Source of the DNA: Coniferiporia sulphurascens
Lineage: Eukaryota; Basidiomycota; Agaricomycetes; Hymenochaetales; Hymenochaetaceae
Direction: 5' to 3'
Length of the DNA stretch: 64,000 nucleotides
Assembly (NCBI GenBank): GCA_002794785.1
Contig: NBBA01000020.1
Coordinates: forward strand, 186,001-250,000
Shown here: piece by piece, positions 1-64,000 of the stretch
How the letters are laid out: each line of letters opens with the position of its first letter
Position numbering within the stretch: position 1 is the stretch's first letter
Translations under genes and position numbers: made by a program
Notes under the pieces: model-generated
What the model was told of the DNA's origin: nothing
The model's input: only the letters and a program-made list of their open reading frames with translations
Database searches by the model: none

Positions 1-892
1 AACGCTTTGGGCAATTGACACCGATGGCTTTATCGAGAATAAAACCTGACACAGGTGCGATGAGCGAAAGATCACACTAACTGGGCATCGCTCCTCACCT
101 TCGTCGAGATATGAGTCCGACAGTTTTCCGCCGACTTTTTTGATGACCTGAATATGGTCAAGGTCTGTTGATCCCTAGATACAAAGCCGAAAAAATAAGT
201 TTGTTGTCTCAGTTTATGAGGGTAAAGTCGGCACCTGTAGCCGGAGAACAGCATCGACTGCAAGGTTTGCGAAGTACTCCTTGTCCTGCGATAGGACTTT
301 TGAAGACAAGGTTGTCCGGGCAATGTTAAATAGGTCTTCACGGAATGTTGTAGGATCCGACCTGAAATCATTGCTTTAGATTCAACCCGCGACACTCCCA
401 AGTGGGGGTACTCACGAGTGGTCAACCGCCGCGCCCTCAAGGGCCTCCAATGCAGCCGCGCTCGCAATACGGTAACCCTCCACGATCGTTTGCGGATGAA
501 TCCTGCTCATCACAAGCTTTTCTGCCTCCCGTAACAGCTCCGCCGCGAGAACACACACACTTGTCGTGCCATCGCCAACTTCGTCGTCCTGTACTTTCGA
601 GATGTTCACCAAGATCTTCGCTGCGGCGTTGTCGAGCTGGATCGACTTCAAGATCGTTGCACCGTCATTCGTGACATTGATGTCGCCCGAGGATGCTGAC
701 TGTAAGATCTTGTTCATTCCCTTGGGACCAAGCGTTGATTTTACGAGGTCGCCGAGGGCGAGAGCGCCGACGAAGGATGAGAGACGCGCGGTCTCTGCCC
801 TCTCCTCAGTAGCCTGCTCTTTTGTTCAGGGGGCAGAGAGATAATAACATGTCTGTATCACGCACTTCCTCACTGAATACGTTCACAGACAT
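1..892 (-). CDS. CCT2: T-complex protein 1 subunit beta (CCT2), 5' part
   Basis: Beta subunit of the cytosolic TRiC/CCT chaperonin, which folds actin, tubulin and WD-repeat proteins using ATP. Five exons are readable: 866-892 (MSVNVFSEE), about 416-816, 235-361, 99-174 and 1-45, after which the gene runs off the window. The apical start of the family is clear: an ERAETARL segment, [15 protein letters not shown], the ATP-site motifs NDGATIL and GDGTTS, then [27 protein letters not shown] and [17 protein letters not shown]. The MNK at residues about 40-42 is internal; the true start was chosen at 892 because an exon with a GTGCGT donor joins in frame. The family is about 525 residues long; roughly 220 are present here. 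Subunit assignment rests on remembered yeast and human CCT2 sequence and is confident. The truncation is only the window edge. Confidence 0.95.
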
Positions 893-1611
893 TATGCACG
901 AGTTCCCTACGGGTTTTTTGAGTAGCGTCGAAGGGCGTTGAGTGTACGCGCAGAATGCGACCGCTCTTAAACGCGTTTCTTACGGATCCGGTAAAAAGTT
1001 CTCACGGATATTTGAATAGCCAGAGCTTATTCCTTACTTAAGTACAATCTCCTATCTTTTATTGATACTCTGAAGAAAGTGCGATTTTCTGGAGGAACAC
1101 ACCGAAGAAAAAATTATTTATCACGCGACGTCTTTTGGTGATGTTTCCTGTGGCTAGATGAATCGCTTTTTTACCGGCTTGAGAAGCCCGCTGTAGACTT
1201 TTATTTACATCCATGCTTGCACAGTCAGTGTGTGATCAAGACAAAACAAAGAGGAATCTGTAGTGCGGGGACTCTGGAGACTATATTCAGGCCTGTTCTT
1301 ATACGGCCGTTCGCTTCAATCCGCTATTTTACATCTGTTGACTGTGGAGGACTGGTGGTTTGGTTACTCTGAGAGCACCGATGTTGTTCCATCGATGATG
1401 GTGGAATTGCAATACATAGCTTTTTATTTTATACTTTACAAAACGTCCAGTGAATGTATTAGTTTTATATAGACTGAAAATTTCCACCACCTTGAAGGAC
1501 ATCGATTGCACCAGATTGTCACGTGTCCCGACGATCTTGAAGGCGGGGCCGGACCGACTAAGACTCGCAGTTCTTCCTTTACCTCTTACCTTCTGCCCAA
1601 CGTTGACAACG
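893..1611. other. Intergenic, divergent promoters of CCT2 and UPRT
   Basis: CCT2 reads left and the uracil phosphoribosyltransferase gene reads right from this 0.7-kb stretch, so it should hold both promoters. I see no gene, clear TATA box or repeat in it. Confidence 0.5.
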
Positions 1612-2756
1612 ATGGCCACAGCAGCCTCGCCGACGACGCAGACGTCGCCCGCCGCAATCCCACCCTCGGTTTTCACCCTCCCACACACCGCACAGCTTGA
1701 GGCGCTATACACAATCATTCGTGACAAGGACACATCCCGCGGAGACTTCCTCTTCTATTCCGACCGAATTATTCGCTTGCTTGTCGAGGAGGGTCTGAAT
1801 CACCTTCCAGTCGTGGCTAAGACTGTGGAAACGCCCACGGTACGAATTTCACTTTTATCGGTTTACTCTATCTCCACGGCTATTGATTATACTGAGCACA
1901 CGCTTTGTCATTCGTCATGACAGGGCGCTATCTACGAAGGTGTCGGCTTCGAAGGCAAGATCTGTGGCGTCTCTATATTGCGTGCGGGCGAGGTGCGCGT
2001 CGATCCTACTCGTTAATGCTGCCGTCGCCATAGACTTTTCTCCCACCAGGCCATGGAGGCCGGCCTGCGGGAGGTTTGCCGGAGCGTGCGTATCGGGAAG
2101 ATCTTGATCCAGCGGGTATGTTCTGTAACTTCTATTCAGCTATCCTTATAAAGGTACTTATACGCATGCCCAGGATGAGGAGACGGCTCAGGCAAAGCTT
2201 TTCTACGCTAAGGTCGCGATAACATATTAGTCTGCCTATATGCGCATCCATGTGTATTAACGTCCCTTATCTTTCAGCTACCCCAAGATATAGCGAACCG
2301 CTATGTCCTTCTGCTAGACCCCATGCTGGGTGCGTCGTCATTTTATCCACTGAGAACCTCGGCCTGATCGTTTATCGCGCTTGTATGTTTCAGCGACTGG
2401 CGGGTCAGCCATGAAGGCCGTTGAGGTTCTCCTCAGCCACGGCGTACCCGAAAACCGCATCATCTTCGTAAATCTCGTGCGCCTCTTTTCTGAAACTATC
2501 CGCTTCCGTTTGACTACTAATATACGCCGACTATATTTCACCTAGATCTCGTCCCCAGAGGGTCTGCAAACCTTTTGCACAAAGTACCCTCAACTGCGCG
2601 TTATCACGGGTTGGATTGACAAAGGTCTCGATGAAAAGGCATATATCATACCCGGGCTTGGCGATTTTGGCGAAAGGAGGTGCGTACACTCGTCTATCCG
2701 GACTTACGACTTATGTTTATCGTTAACGTCCCCTTCTCGGCAGGTATTGCACGTAA
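1612..2756 (+). CDS. FUR1: Uracil phosphoribosyltransferase (UPRT)
   Basis: Pyrimidine-salvage enzyme making UMP from uracil and PRPP. Eight exons: 1612-1839, 1924-1992, 2050-2115, 2174-2212, 2278-2329, 2394-2476, 2546-2679 and 2744-2756, totalling 684 nt (227 residues), close to the fungal length. Visible landmarks are the N-terminal HTAQLEALYTIIRDK, then RGDFLFYSDRIIRLLVEEGL, GVSILRAGE, the PRPP loop LLLDPMLATGGSA, ITGWIDKGLDEK and the C-terminal GDFGERRYCT. The start ATG is the first in frame with the conserved N-terminus. All acceptors are CAG or TAG. The donor after 2212 is GTCGCG, an unusually weak site; retention of that intron would break the frame. The last exon is only 13 nt long. 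Resistance to 5-fluorouracil by loss of this gene is known for the yeast orthologue. Confidence 0.93.
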
Positions 2757-3009
2757 TAAACCGCTATTAATGATATATCTGTAACACATCTCTTACGGTA
2801 TACACGTTTCGAATGGAGTCAACTCGCCACATCACTATTCATCCCTCAGCACACTTCCGATACGCAGACATGAATCCACACAAGTCCTCCTGGCACGTGA
2901 ATTCAACAAAACTGAAAGCGTACGACCAAAAAATGTAACAGAATATAAATAATTACGGATGTACTTGCAATACAAACTAGGGTCCGGGAAGTCTCTATCT
3001 ACGCTAATT

Positions 3010-6000
3010 TTACGGTGCATCCCCGGCAAAGATATCATTACGCGCAAGCTCTGCCTCCTGCTCGTCAACACCAAGAGGGCCCTCGGGTACAGGATCCACC
3101 CCACGGAGCGCATCCTCGTCCTCTGTGGGTGCGGCTTCGGTCTTCGGTTCTGAAGTGGTTGACTCGGTCGTGGTCACAGACTTTTCCTCAACCGTATTGT
3201 TTTCAGCCTCCGGCTCCTTCGTTCCCTCATCTTTGGCGGGTGCTTCCGTGGTAGTCCCCTCCGGAACAACCATCACTGTGCTAATCTCCTTCTCCATGGC
3301 CGGCGGCTTCTCATCTTGCGGCTTGCTCTTTATATCCTTCGGTGCATCTTGGCCCCCGAACGCGTCATACCCCGGCTCGGCAACTGCACCGAGACCCTGC
3401 GTCGTCCCGTCGTCCTGTCCGGCAGCGGGTATCTTGCCAACCGCATCGCCCTGGACAACGACTGCCGCGCGGCCTTCGCCCTCGCCGCCAACGATACTCA
3501 CGGGTACGATGGTCGTCGCTGGCGCAGGGGTGTGCCCGACACCGTAGCCGGCCTCCAACGGGAAGTCGTTGCATGCAAAGTCCCACGTTTTGAGCCAGCG
3601 TGCGCGCTCGCATTGACCACGCGTCCACGGGCCGCCATATGCAAGTGGGCTGAAGTAGGCAAAACTCCAAATCGCAAGTGACAGCAAGCCTGCGGCAATG
3701 TACAACCGCACGCGCGGGCGCAGGGAAGACGTGATGAGGTCGAAGACGCCGCAGCACATGAGGATGGAGAACCACAGGGCGGGGAAGTAGTGATGCAAGA
3801 ACAATTGACGAGCCATGAGATAAAAGGGGAAATAGTGCAGAGCCCAGCCCATAAAGAGGAAGCCACAGATACTGTCATATTTGGCAACCCGAGCTAAAGG
3901 GATGATATGAGTTTATTTTATCTACTTTTTCAAGCGTAATACCGAAAGACGTACTGCTCTCAAAGTCACGGAAACCGCGCTGTTGGCGGAGAATCAGGAT
4001 GCCACGCATTGCTGCATAGGAGATGACGGCGAGTGAACTAAGCCACCAGACGATCGGGTTGCCCAGAAGGTAAATTTGACTGTGCTCCTTCACCCAAAAG
4101 TTCTGTAAAAAAAAAAAGCAGATTAGTAACTTTGATCAGCCTGTGGAGACATGAAAATACCGACAATTCCGCGACGGAGCCTTGGCCATGCACTTGGGCG
4201 CGAATCATAGGTATGGCGATCCGTAAGACCAGCGTTCGTGATCCACATTACTTTTTGGAGCTCAATGAATTTACTTAAGAAGCCTGGAAGTTTGTAGTTG
4301 ACTTTTGCTGCGTCAGGAGGTACTGCATAAATAGAAAAAGTGGATGAAGTGCCATGGTCAGCATACCAACCCAATAGCTAGTGTGTATAAATATGCCACA
4401 CTCACAGTTAGAATGCGTTGAGGTCTCAATGTACCAAAGGCTGTTAGCCTTTTTCGCGTTCTTGTTGCACGTCACCTCCTGTTGTTCCCATCCCCACTCT
4501 GGCAGTTTGACCTTATGTGAGAACAGATAACAGCCCTGAAGCTGGTGCCTGAGTCTGAATGTCGTCCTGAGTGTACGCAATCTCTTGTCACTTTCAGGAT
4601 CCTCACTCGAGCCACTCTCGATCTCCACAACCCAATTGTCGTTCGCATCTCCCGAGAAGTTCGAAGAGCCATAACCAGAAACCTCGTTCTGGAAATCGAC
4701 CTCTGAGACAGGAGGACGTTGATCATGCGAGTGCAGCCGCTTGCCAGTTGTGATGTGCTGGAGCTTGAGGACGGTACCTTGCTTGACGTACTTCAGAGTG
4801 GAAGTTGTCCAATCCTCCCCATCATCAAAAATGTCGGCAGTCGCATTCTCAACTCGCCAATTGTTGTTCGAATCACGATGCGGGTAAAGTGTAATTTGTT
4901 GTTGCTTGCTGCCTCCGGGGTAATCGTGAGCATGCGAGTGGAGATAGCCACCTTGAGTGTTAACATGGCGGAGGGTAATATCTGAGCCAAACGCAACATC
5001 TGCGTATGTGTCTTGCATACCACGCCCGCCCAGCGTGTGCTGGAAAGCAGAGCTCATAAATCCATCGCCATCACCCGAGTTTTGAAGGACTTGGAAGTGA
5101 ATGGCGAACATGGCCATATAAAACAGGATGGGGACAGCTATGAGGCAGAGCGCGCGCGCAAGGAAATGTTTCACGAAGAGGCGAGGCGAAACGCGGAGGT
5201 CGCCTAGTAGATGCCAAAGTTGAAGGAGTGTCGAAAAGCCAACAGTGGCGATGGTAAAGAGCCCAACCCACTTGCAACTCACGACAGCGCCGAGTCCGAG
5301 TCCGCTGAGCGTGAGCCACGTCCACCATTGTGTCGTGAATGATTTGTGTCTGTCCTCGTTGCAAAAACCGATCCAGAAGAATGTTGTGAGTGCGGTAAAG
5401 AAGATCAGTGGTGAGTCGAGGAGAATGTGTCGTGACTGGGTAACAAGCCCATTTTCGAAGGTAACGAAGAGTGCACCGAGAAGAGCAGTCGTTGCACGGC
5501 AATCAAGTGCACGGAGCGTGAGGTACGTGAGCGGGACGAGGAAGAGACCAAGTGTTGCAGGAACCATGCGCATGGCGACATATGGTACGCCAGCCTCATA
5601 GTACTTTCCAATGTCCTTGAAATCGAAGTTGCCATCATAACCGGAGACGAATGCAGCGAGTGTGATGAGGAGCTTGGCCAAGGGAGGGTGTACGTCTACA
5701 TAATATTGGGTTTTGATGTATTTGGAGGCAAACTTGCCAAAATGAACTTCGTCGAAGCTGGAAAGAAATCAGAGCCCGAGAAAATCACGACTGGCATGTG
5801 CACTCACACGACACTATTAGGTCTAGAAAGTCTGAAAAGCCGCACACCGGCAGCAATGACCATAACGAACGCGAGCAGCTTCCACTCCCCCGATGTGAGT
5901 TTCAGTCCCCCTGGAGGATGATAATGCCTAGGACGCGGACCTGCGCCCCTAGATGCCGCCGCCCTGCGTTCGTCTGCGTCCATATGCTCCTTCGCTGCGT

Positions 6001-6085
6001 GAGGGAACCGCTGCGAGTGCATGGGCTGCTGGACAGCGGGCGGAGGCGACGCGGGTCTGCGTGCCCGAAAGCTGCCAGGCTCCAT
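3010..6085 (-). CDS. PMT1: Dolichyl-phosphate-mannose:protein O-mannosyltransferase, PMT1 subfamily
   Basis: ER membrane enzyme that starts protein O-mannosylation from dolichol-phosphate-mannose. The first luminal loop carries FDEVHFGKF, the acidic DE pair needed for catalysis, followed by DVHPPLAKL. Three MIR-type repeats follow (GGYLHSHAHDYPGGS, TGKRLHSHDQRPPVSE, LQGCYLFSHKVKLPEW), and the later membrane region contains SWPRLRRGI, YLLGNPIVWW and FLHHYFPALWF. MIR-region wording matches the PMT1 rather than the PMT2 or PMT4 subfamily. The C-terminus after WDFACNDFPLEAG is an unusually long acidic, Thr/Pro/Glu-rich cytosolic tail of about 130 residues. One donor is GTCGGT near 4159. The start is uncertain: the ATG at 6085 gives MEPGSFRARR, but the frame is open a little further upstream and a short extra 5' exon is possible. 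Confidence 0.9.
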
Positions 6086-6769
6086 TTGAGTTAACAACGA
6101 CTCGTCGTCGTATGGTTTCGCGGGATTTACGCGCTACGCTGTCGTCGAGGTTGGGTTGTCGTGAGGGGATGATGGCTTGAGGGAGATTATGATGAAGGAC
6201 TGGCGGAGCCGCAGCGAGAACGCAGGACACGTCGGAGATGTGTATTACGTAAGCCAGTGTAGCCATCTTTTCAACAATCCGCCAGCGCGCTCAATTGAGT
6301 CTTGATTCTTGAATTGAGTCGAATCCACGTCAGCTTTTCAGAATTCGTAGCAGGACTTGAATATGAGGAATTCAAAAGATCGAAAGCCTGTTCACACAGT
6401 ACATGCATAATCGAAATTCTATTCCAGACAACACTGGAGTGCTAAGAGTAAACTTTAACGTTCCGTAGAGTTGTCTATATATAACAGCAAGCTAAGGAGA
6501 TATCGTCCACAGGTCCATGAGACTGGCTATTCAAATATCGCGTTAGCAATACTTAACGACCGTGGATATATATATAAATTCGGAAATTCGGACAGTCCAA
6601 AGTTCGTGAAATGTAAGCGATAATTCTTTAGGCATCGTTCAGTTCGGTACAACAGTATCCTCAATCTATTCTTATTGAGCTAAGGTGCGTATATGTTAAA
6701 CTGAAGCGATAAATCCCAGCCAAAAGTACAAGCTCACCGATCCGGAGTCCCGGCCTTCAGTCTGCGTAA
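6086..6769. other. Intergenic, nothing recognised
   Basis: AT-rich stretch between the 5' end of PMT1 and the 3' end of DUF6533 copy a. It should hold the PMT1 promoter. No ORF, repeat or RNA gene could be supported. Confidence 0.4.
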
Positions 6770-8676
6770 TCAGAACCTACTCGCGCGCCTCGTTTCACGG
6801 GAAGCCATCTTTTCTAAATTTATATAGGTCTGAAGCTGGTTCGTGCCTTCAGAGCTAGTCTGAGGCCGCTCCCAACCTTGCGTATTAGAGGTGCCAACCG
6901 GAAAATTCATGTTGGAAAACGTAGTTGGTCCATGTCCGGTTTCCGTTGTAATCTTCCGTAGGTTTGCGATCATTCGAGCTGTGATCACCGAGTGCAGGAC
7001 ACGCTGCGGTCTAATTAGAGCAGACGTTAGATTTTTTATTTCTATATCAGAATCGCGAATCCTTTACCCGACAAGAAGAAGGTGTAAGTTTCCCTATAAA
7101 ACAACCAGCCATCGATAAGTGACGGAAACTAGGCGTATTGCAAGGACACCAACATTTGATGGTCGCTGCCGGAGCCAGATAACAAGATTTGCCGTTGACA
7201 GTGCTATCAACCCGTATTCAGCAGAGCCCATGCGACACAATCATGAATATTTTAAATACCGAAGAGAAAAATGAAATACACCGCGCCTGATAGTTGTCGA
7301 TATCTCAGCAATAATGATTACTTTATGACAAACTGAACCTACCATCTCTAAAGAATACCACCAAGAGCCTGCTTATAAGACAATTCTCGTACCCTGATTC
7401 TGTATTAGCCACCAACGGCAAATGGAGAGAGTGACCGCACGAACAAAACCTGAAGACACCGAAAGTCAGAAGTAAAATAACTTTAGTTAAAATGTAAGTG
7501 CATAAATCTACGTCGAGGAACGAGAAAGGATTCACCACATTCAAACGCCATCAAGAAAGCGAACCCAATATATTCCGGCCTGATATTTTCGTTTGACATC
7601 AAGCATAGAGTGATTCCCGGAACGGAAGGGGCTTGAGGGACGTAGTATGTCAAGCCTTATCCCACCGACAAGTCTTTTTTTATAAACGTACTGGATACTG
7701 GGTTCCAAAGTCTGGCATACACGACGACCGCGGCTATGACCTCTATCTTTTCAGTCATTGTGAAAGAGCATGTGAGCGTTACCGATAAGGAAGTAGAACA
7801 GTTTCCTCACAAACAATAAGGATATTAAGACAAGGCCAATATACCGCTTACGTCCCCATAAGGCAAAGACACGGAGCGACATGATTACTTCGAATTGGGA
7901 CCAGTCAGATTAATGCTTATGATCTGACAAGAAGGAAGCGAGCTCACCTTCTGCTATTACGATACCGCCGAAAGTCAAATCTGGGGGATACTCAAGATCC
8001 ACGACTCACGCTTGCAAACTTTAGGAACGTACATGAATAAGCCCTCAAAATTTGGTTGCAACGCTATTACTCCCTTAAGATTTAGAGCCTATAAAGGTCA
8101 AACATAAGGCCACCACACACTTCTATGCCCAGGTCGGGATCGAGCAGATCTGTTGAGAAATCCAGTCAGGTAAATACAGGGCAAACTAGTGGGCTTTTCC
8201 CTTACAAACGAGGATCAACGTGAAATCTATAAATCCTAGATATCTTGTGGCGAGGAAAAGGAGTTTTCCGGAACTCCATTTCGATTGCCAAAAAAATGTG
8301 ACCTGAGCGGAAAAAAATCAAGTCTGAGTTCCAGAATTCTACTTTCAAAAAGGCGGATAATCAACCTCGTCGCCGAAAGTAATTAGGCACTCATACGTCT
8401 AAGCAGACAGTCATCAGGGCCAGCTGCTTCACGAGGGAACAGATAATGACACACCAGTAGACCAACGCTGGCAACTTAACGCAATAATATCGGGATTAGA
8501 CATTTAGCATACATGCACACGAAAAGGATATACGTACACATAGTATACTTCAGGGCACAAAGGAAAAAGGTGTGATGATGAGATTTTAAAGTCGGTGCAA
8601 CCAGAGAAAATGTGCTTGCCTGGACTGCGAAATTCTCTTTTACATCATTGGCAAATGGGTCGGTCATTTTATCCAT
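6770..8676 (-). CDS. DUF6533 multi-span membrane protein, copy a
   Basis: Function unknown; DUF6533 proteins are multi-span membrane proteins abundant in Agaricomycetes. Read through about 17 exons the frame stays open. Exon 1 (8620-8676, MDKMTDPFAND...AVQ) ends at a GC donor (GCAAGC). It is followed by a 10-nt microexon at 8538-8547 and a 20-nt exon coding VGLL, then TYECLITFGDE, VTFFWQSKW, LLFLATRYLGFIDF, YLTFGGIVIAE, the family signature LRVFALWGRKR, RPEYIGFAFLMAFEC, RLLVVFFRDG and PQRVLHSVITARMIANLRK. The tail is hydrophilic (SSEGTNQLQTYINLEK) and stops at 6770. The exon 12 donor is less clear than in the paralogues and may be displaced. Likely functional, but expression evidence is needed to exclude a young pseudogene. 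Confidence 0.72.
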
Positions 8677-9868
8677 GCTGCTGAAAGGCTTCTCGTAAAA
8701 GAAATATAAAGGGGAATGATCATGACCATGGTTTCCCAGTTTCCTTTATATCTAACCCGTTCTATTTTTGACAACGGACGAGTACCGCCGAAATACAACA
8801 CCTACAGGTTCAGCTCTAGGACTGGAGCGTGTATGTAACTGTATCGGTTTAATTATATTTTTCCGGGCTTGAGTCTTGGATGGGTGGTTGACTTAGATGA
8901 AGCGCGTCACTGAAAGGGTCTAATTAAAGAAGAAATAGCCAGAGGAAAGCGTCGTTCCTGCGCCGAAAAAGATTGGCTCGGGCCATCATTAGATATGAGT
9001 TTGACAGTTTACTCAGATGGAACAAACCTTTTGACCTAGTTCGTATCTAGGCCATAAACATTATGCCATCAGGCACCCTATCACAATCAGGGAGCTTATT
9101 AAATTGATTGAGCTAGAAGTACGAGCCCGAAGACTTGTGGATAAAATGGTTCAAAGGATACAAAGGGGGTTCGAATCACGAACTCAAGACATTCTGTAGT
9201 GCGTGTGATGTGATGAACCGGCGGGCCGCCGCCGCTCCATCAGATCCTCACAAAGTGCGACGCAATCTTCAGGAATCAGGTGTGGCTGAAACCGAAATTC
9301 TCACAGCCATTCGATACATTAGCAATGGGGCGTACCTACACCTTTACGCCGACCTTCATAACCAACCGCGAAGAGGACGTGAAGTTCCACAGGACCACAG
9401 GCAGTGCTGCAGTGAAATAAAGAATCAGAGATGATCAGTTGCGGCCGCACGGGCGGCACGGTAAGTATGCGTGAGAATATTAGCATATTCGGCAATTCAA
9501 TGCAAGTCTCTCGGTTCAATAAAATCGGCCGGGTATCTGAAAGCAATTACATACAATAAGAAATTACAATAAGAAGTGTCCTTCGACGGGGTACGTCGCA
9601 GAATAAAGAATCCATTCCTCATGCTCCTCTCCGGTAATACGACACACAGGTAACTTCTTATTGCACCGACCAAACTTCCACGGTGGCCGGACCATGCCCA
9701 TTAGCAAGTCATTTGTCAATTGTGACGGAGCGCCAGTTGACTTCAAGTTGGTCGACTGAGGATCCGATCTTGTTGCGAATAAGAGACTATCGGCCATTTT
9801 TAAAAATTCCATCAGATGCTTACCTGTGTAACTAATCCCGTTGTTCCCAGAGTCGTGTTCGTCGACAG
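8677..9868. other. Intergenic with unrecognised short ORFs
   Basis: Between DUF6533 copies a and b. Open frames of 75-99 codons lie at 9135-9434 (+), 9319-9546 (-) and 9564-9812 (-). None matches a family I know, and none could be joined into a longer gene. They may be relics or chance. Confidence 0.35.
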
Positions 9869-11732
9869 TTAGTCCAAATCTGCGGTGCCCACCGTACCGT
9901 TGAACTGTTCCTGGTCCGTCACTGTATTGATGTTACCTCTCGGGAATTCCATGGCAGTCAGAGTAACTTGATCTTGTGGGCTTGAACGAACTTCTCGCAA
10001 GTTCATGATCATTCGAGCCGTAATTATCGAATGTAAGACCCTTTGCGGTCTTTGTTTGTCGAGTGTCAGCTCCTTGCGTAGAAGTAAAGGGGCAATCAGC
10101 ACAGTCCTCACCCAACAAGGAGAACGTAGTAGTTCTTCTGAGATATAGTTTTATGGTAAATCAAGAGGAAAATAAGAACCGTTTGATCCTTACATTCAGG
10201 GGTTGCTCTCGGAGCCAAATGACAAAATTTGCCGTTGATAATGCTATTGAATCATCGCCATCAGTTTCTCTCAAATTGAAGGGCAGGTGATGTAGTACCA
10301 AAGAGGAATACGAAGTACAGCACACCTGGTTTTTGTGACGTGTCAGCTAGAAGCAGCAATCCAAGTCATAAACACTCGCCATCTCTGTAAAATTTCCCTA
10401 AAAGAGTGCTTTGTCGCAAGCTCTCGTGCCCTGTTTCTGTTTAAGCGGCTTTCTTACGACTAAAGGAGCAATGATCACGAACAGCATCTAGCTACCTTCC
10501 AGAGAGTCAGGAATATGATGACTTCGATTTACGTTAGTGTAAAAATGCGTATCCCTTCTGAGAATTGACATAAAACATTTACCACACTCAAAGGACATTA
10601 AGAAAGCGAATCCGACGTAAAACGCCTTAGTATTTTCACTAAGCGTCATGCAAGGGGGAAAGCCCGTGGAGGGGGGGACTAGAGCAATAATGAGTCTTTT
10701 TTCGTTGTCTTATTTTCTCCCGAGACGGCGTACAGTAGGTGGGATCGCCTGATTCGTAAGCAAAGACAAACTCCAGAAAGAACTCAGTCTGTTCATATTC
10801 CGCATTAATGACGAAGGAGAGCTTCAGCGTTCGGGCTACATATAGTAAACAATTTCTTACAAGCAAAAAGAACACCAAGACGATGAGGATGCGACGGGCC
10901 CGACCCCACAACGCATAAACGCGGATCGCCATAATAACTATCATAAAGTGTTAAGCTTATTAGCTTGCTGTAGCGGTCCATCAAGAGCGTATGATACCCA
11001 CTTTCAGCGACGACAATGCCGCCGAAAGACAAGTCTGGTGGACTTTCAGCGTGTGTGATCTATAAGCTCTGCTTCCCAGCCTCAATTACACACATGAATA
11101 TGCTTTCCAAAGTTTCCGGCAATTCTTTTGACCCACTCAATATCAGGAATGCTGGAGCTAGTAAAGTACGTACCTCTACGCTCGGGTTAGGTCCAAGTAG
11201 ATCTGTTGTTTCCATAGACGTTTGATCAGCGAAAGTCAACAGCGCAATTGTAAATGATGTGTCGGACAAACGAGCATGAGCAGACAATCTATGAACCCCG
11301 AATATCTCGTCACAAAGAATAGTAGCTTCCCGGCTCCCCACCCAGAGCGCCAAATGAGGCCAATCTAGGCAAAGCAAACGAATGCACGTTAGAGGCTAAT
11401 TACTTAAGAACCTAAAAGATTGAACCTCATCTTCAAGCGTGACCAAGCAATCGTATGTCTAAAGCAGATAGATGTACATCAGAGACGAGTCCTTTTATAG
11501 AGAGCATAGTTACGATACGCGGGACTCACCAATACGCTAACGCTGGCAACTAGGGGCAATATACGTTAGTCCTCGAAAATGTTCAACTAAATGCCTATAA
11601 GAGAATCTGCGTACACATGGTATACTTTGGGAGAAGCGATCAGGAACGAGCATACAAAAAAGCGCAAATGGAGAAAGCACTTGCCTGGACTATTTGGTCT
11701 TCTTCTATACCAGCGGAAATTGGGGGCAACAT
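9869..11732 (-). CDS. DUF6533 multi-span membrane protein, copy b
   Basis: Same gene architecture as copy a and in the same orientation 1.2 kb away. Exon 1 starts at 11732 (MLPPISAGIEEDQIVQ) and ends in a GC donor, GCAAGT. The microexon is 11615-11624. Later exons give TYDCLVTLEDE, IGLIWRSGW, LLFFVTRYSGFID, LSFGGIVVAE, IRVYALWGRARR, TEFFLEFVFAYESGDPTY (55 nt, as in the paralogues), FYVGFAFLMSFEC, VIIFLTLWKVARC, STLLGKFYRDG and PQRVLHSIITARMIMNLRE. The exon ending in YRDG also uses a GC donor (GCGAGT, intron starting at 10379), so this gene carries two GC-AG introns. Exon 15 runs 15 nt further than in copies c and d. No in-frame stop was found in the spliced reading. Confidence 0.75.
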
Positions 11733-13121
11733 TTGTGCTTATACCGGCTGGGTCTCCTTGTGAAGAGAAAGAAGGGGGGTGCGAAAAAAAAAAGAGAAAG
11801 TGGCCGTGGGTACTATCGAGAGCTTGACTTCCTTTATACTCGTATGCCGTTCCTATCTTTGGGCCATGGACAAGGTGCAATCAAAGTAACCTGATCCTGT
11901 CTCTAATTATGGCGTGTATTGATCCTTCCTCCTAATGTCCCGAACCTATGTGTGGAGACGACTTGAAAAAGGATCTTTTACCGGCCTTGTCTAATTGAGG
12001 GACAAGTCCTGAATATCCGCAGTGAAGTTTGTTGCACAAAAAGATTAGATAACGTGCTCACTGACGAAGGGACGGACAAGATGACCTAGGTTATAAATGG
12101 GTAAGAATCCAACATCCCGTGGTCACGAAGACTACCAGCTTCGTGAGCTGCCTCATATCCGGACTCGGGCATACCCACACAAGAATAGAATAAACAATGG
12201 CCCTTAAACGCTGACATCGAATCCTGACAAAGCGGTCGGGACTTTCCAATCTATAATCCAATTGCACCCAATAGCGTTTCTCATACACACGTCCTGTCAT
12301 CTCCTCAACCCTCACGCGCGGATTTGCCTGCAGTAGGAGGTAGGTGTTCATACAACTCCCTGCTCCAAGTTTAGTCGGGGCTATCCCGAAGCGCCCGATG
12401 TTGCCAGCTTGGTGTCGAAGCACTGAGATACGAGCTTGGAAAAAAAACTGAGCTGCAGCCTTATACTTCGGCGATTTTTCTCCCCGATGGATGGTGAAAC
12501 TGAGCACTGTTGTGATCGCCGGCAAGACTCCTGCGTCCGCCGGCTCACCAGCGGTGGCGACTAAGCGACTCGGATGAAGAAAAAAAAATGAAATGAACCC
12601 AGGAAAGTGTTCCCACCCGGAAAAGGAAAGTGATTCCCATTTAAAAGTATGTATTGATCGACACGTACTCAGCTATCCTCCAACATGTATCCCTTCAACA
12701 AGTTTAGCAAACTCTTGCCATGGACTAAAAGATGTGATGATTCAACGAAAAGACCATGTACCCGAGGAACTTCCGGAAAACCACTCATACTGAAGTCTTA
12801 TCAATGGTAACCAAGGGCCTTTCTCAGTGTAGATCGTTACTTCAAAAAAATGACCGAATCTATCGTATCGTCATTGAAGACAGCGGTTCGAACTGATGAA
12901 ATCTCGTATTGGGGTTATGCTGCATGTAAATCTTAAACTAGCATCTACATCCGTGACTAACATCACGTTAGTATTTGCTGAAACCAACGCGCCCATGCTG
13001 ATGACATCTTGCGGATCAAGAATAGATGCTCCCCCAGAATACAAAGGAGCCGACTAGTCCGTGGACGTGGATTCTTCCTTCGCGTTATCCCCCAAGCTGC
13101 CTTCTGGTAAGGAATATTGAA
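11733..13121. other. Intergenic, divergent 5' regions of copies b and c
   Basis: Copy b reads left and copy c reads right from here. A 144-codon minus-strand open frame (12091-12525) and a 66-codon plus frame (12593-12793) are present; I recognise neither, and no splice partner was evident. Confidence 0.35.
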
Positions 13122-14856
13122 ATGGCGCAGATACTCTACGATTACGCAGAAGATAGCCAAGTAGTCCGGGTGAGCACTGTTCTCTTAAATGCAAGTACGG
13201 TGTTAATCATAGACATCTTCTTCTATCTCTACAAAGTACACTACGTGTAGGTCGACCTCCCTTCCACAGCAATATGTAACGAGCATTGATGGTGCATACT
13301 GTCTTAGTCGCCAGCATTAGCCTGCTAGTAAGCGATTCCCTATCTTGTTCAATAGTGTCGTGGTCAAGTTTAATGATTGCCTAGACATACGAATGCCTCA
13401 TCACACTCAGCGACGAGGTGCTGACTTGTTTTTCTCTGTCTTCCGACATCGGCTAATCCCTACTGGGAAGGTTGAGCTTATCTGGTACTCAAACTGGAAC
13501 ATCGGAAAAATACTCTTCTTCGCGACAAAATACCCTGGGTTTATAGACTCCACGCTGATGCTCGTTTGTCAGAACGAGCTACCATTAGTCCTTCGATAAA
13601 CTCTGACCTTATGTTATTAAAATGTTATTACAAATGCAGATTTTCTGGACTCAGATTTGGACGGAAAGGTAAGTGTATAATTTGCCCATAGTGTTCAGTG
13701 TCCTTATTGTAACTTTATACGATAGCGATGCCTAAAAATTTCTGACACGTATTCGTGTAAATTGTCGCATCACTTGACAATAGGGAGGAGTTCTGATGCT
13801 TTATTTTCAAGATCTTGCTTTAAGCGGGATGGTAATTGCCGAAAGTACGCTCTAATACCTTACCCTGGTCAGATGTATGAATCTATACTGACAGTATGGG
13901 ATTTGCAGTGATCATGTCATTCCGTGTATATGCGCTATGGGGAAAGACGCGGCGCATTTTGATCTTTCTAATGTTATTGAGTCTTGTGAGAGTATCATGT
14001 CGCAACAATACTGGCAGTTTTGTACTTAAGTCCTTATGAAGGGTATAATCACGGCAGGACTTGTAGTATTCTCCAAGGATAACAATACAGTATACGGTGT
14101 GTCCCGGGATAATCACAAAATGTGTGGGGCTCACCTTTTCTTTAGCCGAGCACGCTCTAGCAGAGCTCAGTCCTTGCCTGGTAGTGTCTATTAATAGTAC
14201 CAAGCCAGATTACGTAGGATTCAGCCTGCTAATGGTCTTCGAGTGTGGTACCTCCATGCCTTTTTCCTTGGGGGAATTCAATCTGATCCATAAGCCACAG
14301 TTATCATGCTCCTAACAGTTTGGAAAGGAATAATACATTGTTCGCAAAGATAATCTTATACGCCAATCCACAACTTGAAGCACTAACGCTAGATTAGGGC
14401 GCGAAGACATGCATCAGAGTACTCTTTTGGCAGTGTTTTACAGGGATGGTGAGTGACGGGCTTGATAATCCGGGAATTCTGGCTAAGGTTCTGTTCTGAC
14501 ATCCAGGCGCATTATACTTCTTTTTTCTTTTCGGTATGTAATCAACTCTCTAGGCGAGTCAATGGAGAGCTAATGTGGCTACTATTTATCAGCTTTATCA
14601 TCCGCAAATTTTGCTATCTGGCTTCGAGTGCAGGCTCCAAATGTGGCTATCATATTTTCTAGTCCCAAGTTACCACTGACAATACCTTAGAAAAACTTCT
14701 ATGTCCTTCTTCTCGAGTGAGTAACAGAATGCTACACCAAATCCACGGCTGAGAAACCGACAACTATCATTTAGGCTGCAAAGGGTCTTCCACTCCATAA
14801 TTTCAGCTCGAATAGTCTTAAATTTGCGAGAAACTACGCTGCACGAACAAACTTAG
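13122..14856 (+). CDS. DUF6533 multi-span membrane protein, copy c, C-terminally truncated
   Basis: Starts MAQILYDYAEDSQVVR (13122-13169), then the microexon 13237-13246 and a 20-nt exon coding for ISLL. It continues TYECLITLSDE, VELIWYSNWNIGKILFFATK, YFLDSDLDGK, RCLKISDTYS, LALSGMVIAE, SFRVYALWGKTRR, PDYVGFSLLMVFEC, MLLTVWKGIIH, STLLAVFYRDG, ALYFFFLF and LQRVFHSIISARIVLNLRE. In the last exon codon 27 is TAG (14854-14856) where sister copy d has CAG, so the protein loses the last 67 or so residues of the hydrophilic tail found in d; without that stop the frame would run to a TGA at 14980. The membrane core is intact. The exon 5 donor is GTCAGA, weak compared with GTAAGA in d. It may be a truncated but working gene or an early pseudogene. 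Confidence 0.7.
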
Positions 14857-15154
14857 CTTACGCTTACCACCGTTGAATTTTGTTGCGGAAATATCGAAAC
14901 GAGGAATGCGTCGATCGCAGACAAGCACAAACACACCTTACGCATGGACAGCAATGACGTTAGTCGCATAGGTTGGTGCTGAGATAGTTCATGAATTCCG
15001 CCTCTGAACCAATCATAAGGCTGAAATGGTCCTAACTGTACTGACCTCACCATAAAATGTTGGCCGTATCCTTATATAACCGTGATATAACCGCTTGCAT
15101 GTTATTCGCGCGTTTTCATGAGTCACTGTGAGGGGTTTACATAAGCAAGGTCTA

Positions 15155-15406
15155 CAGGTGTATTTAAAAAGTTACGGACCGGCCAAAAAAGGAAGGAGAT
15201 TCGCATCGAGCATCAAACGCTCTTTTCGCTTCTCATGTGGGACAAACAACTTGACTCAGTATAGGAGGACCCTATATTCAGTGTTAGAACATATTGACAC
15301 GTCTATATACAAGCTGTAGCTTTGTTTTGGCTCACAAAAAAGACTTGCATGAGGGCGTTTGATCTTCTTCCTTTTTTGGTCGATCCGTAACTTTTTACAT
15401 CCACTG
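15155..15406. mobile_element. Small TIR transposon (MITE-like), TA target duplication
   Basis: The 252-bp insert begins CAGGTGTATTTAAAAAGTTA and its end, read on the other strand, begins CAGTGGATGTAAAAAGTTAC; both continue into CGGA(C/T)CG(G/A)CC and an A-rich run, giving terminal inverted repeats of about 35-40 bp. It is flanked by TA on both sides (15153-15154 and 15407-15408), as for Tc1/mariner-type elements. The matching position in duplication unit d, within AAGCAAGGTCTAGATAGG, lacks it. It has no coding capacity, so it would be non-autonomous. Confidence 0.75.
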
Positions 15407-15408
15407 TA

Positions 15409-16448
15409 AATAGGTCTAGATAGGTCTTGACGTGAAGAATCTCTTAGCTTATATCCACGTCGCCGTCTTGAAAACCTATAGAAGTGGTTTAACTGAAGTG
15501 GTTATGTATTTACCAAAGTACAAGTTATATTCCAACCACGTGTGCTTAGTAAGCTTGATACTTTGGCCGACTTTAGACATAGGGGCCGGCTGCCGTTACA
15601 ACTTTCCAGCGATTTCAAACGTCCAAGATATTGGTGAAGTGTACTATTTCCCATGTTCTAACCACATCTTAATCGGTCACTCCAGCAACTTCTGGACATG
15701 GGGTCTGGACTAGAGAACATGGCAAAACAATGGCAAGGCCATGTAGTTGAGGAACGCCTTGGCATCTGGCCTGGCTCCGAGCCGGGGGCCTTGGCATTGC
15801 CGGATTCTCACCAACGATGATCAAAAGCTGTTTTATGTCCTGGATCCCCTTGAAGCTGCGGGTGCTAGGATCAGCCGGTCGTAAATTTACGGAGAAGTCA
15901 AGGTACGTCTGATTATCAAACGCCACAAGATTCTTCTCGGTAACTGGGCTCGGACAATATTTCGCTCCTTATGCCATGGCTGAATTTGACCGCCGACTCT
16001 ACTGTGTTGTCCGGGCCTGCATCATCAGGAAACGGTATCTAAGCGAATTTTCTAGGTGCCACGCTTTAGGAAATGATCTCCGCAAGGTATCATAATTAAA
16101 CTGATGATCATCCAAAGCTATTTGAATTTCGTCTTCAATGGGTAATACTATTTTCATATTTCAATTGCGCAATGTGCAGTCGGTGGTTCTCTGTAATAAG
16201 TACCTTGTCTTTCTGCTTCTGCAACCGGAATAGGCCAGGTTATGCCGCACTTTCAAACCTAAAAATAACATTTGGGGTGCATCCATGGCTAGCATTGGGT
16301 TAGTTTGCACTAAAACCAATGCGCTCATGCTGATGAAATCTTGCAGCTCAAAGATAGATCCTCCCCCGAAATACAAAGGGGTCACCCAGTGTGGGGTGGT
16401 CTCTCTCTTTGCGTCCCTTCCTCCTGTCTTCCGGTAAGACGTGTTGCT
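15409..16448. other. Spacer between duplicated genes c and d
   Basis: Contains the 3' flank of unit c and the 5' flank of unit d. A minus-strand open frame at 15669-15926 (85 codons, containing AFDNQTYLDFSVNLRPADPS) looks somewhat protein-like, but I do not recognise it. Confidence 0.35.
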
Positions 16449-18405
16449 ATGGCGCAGATATTCTACGATTATGCAGAAGAAAGCAAAGTGGTCCAGGTGA
16501 GCACCGTTCTCATGTATAGATGCCAGTATGGTGTTAATTATAGATGTCTTCCCATCCACTCCCCCGGGCCTGCCTCTTCAAAGTACACTACGTGTAAGTC
16601 TACCTCCTTTCCATTGCAGTATACGGTAGACATTAATGGCACAGCTTGTATTTAGTCGCCAGTATCGGTTTACTAGTAAGCAACCACCTATCTTGTTTGA
16701 AAAAGGCGTAGCCTGAGCCTGTTGATTGTTTAGACATATGAATGTTTCATCACATTCGGCGACGAGGTGCTGTCCTGTTCTTCCGTGAAGCCTGTCCTCA
16801 AAAGCTGACCGATCCTTATTACACAGGTTGAGCTTATCTGGCACTCGAACTGGAATATAGGGAAAATCCTCTTCTTTGCGACAAAATACTTGGGATTTAT
16901 AGATTGTACGGTGATGCTCGTTTGTAAGAACAAGTTTCTACCGGTCCTTAGATAAGCCTTAAGTTCATCTTATGCAGATCTGCTGGACTCAAATTTGGGC
17001 GCACGGGTAAGTGTAGCCCGCTCTCGGCGTTAAGAACTCCAATTGACCCTTTTCCAATAGCAATGCAAACAGCTTTCTAATGCATATTCATGTAAATTAC
17101 ATTGACTGAGAAGAGGAGGGGTTCTGATGCCTTCTTTTCAAGATATAGCCATAAGTGGCATTGTCATCGCTGAAAGTACGTTCCAACATTTTATATCGGT
17201 CTGGATTATGTGAATTACGTATAAAATTTGAATCAACCTCGTGGAACTTGCAGTGATTATGTCCTTCCGTGTATATGCGTTATGGGGAAAGACACGACGT
17301 ATCTTCGTCACTTTGGTGTTCCTGCTCCTTGTAAGAAAAATGTCACTCCCTGTTGCAATGATGCTGATTGTTTCGTTACTTATGACCTCGCGAAGACGGA
17401 GGTTACAGTGGCAGTTGTAGTGTTCTCCAAGGACCAGCATCCTATATATGGTGTGTACCGACATAATCATAAACGTGTTGGACTCATTGTCTCTTCAGCC
17501 ACTCACACTCCAGAGCTTAGTAGCCCCTGCTTGTTACTATCCGAGAACACCAAGCCGGATTACGTAGGGTTCTCTCTGCTAATGGCCTTCGAGTGTGGTA
17601 CCTCTGTATTTCTTCTTCCTCTGATGAACATTTTGGTCTAATATATCTCATATAGTTATTATGCTCCTAACAGTCTGGAAAGGAATAATACATTGTTCGC
17701 ATAGATAATCTTATACGCTAATACACAAGCACTAATACTAGATTAGGGCGCGAAGACATGCATGAGAGTACTCTGTTAGCAGTATTTTACAGGGATGGTG
17801 GGTAACGGGCTCGATAATCTGGGAATTCTGGCTGAAATTTTGCTCCGATATCCAGGTGCATTATACTTCTTTTTTCTATTCGGTATGTAAATCAGCCATT
17901 TAAGCGAGCCGGTAAAAGGAAATGTAACCACTGTTTATCAGCCTTATCATCTGCGAATTTCGCTATTTGGTTTCAGGTGCATGCTTCAAATGTAGATATC
18001 ACATTTGATCATCGTCCCAAACTACCACTGATTATGTCTTAGAAAAATTTCTATCTCCTTCTTCTCGAGTGAGTAACAAAATGCGACACCAAATTCCAGC
18101 TGAGAATCCTATTTCCATCATTTAGGCTGCAAAGGGTCTTCCACTCCGTAATTTCAGCTCGGATTGTCTTAAATTTGCGAGAAACTGCGCTGCACGAACA
18201 AACTCAGCTTACGCTTACCACTGTTGAATTTCGTTGCGAAAATAACAGTGCGTCTGCTTCAAGACAATGTGGTGATCTCGAAAATGCGAAAAGAGGAATG
18301 CATCCGAGTCTGTCGTGGGTAAGCAGATCCTACGCATGGGCAACAACGACATCTGTCGCACAGGTCGGTGTTAGGATATCTCATGAGATTCCGGACCACA
18401 GCTGA
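16449..18405 (+). CDS. DUF6533 multi-span membrane protein, copy d (best-preserved model)
   Basis: Seventeen exons: 16449-16496, 16584-16593 (10 nt), 16656-16675 (20 nt), 16734-16766, 16827-16923, 16978-17006, 17061-17091, 17143-17175, 17254-17330, 17396-17450, 17499-17597, 17656-17694, 17747-17797, 17856-17882, 17942-17976, 18043-18068 and 18126-18405. They sum to 990 nt, exactly 330 codons, with no internal stop. The protein has MAQIFYDYAEESKVVQ, the DUF6533 core ASIGLLTYECFITFGDE-VELIWHSNW, KILFFATKYLGFID, IAISGIVIAE, MSFRVYALWGKTRRIF, PDYVGFSLLMAFEC and LQRVFHSVISARIVLNLRE. Hydrophobic stretches suggest six or seven membrane spans. The role is unknown; a receptor-like or transporter-like function would be speculation. 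Confidence 0.82.
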
Positions 18406-19849
18406 CCCAATCATAAGGCCGAAATGGTCCCACTGGCAACTCCGCCGATCTCACCCAAAAATGTTGGCCGTATCCTTACATAACCGTGATATAACTGCTT
18501 GCATGTTGTTCGCGCGTTTCCATACCATCACTGTGAGGAGTTTACACAAGCAAGGTCTAGATAGGTCTTGACCGAAATCCTATGGAAGTGGTTCAACTGA
18601 AGTCAGCGGCGTGACCGTAAGGACCTGGTCTTAGATGGTCTTTCCATTTAATCTTTACAACTTTCAGTCCACAGAGGGAGTTTTCCGAAATTATTGAAGG
18701 GATCCATACGTGTATGTGATGACAGGCTTGGTAATAGTATGTCTGTGAAAGCCCTGGACTGAAACAATATTCTTATGGCGGTTTTACTAGCCTGAAGATC
18801 GTTATAGTATGCACATCATGACATTGCCAACGGCCCGGGACGCGTCGTGTCGATCAATACGATGATCCCAATTGATACCATGACATACCGGGCCGCCGCG
18901 TCCATGCTTGAGTCCTCAAAGACCAACACTACTCAGTGTGGTAAAGCTCAAATTATTCCCTTGAGAACATTTCCCTTCTGAGCCTCCAAAAGTGAATCCA
19001 AATCCACGAGTCTACGAATAAACTTGAGAAAGTGCCGCTGTGTTCAATCACTTAGATAGGAGCCCAAAAATGTAGGAAAATCATCAAGATCCTGCAGTTG
19101 CTCCGATGGCATGAGAGAAAACTAGCTGTATCAGATATACAAATAGCGTACATAGTGGTAGACTTCAACAAAATATGGGTCCCAATTACGTTGGTCTTCT
19201 GCTCAAGTCATACACTCGCAGATAGTTGCATAGGGTCTTTATATTAAATGAGGGGCAGGGGTCCCGCCTCAACTCTCCAGCCTGAAATACATATGATATA
19301 CGAGTGCACACCTAGAGGCCCAATGAAGATAAAGTGGCCCCGAGGAAGGCTCAAAATAAGAAACGGGAATTACACACCAATGCAGTGGGAACGTGGAAAC
19401 GAATGAATAACGAGCAAGCAGATTTATCAAGGGTGTTTGATCACTGGGGAAAGGATATGACCCCAGCAGCATACAATACGATACACATACGGAACAGCAA
19501 ACATCAGCCCCGCTTGCAGTCTGCTCGGTCTTCCGACCAAACTCCAGCGTACTTGTCCTTGCCAAGAACAGATGACAAATGCCTCTATACATTTATTCAT
19601 TTGACACAGCCAGTTGAAAGCTTCGTAGAAAACTCTGCATAGTCTGAGCGCTCTACACAGCGCCCAGGGACTGATCGGTGAGTGAGACGTTGGGAGGGTT
19701 GTATCCGAACACCTTGATATCCTGTTGATGGAAGGCGTCAGCCAGCGCCCAGAGCTCAGTAAAAGAGTTTCTGGTGGCAGATAATGAAGCTGCATGGGCG
19801 AAAAGACTTACCCCAGGCCCGGCTCCATCCAACACAGATCCTGATGTCG
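18406..19849. other. Intergenic, nothing recognised
   Basis: 3' flank of copy d. Overlapping open frames near 19269-19795 on both strands have no recognisable product. A short stretch near 18815-18895 resembles 29275-29350. Confidence 0.35.
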
Positions 19850-22187
19850 AGGGTGCTTCCCCGGTAATGACTCCGTCACCCTATAGAGTCGCCGATAATT
19901 TGTTAATACTAAACTTTTCCGCACACGGAGAACCAAATATAGAGTTTGTGAGTAACGCACCGCGATCCGCGTGTCGCTCGCACCTGCGGACACGTTCCTT
20001 GACAGGCGCGAGCGGATTTCGGACATGCGAAATTCCGAGTCACCGCCTGGGTTTTTGCTGTCCGCATCTCGTATGTTCAGCCTTTTGAGTTCAGGAACGA
20101 AATAATGAGGCCCATGAGTTAAGTTAAGTTTTATTTCCATTCAAGTAGGAAAACGTAGGAATAGATCTCGTAAGCATAGGAAAAATGTCGCCGCAAATCG
20201 ACTACAGATGACTCACGTTGCGAGAAGGGAATTAGCGTAGACTATTAAGTAAAGGTGAATAGAAGTAATATAACTCTAAAGTGAGAGAAAAAATCAGTGG
20301 TGCGCACGCTTGGAGACAACCTCGTATATTGAAAGGTAGGCAAGATTAGTGTTCTTGAGGGCAGACTTTGTCATAGTAGTAACAAAAGTGGTGGTATGCA
20401 ACATAATATCTCATGAGCTATCCTGAACTGGGCCCAAAGGAAATATGACACTCACGCAGGCGACAACGGCAATGTCCGTCAAGCTTTGAGAGTGAAAAGA
20501 TAATTTAAAAATAAAATCTGTCGGGGAAAAAATCGGGCGTACCTTGTGAGCATCCCAATATTGACAGCGAAGAAAATTAGACGGTTGATGAGTCTGTTCG
20601 TCCTGCTTGCAAAGTGCGTCAGACTTGTTCACTGCAATCGCTAATTATATCAATGGAGTGTGGATACTGAAGGTTGAATAGCAAAGGGAAAATCCGGACA
20701 TCTGAGTTGGATCTTGGTGGGAAGTGAGGGAGGGGGGCGGCTGACACTTCTGCACGTTAAGAACATGCCACTCACTTAGAGAACCCTGTACGCTTCGAGT
20801 TTAGGAAGTAAGCAAGCGAGGCAGAAGTAGTCACGTCGGCAAAAATAGAGCTGGTAAGACCGGTGGAAGATATCACCTGCACAAGAGGGTATTAAAATCA
20901 GTACGCCGTTTATGATGAAGATATTCAGAAAAGGACAAGTCACACAATGATAGTAACATACATGAATTGTGAGGCCGAAATGCGCAAATTCCTCGTCTGT
21001 AACACTGAAAATGGAAAGACGCATTATTTATGTGAGTGTTACTGGTAGGGGTAGGCTGTATATCTATGACCCGAAATCACCTTAGAGCATATGTTGCTGG
21101 ATTCACGAAGCGTTAGAATGAAAACGTGCATCGAACGCTACAGTACGATACGTACCAATATTGAACGCTGTAAATTACATTTCCATAAATTTGCACTTTG
21201 GTCAGATTCGATGCTACTCTTAGAATAAATTGCTGTCATACAAAAAGCGCACAACCCAAAGAATCCCTGTATACTCAATTAATATAGCACGTAATATGGT
21301 AGCATATTTGTTTTACACACAATTATGGCCGGGATATACCACTTGTAGTCGCTTACTAAAAGCCGTGGCCAAGGGGTTAGCACCCTTCAAAACGAGATCA
21401 AGTCAGCAGACACTGCTTGCCTATCCACACACACCACATGAAGAAGATTCTGATTAAAACTTCCACGATAGCCTGAGATTACGAAGCATAAGTGTGAAAA
21501 ATCTCGCCGCTAACCGTAAGACAAAATTCGCTGACCGTTACAAGAAGAGTTATCTGTTATTTGCGCGCGTACATGAATTCCCGTCAGCTCTTGATTTTTT
21601 GTAAACATAAAAAATACTGGACTACACACATCAAGGCTCCTAAGAATACTCAGAATAAGCTAGGAAGGCGGTTGGATAAATGACTGCGACATACCAGATA
21701 GAACTCGCGAGTGCCTCAGGATTTCCCCAGTTCAATATCAGATAATGATATAGGGCATGCGCCCCGAATGTAGAGTGAAGGAGTTCGAGACACCTTAATG
21801 GTATTCAGCACTATCTCCAAGCTTTATCAAAGGAGTACATTTGCTCTTACCAAATTACAGCGACCTTATATTTTTATACCACGTATTTACGATTTTGTTA
21901 CTCCTGGTCAGAATTTTATTGGGTTCGGACCAAAGTAAAATCTCACAAGAGCGCGCAGCACCCACGAATCCATTGGATAGCGTGAGTAATACAACCATGT
22001 CTGTAACGTTGTTATGCCGAGGAGGCTTTCAGAAAGCAGGTATGGAAAACGGCGGTCAGGATGAGCAAGCTGATGTATGGTAAGATACTTTAACTTACCC
22101 TATGGCCGTCAGGACGCCAATGTACAATGCACCAAAAGAAGGCTTCAAATCTAAGTGCGGAAGAGCCAAAGGTACTCCAGACGACAT
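19850..22187 (-). pseudogene. DUF6534-family membrane protein gene, decayed
   Basis: Exon 1 starts at 22187 (MSSGVPLALPHLDLKPSFGA) and exon 2 (21947-22025) joins in frame to give the typical GVLTAIGLLGITTLQTWLYY and SRYPMDSWVLRAL. The next block, ELLHSTFGAHALYHYLILNW, is conserved but out of frame with the preceding exon by an apparent small deletion near 21795. Further family blocks follow in order: FADVTTSASLAYFLNSKRTG with a GTGAGT donor after it, RTNRLINRLIFFAVNIGMLT, and IVYANSLLAT. The C-terminal hydrophilic part (near 20000-20060, GGDSEFRMSEIRSR) is tentative. DUF6534 proteins are multi-span membrane proteins of unknown function, often found beside DUF6533 genes in mushrooms. I call it a pseudogene because of the frameshift; a missed intron is the alternative. 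The 3' limit is approximate. Confidence 0.6.
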
Positions 22188-23010
22188 AACTCTGAGCAGA
22201 GGAGGTAGGCAATGCCAGATCCGTTGTCGTATTGAATGTCTGCTGCGCTGTCCGATGAATACAGGGTCTTCAGCCTGAGGTCGGGTGGTGTAAGAGAGAT
22301 TTGTAGATGCGTATGAAGTTCCGGCGTACAATCCAGCCGAAGATACTAACAGAGACGTTTTAAGGCTGCCTGTTTGACGCCTTCGGAATTCTCGGGGACG
22401 GCACGCCTATGAACGCCGTATATTTTTGTTGCGTTTCCACCGGGGGCATGATCATCACTGCATCATCTGTGCTACAGTAGTACATCAGCGCTTTAGCTGT
22501 CTATAGTACGCCACTGGTGTGGACTAACCTTGGATCAAGCTTCATGAAATGACATAGGTCAGGGCATCGACGGAAGTACATATGTGGGAAAAACATCAGA
22601 GATGAGCACGAATAAGCCTGATCTTGAGGATGATATGAGTTAAGAATATACACCACGGCGTTCATTCGAGTTGACGGTTAGGTTTGGGGTAGCGCCACTG
22701 GCAGATGTAAAGACTCGGAAGTCCTGTCTCTATATCGGTGTAAGTGTAAATATGAAGAGTGCGGAACTATATCAGCAGGAAGTGAAAGGCATGCATCTGA
22801 TATCGCTCGACACCATGCAAAGTCTGCCAAATTGTGCGGAATTTCGGGGGCGGACACATGTTCATGATGCGGGCCAGTGCGGCCGATTCATATAAGGTAA
22901 TGTTTCAATTGTACTTTACTGAGATTTTTCGGGTGTTTTGATTGGAAAAGCATACCACCAAACCAACCTGAATGACTTGGATTACAGTTAATGGAGAGAA
23001 GAAGACCACA
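22188..23010. other. Intergenic, nothing recognised
   Basis: Lies upstream of the DUF6534 pseudogene and left of the nested LTR structure. A 74-codon plus frame at 22671-22895 is not recognisable. Confidence 0.35.
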
Positions 23011-23190
23011 TCTTAAAATCTATGCATGTTGTGGTAGACAATGAGGTGCAGTGGTGAAGTTGAGGTGAAGGTGGGTTATCAGCATAAACTGATGTATTTT
23101 GTAGTAGAGACCAGCTCTCCTTATATACATCTACCATGAGCTATGTATACTATAACTATCATAGCTCCTATTCGATGGTGTTATTGTTGC
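23011..23190 (-). repeat. Old solo LTR of the copia family, left part
   Basis: Reads as the reverse complement of the 3' two thirds of the LTRs at 23191 and 28382 (for example TCTTAAAATCTA at its left end mirrors the LTR end). Its missing part lies at 28645-28718 on the other side of the element. Flanking bases CCACA (23006-23010) and CCACG (28719-28723) look like its target duplication. Confidence 0.8.
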
Positions 23191-23448
23191 TATTAGATAA
23201 ATATAATGAACAACATAAATATAGTACATGGTCATATGAACAACCACCTTACTAAGTGAACGATAACGCAATGATAACGCCATACAATATAGGAGCTAGA
23301 TAGTTATAGTAGTACTAGCCCACGGAACGTGTATATAAGGGGAGCTGGTCTCGCCCTAGAAATACATTGGTTTATGCTGATAACTCACCTTCGCCTCTAC
23401 TTCACCACTGCACCTCATCGTCTACCATAATGTGTGTAGATTTTAAGA
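23191..23448 (+). repeat. 5' LTR of the copia element
   Basis: 258 bp, beginning TATTAGATAAATAT and ending TTTTAAGA. The start is TA rather than the usual TG in both LTRs. It differs from the 3' LTR at ten positions. Confidence 0.93.
23332..23339 (+). promoter_or_regulatory. TATA box in the LTR
   Basis: TATATAAG lies about 140 bp into the LTR and is unchanged in the 3' LTR. It is the likely core promoter for the element's transcript. Confidence 0.55.
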
Positions 23449-23459
23449 GGTTATGAGCC
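23449..23459 (+). other. Primer-binding site, half-tRNA initiator-Met type
   Basis: GGTTATGAGCC starts directly after the LTR. It is complementary to the anticodon stem-loop segment GGCUCAUAACC of eukaryotic initiator tRNA-Met, the internal priming mode known for Drosophila copia, rather than to a tRNA 3' end. Confidence 0.75.
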
Positions 23460-23517
23460 TTGACTCTACAACTAACGAAACAATTAACAAAATTATACAT
23501 CCTCGAATAATGAAACT

Positions 23518-26500
23518 ATGTCTGACGGACAGAAACCTAACACTTGTGAGCAAACACGTTTACAAAAATTATCAGGATTAAGAATAATCACTAACGAACT
23601 AAAAATAACATATACACAGTCATCTACTATTGAAGAACTCGAAGAAAAAATCCAAAAAGCCAAAGATAGCAAAAGGTTAGTTGATTTAATAATTCAATGT
23701 AACCTACAACAAATACCTATTAATGGAACGGAACAGCAAATACAAGATCGAATAAACAGGTATGATAATTCTACCAAAGATGAAAAATTAAAAATAAAAG
23801 CTGACTATAAAATGGAATTAACAAACCATGCTAAAGATTTAGGAATATCAGATCAAGGAAAATCATCCGAAATCAGATACCGAATAAGTACATATTTGGG
23901 CATATCAGATCCAAATGAAAAAGAACAATTTAAAATTGACAATCCTTATATTAAGCCAGAACAAGAAGATGATAAGAAAGAAGATGATAAAAAAGAAGAT
24001 AACAAAGAAGAAAACTCCGAAGAATTCAAAAATAACCCATCATGTGAGCCATCAGAACCATCTGAACCTGATGATTCAGATGCTAACGATACTGAGGAAG
24101 ATGAACCGAGTATGGCAACTAAACTCGCGGAACTCCAGAAATTCTTCAACGGAATCGAGAAACTCGATGGGCATAGAAATTACAAACTCTGGAATTACAG
24201 AGTCTGGAATTACAGAGTCTGAAGCGCCATTGAGAGTGCAGGTTATGGTAACTTGCTCATTAACTCCCCAGGAACTAGAGAGACTAGTATATCAAGCGCT
24301 TTATATAATGGCATTATGCGCACTATGCCCAACAAAATACTGGCTTATTATCTTAATTACTCTAAAGATATTCCAGCATTACTCAAAGTGCTTGACGGAT
24401 GATATAACGTCCAGACAACAATTACAAAGGGCTTTAATGAGGCTGCCCTTTTTGATATCAGAGGTCATGTCAGCCATTTCGATGGAACGCTCGATAACCT
24501 CAGCAATAAATATGAGGAACTAATAGCCCAAGGGGTAAAAGTTTCAGAGTTGACATACATATTGGCTATTACGTGGGCAACGCCCAAACAATACCAATAC
24601 GTACTCATGCAGAGTGAGTTATATATTAAAACAATTAATGAAACAAATCCAGACAAAGATGAAATTGAACTAACCCCTCAATTCCTACTAATGGCATTGA
24701 GAAACGCCTTCAAGGGGTGGCATAAAAATCATCAGAGGACAGGAGTGGCAGCTAACCACTTGCCCAAGGATGAGCGGACTCACCCCTATTTCAGGGGCTG
24801 CAGACGCGGTTTTAGCCGCAGAGTACAGCCATGAGGTTGTGGCTATAGAGGCCATGGCGGATATATGCGAGGACGAGGACGAGGGGGATATTCCCCTAAC
24901 CAACAATCACATGTTATTAAGTGCTATAATTGTAACAAGTTAGGGCACTTTAGTCGAGACTGCTGGGCACCAAAAACAGAATGGACAAAGGCAGCTCAAA
25001 AGAAAAAAGAGGACATGAATGATGATAAAGGAAAAGGGAAGGAAACGGGTGCATCAGCGGCACTGACAACAACTGGGGCAAGTGCAGCCCAGGCTAAACA
25101 TACCGCAGCAGCAGCAGCAACAAACATCACATCAAGCTCTCAAATCGAGTTAAGCACCGTAATAGGCCAAGGCGAAACCACCTTCATAACCGAAATCGAT
25201 GACAATGACTTCGACATGGGAGAATTCCCAATATATTCATATAACGACTTCCTTGATGCAATAGGAAACCATGATAGCGCCATGGAAGACATGGATGACA
25301 ATAACTTAGACGTAAGCATTAACGCCATAACAACAAAAGAAATTGCTAACAATGTTTATTCCTCAATGGATATAATTGATACTGGTGCAACAATACATCT
25401 AACACCATATCTAAATCGACTACGAAATACTTACAAAACCGATATTATTACAATAACGGCTGCAAACAAAACAACATTTAATGCAAATATAGTAGGGGAT
25501 CTTAAGCTTTACATCCCCAACAGACACTCGGTAAGTGTCATTATATTATCAAACATATATTACAATCCTAAAATGAATATGACATTAGTCTCTCAAGGAC
25601 TTCTATGTCAAGACGGCTACAAATTTATTTATAAAGAAAATGAATGTACAATAAAGTATCCTAATGGATCTTTATGCAGAAAAATTAAAAACACAAATGG
25701 ATTGTATAGTATATTTAACAACAATGTACAAGCAGCTATGAAAAATGTAACGTTATTTGAACTCCATAAAAAACTGGGACATATAAGCTATGCTTATATT
25801 AAGCGATTACTAAAAGAAGATCAAATTACAAACAATAAAATTTCAAATTACAATGAAGTTCAATGCACAATCTGCCTTGAAGCAAATATAAAAAGAATGC
25901 AAATACCAAAATTACACATTTCCAAGTTAGCAGAAAAATTCGGAGACCATATACATATGGACATATGGGGTCCAGCATCCACACATGCAATAGGAGGATA
26001 TAAATATCTTCCAACACTTGTAGATGATGCTACAAGATGGATAAAAATGATTTTATTAAAAACAAAAGACGAGGGTTTAAACGCTTATACAACTTGGGCC
26101 ACAATGCTCAACACTCAATATAATATAAAAATAAAAATATTACAAAGTGATAACGATACAGTGTTTTTAAGCAAACAATTCACTGAATATTTAGAAAAAT
26201 ATGGAACAATACGAAAGCTGACTGTTCACGATACGCCACAACAAAATGGTGTAGCAGAACGATCACATCAAACAATTCTAAATAATACATGAGTAAATCT
26301 GCTACAAGCAAAACTACCACCCAGTTTATGGGGAGAAGCTGTAAAATACAGTACTTACGTTTACAATAGAACGCCAAAGAGTGCTATTGATTTTAAAACA
26401 CCATACTTTAAAAGATATAACAAAAATTACAACATTGATGATTTAAAAGAATTCGGCCAATATTGCATAATACGTCAAGAAGACATAAACAAACTACAAC

Positions 26501-28374
26501 CAAAAGGAATTTATGCACAATGGCTTGGATTTGACAAAGAAAGTAAAGGTCATAGAACCTATCATAACAGAAAAATTACAATCAAATGGAATTTACAATT
26601 TTTAGATTCTCCACCATCTAAAATTGAAGGGGAGAATACTACAGAAAAATATAATGAACAAATACAAGAATTAACAAAAGAAAGACCATTAAGAACAATA
26701 AAACCAACAAAACGATCACTTGGTCTAAACTTTGACGAACAAAACACAGTTGCCTACCTCACGGAATTTAATCAATTCAATACAGAATTAATAGGCGATC
26801 CAAATTCATATCAACAAGTGATCAATAGAATTGACGCAAATCAGTGGATCACAGCAATGAAAGAAGAAATAAAAACGTTAATCGAAAGATCTACATGGAA
26901 AATCATTGATCCACCAAAAGAAGCAAACATAATCGGAACAAGATTCGTTTACAAAACAAAAAGATTAGCAAATGGAGAAATAGAATGATATAAAGCAAGA
27001 TTAGTAGTACAAGGGTTTGCCCAAAAGGAAGGCATAGATTACTACTCAAATGATACATTCACTCCAGTAGCACAATTAGCTACAGTAAGAACTATATTAA
27101 GTTGGAGCACAACAAACAATTACAAAATTCACCAAATTGATATAAAATCAGCTTACTTATATGGTGAACTAGATAAAAACGAAAATATATATATAAAAGC
27201 ACCACCAGGAAATCTAATCGAAATAAAACCTGGACAAGTTTTAAAATTAAATAAAGCCTTATACAGATTAAAACAAGCAGGCAGACGATGGTATAAAAAA
27301 TTATCAGAAATATTAATTGGAATAGGACTAACACGAGCAGTCCATGACAACGCAGTATTCCTAAGAAAAGTAAAAGGAAAAACAATTCTAATACTTTTCA
27401 TACATGTTGACGACATAATGATATGTGGCTTAAATTTATTAATAATAAAAGCCTTTAAAAATGAAATAGGAAAACATGTAAAATTCACTGATGGAAACGA
27501 TATACACTGGTTACTCGGGATTGAAATCGAAAGAAACCAAGAAGAAAGAATAATAAAACTAAGACAAAAACATTATATTGATAATATCATAGAAAAATAT
27601 AAGTTAAAAGAAGCTGCAACGGTACGAACACCAATGACACCTGGTCAAGTGTTAAAATCACTCGAAAATCCAACTAATGAAGAATTAAACTTCATGAATC
27701 AAATACCTTATATGGATATGGTTGGAGCATTACGATATGCAGCAGATTGTACGAGACCTGATATATCATTCGCAACAGGTCAATTTGCTAGGCATTTGAA
27801 TAAACCTAGTATTGAACACTATAATGCAGTAAAACACTGCTTTAAATATCTAAAAGGAACAAATGATTATTGGTTAATACTCGGAGGAAAAGAACCAATC
27901 GAGTTAATCAGATATACCAACGCTGATGGAATGACACAAGAAGGCCATAAAGCAATATCAGGATATATATTCCAAATAGGAAACGCAACAACATCATGGT
28001 CAAGTAAAAAACAAGAATTAGTGTCACTATCAGTATGTGAAGCTGAACTACAAGCTTTAACTCATGGAGTAAAAGAAGCAATATGGTTAAGAAGACTGGT
28101 TGAAGAGGTACTGCAGACCTTGGATACACCTACGAAAATATTATGTGATAATCAAGCAGCCATAACTATAGTAAATTCAACAGAACAAAAATATACTCAA
28201 CAAACAAAACATATTGATATACGAAAAGATTTCTTATGAGATTATATTGAAAATGAAACCATATCAGTTTCATATATTCCAACTGGACAGCAAAAGGCTG
28301 ATATTATGATGAAAGTGCTAACGATCAAATTAATCAAATGTTTTACAAGTCTACTCCACCTAGTAAAAGTTTGA
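23518..28374 (+). pseudogene. copia gag-pol polyprotein, six TGA interruptions
   Basis: One reading frame of 1619 codons carries everything, with no frameshift. Gag begins MSDGQKPNTCEQTR and its first 135 residues look like SAP-type helix repeats (for example AKDLGISDQGKSSEI), then an acidic-lysine stretch and a UBN2-like region. The nucleocapsid has an RG-rich run and one zinc knuckle, CYNCNKLGHFSRDC. The protease motif is DTGAT. GAG-pre-integrase has LHKKLGHISYAYIKR, and the integrase has HMDIWGP, LQSDNDTVF and QQNGVAERSHQ. The reverse transcriptase carries SAYLYGELD and FIHVDDIMI (His where Tyr is usual in YVDD), and RNase H carries YTNAD and CDNQAAI. In-frame stops at 24220, 24400, 24832, 26290, 26986 and 28237 are all TGA. 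A 15-bp unit at about 24190-24219 is tandemly doubled. Confidence 0.93.
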
Positions 28375-28381
28375 AGGGGAG
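28374..28381 (+). other. Polypurine tract
   Basis: AAGGGGAG directly before the 3' LTR, the expected plus-strand primer. It starts on the last base of the gag-pol stop codon. Confidence 0.75.
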
Positions 28382-28639
28382 TATTAGATAAATATAACGA
28401 ACAACATAAATATAGTACGTGGTCATATGAACAACCACCTTACTAAGTGAATGATAACGCAATGATAACACCATACAATATAGGAGCTAGATAGTTATAG
28501 TAGTACTAGCCCACGGAACGTGTATATAAGGGGAGCTGGTCTCGCCCTAGAAATACATCAGTTTACGCTGATAACTCACCTTCACCTCTACTTCACCACT
28601 GCACCTCATCGTCTACCACAACGTGTGTAGATTTTAAGA
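28382..28639 (+). repeat. 3' LTR of the copia element
   Basis: 258 bp, same length as the 5' LTR with no indels. The ten differences are all transitions, nine of them at CpG, TpG or CpA sites. Confidence 0.93.
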
Positions 28640-28644
28640 GTTGC

Positions 28645-28718
28645 GTTATCATTCTCTTAGTAAGATGAGTGTCCATATGACCACCTTTATTTATATTGTT
28701 CATTATATTTATTTAATA
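28645..28718 (-). repeat. Old solo LTR of the copia family, right part
   Basis: Reverse complement of the first 75 or so bases of the LTR (ends ATTTATTTAATA, mirroring TATTAGATAAAT). Together with 23011-23190 it rebuilds a 254-bp LTR, nearly the full 258 bp. Confidence 0.8.
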
Positions 28719-29900
28719 CCACGGACATCTGGTTACTACTTAGACTCAGAGTAAACCATGAATTGATACATGGGTTTTGGATTTCCCATGATAGAAGTGC
28801 CTCCGTAATTGGCGAATAATATATCACGGCTATGTAAAGACACAGGCTGCGGCCAACATTTTGTCACAGTGGTGAGGTGACTGAGGTCAGTGGACACTGT
28901 GGACTCGTTCTCAACCTCGCAGCCTTTGCAGATGATTTGCCATGTTCTCTAGTTCGGCCAGAAATTGTGGTAGTGAATGAGTTAGGGTGTAGTTGTTGAA
29001 GTTTGAGCTCGATGCCGAAACGGCGTCGGAGTTTGAAATATTTTTCGTAGTTTTTTCCCTGCTTGTATGCGCTCGGTTTCCCTCGCGTGATTATCTACTG
29101 GTTACAAAATATCTACGTTGGTGTACGGAAAGCATTTGAAAGCGCCGCAAATTGCTGAAAACCAACAGTAGTTAGAGCATGGGAGATAGTACACTTCGCC
29201 AATGTCTTGGACGTTTTGAAGTCGCTGGAAAGTTGTATCGGCGGCCGACCTCTATGTTTAGGGCCGAAAGTACCGCTTACTAAGCGCACGTGGTTGCCAC
29301 AACTGTGAGACGCATCGCGTCGATCATCGGAATCAATGTCACCGCGACATATCACTTATTATGGTGCGGCATTCCATATGAGTCTCATCTTTAAGTTGCT
29401 GTATCCCTTGGCTCGGAATGAATACTAGGGCATACAGTACCGTCTTTCAGACCGTATGTGTCAATTCTGTTTTCTTGGGATCTGTAGAAGTCTATACACA
29501 CCCAGTACAGCGATAACGTACTGATAATTGATGTGTAGCTACCTGTACGCGCTACACACATAATTAGTTCATACACTATGCGTGCCCGTGAACATTGGCT
29601 ACTCACATCAGTACTGTGATAATGTACTGAGGAGATTCCTGCACGGACCGTTTGACTATATGCTAGGAACTATACGGTTGACAGGGAAATTTACATAAGC
29701 GGGAGGGGAACAAGAGAGCTGATGGAGACATATACTAATAAAGAAGAAAGATCTCCTTACAATTCCAACACGATGGTGCAAGTATCTCGGTGAAAAAGCA
29801 AAAGGTAGGTATCAAAGCTTCATCTTATGCCAAGCTGGTTGCAATATATGAATAAAAGAAAAATTATTGTCCGAAGAGAAAAATCCGGCCTTCCTCGCGG
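28719..29900. other. Intergenic, nothing recognised
   Basis: Lies between the LTR cluster and the 3' end of DUF6533 copy e. Minus-strand open frames at 29113-29355 and 29391-29606 are not recognisable. Confidence 0.35.
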
Positions 29901-31740
29901 TCAGTTATCCCATACTCTTGAGCTATCAAAATCTTCAGAACCAGATGGTGCAGCGTGTTGGAATTCAAGGGTGGCGAGAGTAGTCTGGACTTGCTTGTCC
30001 GATGCTGCCTCACGTAGATTTAAGATCATGCGGGCCGTAATTATAGAATGAAGAGCTCGTTGCGGACTGTTTGTCGGCGGTGTTAGGTTTCGATTTACGG
30101 AAAAGCTTCGAGTTTTACTTACATCATTATAAGATTGTAGAAGTTTCCCTGAGTACAGTGTTAATAATTAGCACGAGCAGCGAAAAGAGCAAGTTGTCCG
30201 GCTGGAAAACATTCACATCAAAAATTTCGCCTGGCTTTCGAAGACAGATGACGAAGTTTGCTGTGGTCAGAGCTGTTGGATCGGCCGGGAACCTTCAGCG
30301 GTTTTCTTTTTAGTGATTGAACTGTTTCCCGTACCAAAAAGCAACACAAAGTACAGCGCGCCTGATCGCCACCACTGGTGTAAGTAGGGTTATCGGTTGA
30401 GTAATATAACACCCACCATCTCTGTAGAATGTCGTAAAGAGTGAGCCTTGATTCCCGCGTTCACTCCCTGATTCGATGTCAGCATTACCACCCAGAGGAT
30501 TCAGCAACGGACCCAACAGTATGCGACGCCCTTCCAGAATGTCATGAGCATGACAGCTACAACTTAAGTGTGAGGACGAATGAAGAGCCCATAGAGTGTA
30601 TGAGGACATACCAAACTCGAAGACCATTAGCATACCAAATCCTATGGAATTGGGTCTGGTGTTGATGTGCAAAAGAAGGCATGGCGGGAGGCCCGGAGTG
30701 GGCGATGCTATGAGGTCTGTCAATATCTTATGTAATGATGAAAAGTTTGGTGCACACCGAATAGGAGATCCTCTCCCAGGACAAGCACGGCAATTGTCAC
30801 GAGAAAACCGACCTTCGCAAGACCAAAGTGAAATGGAGTTCATTATACAATAAAGCAAAGAAGGGCCAAGCCTCACTGATAAAATTGACGCAAGAAGCAG
30901 GAGGATACGTCGTGACTTCCCCCATAGTGCGTATACACGAAGTACCATGATGACTGCCGATTAGGAAGGTGTTATAAATAATCTGCGTTTCATACGTTTT
31001 GGGCGTACCCTCGGCGATGACGATGCCACATATGGATAAGTCTGGCGGAGCTTTAGTCCTCATCACATCCATATACACGTACAGGTACTCACAGTTGTGT
31101 ATGTGATAGAGCTCTTTACATCGCTATTTTCCTTGATTAAAAACGTATACTTGAGACGTAACATTCGCACATACTTGGATGTCCAAACCTGGTTTGATGA
31201 AATCTGTGACGTTGGAAGTAATACGGTTAAAAAGAAACCCAATAACTAAGAACCGCTAACAACTAACAAACTAATGCGGTAGTGGATGCCGCAAAACCCA
31301 GATATCTTGTCGCAAAAAATAAGATTTTTGTGCTGCTCCATTTCGAGTACCAAACAAGGTCAACCTGGACGGAAAAGTAAATGAGTGCTCGACTTGGACA
31401 ACGGGAATTTGCGGTAAACCTCTCCACTGAACGTAATCGCATAGTCATATAGCTTGAGATATGTCGTAAGATATACTATGGTCTAATTTATAGAGTACGT
31501 GACCTACTAGCAACCCAGCGCTGACAACTGGGATGCAATGTACAGTACACATCAACAGGACCGCTTCGTGAGAGAGAAAGAAAGCTGCTCACACGAAGAA
31601 TACTAAAAAGCAGTCGAACGATTAAGCGTGATTGCTTAAGGGAGATAATCAAAAGGGCTGACTTGGATAGCTTGACTTTCTTCCGCGTATACGACGGATG
31701 TACTACGCAGTACCTCCAAACTTGTCGCGGCAAAAGCCAT
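29901..31740 (-). CDS. DUF6533 multi-span membrane protein, copy e
   Basis: Starts at 31740 with the longest N-terminus of the set (MAFAATSLEVLRSTSVV, then YAEESQAIQ). The microexon is 31593-31602 (TATTCTTCGT) with good TTTTTAG and GTGAGC borders. Further exons give VSAGLL, LYDYAITFSGE, VDLVWYSKWSSTKILFFATR, YFIKPGLDIQ, RCKELYHIHN, LSICGIVIAE, VLRVYALWGKSRRILLLLAS, GFLVTIAVLVLGEDLLFG, NSIGFGMLMVFEFG, AVMLMTFWKGVAY, SLFTTFYRDG, ALYFVLLFG and PQRALHSIITARMILNLREA. The tail ends GSEDFDSSRVWDN at 29901. All checked junctions keep frame. Exon 15 is extended by 21 nt relative to copies c and d. It is the nearest DUF6533 copy to the right of the retrotransposon. Confidence 0.77.
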
Positions 31741-32599
31741 TTGATAAACGTACTGTGGAAAAGTCACAAGTCATGACACCCGAAACTTGAGTCTTTTATA
31801 TGCATGCATTCAATTCTATCCCTGAGATGAGAGCCGAGGACTGGAGCAAATTAAAAGTTGTAAAACCTTTGACACTTCCATGTCTCCGGATTGACTTGGA
31901 ACTTGATCCCTCGCTTATGACTCCAAGTCGTCAAGGCCGGGTGTCGGAATGGATCCAAGCCCGAACTAATCACTTCCGCGACGGTGATGAGCCCTTAAAT
32001 GAAGTGATTCTGTATGCGCAGTCGGTAGAAAGGAGTGCCGGGCTCATTAAAGTAGCACTGGCACAAGTGAGGCTGAGCATAATCATCGGTCGGCGCATGT
32101 ATAACTTAAGCGGAACTTGGAAGATACGATCGGCAATCAGACGAATCTCCTTCAGCGCCACCGGATAAAAGCAAAAGCGGAAATGTGTAGGTAAGCACTC
32201 ATTTGTCAGCATTTGAATTTTTACAGTGCGTACTGTACATGGCGGTCCAATCGTATGAAATGCAAAGTTAATAGTTCCATTGGGTCCGTTTTAAAAATTT
32301 CAGTCTATTTATTTTTCTGAGGGAAGGCAAGCCAGTACCAAAGAAACCGCTGCCGTATTGCTTTGTCCACAAGAAGCCCGTAGTAAACGGGAATACCATT
32401 TTTTAATTATTTTGAAATTTGGTTGCAGCATCTCTCTCTATTTTCCCCGCAAGGTTCGGGGTCATGATCTCGTGTTGTTATTCGGTTCCAAAATCTCATG
32501 CTGTGAGTTCTTGGGAAAACCGTGATTTTACCGCGGCCCTAAGTCGGATTTGTATTAAACAGGGATACGGAAGGCAACGCCTCCGATGAATCTCTGAAC
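31741..32599. other. Intergenic, one unrecognised ORF
   Basis: A 122-codon plus-strand open frame (31800-32168, beginning MHAFNSIPEMRAEDW) is present. I do not recognise it, and the opposite strand is also open (31970-32212), so coding status is doubtful. Confidence 0.3.
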
Positions 32600-33990
32600 G
32601 TGATGCCATCAATAGAGGCCAAATATCGGACCACCATCACGCAGGAGCGTATCTAGCTGAGTTATCCTCACGTTAATAACTTGAACCATGAGCGACGCTT
32701 TTCCAGAGCTTCGGAGGAACGCATAAGGTGCTTTGAAATTTGAGGGAAGACGTACCACACTCAAAGTGTCAAATTCAACAGGATACAGTGAAAGGAGGAT
32801 ATGAGATGTGAAAGGATATCTGTATGTAAAGTAGATCATTAGATACGTCTTCTAGATACGTCGCCACTAATCGCACTCCCTGGCTTTGGACCATCAAATT
32901 CAGAATAGCTCGCCGCATTGATCGGAGGTCCACGAACTTCCATGAAACCCGTCTATTTAAGCGTGGTACCGGATGACGGAGTGGACATTCAGCGGGAGAC
33001 GCTGAAGATTTTTACGTTAAGTTACGTCGTGACTTTTGGGAAGTCATTCCGGCACCACCCATTTTCTGAAAGGGGGGTTGAAAAAAGCTTTAGCGCAAAA
33101 AAAAAACTTACAAACAAACGGTGCATCATTTTTGTAGCCCTACAGTATGGGAGTAAGTGGAATTTTTAGAAAAGGAGATGCGATGCCGAAAATACCGATG
33201 CGACCTGGAGGGAGTATCAACCGCTTTTCTCAGAATATTAATACGCAACACAGATGACTTTTGATCGAGTGACTCCGCTTACTTGAGCATATATCATAGG
33301 ACTATATCGCAAAGCAAACTTCGTGTTCACGTGGAGAGATATTGCACGGGTTACATACATGTATACACATCACCAAGCTGCTTGCACTGCTGAATTCCGC
33401 ATGAAGTCTAGGAGTCAGGGGATTACATAAGAAGTTGCGCAACGTACCTGTCTACCCCGGTCAGATTTGACTACTAGGTCTGTAATTCAAAATAATACGT
33501 AAGTACAACATAACAGAAGGATGACCGTTTTATCTGACAAAGGAGCCCGGCCATAGAAGTCACAAGTCCCAAATATCTTGTCGCAAAAAAAATCTTTCCA
33601 GAGATCCATTTGGAATACCAGATGAATTAACCTGACGATGAAAGTAAACGAGCGCCAAAACTAAGTGTGAAAAAATAAAAAGCTAACCTCCTCGCTGATC
33701 GTAATGAGGTAGTCATATACCTGAAAAACAAAGCCAATCATGACTAAATCGTATCTTTCGGGGTAGAAAGTGAGTTACCAGTATCGCAATGCTGGCAACT
33801 AGTGATTCCAACACAAGCTAGCACCGAGGTTCATGTGTTGAAGACATAGTTTCTCGTACATGTCGTATACTTCAGAGCAAAAAAAAGATCAGGTTCTGTT
33901 CAGCAAGTGGAATAGTTAATTTGCTTACCTGGACTATTTGGCTCTCCAGACCTCTGCGTACTGAACAACCTCATATAACGATTTTGATGT
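32600..33990 (-). pseudogene. DUF6533 family copy f, frameshifted
   Basis: Retains the family layout in part: an exon ending in codons for QIVQ with a GTAAGC donor, the microexon at 33860-33869 (TATACGACAT), a 20-nt exon coding IAIL, and VYDYLITISEE. The next exon, which should read NLIWYSKW-SGKI-FFATRYLGL, has lost one base near its start plus a codon, so the frame breaks. No ATG lies in frame with exon 1. I could not find the RVYALWG exon, while the FECGT and LLRDG exons remain near 32750 and 32640. The 3' limit is approximate because the last exon was not found. Confidence 0.65.
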
Positions 33991-35618
33991 ACTAGCCGTC
34001 TCCATCTGACTAAGAAAGAAAATAGTAGCGAGGACGGCTGAGCTAAAACTGTCACTTATACTGTATACCGTATCACAATGTCGATATACCATCAGATTGC
34101 GAGTTCAAAGTAAGTCCTTTTTTGCTAATTAAGACTCAAAAGTCGGAGCCAGCTTTGAATCGGCTCCGGTACCAGATTGTGAAGTTTTTTGCACCCTGTA
34201 AGACCTTGGGTATCGAGGCTGGAGCGATCCCCGTAAGCCCGAGGGAGGCCAATTAGACTCCAGAAAATCACGCCGACATCTATACAAGCAATTAAAGTGA
34301 ACGCCGATTCCGTCGGACCCATTGATTGTTGTATGGCCGACTGCACAACTCAAAAACCGAAGAAAAGTGATTCCTAAACGACTAGCTGCAGTCGCAAGGT
34401 GAAGGAAAGTCAGGGAGAAAAGAGAAATCGTCACCCAATTAATGATAGTGGCGAATTCGACGCTTTATGTTTTCCGTAAGCCAAAGCCCTCTAGCCACAA
34501 AGTCATTATCGTTCTATAACCTGATTAATGCCGCCAAAATAGAAATAATTTGAGTACCCGTGAGCCAAAAACAAAAACATCACTGCTAAAAAGACGTCGA
34601 TTCGTCAACACACCTGAGGGGAAAAAAGTATCCACCTGGTCTATTTTGTGTTCTTTTCCGATATGGAAGAACAGATATCCATTTAATCGCGTGGCCCATA
34701 CGGCTCCTTGTGAAGGCCGTATCCATTCACGCAATACTTCACGACCGCCGGGACCCAAATGAGCCATTTTCTTGAAGAAGGCATTAACCGCTCAAGTAAC
34801 GTAGCAACCCGAAAAGACTGTGTTTGATCAAAAAAGGCATGGAAGGAGAGGGCTTAGAGCACCGCGATCCTAGTGAGTCATATCTAGCCTCCGGAGATGT
34901 GATTTTGCCTTCTGCAGGAAAGCTGATGCTTTTCGGATAGATCAATCAGGGAAACGGACATTCACAGAGCCCGTGTCGAGTCGTTGCTTCTGCACATTTC
35001 ATTTATCGGCTTGAGCACGTCCGGTCACTAGCGCTTGGATCTGTGTCTCTGTTTGTTGCAAAAATGCGATACAACGAAGCACAGCATGCTCGCACAGGCA
35101 CAGCAAGAGAAAGAGCTGTGAGGACTCAGAAGTTGCTGGAGTTCATGCAAGATTGTTCCGTGCAACGCTTTGAGAATAGAGGCCGTGCCAAGGCTGTTGG
35201 ATTATGCCAATCTGTTAAATGAATTCTGAAATCAGGACGAAAAACAGATATCGCGTAGAGGGATGATGCAACGAACGGGAAGGAAAGCTTCTTTGGCTTG
35301 TTTTGTAATATTACATAATCATGCTGTTTTTAAGCGCTTGTGTCTTGTGAAGATTTCGAAAGGCATGAAGGTAAAAGGGGAGGAGTGAGAAAAGAAAAGA
35401 AGTCATCTCGGAGCGAACACGTCCGTATAACTGGGCGCACGGAAGCTTAACGGAAGGTGAGTAATCCCGTCCTAACTGGCCATTGCCTCCCCGTCTTTAA
35501 GATCAGTTTGAATTATTCCTTTCTATTCAGAAGAGTGTCCGTCAGGAAGCAGACCCAGAGTATCGTGATGGTCTGAGTCAACGACTGTATATCTAGAATA
35601 CAATATATACTTTTATCT
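33991..35618. other. Gene-poor stretch before the allantoinase gene
   Basis: Open frames at 34125-34434 (-) and 34525-34767 (both strands) have no recognisable product. From about 34800 to 35600 I see no ORF, repeat or RNA gene. Confidence 0.35.
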
Positions 35619-37295
35619 CTATATAAGCAACCCTTCTGGCTTGAGCGCTGATCCGTTCGTGCTTGCATCCCATACAATTTTTCCCCGAACAAATGTCTTC
35701 TCTACTTTTCCATAAACCGTCAGGCCCTCGTAAGGAGAGAGCTTGTTTTTGAAATACAAATTGTCTTTGGTGATCTAGAAATAAAACGAATAGAAATTGT
35801 GAGCGACGGAATCCGCAAGCGAACGCAGAACCTCCTGATCACCTTGGTTTCAGCTTCTGGGTCCCAAACAATAAAGTCTGCATCCAATCCAACCCTGAGA
35901 GCACCCTTCCTATCGTCAACAGATGCGTGCTTGGCGGTCACTTCACTCGTCCATTTCATGATCCTGTCGATCCCGATTCCGCGCTTCCTGCCCTCCGTCC
36001 ACAAGAGACTTAACCCGAGCCCAAGCGCACTAATGCCGCCCCACGCTTTCATGATATCCCCATCCTGCAGGCGTTTGAGCTCCGCGACGCACGGACTGTG
36101 GTCGGACACCACACAGTCGATCGTGCCATCTTGTAAGGCCTCCCACAAGGCTTCTTGATTTTCCGCATCGCGAATCGGCGGACAGCACTTGTACTGCGGC
36201 TGCGCGTCGGGGATTGTAGTCGACGCGAGGACAAGGTAGTGGAAGCACGTCTCCACTGTCAGTCGTGCCCCGGCAGCCTTTGCGGCACGAATTGCTGGCA
36301 GCGCGGAAGCCGCGGAGAGGTGTACAATGTGGCAACGCAGATAGGGGAATTCCTTTTGAATGCCGATGATAAGATCGATCGCGTCCGTCTCTAGTACCTG
36401 TGGACGGGAGTCGAGAAAAGTGCTGTACAGTTTTGGATCAGCACCCGGGAGAGCAACCGTATGCGCATGCTCAGAATCAAGCTCGGCATGAAAGAGCAAA
36501 ACGGAGGGTGTATCCTGAAAACAAGGTCACCACAACTTCATAAAAATGCTGGCCTGGCAAATCTTGCCTTGAGCGCTTGCATCGCATTTCTGATATTTTC
36601 ACCCGAGACGCAGGGGAATTCCTGTCAATCGTGATTTAGGTTACCTCTAATATATACATCAGCGCCAACTGAGCTTACCTCCACACCACTTTCGATCATA
36701 AAGCACTTGAAGCCTTTTGCACCGTCTTCGCTTAGGGATTTGAGCTCATGCTATAATCTATCGCCGTTGAGAAGCGCCCCACAGAGGAGTATCATTAGCT
36801 TGCCTCATTGCCAGGTATCAAACCACCCCAGAAAGCCACGTCCGTCCAACATTGACCTTGCGCAGCCCGACGTTTGATGCCTAGATTTTCTACCGTCGTT
36901 GTTGGCGGAATGGAATTAAGTGGCATATCGACAACGGTAGTGACCCCTCCTGCTGCAGCCGCGCGCGTCCCCGTCCAAAATCCCTCCCAATCAGTCCGGC
37001 CGGGCTCGTTGAGATGAACATGAGCGCTGCAAGTTTTCATCAGTAGCTATTCTCAAGAAAAGATTAGAATGATCACGTACTCTACGAGTCCGGGCAGAAT
37101 CCATTTCTCGTTCGCGTCAAGCCAGTTTTCATCTGTAACATCCTGGAAATCTTCACGTGCAGTGCGCGTCTTTCTAACCTCTACAATCTTCCCGCTAGAC
37201 TTGTCCACTACAAGGGTCGCTGGAGAAGGCCTATCCCATCCCGACAAAAGTACATTTTGCGAAGTAACGACGAAAGTATCTGGCGACATCTTCAT
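35619..37295 (-). CDS. DAL1: Allantoinase
   Basis: Cyclic amidohydrolase opening allantoin to allantoate in purine-nitrogen use. Six exons: 37081-37295, 36804-37026, 36679-36750, 36568-36621, 35843-36514 and 35619-35774, totalling 1392 nt (463 residues). Metal-site motifs are in place: [14 protein letters not shown], the carboxylatable lysine in [33 protein letters not shown] and VSDHSPC. The start ATG gives [17 protein letters not shown], typical of the family. Two introns begin with GC instead of GT: GCAAGC at 36803 and GCAAGA at 36567, each 53 nt. Both are needed to keep the frame and the conserved sequence. Function is confident; in yeast the pathway is nitrogen-regulated, which I cannot read from the promoter here. 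Confidence 0.93.
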
Positions 37296-37515
37296 GGATT
37301 ACTTCCAAAAAAGACTGAGTACATGCGTCGCGTCCATCGCGATCCAGCACGTGACCAAGCTGTCGCCGTTTATGCCTTATCCTCTTATTCGTTACACCCA
37401 AATTAGGTCATGATGTTAAAATAATTTTTATCCGTGTGAGCTGCATCTAGAGATCTATCCAGAGACATCTACTGGGATACTCGACAACAACCAAAGCTGT
37501 GAAACCTTGGTGACT

Positions 37516-38868
37516 CTACGACTGCGCGGCAAAGGCCTTGCCCTTCTCAATGTTCTTTTTGAGCTCAGGCAGAGCAGCTTCAAGGAGCTTCTCCTCCTCG
37601 GCCGAAACGGGGCCGACGGGGTGAATCTTCTCAACACCGTTTTTCTACAATACAAAACAAAATTAGAATGACAACACGAGTGATATGCGAATGAAAACGT
37701 ACGCCAAGCTCAACGTTGGACGCAAAGAAGTCAACACCCTTGTCCTTGTAGAGGTCGCTCTTAACGAAGGTCGGGGTAACGACACCCTTCTCGCCGTTAA
37801 GACCACGGAGAAGCGCGTTTGTGAACTTGGCACCAGCGTACGCCATGGACAGCGTTGCCGAGCCTGCGCCATCCTTGGCTTTCACAACCTCATCTCCACC
37901 GAACTGGATGCGGTGTACGAGTCCCTCGTACGTCTCCCCAGTAAGCGCCTTGCCGTAACCACTCTGACTCAGCAGCGGAACGATGGTAACACCGGAGTGG
38001 CCACCGACGACGGTGATAGGAGATTCAGCGGGCGTAACGTTCGCTGCGCCCGAGACGAATCGTGCAGCACGGACGACATCCAGGGTGGTGACACCAAAGA
38101 GACGGCGCGGGTCAAAGACACCAGCCTTCTCGAAGACTGATGCAACAATGGGGACGGTGGAGTTGACGGGGTTGGAGATGACGAGAACGTGAGCCTCGGG
38201 AGCGACACGGGCAACGGCGGAGGCAAGGTCACGGACGATTGAAGCGTTCGTCTAGATGAGCATCACGTGTCAGCGAAGAATGCCTGGTGAGAACATACGG
38301 AAGAACGGAAACCCCGCAAACATCATACTACTCCCGAATAAATACTCACGTTGAAAAGGTCATCTCGGGTCATCTGAAAAACAGATACGGATGGAGAATG
38401 AGATTCGTAAAAGCAGAGACGAAGTACTAGCTTACACCAGGCTAAAATAGAATTATGTAAATAAGCAGCAGTACTTAGAGGACGAAACAGCTTACCTTGC
38501 GCGGCACACCAGCGGGGATAACGACCACCTTGACACCCTCAAGGGCTTCATCGAGTTTGTCGGCAGCATAGCCCTTGACCTAGGTATTCCATGCGTCATG
38601 AGCTCTACGCGCATCACTCTTTAACATTTTAGGAACACACCTCTCCGTGAGTGTCAACATGGCTGACATCCGCAGCAACACCAGGCGCAAGACGGATATC
38701 GTACAGGCTCAGCGACGATACAAGAGGGTCGAGCTTAAGCAGGAGAGACAGAGGCTGCCCAATGCCTCCGCTGGCGCCTAAGACGGCGACCTTCGTCTGG
38801 CGCGAAGCAGACGAGGAGAAGAGGCGGGCGTTGGTGCCAAGGGCGCGGGCGGCTTGTCGGGAGAACAT
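37516..38868 (-). CDS. MDH1: Malate dehydrogenase, mitochondrial
   Basis: NAD-dependent malate/oxaloacetate interconversion in the TCA cycle. The start at 38868 gives [20 protein letters not shown], an arginine/serine-rich mitochondrial presequence, followed by the NAD-binding [20 protein letters not shown]. The substrate loop [14 protein letters not shown] is split by two introns, and the catalytic histidine sits in [13 protein letters not shown]. Later parts are [17 protein letters not shown] and a C-terminal [10 protein letters not shown]. The small exon coding only [10 protein letters not shown] is flanked by introns at about 38350-38370 and 38382-38494. The frame is also open upstream through a TTG, but that codon is not a credible start. 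It lies 220 bp downstream of the allantoinase start on the same strand. Length is as expected for the family (about 335 residues). Confidence 0.94.
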
Positions 38869-39495
38869 AGTGAACAAAGGTCGTCGCCGGGAACGTTGGG
38901 GACGAAGTGTTGAAGACGTGCTCCTGTGGGTTTTGAGCGGGGGTTTTACGCGAACGCTTCAGGTTCCCACGGGCACGCGCATCGGAGCATGCCGGATACC
39001 AAATCTCGGTCATATTGCTTACTAAATTGCGACGGGGATGACCGGCTTGAAAGTCGAGTATCGAATTTTGGGAAACATATTGCAAGATCACTGAGATGAA
39101 ATGTTACTCAAAAACGTTAGTACAAAGAGCGTTGGAGGAGAAGGAATAATGTAGTCGTCAGACTTGTTACCATCCCGGTCTTCATAATTAAGCACCCGTC
39201 GGTGTTAAGCGTTTGGCTTTCAAGCTAGAGATAAAAAATCTTAGGACCGTGAGGACATTGTGGATTTTCATGTCTTTCATCGAAGGGCACTCTACCAGAA
39301 TCAATCCTCAGACTTCATACTGGCAATCTAAGCAGACCTTGTAACATGCTAAGACAGTGAACTCTGACGTATACTCAGTACATACAGTACATACAACAAA
39401 ACGCTTACTTACTTCCTAAACACACTATTCCTTCTGGAATTCGTTTCCACAGACTTGAGTGACTAGTCTGGCCAACCCGTCCGGATTTCCTTCCT
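38869..39495. other. Intergenic, nothing recognised
   Basis: MDH promoter side and 3' flank of the serine racemase-type gene. AT-rich, with no ORF of note. Confidence 0.4.
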
Positions 39496-40788
39496 TCATA
39501 TGCTTTGTAATAGCATACTCAAGCTCTTCAAGTCCACGTTTCCGCCGCTAAACACCAGACCTATGTTCAGCTCTCCGACGTCTTCTTTACCCTTGCGTTG
39601 CGCCAACTCCTTCAGACTTTCCCTAAAGTCTTGTGAATACAAGACCACTGCAAGGGTGACGGCGGAGCTGGGCTCGATCACAAGCTTCATTCGCTCATAC
39701 ACGAGTTTCATGGCGTGGCTGCACAAAATTTCGCGCATATAGTCAGTTAGCGATTTTGTTGTTGATATAAAGGCATGTCTGATAACAAAAAATGGTACAT
39801 TATCTGGTCTTCCGATACCGTGTGTATCGCATCCACGTGTTTCAGGATTAATGGGAAGGTGATTTGGCCCAAGGACGTGAGCAATCCGTCGGCAATAGTT
39901 TTTGGGTCTACCGAAGGAACAAATTTCTTCGAGTTGAAGGAGCGAAACGCATCATCCGCGCTTGCTGGCTCCGCTCCGACGACCCAAATGCCTGGGTCAA
40001 GGCCTTTCGCAGCAAGCGCACATCCGGACAGCATTCCCCCACCGCCAACGGGAGTTACCAGAACATCCAGGGTGCGCCCCTGTTCCTTCGCTTGCTCAAC
40101 CATCTCTAGCGTGAGCGTGCCTTGGCCTGCAATTATTTGGTTGTCGTCATAAGGCGGGACCAGCACGATCCTCCTGCCTTCGCTTTGTATTCTTTCCATA
40201 ATCTCCTTGACTCCATCCTCACGCGCTTGAAGTGTCGGGACACACTCCGTCACAGTCGCACCATAACCGCGCACGGCGTCCTTCTTTACTGAAGCAGAAT
40301 TGGATGGCATGACGACTTGACAAGATACTCCCAGAGTGCGAGATGCATAAGCAAGAGCTTGGGCGTGATTTCCGGAAGAATGGGTAATGACGGTAAGATC
40401 AGAGGAGGCACCTTCTGCTCTCTTAGTAGAGCTTGTAAGCGCTATTATGGCATTAGTTGCTCCTCTGATCTTAAACGCTATATTCAAGTTTTGCATTATT
40501 CAATTCTCAACTTCAAATTATGCGCGTCGGGACGACATCCGCACCTACCTCCGACTTTCTGAAGATTCTCGCACTTCATGAACAATTTTAGTTTCACTCC
40601 ATCATGCGAAGCCATGTAATCCAAGGTTTGAGAAGTGGCAAGTGGTGTGCGGTGTATGTATGGTCTATCATGGGGGAAATTAGATTAGTTAGGGCTCCAT
40701 GCAATTCAAGCAAAGTGTTCAGAACTTGCTTGATTCTCTCCGCAGCTGCTTGGACGTCATCCAGACTAACATCCTGTGACATTCCCAT
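39496..40788 (-). CDS. SRY1: Serine racemase / threo-3-hydroxyaspartate ammonia-lyase (PLP enzyme)
   Basis: Fold-type II PLP enzyme of the serine racemase and threonine dehydratase group. Four exons: 40730-40788, 40549-40664, 39799-40477 and 39496-39718, 1077 nt (358 residues). Landmarks are IKPYIHRTPLATS, LFMKCENLQKVGAFKIRGA with the Schiff-base lysine, THSSGNHAQALAYA, the PLP-phosphate loop PVGGGGMLSG, and SGGNVDLKSL near the end. Lack of an ACT-type regulatory domain argues against biosynthetic threonine dehydratase. The first intron (40665-40729) begins GCAAGT and must be spliced as GC-AG to link ERIK to PYIH. Start at 40788 (MGMSQDV); the second Met three codons on is equally possible. 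Yeast SRY1 deaminates 3-hydroxyaspartate, while relatives racemise serine; sequence alone does not decide. Confidence 0.88.
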
Positions 40789-41005
40789 TCTCTCCTCTAA
40801 TGCGTTGTGGAAGAGGTAACGTGGCGGGAAGCCTCGGCTGCAATCAAAGCGTTGATAGGGGAACACGTCAACAAATATCAACAACGCGTCTCGATATTCG
40901 CGCTCAGCCTCTTTCAACGTACAAGCATTGATGACTTAAAATAATGATAATCGAAAGTTGGATCACAAAAACGGGAACAATTTCCTCCAAATACACTAAG
41001 ATTAT

Positions 41006-44000
41006 TCATCGGTTGCTCTCCTCCCTTAGCATTGCCACCACTTGTTGTCTCGCCCATTCCCCAATTCTCGATTCGGATTCGCCGCGGTTCGCTCTCCAAA
41101 GTAGAAGGCGGCTAGTGAGCTGATCCCAGACCACCCCCTTAACTTCGTGAGTCATAGAAACAATCCATAAGCTTTCCACCACTTTCCCCCAGGTTTCCAA
41201 GTTATCCTCGGGAGGCAGCTGATGAAGGCCCAAACTACGGTGTGGCGGTAAAAATTCGAGAGTGGGACTCAAGTGATATTCATGTTCTGGAAAAATTAGT
41301 GTGGAATCCCTTTCGTATTCCATTAAGCGCTCGATAGCCAGTTCTAGCGCTCGTCCGACGATCGACGAATGCCCCAGTCTCTCACTGTTCAGTCTTGTCA
41401 TCGAACGTACGAGGAGGTGGAGCAGAGCGATATCTACAGTCGAATGTATATTAAAAAGGTCTTCATGAAAAGTCTTAAAACCGCACTGACCCGCATCGTG
41501 TAACAGACTAGTGAGACACCTGAGCAAAGTCGCTTGCCATTCACCCTTCGTAGCTTGTTCAATCTTTTCTGAATCAACAACGACGAGGATATTTTCTATT
41601 ATTTTTGCCCAGGCAATGCTCTCGTCGTTCTTGATCGTGAGAAGTTGCATCTCGATCCATTGGAGCAGAGAAGACTTAAGTACGAGAGAAGTAGTCGCCT
41701 GCGTGTGACATGTCAGATTAGCCAAAACCTATGTGATCGGGAACAAGCATTAGCTTCCAGTTATTGCGGGGGAACAGAGTGGGGAGATGAAGGGAATACC
41801 TCTAATATGCCGTGACGCAACGGCCGATCATTGTAGGAACCTTGGAAGAGACTAGCAAGGAGATCCCAAGTATGGCGTCGCTTCAACAGGCGCCAATCCT
41901 CCGAACACAACATCCCGTCCGCGAGAAACTTGACCATCCAACCCCTCTCCTTTTTCCATTCGTCGGAACTGCTATACAACAAGCCGTACAGCATGGGCAC
42001 GTCCTGAAGGTCGAGCTCAGGTCTCTGCAGTAGGAAACGAGCCGTGATTGGGTAAATGAAGTTGGATGGATAGAAGATTCCACGAAGGGCATGCGCGACA
42101 AGGAGAGTCCCGTAAGATGTCAAGCGAGGAGTATTCGGTAGGCTTGGGTTTTCCGAAGCCTCCGGCAGCCGATCACGCAGCAAGTCAAGCAAGTGGATGA
42201 CGTGATCCTTCTCCTGCATATCAGCAGTCTGCGACCATCCGTCAGTCCTGGGGCCTTCCGAGAGAGCGTAGGAGCTACATACCTGCATTGTTTTCCAAAG
42301 ACTTCCCAGTTGCGAAAGGGCGAGCTGGCGTATTGCGGAATCCGCCGAAGACAGACACCTAATCACGAGGGAGATTACATTTGTCCTGTATAGTGAAACC
42401 CAAGAAAGGGCCGTTTGTGGAGGGCCGTCGACCAATGCCTGCGAAAATAACAGCAAAACAAAGACAGGGTCGTACACAAGAGCGTCTTCTGCCCGAGATG
42501 CTTCTACTTCCTGTTCGCTCCCAACAGCTGCGGTTCGTCGGTCGGGGAAAGCCAGGCACGTTCGAAGCACGCGATGAGCGTCTAAGTTCAGAATTACATC
42601 CAGACTTGTCTGTTGTGAAGTAGGATCCGGCTGACACCAGCGAATAAAAATGGACGCAACGGATGTTCTTCGCTGCGCTTCAAAAAGATGAAATATGGCG
42701 AGGAGTCGACGATCGGTCGACGAGAGCGAGCCAGAGTATAGCTGAATAAGAAGCTGGACATGCGAGGACTGGCAGGTATTGGTGGGATGAGTATGGAACA
42801 TAATGTACAAAAGCTTCACAACTGTTTGTTTTTCTTTTGCGGAGGTATCGTAGGCGCATATCTGGTTGAATTGTGCGTGTTGCAAAATACTCTGGAGATG
42901 GCGGTTGACAACTGCGGGCTACAAGGCCAGTCAGTGACTAATTCTTGTGTAATTCTTAACACCGACACACCTTGAAGTTAGCGTTTGAAAGGAGCACATC
43001 GGCTAGTCGAACTACAGATGCATGAAGTAAATGGTGACGAATGGCCGCAGCAACAACGGGCTCTGCAAAGTGCGGAGCGACATTCTTGCTTTGTCTCAGA
43101 ACGTCAGCTGTATACTTTGAATCAGCTATCCATATCGTTATTAAAGGCTTTTGCACTAACCAAGCTCGTTGAGAGAGGAATCATCGACGGATTCCGTACT
43201 ATCGGATAAGTAGCGGACAGCCCAACGCAACGCATGGTTAAGAATCGCCTCAGAAACAGGACCGGCTTCCTCTGCACGAGTTTGCTCGAGAGTAAGTGTT
43301 ATGCGAACGGCCTCGTGGTGTAAAGAGTCAACAGACAAATATGAAATACTACCCAGCAAAATTGCGAGAAAGTCTTTTCTTTGTTGTGGACGGCCCTCCA
43401 TAATCAGCACTAGACATCTTGATAGAGTTTTTGAGACACTTCGCCCACCCGAGCCGAGGAAAAACTGTCTGGCTATGCTTTCAAAAAGCGTTTTTACGAC
43501 CCCCCCGTCGCTCGCAGAAAGTGCCTTTCCGCCATTGGAGTCCAAAAACCCATGAATGGCGGGTGCGAGGTAATCCACAGCGGACTTCCCCGACAGATCT
43601 TCGGACGCCAGCCACGACCAAAAAAGATCTTGAGCCTCCGGCGAACGATACACAAAGGACATCACGGCGTTAGAAATGTCCTCGCCCCATTGATTCTGTA
43701 CAAGCAAAGAATGCACTGACGCATTTGGCGGTAATGAAACTGATCGAGAGGTCCAGTGCGTGCCCGCAGCATCTACAGTGGCTCCTAACGGGATTTCACC
43801 ACTTGAAGTATGGAAGCCATCACAGCCTAATGGGACGCCCACACCGACAGAAAGAACTATAACCTTTTCAAGCACTTTGAGCGTTGGCAAGAGCTCCCGT
43901 AAAGAAAGGAAGGCAGGAAGGTGCTCATTCAACCATCCGGATAATAGCTTTCCCTCGTGGCGAACCAACGATAAGAGCAATTCCTCAATAAGCCGGAGAG

Positions 44001-47000
44001 CCTCATTGTCCAACATAATGGCGTCGTTCTCTTGCCGAGACTGTACCGCGCGTAAGACGTGTTCAGTAACACCGAGAAGACTCTCGAAGGCCATAAACTT
44101 TATCCACGGTATTACTCTCGAAATCTAAACAGACCGATAGGTTAGCGTCGGCGCTCGGGTAGAATGCACAAGATAGACTCACGTCATACCCCGCAAAAAC
44201 ATCCGCTCTGCTTTTCATCAATGCTGTCCAGTGCTCACAGATGGAGGACACCAAAGAGCGATCAGCATCTTCAGTGTGAACCAACATAATCTCCATTAGA
44301 TGGTCCAGTGCTATCATATGGAGAGTCAGCATTCCGAAAAACAGACCTCGACCAAGTTGAGATTCACCTGTCACCACGGAATTTGACACATTGCTCTCAC
44401 AAGCGAGTACTTTGATATTAGGTCTCTCCAATATGACGTAGGTTTTAAACGCGGAGAAGTCTTGTGGGTTAAGGCCTTTTTTAGCACGAGCGGCCACAAT
44501 GGCCAAAGCATTCAGAACGCAGTCATCGTGACCGGAACGGGTTTGAGCAGATAGACGATGAAGAACAGTACCGCCGATATTCTTGTAAGCGTGCAGAGAA
44601 TTCCGGCCTCTCTGCAGGGTCTCGTTCAAAATGCGTGCACAATCAGGCAACTCAAATGATTCTGAAGGTGTGTGAAGGAGCAGCCATTCCACCGAAACCC
44701 TACAGTTCGAACGAATGGGCATGAGCAAAAAAATGAGGATCGCGACCACTTACCTCGCTGCAAAATCGTCCCCCTTGACTGACCACAGGAAACCAGAATC
44801 AGGATTCAGATATAGATAGAAATCAGCTAGAGCCGGTGGATAGAGATTTTTGAGCACGACAACGAGACGGTCAATCAGTTCGGCATTCAAAGGTTGATTA
44901 ACCAAACGTAGCCAGTCGATCAATTCATATGCTTGAGCCGCAGCCGAATCATTATCCGCTAAACGAAGAACAAGTGAATGGCTATTCGTTTGGTGACAAA
45001 TTTAAATGACTGGACTTACGATATTCGAGTGACTCAATCTGTGAGACGAACTGGTATACCACCTCTGGAGGGGATGCCTCCGTTCGGTCTTCCGGTACTT
45101 TTGAGGAGTTGCGAACGATACACGCGTCCAGAATTCTTATCTCCTTCTTCAGAGCGGCAGTAATTATGGGATGCATCGCAAAAATTCGTTCTTCAGTCAT
45201 AATCGTGGCGAGGCTTGTCGCAATAGCCTTAAACGGCAATGCATCAAACTGTTTCCCAAGCAGGCTTACAGTGACTTTCCGAATGTACGTCGTCAGGGCG
45301 AGAACATCTGACGGGGATAATAATGCACTTCGCATTTTTGCGCCAAGTTGCTCGAGGACGGTCATCATTAAAGGACTGATGTTCGTCAAATGCGATGCGT
45401 CCGCGACAATCCCTGCAGGAGGTAACGAAGATTGCAAAAGAGTCTCAATATCCTCTAAGTAGCGATGTGGCGTCTTCGCACAGCGCTGCATGCATTCATC
45501 CAGGAAACCAATAACGACTTCACACTCGTCTGTGAGCGGTGTACCATCAGGCGCTTCCACACCAGGAGACCGAATGCTTTGAGGTAACGCTTCAAGCCAC
45601 AGCTGTAGTTCTTCCGGGTCGTGCTGAAACAAAAGGCTGTCCTTCAGCGCTTGGGTAAGGAGAGACGTGAGCGCCTCTCGGATGGCTCCGTGTTTTGTCT
45701 TGTTGAAGAGCTTCAGCAAAATGAAAACGTTCGACGGAGTCGATGGGGCTGAGGGATAGATTGAACATCAGAACATCGCGCATTTCCACAGGGGGTTATG
45801 AAAAATCACCTGCTTTCCCTGACCAAACAAACTGGTCGCTCTCTTTCAACATCCTCAGGATGTGGAGTTGCTGAAGCCGATCTAAGCCCTGAATATCAGT
45901 AGGGATGTTCGCGCTCTGGGTTTCGTGGTCCAAGAAATTCTGTAGCGACTTCCCAACGTCATATCTTGCTTCCGCCACAAGGGAAGGCACGCAACGGTGA
46001 TATAACCAAAGAAGGCGCTGCGAAAGCTCAGATAGCATTGCCAACCTTGCGATTTGCGAGGGTTGCTCCGTCGATCCGCCGGTACGGTGTGCGTTGGAAA
46101 AGGCGATTATGACCTGAAACTCCGGTACGCGTTTGCGAACTTCCCGTTCGACTTCGATTCTCCGCTTCGTCCACTGCCCCTCGATCTCGTCCTCTTCCAG
46201 TGCTTGCTCGACCTCACGGAATGCGTCACGAACCTCTTCGCACTTGCGCAAACACTGAGCGAGAGCAAGGCCCGCAGCGTGCTGCACAAGCGCAGATGGC
46301 GCCTGGAGTGCTTTTGAAATGTGAATTTTCAAGTTTGTAGACGGAATAATGTTTTCGATAATTGTTGCCAGAGGAGGCGGTGAGGGCTGATATGCGTACT
46401 GTGCAGGAGTGGACGAAGAGCCCGCAGTGCCTGCGGGTAGGTAGAAGCTCTCGGTTGGGACGGGTAAAGAGACTACAGCGGAGACAAATGCGATGTTTGC
46501 TAGCCATTTGGAGGATAAGCGCGGCTCAAGTGTCAGCCCGGCAGATTGAAGATATCCCGAAACCAACTCAGGGCATGCGTGGAGAATCTTCAAAGCCAGT
46601 TCCTGCTGGCGGGCATCGTCATTAACTTTTAGCATTTTCAGTGTGTTGGCAAGAATCTTATTGTAAACTTTTCCGCCTTTGTGTGTAACTTCAGAGCCAT
46701 CATCGTGTCTGGGGTACCATCCGTTATCTGAAAAGCAAATCCCGACCCCTCTATGCGTGCAGATCGCCAGGAGGAAGTGGTGTACTATGTCGGCAGGGAC
46801 GTGTTCAGGATCTGACCCTTCTTGAGTAGATCGTTCGTAAAGTTTGAGTAGCTACAAGTAGTCAACAGTTAGGAGAAGTAGAAGCGCGACTGAAGTAAGA
46901 ATAACGTACATGTTGAACAGTCGTCTCGCCAAACAGTCCGATTTTAAGAGTTCGTTTTACTTTTGGGGCCTGCCAAAGGTCCTTCCAGAGTACTTCAAGT

Positions 47001-47914
47001 ACGTAGCGCACCACGGAGTGTGGATCTAAAATTAGGCCTTTGAATATTGAAAGGAAGATATCGCGGTGTTGCTCCAGAAACAAGGACTTTATGTGAGATG
47101 AGGACGAAACAAAAGAAAGGATGAATTGCAAGCAAAGGGTGCGGATATCAGGCTTGGCAAGAATATCCGGCTCCGTGCCCTTTCCTTTCCTTCTCATATA
47201 CAGGAGCTTGTGAAAGACCTAAAACACGTTAGAAGGGTCAAATAAGTAAGATCTTATGAACTCACTTTTACATCCCATGAAAATGCCTCTAAAAGACTTT
47301 TCTGCTCCTTCCCGCCCGCAAAACTTGAAATGGAATTCAGAAGCTTCAGTGTTGCCAAGCACAAATCTGAATGGGTTCCAGATAGGTTTGTGTTGATTTT
47401 CCGCAGCCACTGTGAACTGAGCAATTTCTTGATGATGGGCTGACCAAGTGGCTGATAGACGAAGTGTTGCGACGTGAGCGTCAGGACGCAGGACAGAATC
47501 GACACGCATAGCGCTGCTGTTGCTGGCTAGAATTGTTTTCATAAATTCCTCTCTTTGACAGACAGGTGATTAACATACCTGCGGACCTCTCTCAAGTAGA
47601 CCAAAAACATCCTGAGCGCTCGGGGAAGCTTCTAACCAGTCCTTCGCTAGAAGCAGCCGGTCATCTTGCACAGAGATTGTTTCCTCTCCTGGCTTCAGGG
47701 AAATCTGATTCCTAAGTGCCCTCAAACCTTACACTTTTGTTAATGAGAGAAGAGGATATAAAGCCATCTCGTACGTACCATCGGACGCGACGCTCTGACT
47801 GCCAGATTGGTAAAGTGCTTGTACATCCCTCCCACTTGTGAATTTGAGCTCTTTTATCCGAGATGGCCTTTCCTCGTTCACTCGACTGTGTTTCGTACTC
47901 TCATGAACAACCAT
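41006..47914 (-). CDS. URB1: Nucleolar pre-ribosomal-associated protein URB1 (Npa1)
   Basis: Very large helical-repeat scaffold of early 60S pre-ribosomal particles in the nucleolus. It starts MVVHESTKHSRVNEERPSRI at 47914. The N-terminal URB1 domain is recognisable: LKPGEETISVQDDRLLLAKD, LLERGPQ, then YQPLGQPIIKKLLS, ISSFAGGKEQKSLLEAFSWD and LLYMRRKGKG. The mid region has LALKILHACPELVSGYLQSA. Long exons follow at 45796-46635, 44982-45719, 43156-44094, 41761-42885 and 41006-41725, with C-terminal EWARQQVVAMLREESNR. The total is about 2000 residues, typical for URB1. Introns are short; the exon between 47254 and 47525 is read in the frame giving PATAALCVSILSCVLTLTS, not the overlapping longer frame. 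Small exons between the long ones are only roughly placed. I recognise the family from its conserved N-terminal domain; the middle diverges. Confidence 0.85.
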
Positions 47915-48339
47915 TTCATGCCCCGGACACAGGGAGAAATTTGCAGGAGGAAATTAAGAGCGAGTACTCGCTGCAGCACGTGACTAACACTTAGTCACAT
48001 GCTAATTAACCTCTTTCCGACCAATGGAAGGCGAGGTCCGCTTCCTAATTAACCACCTTGTGCTAAGTTGAATTTCGTTACTACTAGGCCACTGCACAAC
48101 CCCGCGATATCCATCTCGTCGCTGTACATAAACGGTGCGTTTCTTTTTCACACAGCCCACATATGCCACGCTTAACCCGAATATCACAGCCCACACGATT
48201 ACGCCACGGCCACTGGCGCGCGTGTTTTACAAAACCCAGCATCAAATCCAGCAGCTCTTGTTTTGATATCCAGGCTTAAAAAGCCCGATACAACTCGTAT
48301 CGTATCACTCACATTCAAATTATCTTCCCCCACATCGAT
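47915..48339. promoter_or_regulatory. Divergent promoter region, URB1 and NTPase gene
   Basis: 425 bp between head-to-head starts. A near-palindromic CACGTGACTAACACTTAGTCAC lies around 47978-47999, with an E-box-like CACGTG at its left. No TATA box is obvious. Regulatory meaning is inferred only from position. Confidence 0.35.
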
Positions 48340-49673
48340 ATGCAGGAACGAGAAGGTGCGTCCAACTGGCAACTGGGATTGCGCCCGGAATGGTGTTTCT
48401 AACCTTCGGGCCACAGCCGAGGAACGTGCTGTTCGTCGTGGGCTGATTTCTAACAGAGATTCTGGCGACCCCCCAGCTCGATACTCAGACCCCCGCCACC
48501 TAAACATGATACCTTACCCCCACACAACGGCGGGTCAGCCGAGTCGTTTCAATCTAACGCGGCAGCAAAAAGTTGTCGTATTCCCGTTCATCGGTCGGCG
48601 CGTCTTCCGCCAGGTGTACGAGTGCGCGGATGATTATGACAATGACCCATTTCGATCCTACTCCAAGGTCAATCTGTACGGCTGTGTGGGCACTGGAAAG
48701 TCGCACGTACTCGCGGCACTTGCATGCCTCCTCACGCACGAGAGCAAACGTGTTGTGTACGTTCCCGACTGTGCACTGCTGCTCGAGAGCTTCTTCATAG
48801 AAATGCGCGGAGCACTGCAATTTGCATTCCCCGAGTATGCAAGTATGATGGACGGGTGGTCAAATGTGGAGGAGGTTCGCGACTTCTGCCGTGCGTGGCG
48901 CAAGTCTGGATCTATATTTTTCGTGATCGACCAACGCGAAGCGCTTGATCCTGTACCGGATGATCCTGATAGAAGCAGGAAGGCAGATGCGCGGTTTTGG
49001 CTGGACGAACTGACGAGTCGCAATTTCGTCGCTTATAGCGCGTCGGCGGACAGCAAGACCTATCGACCTTCCCTTGGGAAGAGGACTAATGTCAAAGAAA
49101 TTGAAATGCAGGGCGGGTTTGATGAGGTAAGTAGTAATCAGAACCATTGGCTTCAATCTGACTAAGGTTTGAAACTCAGGACGAAATGAGCTGGTGGTGG
49201 AAGCATAACTCTAAGCTTCTTCCGTCGGTCCGCCCGGACGAACGAAAGTTCGTTGAAGAGGTCACTGGCTGCGTTCCGCTCCTCCTCCGCCCTCTCCTCA
49301 GACTTAGGGATCGTCAATTCAGCGACGCCAAAGACTATTTTTTGGCTTCTGAGGAGCTAGTGCATGTTCGCACGGCCGTCTTAGCCTTTTTCAACAAGAA
49401 GCAGGAATCGTGGTCACCCAACATCGAGAGAACGTGCGCACTTCTTTTTAATGATCCAAGGAAGGTAGCTCATGATGTTGCAGTTTTTACAAACACATGG
49501 ACGCGTGCGTGCGTGGGGTATTCATCTCTGCACCAGACGACGATATGTACGACCACCGGTACTTCTATTTCGCTATGATTAATGGGGCATGGCAGGGCCA
49601 TTGCGTGTGTGGAGTTGCGCGGGATGCCATTGAACCGAAAGTAATAGACTTTAAGGAATCCAAGAAACGATGA
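48340..49673 (+). CDS. P-loop NTPase of the Crinkler (CRN/RHS) type
   Basis: Proposed exons are 48340-48355 (MQERE), 48417-49126 and 49180 onward. Around residues 94-101 lies a Walker A motif, GCVGTGKS, followed by HVLAALACLL, RVVYVPDCALLLES and FFVIDQREALDPVPDD as probable Walker B. The end reads ERTCALLFNDPRKVAHDV, then DHRYFYFAMINGAWQGH and CGVARDAIEPKVIDFK. This layout fits the NTPase cores of fungal Crinkler-like proteins known from Rhizophagus and Agaricomycetes; the ubiquitin-like header of CRNs is absent. Near 49501-49515 a (CGTG) repeat coincides with a frame change, so the copy may be frameshifted or use a very short intron. An alternative 3' end splices at 49643 and stops at 49733. 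The role is unknown. Confidence 0.6.
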
Positions 49674-49905
49674 CCGCACGATTTTCACCGATCATGATAC
49701 CCTGTCTTGCAGGACATGTACCCGCTGGTATAATGCGGACTGTGGCACCAGTTACTACCCACCTGCTCTCGGCGAACCCTTACGCGGCTACCTCACGGAT
49801 ATATATATTTTTTGCAATAGACACTGTAATTTACAACAGCACTAATTTATACTCTACACTTTACTCCCAGCATCATACAAATTCAGTTTCCCTAGAGTAC
49901 GTCGT

Positions 49906-51799
49906 CTAACTCTTCCCATATTTCTCCCAACCAACTTCCTCAATTTTGGCGATCTTTGCGTGCACTTCTTCCTCCTGCTTCTTCATGAACTCATCCATCG
50001 CCTGTAAAAGAGACGGAACGCTTGTTCCAAGGATGCGGACCGCGAGCAGTGCCGCGTTTGTACTGTTGTTAATCGCGACGGTCGCCACCGGGATGCCTCT
50101 CGGCATCTGTACAATGCTGTGTAGGGAGTCCACCCCATCGAGCACACTCCCCTTGACAGGCACGCCGATGATGGGCAGCGGCGTCATCGCTGCAAGCATT
50201 CCAGGAAGATGCGCTGCACCGCCTGCACCCGCGATAATCACGCGCAGGCCTCGTGCCACCGCGTTTTGTGCGTACGTCGTCAGGCGTGCAGGCGTGCGAT
50301 GTGCGGAGACCAGCGTCAGCTCGTACGGCACGCGGAATGCGTCTAGCACACGCGCGGCAGCAAGCATCACGGGTAAATCGCTGTCTGAGCCCATGACGAT
50401 GCCCACAAGCGGTTGCGCGGCCGACTGCCCGGACCCGGCTTCTGGGATGACGGGCACGTAGAAGTCGGTTGATGCGGGCGTTGCATCAGGGAGAGCCTGT
50501 AAAAGCGGTCGGAGGCGTGTGCGCACGGCAGCGTCGGAGTCGCCGACGAGCGTGATGTGTCCCATTTTGCGGCCCTTTCGGCACTCGCGCTTGCCGTATA
50601 GGTGGATCGCTGCACCAGGTGTTTCGAGTGCAACGCGCGACACACGGGTGATATCGTCCATAGAATCGGAGTAGCCGAGAAGGTTGAGCATAACGGCACT
50701 CTGCACTTTGAGAGCAGTTGAGCCGAGCGGTAGAGATAGGATAGCGCGCAGGTGATTCTCATATTGGGACGTGTAACAAGCCTCTATCGTGTAATGACCG
50801 GAGTTATGCGGTCGAGGGGCGATCTCGTTGATGAGGAGGGTGTCTGTCTGAGGCGTAAATAGAGGATATCAGGGAAGAAAAGACAATACTCGCCATCTTC
50901 CAAGAGAAACATTTCCACACCGAAAATCCCCGCACCAGTAAACGTCTTTACCGCATCCTCTGCAAGCCTACAGGCTCGAGATGCAACATGTGGATTCGAG
51001 TGATGGAAGGGTGCGAAAACCAGGTGGCAAATGTTGTCCTTGTGTACAGTTTCGACAACGGGATAAGAGCGAACATCACCTGTGGTAGTGCGAACAACCA
51101 TGACCGCTACCTCCTTCGCCAACGGCACCATACGTTCAGCATATAGTGGTCGCCCTCCTAGCGCAGCAATTGCCTCCTTGGCCTTGGTAAGGTCCGACAA
51201 AACGTAGTTTCCCCGCCCGTCGTATGCCATCGTTCGGCTCTTCAGCATTAAAGGTAGCCCTAGCTTCACTCCTGCGATCTCCACGCTCTCTTCTGATGAA
51301 TCAACCTGGATATAGTCTGCGACAGGCAGGTTACGGCTGAAGAGGTGACGCTTCTGTACGAGCTTGTCCTGAATAATACGAATTGTCGATGGGCTTGGGT
51401 GCACCTCGATGCCAGACGACTTCTCAATTTCTTCCAAAACATCCACATTGACATGTTCGATCTCCACCGTCAATACGTCCACTTTCGCTGCAAGTTCACG
51501 GATTTTTACTGGATCGGAGAAAGCGCCATCGACATGTCCAAGGTCGGCAGGTGAAGATACGACTTGTTTGGCCGGAGCATGTTCACCGACATCGAGGATG
51601 GCTACATCGACGTTAAGCAAGGACGCAGACGCTGCTAGCATCCGCCCGAGCTGCCCGCCGCCTGGACATTCATATCAGGAAAATTGCCGAACATCATCAA
51701 ATTAAACCTGCAAACAAAAATCAGAAGTCGAGATCTCTTCCCACTTTTTGTAGAAATAAACGCACCCCCACCTAGTATCCCGACTCTCCGCTTGTCCAT
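49906..51799 (-). CDS. ADE2: Phosphoribosylaminoimidazole carboxylase (ADE2)
   Basis: Purine synthesis step from AIR to CAIR. Three exons: 51772-51799, 50894-51661 and 49906-50843, 1734 nt (577 residues), the fungal length. The N-terminal half is PurK-like ATP-grasp: [77 protein letters not shown]. The C-terminal half is PurE-like: [41 protein letters not shown] and [14 protein letters not shown]. The first donor is placed at CTAG|GTGGGG because only this gives LGGGQLG. The second intron (50844-50893) starts GCGAGT and must be GC-AG to keep the frame. Loss of ADE2 gives red pigment in yeasts. Confidence 0.95.
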
Positions 51800-52667
51800 G
51801 AGATTAGTACGCAATGGTAATGCACACACTTGGCCGAGGCAAATTTTTAATCGAGTAAATTTAATTACCCGTGGGAATTTCGGCTTGGAGCGCGTTGTTG
51901 TCCACTATTTACGCGTCTAGCATATCCTTTTTGCGTCGCTTGCAAATACAAGCGCCTGAAGTTATAATCCATGGCCTCAAAGGATTCGAGACCTAGAAGC
52001 GATTACTCACCGAGCCATTCGGAAGCGAAAAAGGTTGCAATATATACGCGGTACTTATAATTAAAATGTGCTATTGCGATGCAGCGAACATCGAAAACCG
52101 ATACGCCGTTGTTGTATTTCCATAATGTGCACATATGCCGATGGTAATATTGAGTTTTCCCATTAAAAAAATATGTGTGCTTCATAAAATTAAGCAGACG
52201 CACAAACGATCGCACTGGACAGCATGTGAATGTGTTACAATTGTCGCATATCTAGGCGGGCCTGGATCTCCCATAAAACAAAGAAGGGAAAACATGCATT
52301 TTGACCTCACGTGAGCGACACCACGACTCGGACGCGCCCGGCAATCCCCACTACCATCGGAGCTGCCATTAACTATGGGCGTGACAAGCTTTGCGAATGC
52401 GTCTTTGCGGCCACTACCGTCTGCCCCAACTTGAAGTCCACGCCCCACGGAACTGTGCCCTCCCGTTAATATTTGCATACCCGCAATCATATTCTTTTCC
52501 ATATAGGTTGTAGCCTTTCTCAGTTGGTGAAATACGCACAATCTAGGGTCACAACGAAGAACTGGCAGATAATGTCCAAGTCAGTAAGTGTTCACGAGAA
52601 ATAGGGCATGTACTAATGTAACATTAATGCAATACTTCATAACGTACAAGGCAGGACTGCAGCGCAA
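51800..52667. other. Intergenic, nothing recognised
   Basis: Contains the ADE2 promoter and the P450 3' flank. A 119-codon minus frame at 52182-52541 shows no recognisable product. Confidence 0.4.
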
Positions 52668-54213
52668 TCAAAGGGCTGTACGCCTTCTTTTCACCGAGAC
52701 GATTACATCCTCTCCGCGGACAGACGGCGTACCAAAGTTCTCCTCCGTCCAAGCCCCTTCTGCGCCCACGCCGTCAATACCCTTGACGCCCTCCTCTAGG
52801 CCCCCTACGACCTCTATATCATACTTTTCCATCCACGTCTTCAGCACAAGGTCGAAGATGAGTATTCGCGCGAGCTTCTCACCGGGGCACGCATGTACCC
52901 CTAGTCCGAATTGCACGAACTCAACGCGACGGAACCAGTTCGCATACGCGTCCGGATCATCGAGGAAGCGCGAAGGGTCCCAGCAGCTCGCGCTCGCAAA
53001 CACACCTCCCGCGTCCTCGCGTTCCGTGCGTTGCGTCGCGAGCGGCGAACACGCGACGAGCGTGCCCGCCGGGACAGAGTGCCCCACGATGTCCGTTGTC
53101 TGCGTTGTCATGCGCATCACGGTTGTGTTTGTGTAGAGCCGTCCGGTTTCGCGCAGGCACGCGTCGAGGAATGGCTTGCGCTCATCAGACGGAAGGACCG
53201 CCTCTTCGCGGATGCGGTCCAGGGCGCCTGGCGTACGACGCGCATGGAGGTAGAGCCAGGGGATCGTCATCGCCGCATTGGCGTGTCCGCCGAAGACAAG
53301 GCTCATGATGTGCAAACCGTAGCAAGGGGCGAACCTTTCTCCGAGCTGCGAAAGGATAAAGTAAAGGTAGTCGCCGCGGTCTTTGTGCTTTTCAGGGTTG
53401 TCAAGGATATCGCGCAACTCCACTTCAATAATCGCGTCAAAGCGCTTACAGACTCTGAAGAGAGATTTTCCTGGCCCCGTAAACTTCCATAGCGACCAGG
53501 GCGTCACACGCAGAATGGGATGCTGTAAGTCGCGCTCGAATTGTGCCATGAGCGGAGTTAACTCGTCCCCGTATCTCCGATAGAAATCCTCTCCGCCCAG
53601 GATCACAAGCAAATAGGCGATGATAAGGTATGAGAAACTCCTGAATAGCGGAACCTTCCCTTGCTTTGTCCATTTTTCGAAGTGTTCCTCCGTAAGCTTG
53701 GAGCAGTCGGATGCATAGCCATCCAGATGCTCTTGCTTCAGCAGAGCAACTTTGACTAATTTGAAGCTTGCCTGGTTCCATCCCGGATAGTCAATCACTG
53801 AATGAAGACGAACATGAGCAACGGGGCCTTCGACAAGCGCACAAAAACTCACTGTGGCTGATGGTCGGACCCATAGACCATTTGATCTGCTCGAAAAAGC
53901 TGAGCCTATCCTCCGACGCCCGTAGAACCTCCTTATTCCCTTCTGTACCCAAAGCAAATACAATCTTCACGGCGAAGAGGTCCACGCAGAAAACATCGCC
54001 GAGCTTTTTACGCGTCCTGCGCAAAAACTCGACAGGATCTTTTCCATACTCGACGGGGACACGTAGACGCTCAGCCAGCGAGTCTTCACCAGCGTAAGGA
54101 ATGGAGGGTGAAACGCGTGTCGTGAACTTGTGGGCGGCGTACGCAATGCCTGCGACAACGAGCGTCGGTAATATTAGTGCGTACGACGTGATCTTGGGTG
54201 GGAAGGCGTCCAT
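52668..54213 (-). CDS. Cytochrome P450
   Basis: Haem-thiolate enzyme, ER-anchored. Two exons, 53853-54213 and 52668-53797, 1491 nt (496 residues). Residues about 10-28 form the membrane anchor (YALILPTLVVAGIAYAAH). The haem loop is FGLGVHACPGEKLAR, the K-helix has ETGR (ExxR), and WDPSRFLDDPDAY lies in the meander region. The I-helix reads FGGHANAAMTIPW: the usual acid-threonine pair is absent and the stretch resembles the QAN/HAN type of CYP7 and CYP8 proteins. Substrate cannot be predicted. Start ATG at 54213 is the only one before the anchor. It sits beside a MITE, away from any biosynthetic cluster gene that I can see. Confidence 0.92.
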
Positions 54214-54388
54214 CCTGCTTCACACGGCGTTGGCAAGAAATTAACGTAGCAGGGCACGGGCAGCTCTACTATAATAATTGCGTCGTCGTACGATACGAGC
54301 ATCCTGGACCTGAGAGCTCGTGCCAGTGTCTTACCAAAGCAGCCTCTTACTATTGGCTCGGGAGATCTAGTATCTGTGACACGATCTA

Positions 54389-54796
54389 CAGGGGGGTACC
54401 AAAAGTGTTGCACGCCCCATATTTGGGAGGACCCTACCGATGAATCGGGTGTTGTGAAATTTGCCCCAACCTCACCTTCAGTAGTGCGATTTTAAGGCTA
54501 AAAAATTAAACTGTAACCTCAAGCTTGCTGCTGTTCATATTTTCCAATGTGTAGTCCATTCTGATTCATTAATGCCTTGTGCATATACAAGGTCATACAC
54601 CAGATGCTTGAGCTCAAAAGCCTATGACAAATCGTTTATTCATCGCTAGTATCTTAATACTCCGCTCTAACCGATTTAACACTTCGTACACTTTATTAGA
54701 AAATTTTACAGAGGCGAGCTTATGTGGGGTAATGCCCCGATAAATCGGAAGGGTCCTCCCAAATACGGGGCGTGCAACACTTTTGGTACCCCCCTG
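54389..54796. mobile_element. MITE with about 60-bp terminal inverted repeats, TA target site
   Basis: The 408-bp element begins CAGGGGGGTACCAAAAGTGT; the right end is the inverted copy (...TTGGTACCCCCCTG). The repeats run on through TTGCACGCCCC(A/G)TATTT, GGGAGGACCCT(A/T)CCGAT and further, with few mismatches over about 60 bp. TA flanks both ends (54387-54388 and 54797-54798), as in Tc1/mariner-like elements. There is no coding capacity. Confidence 0.88.
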
Positions 54797-54798
54797 TA

Positions 54799-56912
54799 CT
54801 TACGATCCCAAGTTATCTAAAAGCACCGGGCCGGAGCCAGTTGCTTCATCGCACATTTCCGTCACCGTAGAAGTTTCAACCTTCCTGGCTAGAGGTCAAG
54901 GAAGAGCGAAGGACGTCGTTAGAGATGTCGTCGGAAGATACCTAACAATATATAACTACAGTATACTAACGTATACTAGTACATATATACTAATGACACA
55001 CTTTTTTTTTTTTCGTTTACTTGCGCTCTGCTTTAATTCATTCTTCAAATTACTGTACATCAGAAAACTTATTCAGGGCGTTTATCACACTAAGTGGGAG
55101 ACAGGCACACTGTGTTGCCCTTGTACTTACTTACCTCATGCAGTGGGCAATATTAATGCTACAGACTCGGATGATGATGATGAAAGTTTTATTAGGTGCC
55201 ATGTAAGACTAGTAGTTACATAAGCGCCCCGGCCCCCGAAGGGGCCGGAACTAAGAAAGTTGCGGTGGTAAATTTAAAAAGAGGGCTTCCGGTCCTTGCC
55301 GGTGAAAATCCTACACCCCCGCATCTTCTCTCAACCCCTCTCGAGGCCGTGGGCATCCGACAGGCGCAATTCTTCTCTCCTTTGTAAACTGTCCCCCCCC
55401 AAAAAGATTCCAAATTCGTGCGGGTGGCCTATTGAATTGCTGATTGAGGGCCTTGGAGTGTGTACCCAGTCCCAGTAAGGAGCTCGGGCGGGGTCATGGT
55501 GCGTGACTCCCCTCCTCACCCTCCGTTTTTTAGGCTCGGGGAGTTGGTGGGGGCCTAGCCGGTAAAAGTGGGACACCTGCCAGTGCCCAATGTCTTGGTG
55601 TGGGAAAAACCCGCTTCGGTAGCGGGGGCCCGGTTGCGGAGTGGCGAACTGAATGGCTGTGTGTGTCGTGTGGGAAAAGAGAGTCAGGAGGGACCAGGTC
55701 AGAAATAAACAGTGGGAACGTCGTTGATGCCTCAATTTTCTTCGGCCAAACAATGAAGGGACTGTCCCCTTACCCAATTTTTCAGAGTTTGCAGGCTTGT
55801 GTACGTCGCAATCTAGTGGGTCGTCATTCTTGGTGTTCAGATTGTTGTGGGACCAGTCATGACCCCTCCATGGGCAGTCAGTAGTTCTGGTGCGAGAGGC
55901 GGACCACTCACACTTCCAACTGCCGACCCCTTATTAGGGGGTCTGGGGGGTAGGCGTTGGGGGGGTGGCAAGCTCCCTCGCAACGAAGTCAACATCTACC
56001 CTAGGACGTTAACATTGTAGCCCACCCAGGTGACCCTGGGTTATGGTCAGGGTAGTGCCTGCAAACCACTCAGGCCCCCTTCCTTAGACGGAACCCCCCT
56101 TGCAGCACCAAAACCCAGAGGGAGATGATGGTGGTAAGAGATCAAGAAGGGATGGCTACAGACTCGGAGTCGTATCATGAAATCTTCTCCAAGTTAAGTA
56201 ACATTCACTCGACGCTTACGTAGTCCCCGGGTCTTACGCAGACTGGCAGTCACAGAAACGTGACGTGACACCCCTAAAAACACAACCTTCCGTTCCACCA
56301 CCGGGCTCTGTCCACTACAACTGAGTTGTCTAACTCTGAAGACAGAAGAACTACAAATGATAATGCACTCTTCAGACAGCTTCCCAACAGCCTTTCATCA
56401 TTAGCGTAATCATTATCGCAGGCATGTTACTTGCGCTTGTAATCGTTTCCTCTTAAGAAAGCGCCCCCGATTGGCGCCTCTTTCAGTTTGTCAGATTCGC
56501 CGCTGCGCATCGTTCAGATCGGACGTGTATTGCATTCTACGCTTTTAGGAGCGCTCTTGACATGGAGGCATACGACACATGTGGCTCCTGTGGCAACTTA
56601 CAGCATCAAGCGTATAATAGAAGACAGGGTCGGCGAATTGGACTGCGCACAATCAAGCCAGGGCTAAGATAGCTCCAATATGATGCTAGAACCCGTCAAG
56701 GCCCGAGGCACGTTCAAGTTACTGCATGAAATGGAAATCTTATCTAGTGAGTTCCGCTTTCGCTGCTACAGAACCGGCCATGTTTTTCCACCTGTAGGCT
56801 TTGCACATGCAGTGCCGGACTTCCAGGACGGTGCGTGAAGCTGTGGCTTCCGTAGAAGACCTCCGAGGGTTTTAAAATAACCGCATCCCACGGACTTTCA
56901 TAATTTGACTCG
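54799..56912. other. Gene-free block with G/C-rich tracts
   Basis: From about 55195 to 56430 the composition shifts to G/C-rich with homopolymer runs (CCCCCCCC near 55391, GGGGGGG near 55960) and short hairpins such as CCGGCCCCCGAAGGGGCCGG at 55228. Overlapping open frames on both strands (55331-55777, 55600-55884) look like by-products of composition. It could be part of a non-LTR element or another repeat, but I found no reverse transcriptase motif. Confidence 0.35.
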
Positions 56913-57368
56913 TTGATCCTACAAAAACCGACTTACTTCCCCGCACTGCCTTTTCTAGACCGGACGAAGGTTAGCAACTCAATGAGAGAGGAATCGACTT
57001 CAAGTGCAATTAAATCTAACAGTCCAAGTTGGCAATTTATTCTGTCCCACTCGCTGGCGACTATTCTCGAATTCCGTCTTGTCCTTCGGTTAATGAACCT
57101 GTATTTGCAATCGACATTCGCCTTCGTGACGTTAATATATCCGGAAGCTGCATGGAAAGCTTCTGCGAATCCGGACTACTTATGTATCGCACGATACCAG
57201 ATTAGACCGGCGAACTTTGAATTTAATATTCGGCACTGGCATCTCGGACCCACGTACGTATATAATCCGTGCAAGTTTTCCTCACGAATCCTCCACCCAG
57301 CGACTATATCTGACGGCAGTGCTTGCTTGCCGGAGTGTGTCATCGCCTGGTCCGGGATTACGGCATGA
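56913..57368 (+). other. Unassigned open frame, possible membrane-protein fragment
   Basis: A 151-codon frame. The segment WQFILSHSLATILEFRLVLR resembles the membrane-proximal C-terminal segment of multi-span fungal proteins of the DUF6533 kind. There is no clear start exon, and the rest is not conserved in any family I know. It may be a gene relic upstream of DUF6533 copy g. Confidence 0.25.
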
Positions 57369-57588
57369 AAAGTTTATGGTCGTCTGTAAACAGCGAATTG
57401 GCACACTGCGATTGCGGGGCCGATTCGGGGTTCATGCGGAGCACTGGAGAAGCCATCTTACCCCTTGACCCGAGAATGGAATAGAACCAAGTATAAAGGA
57501 GGTCCCTTTCGACGCGCAAGTAGTCGGGCGTCCCCTTCTGCGTTTCTTCCCGAGGGCCCTTCACCTGTGCAGCTGGGGCTGAAAAATT

Positions 57589-59425
57589 ATGCATGCAATC
57601 TCTGATTACACCAAGGAGGATCAGGTAGTCCGGGTCGGTACTCTCCTTCGTCCTTCGTGACAATTGTCTGGAGATGACGTTTCCTCAATCGTTTTTCCTG
57701 TAGTATACGGCGTGTAGGCGTTTTCTCTTTGTTCTACGTTAATACGAGTTATACTGACGCGCCCGACTTCAGTTATTAGCATCTCATTGTTGGTAAGTGT
57801 CCAATTGTTTTGTCAGCTCGAGCTATGGCTGAGTGGCAAGTTCAGGTATATGATTGTCTCATAACGTTCGGCGATGAGGTCTATTCCCACGACTGTTCTT
57901 TCAGGCGAAGCTCTCTTCTAACTCAATCGCGTTACTCAGGCTGAGCTCATCTGGGGTTCCAAATGGAACTATGGGAAGCTCCTATACTTCGCAACGAAGT
58001 ATCTGGCATATATAGATAGCATCATGATGCTGGCCTGTTTGTCTTAACGTTCCCCTCTCTTTCGACCCCTCCCTGACTATGCCATTGCAGACCTACTCGA
58101 TCATAACATGGAAGCGCAGGTATGCAATTGATTTCGGTATAACGTACGTCAACCTTAATGTTACGGAGAACAATAGCGATGCAAGCAGCTTTCCTTAGCG
58201 TACTCATGTAAGTCATGAGGCTCATGTTTAAAGTTAGGAATGCTAATATTTTATTAGACTTGACTGTGAATGGCGTTGTTCTTGCTGAATGTAGGTTTGC
58301 ATATAACCTAACCCGGGCTTGGCCGCGTGTCGTACGTGTGACTGACGAATTGCGATCTTCAGTGGTCATGGCATGCCGCGTATATGCACTGTGGGGAAAG
58401 TCACGGCGTGTCCTCGTCCTTCTATCGTTTCTCATGATCGTGAGAATTGCCCCTCTTCTTGGCTGCGCGGATACTGAGAGGTTCCACACCGTTCAGGCAG
58501 AGGTTATAATAGCACTCATCATTTACACAGTTGATCATCGTATGGTATATGGTGGGTGCTTGAACTACATATGATTACTTCGATATTTTATTATCCTTTC
58601 AGCACCACCCACCCCTGACTTCCCGCCTTGTTTGATGCTGCGCCAAAACAACAAGCCGGCATACATCGAGTTCGCTCTACTAATGGTCTTCGAATTTGGT
58701 ACTTCCGATTTCTACATTTTCTTGGAAATATGTACTGAGGCTTTTATTGCAGTGGTCATGCTCCTTACGTTCTGGAAAGGATTCGAGCAATGTATGCACC
58801 GCAATTTTGTGTCTTTAAGTTGATATGTATCTCATGTCTAATCAGGGCGAGGACCCTCACGTCGGAGCACGCTTCTGGAGATATTTTATAGGGATGGTAA
58901 GTGTCGATGTCAACCGGAACGTTTCGTAGCTAATACTCTGTTCAGGCGCACTGTACTTCTTTTCTCTCTTTGGTACGCGAAACAATTGCATCCATCAGAG
59001 AAAATCGCTTAGTCTCCTGTCCCTTAATATTCATTAGCGTTTTCGACGGCAAATTTTATCATTTGGTACCGATCGCGTCCTATAAACGTCAGTATCTAAA
59101 CAATCCGCTTTCTCAGCTTCCCCGGTTCGTTGATTGATCACCGGTTCATGCTCCAGGGAAATTACTCCGTTTTTCTTGTCGAGTAAGAAAGAAAGACGCA
59201 ATTCTAGCACTATCGATTTGACTGACATAATCTGGATGCAGGCCGCAACGGGTACTTCACTCCGTTGTTACGGCGCGTATGATTCTAAATTTGCGGGAAA
59301 CGGCCTCGACTGAGGAGGGGACTGATATTGCGCTCACCAGTCTCAACTTTCGGTGCTGCAATATCGTTTCGTCGAACTCGGGGTGGCCCTTCGGAACGGA
59401 AAGCAGTTTGGAGGAGGACCTTAGA
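57589..59425 (+). CDS. DUF6533 multi-span membrane protein, copy g
   Basis: Isolated member about 24 kb from the main array. Exons: 57589-57633, 57704-57713 (10 nt), 57773-57792 (20 nt), 57846-57878, 57940-58036, 58091-58119, 58177-58207, 58258-58290, 58363-58439, 58497-58551, 58603-58698, 58753-58791, 58846-58896, 58946-58972, 59038-59087, 59157-59182 and 59242-59425. They sum to 903 nt, 301 codons, without internal stop. The protein reads MHAISDYTKEDQVVR, ISISLL, VYDCLITFGDE, AELIWGSKWNYGKLLYFATK, YLTVNGVVLAE, ACRVYALWGKSRRVL, AYIEFALLMVFEFG, STLLEIFYRDG and PQRVLHSVVTARMILNLRET. The exon-15 donor is displaced to GTCAGT 15 nt beyond the position used in copies c and d. The tail is shorter than in copy d. 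Confidence 0.82.
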
Positions 59426-59984
59426 AGGACTAGACCGGATTCAGGCGTATGACAATGGTAACTACCGGCGAGTGCTGCAAGGAGATAGATCGCATTGACT
59501 TGTCACTGATTTGTTGACAGTGAATTGAGGCCTGCTTTTGCTTGCCGGACCTCTCGTCTGACAACCTAGGCGTTTTCTAGGCACAGTTAACTCTTCCGAC
59601 CATCTCTACCGAACTTGAAGAAAGTCCAGCGAAATATCCCCCTATCTGTATTCTTAGACGGACCTCTGCTTCGACGTTTTCAGAATCACCTACAATTGCA
59701 ATGACTGATACCAGGACGTAAGTATTTGCTCGTTTACCCAATGCGCCCATAGAGCCTTACATGATTGCGACAGATTACCATGCTTGTATGTATGTAAGCA
59801 TCGGCGAACTTTAATAAAATTCATGTATACCTAAGCAAGCGAACCCTTGCATTCAGTGTTATAATTTTGTTTTCCGTCACAATTTGTAAAAATAACGGAA
59901 ACTGCGGGATAGTCGTAGGATTGTGGGGCAAGTTCTCAAATTAACCTTCCTATTTCAAAGTAAAGCAACAATCTAGCAGTCTAT
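59426..59984. other. Intergenic between convergent genes, nothing recognised
   Basis: Copy g ends from the left and the glycosyltransferase ends from the right. No ORF or repeat is apparent. Confidence 0.4.
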
Positions 59985-62149
59985 CTATGAAACTGCTTCC
60001 TCTGGCAACCCAAAGTCAAGCAGTCCTCGAATCTCCTTCCAGCAATGTCCTCCCTCTGCCCAACTCTCCGAAATCTGGTCCCTAATGCTCTCTGCATTGC
60101 ACCTCTTCTCACGCCCATCTTCACCAAACGCTCGCACCATCATGTCGCGCGTCTCCGCGCGAAGCGCCTCAAGCGTACCGATTGGCGCGCGCCCAAGACG
60201 GTGCACGGGCTGCAAGCCGTACTTCCCCGTGCGCACCTCGAAGAGTTCGTACGAAACGTTCAATCGCGTGAGCTGTGCTGCGCTGTAAGGCTGGTCTGTC
60301 ATGATGGGCCAGCATATCCTGTATGCGCCGAAGAGCGTTCGTCGACTGTGCGGTGTGTTAAAAGTAAAGGGACGGCTCACAAGGGAACCCCCTCCGCGAG
60401 AGACTCATTGACGGAGTTGTTTCCACAGTGGGAGACGAACCACCCGGTTGCCTACCCGATATCAAATTTCGAAGGCAGTTTATCAAGAGAGGAGGCGCAG
60501 CGAACCTTGTGCCTGAGGATCATCTGTTGGGGAAGCCAGACCGAATGGTACACAAGACCAGACTTGTAGAATTTCTTGGCGACTTCTTCAGGTATGGAGG
60601 CAATTGGCGAGGCATGTGCGAAAATCTTTTAAATATGATTATTGCTTTTAGCATGCGGGAATATATCCATTGTGATGGAGAGGCGCTCACAACGGGGATC
60701 TTGAGCTCCAGCAGGACATCAAGGAATGTCCAAATCTTCTCAGGCTCTGCGGACCAGAATACGGTTCCAAAAGAGAACTGAACAATTCAATAAGTCAATA
60801 GCGACCCAAGGTCCAGCTCATAGCTACTCACGTATATGACGGAGTTCTCTCCGTATTTTTTAAGCGCGGCGTCTAGGAACTTCTCAGCCTCCCGGAAGAC
60901 TGCGGAGTCTTTGCGGGAGTTGTCTATCTCAGTCTGGTTCACGGGTGAGGCCAGAGGGGCCATAGCGAACACAGGTTGCGGGTTCAGCATATCTCTAAAT
61001 GCATCGATGACTGGGCCCTCGATGTATGGGGAAGACATAAGAATGGTCCCATCGGCCATCTTGAACATGCTTTAGACAAAAAACAAAAAAGAGAGAATGA
61101 GTATGATGTAGGATCTTGGGTTATTGATCACTCGTACTTATGGAAATGCCGGAAGAATACAGCGCTGGTAGCAAGGGGGATTGGAGACTGTTCAGAATGA
61201 GAAGTCAACTAGTCACGAATAGTCTATTGAAGTATGTAATCTCACGGTTTGTGGATTGGCCTCATAGTCGTATATCGGCGGGACTCCTGGTATGTTCACG
61301 ACTTCTCCATCGTCCTTCAGCCATAGCTAGGGTGCGCCAACATTAGCACGGACACGAACATAGAAGCCCCACAAGATAATCAACAAACCTTTCGGCCGAC
61401 TTCGTGCAATTCATCGCCAGAAATTCCCTCTGCCTCGTATATCTTCAGCTTCGCGTCGAGGTCGCCCCACATACCGCCACGCTCCCGAGGCGCAGCCAAT
61501 ACGTAGGTCGCGGATGATGCAGTCGAACTCCAGAGGACTACCTTAATATTATCGCCACTGAGGGTGCGCATATTGTCCATGAGCCCTTTTGCGATGGTCT
61601 AAAGTTGTCGAATAATTTGGATCATTCCATCCAAACCGTAACGATAAAAAATGCACAACATACGTCAATTAAAGCAAGAGCGGGCGGGACGACTCCAGGG
61701 TATGCATTATCGCTCCCGTCTCCGTAAGGAATGGGTAAGCCCGCTGCGATCTTGCCGTATAACTCTGATAAGTGCAGATCGGCTCGGTCCAAGGCAAACG
61801 GATCATCTGAATCAGTTTCATACGCGACGACTCTAAGTATTCGTTTTAGTTTAACTTGAAAATAATCTTAACGGCAAGGAAGACATACCTGATGAGATCG
61901 CGGAGGTGAGCCTCGTCAGGATCAAACTGTCGAGAAAGCTCTACGAGGACCTTGTCATAAAACCGTCTCGACACCAGGTGCGTTATGTACACCCGTCTGG
62001 CATGGACTATTTTGGATGCAAGAGCACAAAGAGGCTTATGGTGACCTACAACAGAGTGATATCAGGCGAGAGTGGAGCACGAACGTATGATTATACATAC
62101 CATAGAAATCGTACGCTTGGAGGAGGATATGTCCGCTGACAGCACTCAT
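59985..62149 (-). CDS. UDP-glycosyltransferase (UGT/GT1 family)
   Basis: Transfers a sugar from UDP-sugar to a small acceptor. Starts MSAVSGHILLQAYDFYGHHK at 62149, the acceptor-side N-terminus. Next exons give PLCALASKIVHARRVYITHL, FDPDEAHLRDLIR, LYGKIAAGLPIP, GLMDNMRTLSG and VNIPGVPPIYDYEANPQT. The middle has FKMADGTILMSSPYIEGPVI and ENSVIY-FSFGTVFWSAEPEKI. The sugar-nucleotide site follows: VWLPQQMILRHK, TGWFVSHCGNNSVNESLAEG and ICWPIMTDQPYSAAQLT. It ends YELFEVRTG, ALRAETRDMMVRAFGEDG, SWAEGGHCWKEIRGLLDFGL. The histidine of HCGNNS and the DQ-type pair are kept. At least nine exons. This matches the Agaricomycete UGT type of about 500 residues; the acceptor is unknown. Confidence 0.87.
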
Positions 62150-62212
62150 TGTGTTCACGAAGAGAGAGAAATTGGGAGACTGAGCTTGTTTGGAAACCAA
62201 GTTACCAGGCCT

Positions 62213-63730
62213 TTATGTCCTTTGTCGCTGCTGTGCCACTTCATCATTTTGAACAACCGAAACACCGCGGCCACGGACATAACAGTCCCTAGGAACGAGA
62301 GCACGCACTGTAAGTTCGATATGGTCAATTTCGGGCTTAGCATATGGATTGGCACTGCCTTCTCTCCCGCTCCAGGCGCATAGTCTAGTAAACCGGGCTG
62401 GCTTAGCGTCATAGTATATGGCGCCTTGTTTTGCGTCGAGATAGAACACAAAGATGTCGTTTTCAGGTGACTGATTTGTGATATCGGACTGTACGTGCCC
62501 GATGGCCGCAGCGCTTTTTGACAAGCCATTTGTTTTCTCCAGCAGTAAGCTTAGTATTACGCATTTCGTACGTGTGCGGCCGCAGTACCAACTCCTTCAA
62601 GTTATGTACATCCTGATTCTTCGTTCTTCTCTGTGACTCACGTAGATTTGCTTTTTCAGGCCATTTATATTGCGAAGCCGGCCTGTAACGGAGTTCAACA
62701 CCTCAGAATTGTTCGAAGCTATTTACAACTTACATTGGAAAGCCCGGGGTTTGTAAGTTCGGGACTGGCGACGCTAATCTGCTTGCCAGCGGCCTCAAAA
62801 TAAAAGCGTCTTGTAACATTAAGGAGAGGCTCGAAGGTTGCAATGCAAGAATTATCCAAGAGCATGTAATGGAATAGCCCGAGTGTTTCTATCTCAGGCT
62901 CTTTCAAGTTCTTGTGTTACGAATTGAAAGGCGGAGACAGAGACATCATTTGTCACAGCATGCTGGCCACGATAGGATGTTTGGCGAGAATGAGACCAAT
63001 TCCTTTCCGGCACATATCACTTAACGGATATGTTTTGCAAGGGTCAAATATAAAGAGCCCGAAGGGTTCCGTATGTTGAACAGCAATACCACTTTTTGGA
63101 TTACGATTGCGTTTTGGGCTTCAAACTTGAAGCAACGTCGTATGTCATCTAGCTGGTCAAGTATATCAATTCTCAGGTACTGTCTTCCCATCATTTTGCG
63201 TAAGAGGGGAGTACGTACCGAGGACTAAACAGGCCGGAGAACTATGACTAGGAAAAGGTCTCAAAGCGGACAACGAATCAAATGCTTGGAAAAAAACTTG
63301 AAGCGTGTCAATTTTCAAATAAACCGTTACGTAATCTACAGTAAAGAGACCGAGTTAGGTTTGTCGACTTACCTCCATCCGCATCGTCATGGTCGTATCG
63401 AGGAGCAGAAAGTTGGCCGGGCATCCTCGCTGTGCGGCAATGATCGCGGCCGCGAGCGCGGGCGTAATAGTCACTCCAACTCGAACTTCAACCAAGCGAA
63501 CGCGGTCGCGGACATGATACACGCGCTGCCGGCGGATTTCAGAAAAAAAAAAAATCAAATTCGATGATACGAAACCGAACCTGAGCCCGCACGATGCAAA
63601 CCCTGCAACGCGGAGGCAATGCGATGCGTACGTTTCGTATGCATCTGTGCATTTCGTTGTCACTCCGGTGCAGTGGAATGTCAACGAGGAGTCATCGCCC
63701 ATGCTCACGTTTGCCGCGCTGGCCACGGTT
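62213..63730 (-). other. Unrecognised chain of minus-strand open segments
   Basis: Segments that look coding: 62213-62524 (SKSAAAIGHVQSDITNQSP, ENDIFVFYLDAKQGAIYYDA), preceded by 62745-62907 (LKEPEIETLGLFHYMLLDNS) which ends in a GTAAGT donor and can join it in frame, then stretches near 62960-63200 (EPFGLFIFDPCKTYPLSDM, CRKGIGLILAKHPIVASM) and 63355-63560 (RLVEVRVGVTITPALAAAII). I do not recognise the family and could not build a full gene. It may be one unknown spliced gene upstream of the glycosyltransferase, or a decayed one. Confidence 0.3.
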
Positions 63731-64000
63731 TCGCCTGGTTAGTCAGTACTGACTGAATGACTCTAACTTCTGAGAGCTTCCGAGTCCACTGGCAACTGCT
63801 GAATGCTGTAGGGGTATCGGATATTCGGCTTGTGGTACGAAAATCCATACAAGTGTGGCTGGCTGCAGAATGTGGAACTATTTCATGGCTTCTTTTGCAA
63901 CCATCAAAAGCAAATAAAATGACGATATACAACGAGAGTTAGGCGCATCACACAATTCAAACTTTGGCAACAAGCAGAAAATTTTGCCTCTCACTCATAA

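What the first reader, a model, noticed from the sequence alone, without database searches (positions are those of the whole stretch)
6770..59425. Hidden family of seven DUF6533 genes sharing a 10-nt microexon and near-invariant exon lengths
Simple ORF scans show only fragments, yet copies a, b, c, d, e and g resolve into the same roughly 17-exon gene. Exon 2 is a 10-nt microexon in all seven copies, including broken copy f (8538-8547, 11615-11624, 13237-13246, 16584-16593, 31593-31602, 33860-33869, 57704-57713; consensus TAYNCTNNRT), followed by a 20-nt exon. Later exon lengths repeat (33, 97, 29, 31, 33, 77, 55, 96-99, 39, 51, 27 nt). Models d (990 nt) and g (903 nt) sum to exact codons. A microexon kept across paralogues on both strands implies selection for recognition of a very small exon, and it means automated annotation will truncate this family.
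Basis: partly seen in the sequence, partly recalled or inferred. Interest (0 to 1): 0.88.

Follow-up and report, generated by a model that had tools for sequence, protein, structure and literature searches.

The report
Ten- and two-nucleotide exons in DUF6533 genes
A large family of membrane-protein genes in one mushroom-type fungus carries an exon of only ten letters in most of the copies examined, and a sister branch carries an apparent exon of just two letters, so such genes are easily misread by annotation software.

Summary
All seven window copies have a 10-nt exon 2 between short introns. In the five window copies tested it codes the first residues of Pfam DUF6533. The seven are part of a 32-copy array, C20:136-370 kb: 27 of 32 read the 10-nt exon in a first scan, 32 of 32 with a family profile and GC donors allowed. 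Of 61 DUF6533 genes examined genome-wide, 46 have it (45 with an AG acceptor), in clades only 21-33% identical. Among these 46, an AG-10-GT segment occurs in 45, against 4.0 from shuffles and at most 12 for any other length.

The inferred selection for small-exon recognition is not supported: flanking signals are not stronger overall (intron 1 has the weakest acceptor, intron 2 marginally the strongest), and the 10 nt are no more conserved than other exons. Splicing of short introns plus coding constraint suffices. Ultrashort exons are known in plants and fungi; this is a new, unusually large family-wide case. No transcript or second species could be tested.

The parts
8538..8547 (-). copy a, exon 2, 10-nt microexon (intron 1 has a GC donor)
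11615..11624 (-). copy b, exon 2, 10-nt microexon (intron 1 has a GC donor)
   Evidence: missed
13237..13246 (+). copy c, exon 2, 10-nt microexon
16584..16593 (+). copy d, exon 2, 10-nt microexon
31593..31602 (-). copy e, exon 2, 10-nt microexon
33860..33869 (-). copy f (broken gene), exon 2, 10-nt microexon
57704..57713 (+). copy g, exon 2, 10-nt microexon
6770..8667 (-). copy a, 17-exon gene model (exons 15-16 uncertain)
9869..11732 (-). copy b, 17-exon gene model (last exon start uncertain)
13122..14856 (+). copy c, 17-exon gene model, early stop compared with d
16449..18405 (+). copy d, 17-exon gene model, 990 nt with stop
29901..31740 (-). copy e, 17-exon gene model (start codon and exons 14-16 uncertain)
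33448..33972 (-). copy f, broken: exons 1-4 readable, decays afterwards
57589..59452 (+). copy g, 17-exon gene model (exons 15-16 uncertain)
16656..16675 (+). copy d, exon 3, 20 nt; restores phase 0 after the 10-nt exon

Best explanation
Exon 2 is a real, constitutively included coding exon of 10 nt in a large paralogous family of DUF6533 membrane proteins, probably with seven helices. It encodes three residues plus one base at the start of the first membrane helix. Its two flanking introns, 50-89 nt where measured and with ordinary GT(GC)-AG ends, are recognised one at a time across the intron (intron definition), so the exon needs no special recognition. Loss of the exon breaks the frame, so ordinary purifying selection on the protein keeps its length and phase through duplications. 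The same process, an intron lying a few bases from another intron, explains the 2-nt exon of the sister branch and a single 4-nt exon in locus L055. Shown here: position, phase, length, paralogue-wide retention, frame dependence, and splice signals that are not stronger than those of other introns overall. Inferred: that the transcript includes the exon, that splicing is constitutive and sequential by intron definition, and receptor-like function.
For: 10-nt exon in 46 of 61 examined DUF6533 genes, including 32 of 32 in the array with the family profile. Length 10 specific: 45 of 46 versus 4.0 expected. In the six submitted models that contain the exon (window a, b, d, e, g and one array copy), PF20151 matches from profile position 1 at exactly the first residue coded by exon 2. 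Relatives read the same stretch joined to a neighbour: L011, L017 and L025 have no AG directly before it (no intron 1 there) but keep intron 2 at the same residue and phase; L021 and L022 run straight on into the exon 3 part (no intron 2). Skipping gives a stop within 90 codons in 29 of 31 array models. Third codon positions vary most in exon 2 as in the other exons. Identity between the two clades that carry it is only 21-33%, so the arrangement is old.
Against: No RNA evidence. The first array scan read the 10-nt exon in 27 of 32, not 32, and the profile for the second scan was built from those models. One array copy (C20:357774) has no AG before the 10 nt. L055's exon was found by eye and has a weak donor, GTCGGG, and an AAG acceptor. 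Removing the three residues in frame does not lower the Pfam score (53.9 versus 52.8 bits), so Pfam alone does not prove them. On the tree the 10-nt class needs two changes, and only 2% of bootstrap trees put it on one side of a branch. Of 32 array models 19 carry a frame break, most of them near the 3' end, and one a stop: model error or pseudogenes.
Confidence: 0.85

Rival explanations
1. The 10-nt exon is a regulated switch: inclusion gives the receptor, skipping gives a frameshift and nonsense-mediated decay, so the cell can silence the family by splicing.
For: 10 is not a multiple of three, and skipping gives an early stop in 29 of 31 array models. Intron 1 has the weakest mean acceptor of the ten introns compared, with AAG in 20 of 30. 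A regulated microexon is reported for Trichoderma Xlr2 (PMC11121469; passages read).
Against: No extra conserved nucleotides were found in the exon and intron 2 scores well. Any exon not a multiple of three behaves the same when skipped.
Confidence: 0.08
2. Special selection keeps splicing signals for recognition of a very small exon.
For: Exon length is fixed in 32 of 32 array copies and in distant paralogues. Intron 2 has, by a small margin, the highest mean acceptor score of the ten introns compared.
Against: Exon nucleotides are no more conserved than other exons; intron 1 has the weakest acceptors; donors, branch-like motifs and median lengths lie within the range of the other introns.
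Confidence: 0.05
3. Exons 1-2 are not coding: translation starts further downstream and the 10-nt match is inherited non-coding sequence.
For: No transcript evidence. Only 23 of 32 array models begin exon 1 with ATG.
Against: PF20151 begins at the exon 2 residues in the six submitted models that contain them. Codon-position bias is present in exon 2. Relatives read the same residues joined to a neighbouring exon.
Confidence: 0.02

Closest known systems
Conserved microexons of 15 nt or less in land plants (PMC8831610; abstract, outline and passages read)
   Same: Ultrashort coding exons, kept over long times, often misannotated, merged with neighbours when a flanking intron is lost.
   Different: Those are clusters conserved across plant species with RNA evidence; here they are paralogues in one fungal genome, without RNA. 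That paper reports strong intronic splicing signals around microexons; here signals are not stronger overall.
Single-nucleotide exon of CYP621A in Fusarium (PMC12940212; first of three parts of the text read)
   Same: Ultrashort exon in a fungal gene family inferred from phase mismatch, supported by a relative without the introns.
   Different: 1 nt in orthologues of one P450 with RNA reads; here 10 nt in 46 paralogues and 2 nt in 10 paralogues, no RNA.
Microexons of 2-10 codons in Phanerochaete chrysosporium P450 genes (PMC1184071; passages read)
   Same: Small exons and short introns in a large, clustered basidiomycete gene family.
   Different: There spread over the P450 genes and not restricted to any P450 family; here one exact position kept in most of the genes examined.
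Cryptococcus neoformans exons down to 1 bp (PMC3990503; passages read)
   Same: Basidiomycete with very short exons, annotated with RNA-seq.
   Different: No family-wide conserved ultrashort exon appears in the passages seen.
SNB1 of Coprinopsis cinerea (PMC10949477; abstract start and passages read)
   Same: DUF6533, predicted seven membrane helices.
   Different: Described there as a highly conserved gene required for fruiting-body patterning; relation of the array copies to snb1 not tested.

Membership tests
PF20151 DUF6533 | Match to the curated profile above its cut-off of 24.1 bits | tested here: met
   50.5-56.0 bits for the six full or partial models submitted (window a, b, d, e, g and one array copy; c and f were not submitted)
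PF20151 DUF6533 | Profile covered from position 1, which includes the residues of exon 2 | tested here: met
   matches start at profile position 1 at the first exon-2 residue in 6 of 6 such models
Seven-helix membrane protein (as reported for SNB1) | Seven hydrophobic helices | tested here: inconclusive
   Kyte-Doolittle: 7 segments in d, 6 above the same cut-off in g; no structure prediction made
Microexon (internal exon of 15 nt or less) | Short segment between GT(GC)-AG introns that is needed for the reading frame | tested here: met
   one of 46 lacks the AG
Microexon (internal exon of 15 nt or less) | Included in mature transcripts | not testable with these tools
Evolutionarily conserved microexon cluster (plant sense) | Same exon in orthologues of other species | not testable with these tools
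Regulated (alternatively spliced) microexon | Inclusion differs between conditions | not testable with these tools
   no RNA data
SNB1 / snowball family | Orthology to C. cinerea snb1 | not tested

The most novel reading that the evidence does not exclude
One receptor-like gene family has accumulated and kept, through dozens of duplications, several frame-critical ultrashort exons at different sites (10 nt in one branch, 2 nt in another, 4 nt in one gene). These act as a family-wide splicing gate: accurate removal of two neighbouring introns is required for any functional product, so expression of the whole array can be set by splicing efficiency.
Probability: 0.07. Interest if true: 0.78.

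Novelty: new member of a known kind. Interest (0 to 1): 0.5.

Why it matters
It gives a large natural series (46 genes with a 10-nt exon, 10 with a 2-nt exon, 5 with neither) in one genome, in which the splicing of ultrashort exons can be compared between paralogues. It also gives a simple rule for correcting gene models of a basidiomycete membrane-protein family that includes a fruiting-body regulator. If transcripts confirm the 2-nt exon, it would be among the shortest exons known to be kept across a gene family.

Tried and rejected
Protein homologues from other fungi: the database was switched off, so orthologues could not be examined. Scans of genome contigs and viral contigs with a 55-residue class II peptide gave 214 and 24 pattern matches but no relative. 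Solved structures: best E 0.64, nothing related. Literature: searches for DUF6533 and for PF20151 or IPR045340 gave the same two papers. Searches for microexon with basidiomycete, intron definition and fungi, mushroom, gene family, and Basidiomycota and for 1-nt or 2-nt exons showed none about this family in their listings (one search listed 15 of 26). One search (short exons) listed 15 of 24; one search listed 5 of 1,233 and was uninformative because the combination was too broad.

Considered and rejected: that the 2-nt exon is an aligner patch for a frameshift. The aligner does make such patches: isolated 2-nt exons also appear in four array models (164941, 175909, 313208, 319417), and I give those no weight. 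In the sister branch it sits at one position in 10 of 10 loci between a YAG acceptor and a GTRNG donor, expected at 0-3% per locus in shuffles (0.5-8% if only GTR is asked). Four of ten loci have no single-intron alternative within the scanned range (donor -15 to +12, acceptor -12 to +9); the other six have some, with weak donors, none shared by more than four loci. Considered: nested introns (stwintrons, recalled from memory); not needed, because each intron has complete ends of its own. Structure prediction was not attempted, because a spliced protein is not given letter for letter by the window DNA.

Rows dropped: copy f was left out of the tree, the intron and exon statistics and the identity comparison. 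L051-L056 (short pieces) were left out of the tree and the identity comparison. C20:357774 was left out of the skipping test (no exon 1 in its model). Aligner models with frame breaks were kept.
Full report
WHAT WAS CHECKED. The window is C20:186001-250000 of an unnamed 39.3-Mb genome in 31 contigs. I rebuilt c and d by exact search for GT-AG chains with the stated lengths. I then wrote a splice-aware protein-to-genome aligner that has no knowledge of exon lengths. With copy d as the only query it returned the 10-nt exon in a, c, d, e, f and g but not b. Intron 1 of a and b begins with GC; with GC donors allowed and a family profile, all seven have the exon. Exact chains give open 17-exon models for a, b, c, d and e. 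The 3' exons are less certain. Copy f decays after exon 4.

THE FAMILY IS LARGER. PF20151 has 100 listed matches in this genome. Scanning C20:130001-382000 on both strands gave 32 genes between 136 and 370 kb, seven of them in the window; 27 of the 32 models held a 10-nt exon in that first pass. With a profile built from those models and GC donors allowed, 32 of 32 have it. Exon 3 is 20 nt in 30 of 32. Exon 4 is 33 nt in 32 of 32 when the seven genes with exons 4 and 5 fused (130 nt) are counted as 33 + 97, and exon 5 is 97 nt in 30 of 32. In the two copies with a 24-nt exon 3 the aligner used a 4-nt frame break there. One copy, C20:357774, has no AG before the 10 nt.

Outside the array I examined 29 more loci: 23 of the 30 loci returned (the other 7 lie in the array) and six small stretches. 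Fourteen have the 10-nt exon: L002, L003, L006, L007, L009, L015, L018, L026 and L051-L056 (L055). The aligner itself found it in six of these (L018, L051-L054, L056). In seven it had trimmed the N-terminus, and a search for AG-10-GT upstream of exon 3 found exactly one candidate in each. L055 was found by eye. Ten loci have the 2-nt exon described below, and five (L011, L017, L021, L022, L025) have neither. Total: 46 of 61 with the 10-nt exon, 45 of them with an AG acceptor. L021 and L022 are near-identical. 61 is only part of the family.

IS IT MORE THAN CHANCE. For the 46 genes, an AG-n-GT segment lying 45-75 nt upstream of exon 3 is present in 45 for n=10; for every other n from 1 to 30 the count is 0-12. 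Dinucleotide shuffles give 4.0 for n=10. The genes are related, and eight of them were recognised by this very pattern, so this is not 46 independent tests. The 32 array genes were not chosen that way. Array paralogues have median identity 0.45, and the two clades that carry the exon share only 0.21-0.33. Even the first codon of the exon is not fixed: Y, F, L, C, I or V. What is kept is length and phase.

WHAT THE EXON CODES. It enters in phase 0, codes three residues and leaves one base; exon 3 restores phase 0. PF20151 starts at profile position 1 on exactly the first of these residues in the six submitted models that contain them (c and f were not submitted). Deleting the three residues in frame does not lower the Pfam score, so Pfam shows where the residues lie rather than proving them. 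Better evidence comes from relatives. L011, L017 and L025 share intron 2 at the same residue and phase but have no AG directly before the ten bases, so these are read on from upstream coding sequence. L021 and L022 read the ten bases straight into the exon 3 part, so intron 2 is absent; an AG does stand directly before them, so intron 1 may be present there. Skipping exon 2 gives a stop within 90 codons in 29 of 31 array models. In copy d the residues sit in the first of seven hydrophobic segments; g shows six at the same cut-off. SNB1, a Coprinopsis DUF6533 protein needed for fruiting-body patterning, is predicted to have seven helices (PMC10949477, passages).

IS THERE SPECIAL SELECTION FOR RECOGNITION. 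I compared ten introns across the array models, f excluded. Intron 1: median 60 nt, donor 5.27 bits, acceptor 3.41 bits, the weakest mean acceptor. Intron 2: median 58 nt, donor 6.53, acceptor 4.94, marginally the highest. The other eight: medians 50-68 nt, donors 1.07-7.73, acceptors 3.96-4.89. Mean pairwise identity of the exon is 57%; eight other exons 53-72%. Codon third positions are the most variable in exon 2 (0.48) as in the others. Short introns recognised across the intron explain inclusion; this step is inferred (intron definition in fission yeast is recalled, and seen only as a reference title).

A SECOND, SHORTER EXON. In L004, L005, L008, L012, L014, L016, L020, L024, L027 and L028 the aligner placed a 2-nt exon at the same position; I grouped these loci by that feature. 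In 10 of 10 it stands between an intron of 53-82 nt ending in YAG and an intron of 52-73 nt starting GTRNG. The first intron has a GT donor in nine and GC in one; the second ends in AAG in seven of ten. The two bases plus the first base of the next exon make the residue before a cysteine present in all 21 rows shown, which cover both classes and the five other loci. The 5' edge is at the place and phase of intron 6 of the 10-nt class; the second intron, 2 nt further, is extra. Shuffles give a YAG-NN-GTRNG arrangement in 0-3% per locus, and YAG-NN-GTR in 0.5-8% (the motif was chosen after seeing the loci). Removing both introns and the two bases as one intron shifts the frame. In-frame single-intron alternatives within the range scanned are absent in four loci; in the other six they use weak donors and none is shared by more than four loci. 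The ten copies span 23-62% identity. Against it: no RNA, and the same aligner also put isolated 2-nt exons into four array models, which I take as patches. L055 also appears to have a 4-nt exon before intron 4; this rests on one gene.

HISTORY. A tree of 54 proteins (copy f and L051-L056 not included) puts the 10-nt genes in two clades, with the 2-nt genes plus L021/L022 (weakly placed, 83/65) and the group L011/L017/L025 between or beside them. The 10-nt label needs two changes. The starred branches do not rule out one, but only 2% of bootstrap trees show it as one side of a branch. Shared position and phase favour one origin with later loss of intron 1 or 2, but the deep branches are not firmly supported (97/78).

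COMPARISON AND NOVELTY. Plants have conserved exons of 15 nt or less, often missed by annotation (PMC8831610, abstract and passages). Arabidopsis has a 1-nt exon (PMC4674806, abstract and opening). A 1-nt exon in Fusarium CYP621A was published in 2026 with RNA support (PMC12940212, first of three parts of the text). Cryptococcus exons go down to 1 bp (PMC3990503, passages), and Phanerochaete P450 genes have small exons (PMC1184071, passages). The kind is therefore known. What I did not find in the listings is a description of these exons in DUF6533 genes, or of a 2-nt exon kept across a fungal paralogue family. The library holds open-licence papers only.

LIMITS. One genome, no RNA, no named species, no second species. 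The count of 46 uses models; 19 of the 32 array models carry a frame break, most of them near the 3' end and at least two in exon 3, and one (c) a stop.

Noticed in passing
L004, L005, L008, L012, L014, L016, L020, L024, L027, L028: Apparent conserved 2-nt exon before a conserved cysteine in a sister branch of DUF6533 genes, 10 of 10 copies.
   Followed up: yes
L055 (C15:915350-916130): Apparent 4-nt exon before intron 4 and loss of intron 3, next to a 10-nt exon 2; one gene only.
   Followed up: partly
C20:136-370 kb, including the whole window: Array of 32 DUF6533 genes on both strands; seven consecutive minus-strand copies (157-182 kb) have exons 4 and 5 fused.
   Followed up: partly
window 8620 and 11685: Intron 1 of copies a and b starts with GC instead of GT.
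   Followed up: partly
array copies, intron 4: Intron 4 donors are mostly far from consensus (e.g. GTTTTC; mean 1.07 bits against 5.2-7.7 for the other nine introns compared), yet the position is fixed and seven copies lack the intron.
   Followed up: no
window 24865-28239: Copia-like retrotransposon fragments (integrase, pol and reverse transcriptase domains; the Copia label is my reading) between copies d and e.
   Followed up: no
window 4275-5681, 35720-36499, 41761-46635, 50784-51641, 52668-53963: Other genes before and among the array copies: mannosyltransferase, amidohydrolase, Npa1-type ribosome-biogenesis gene, ATP-grasp enzyme, cytochrome P450.
   Followed up: no
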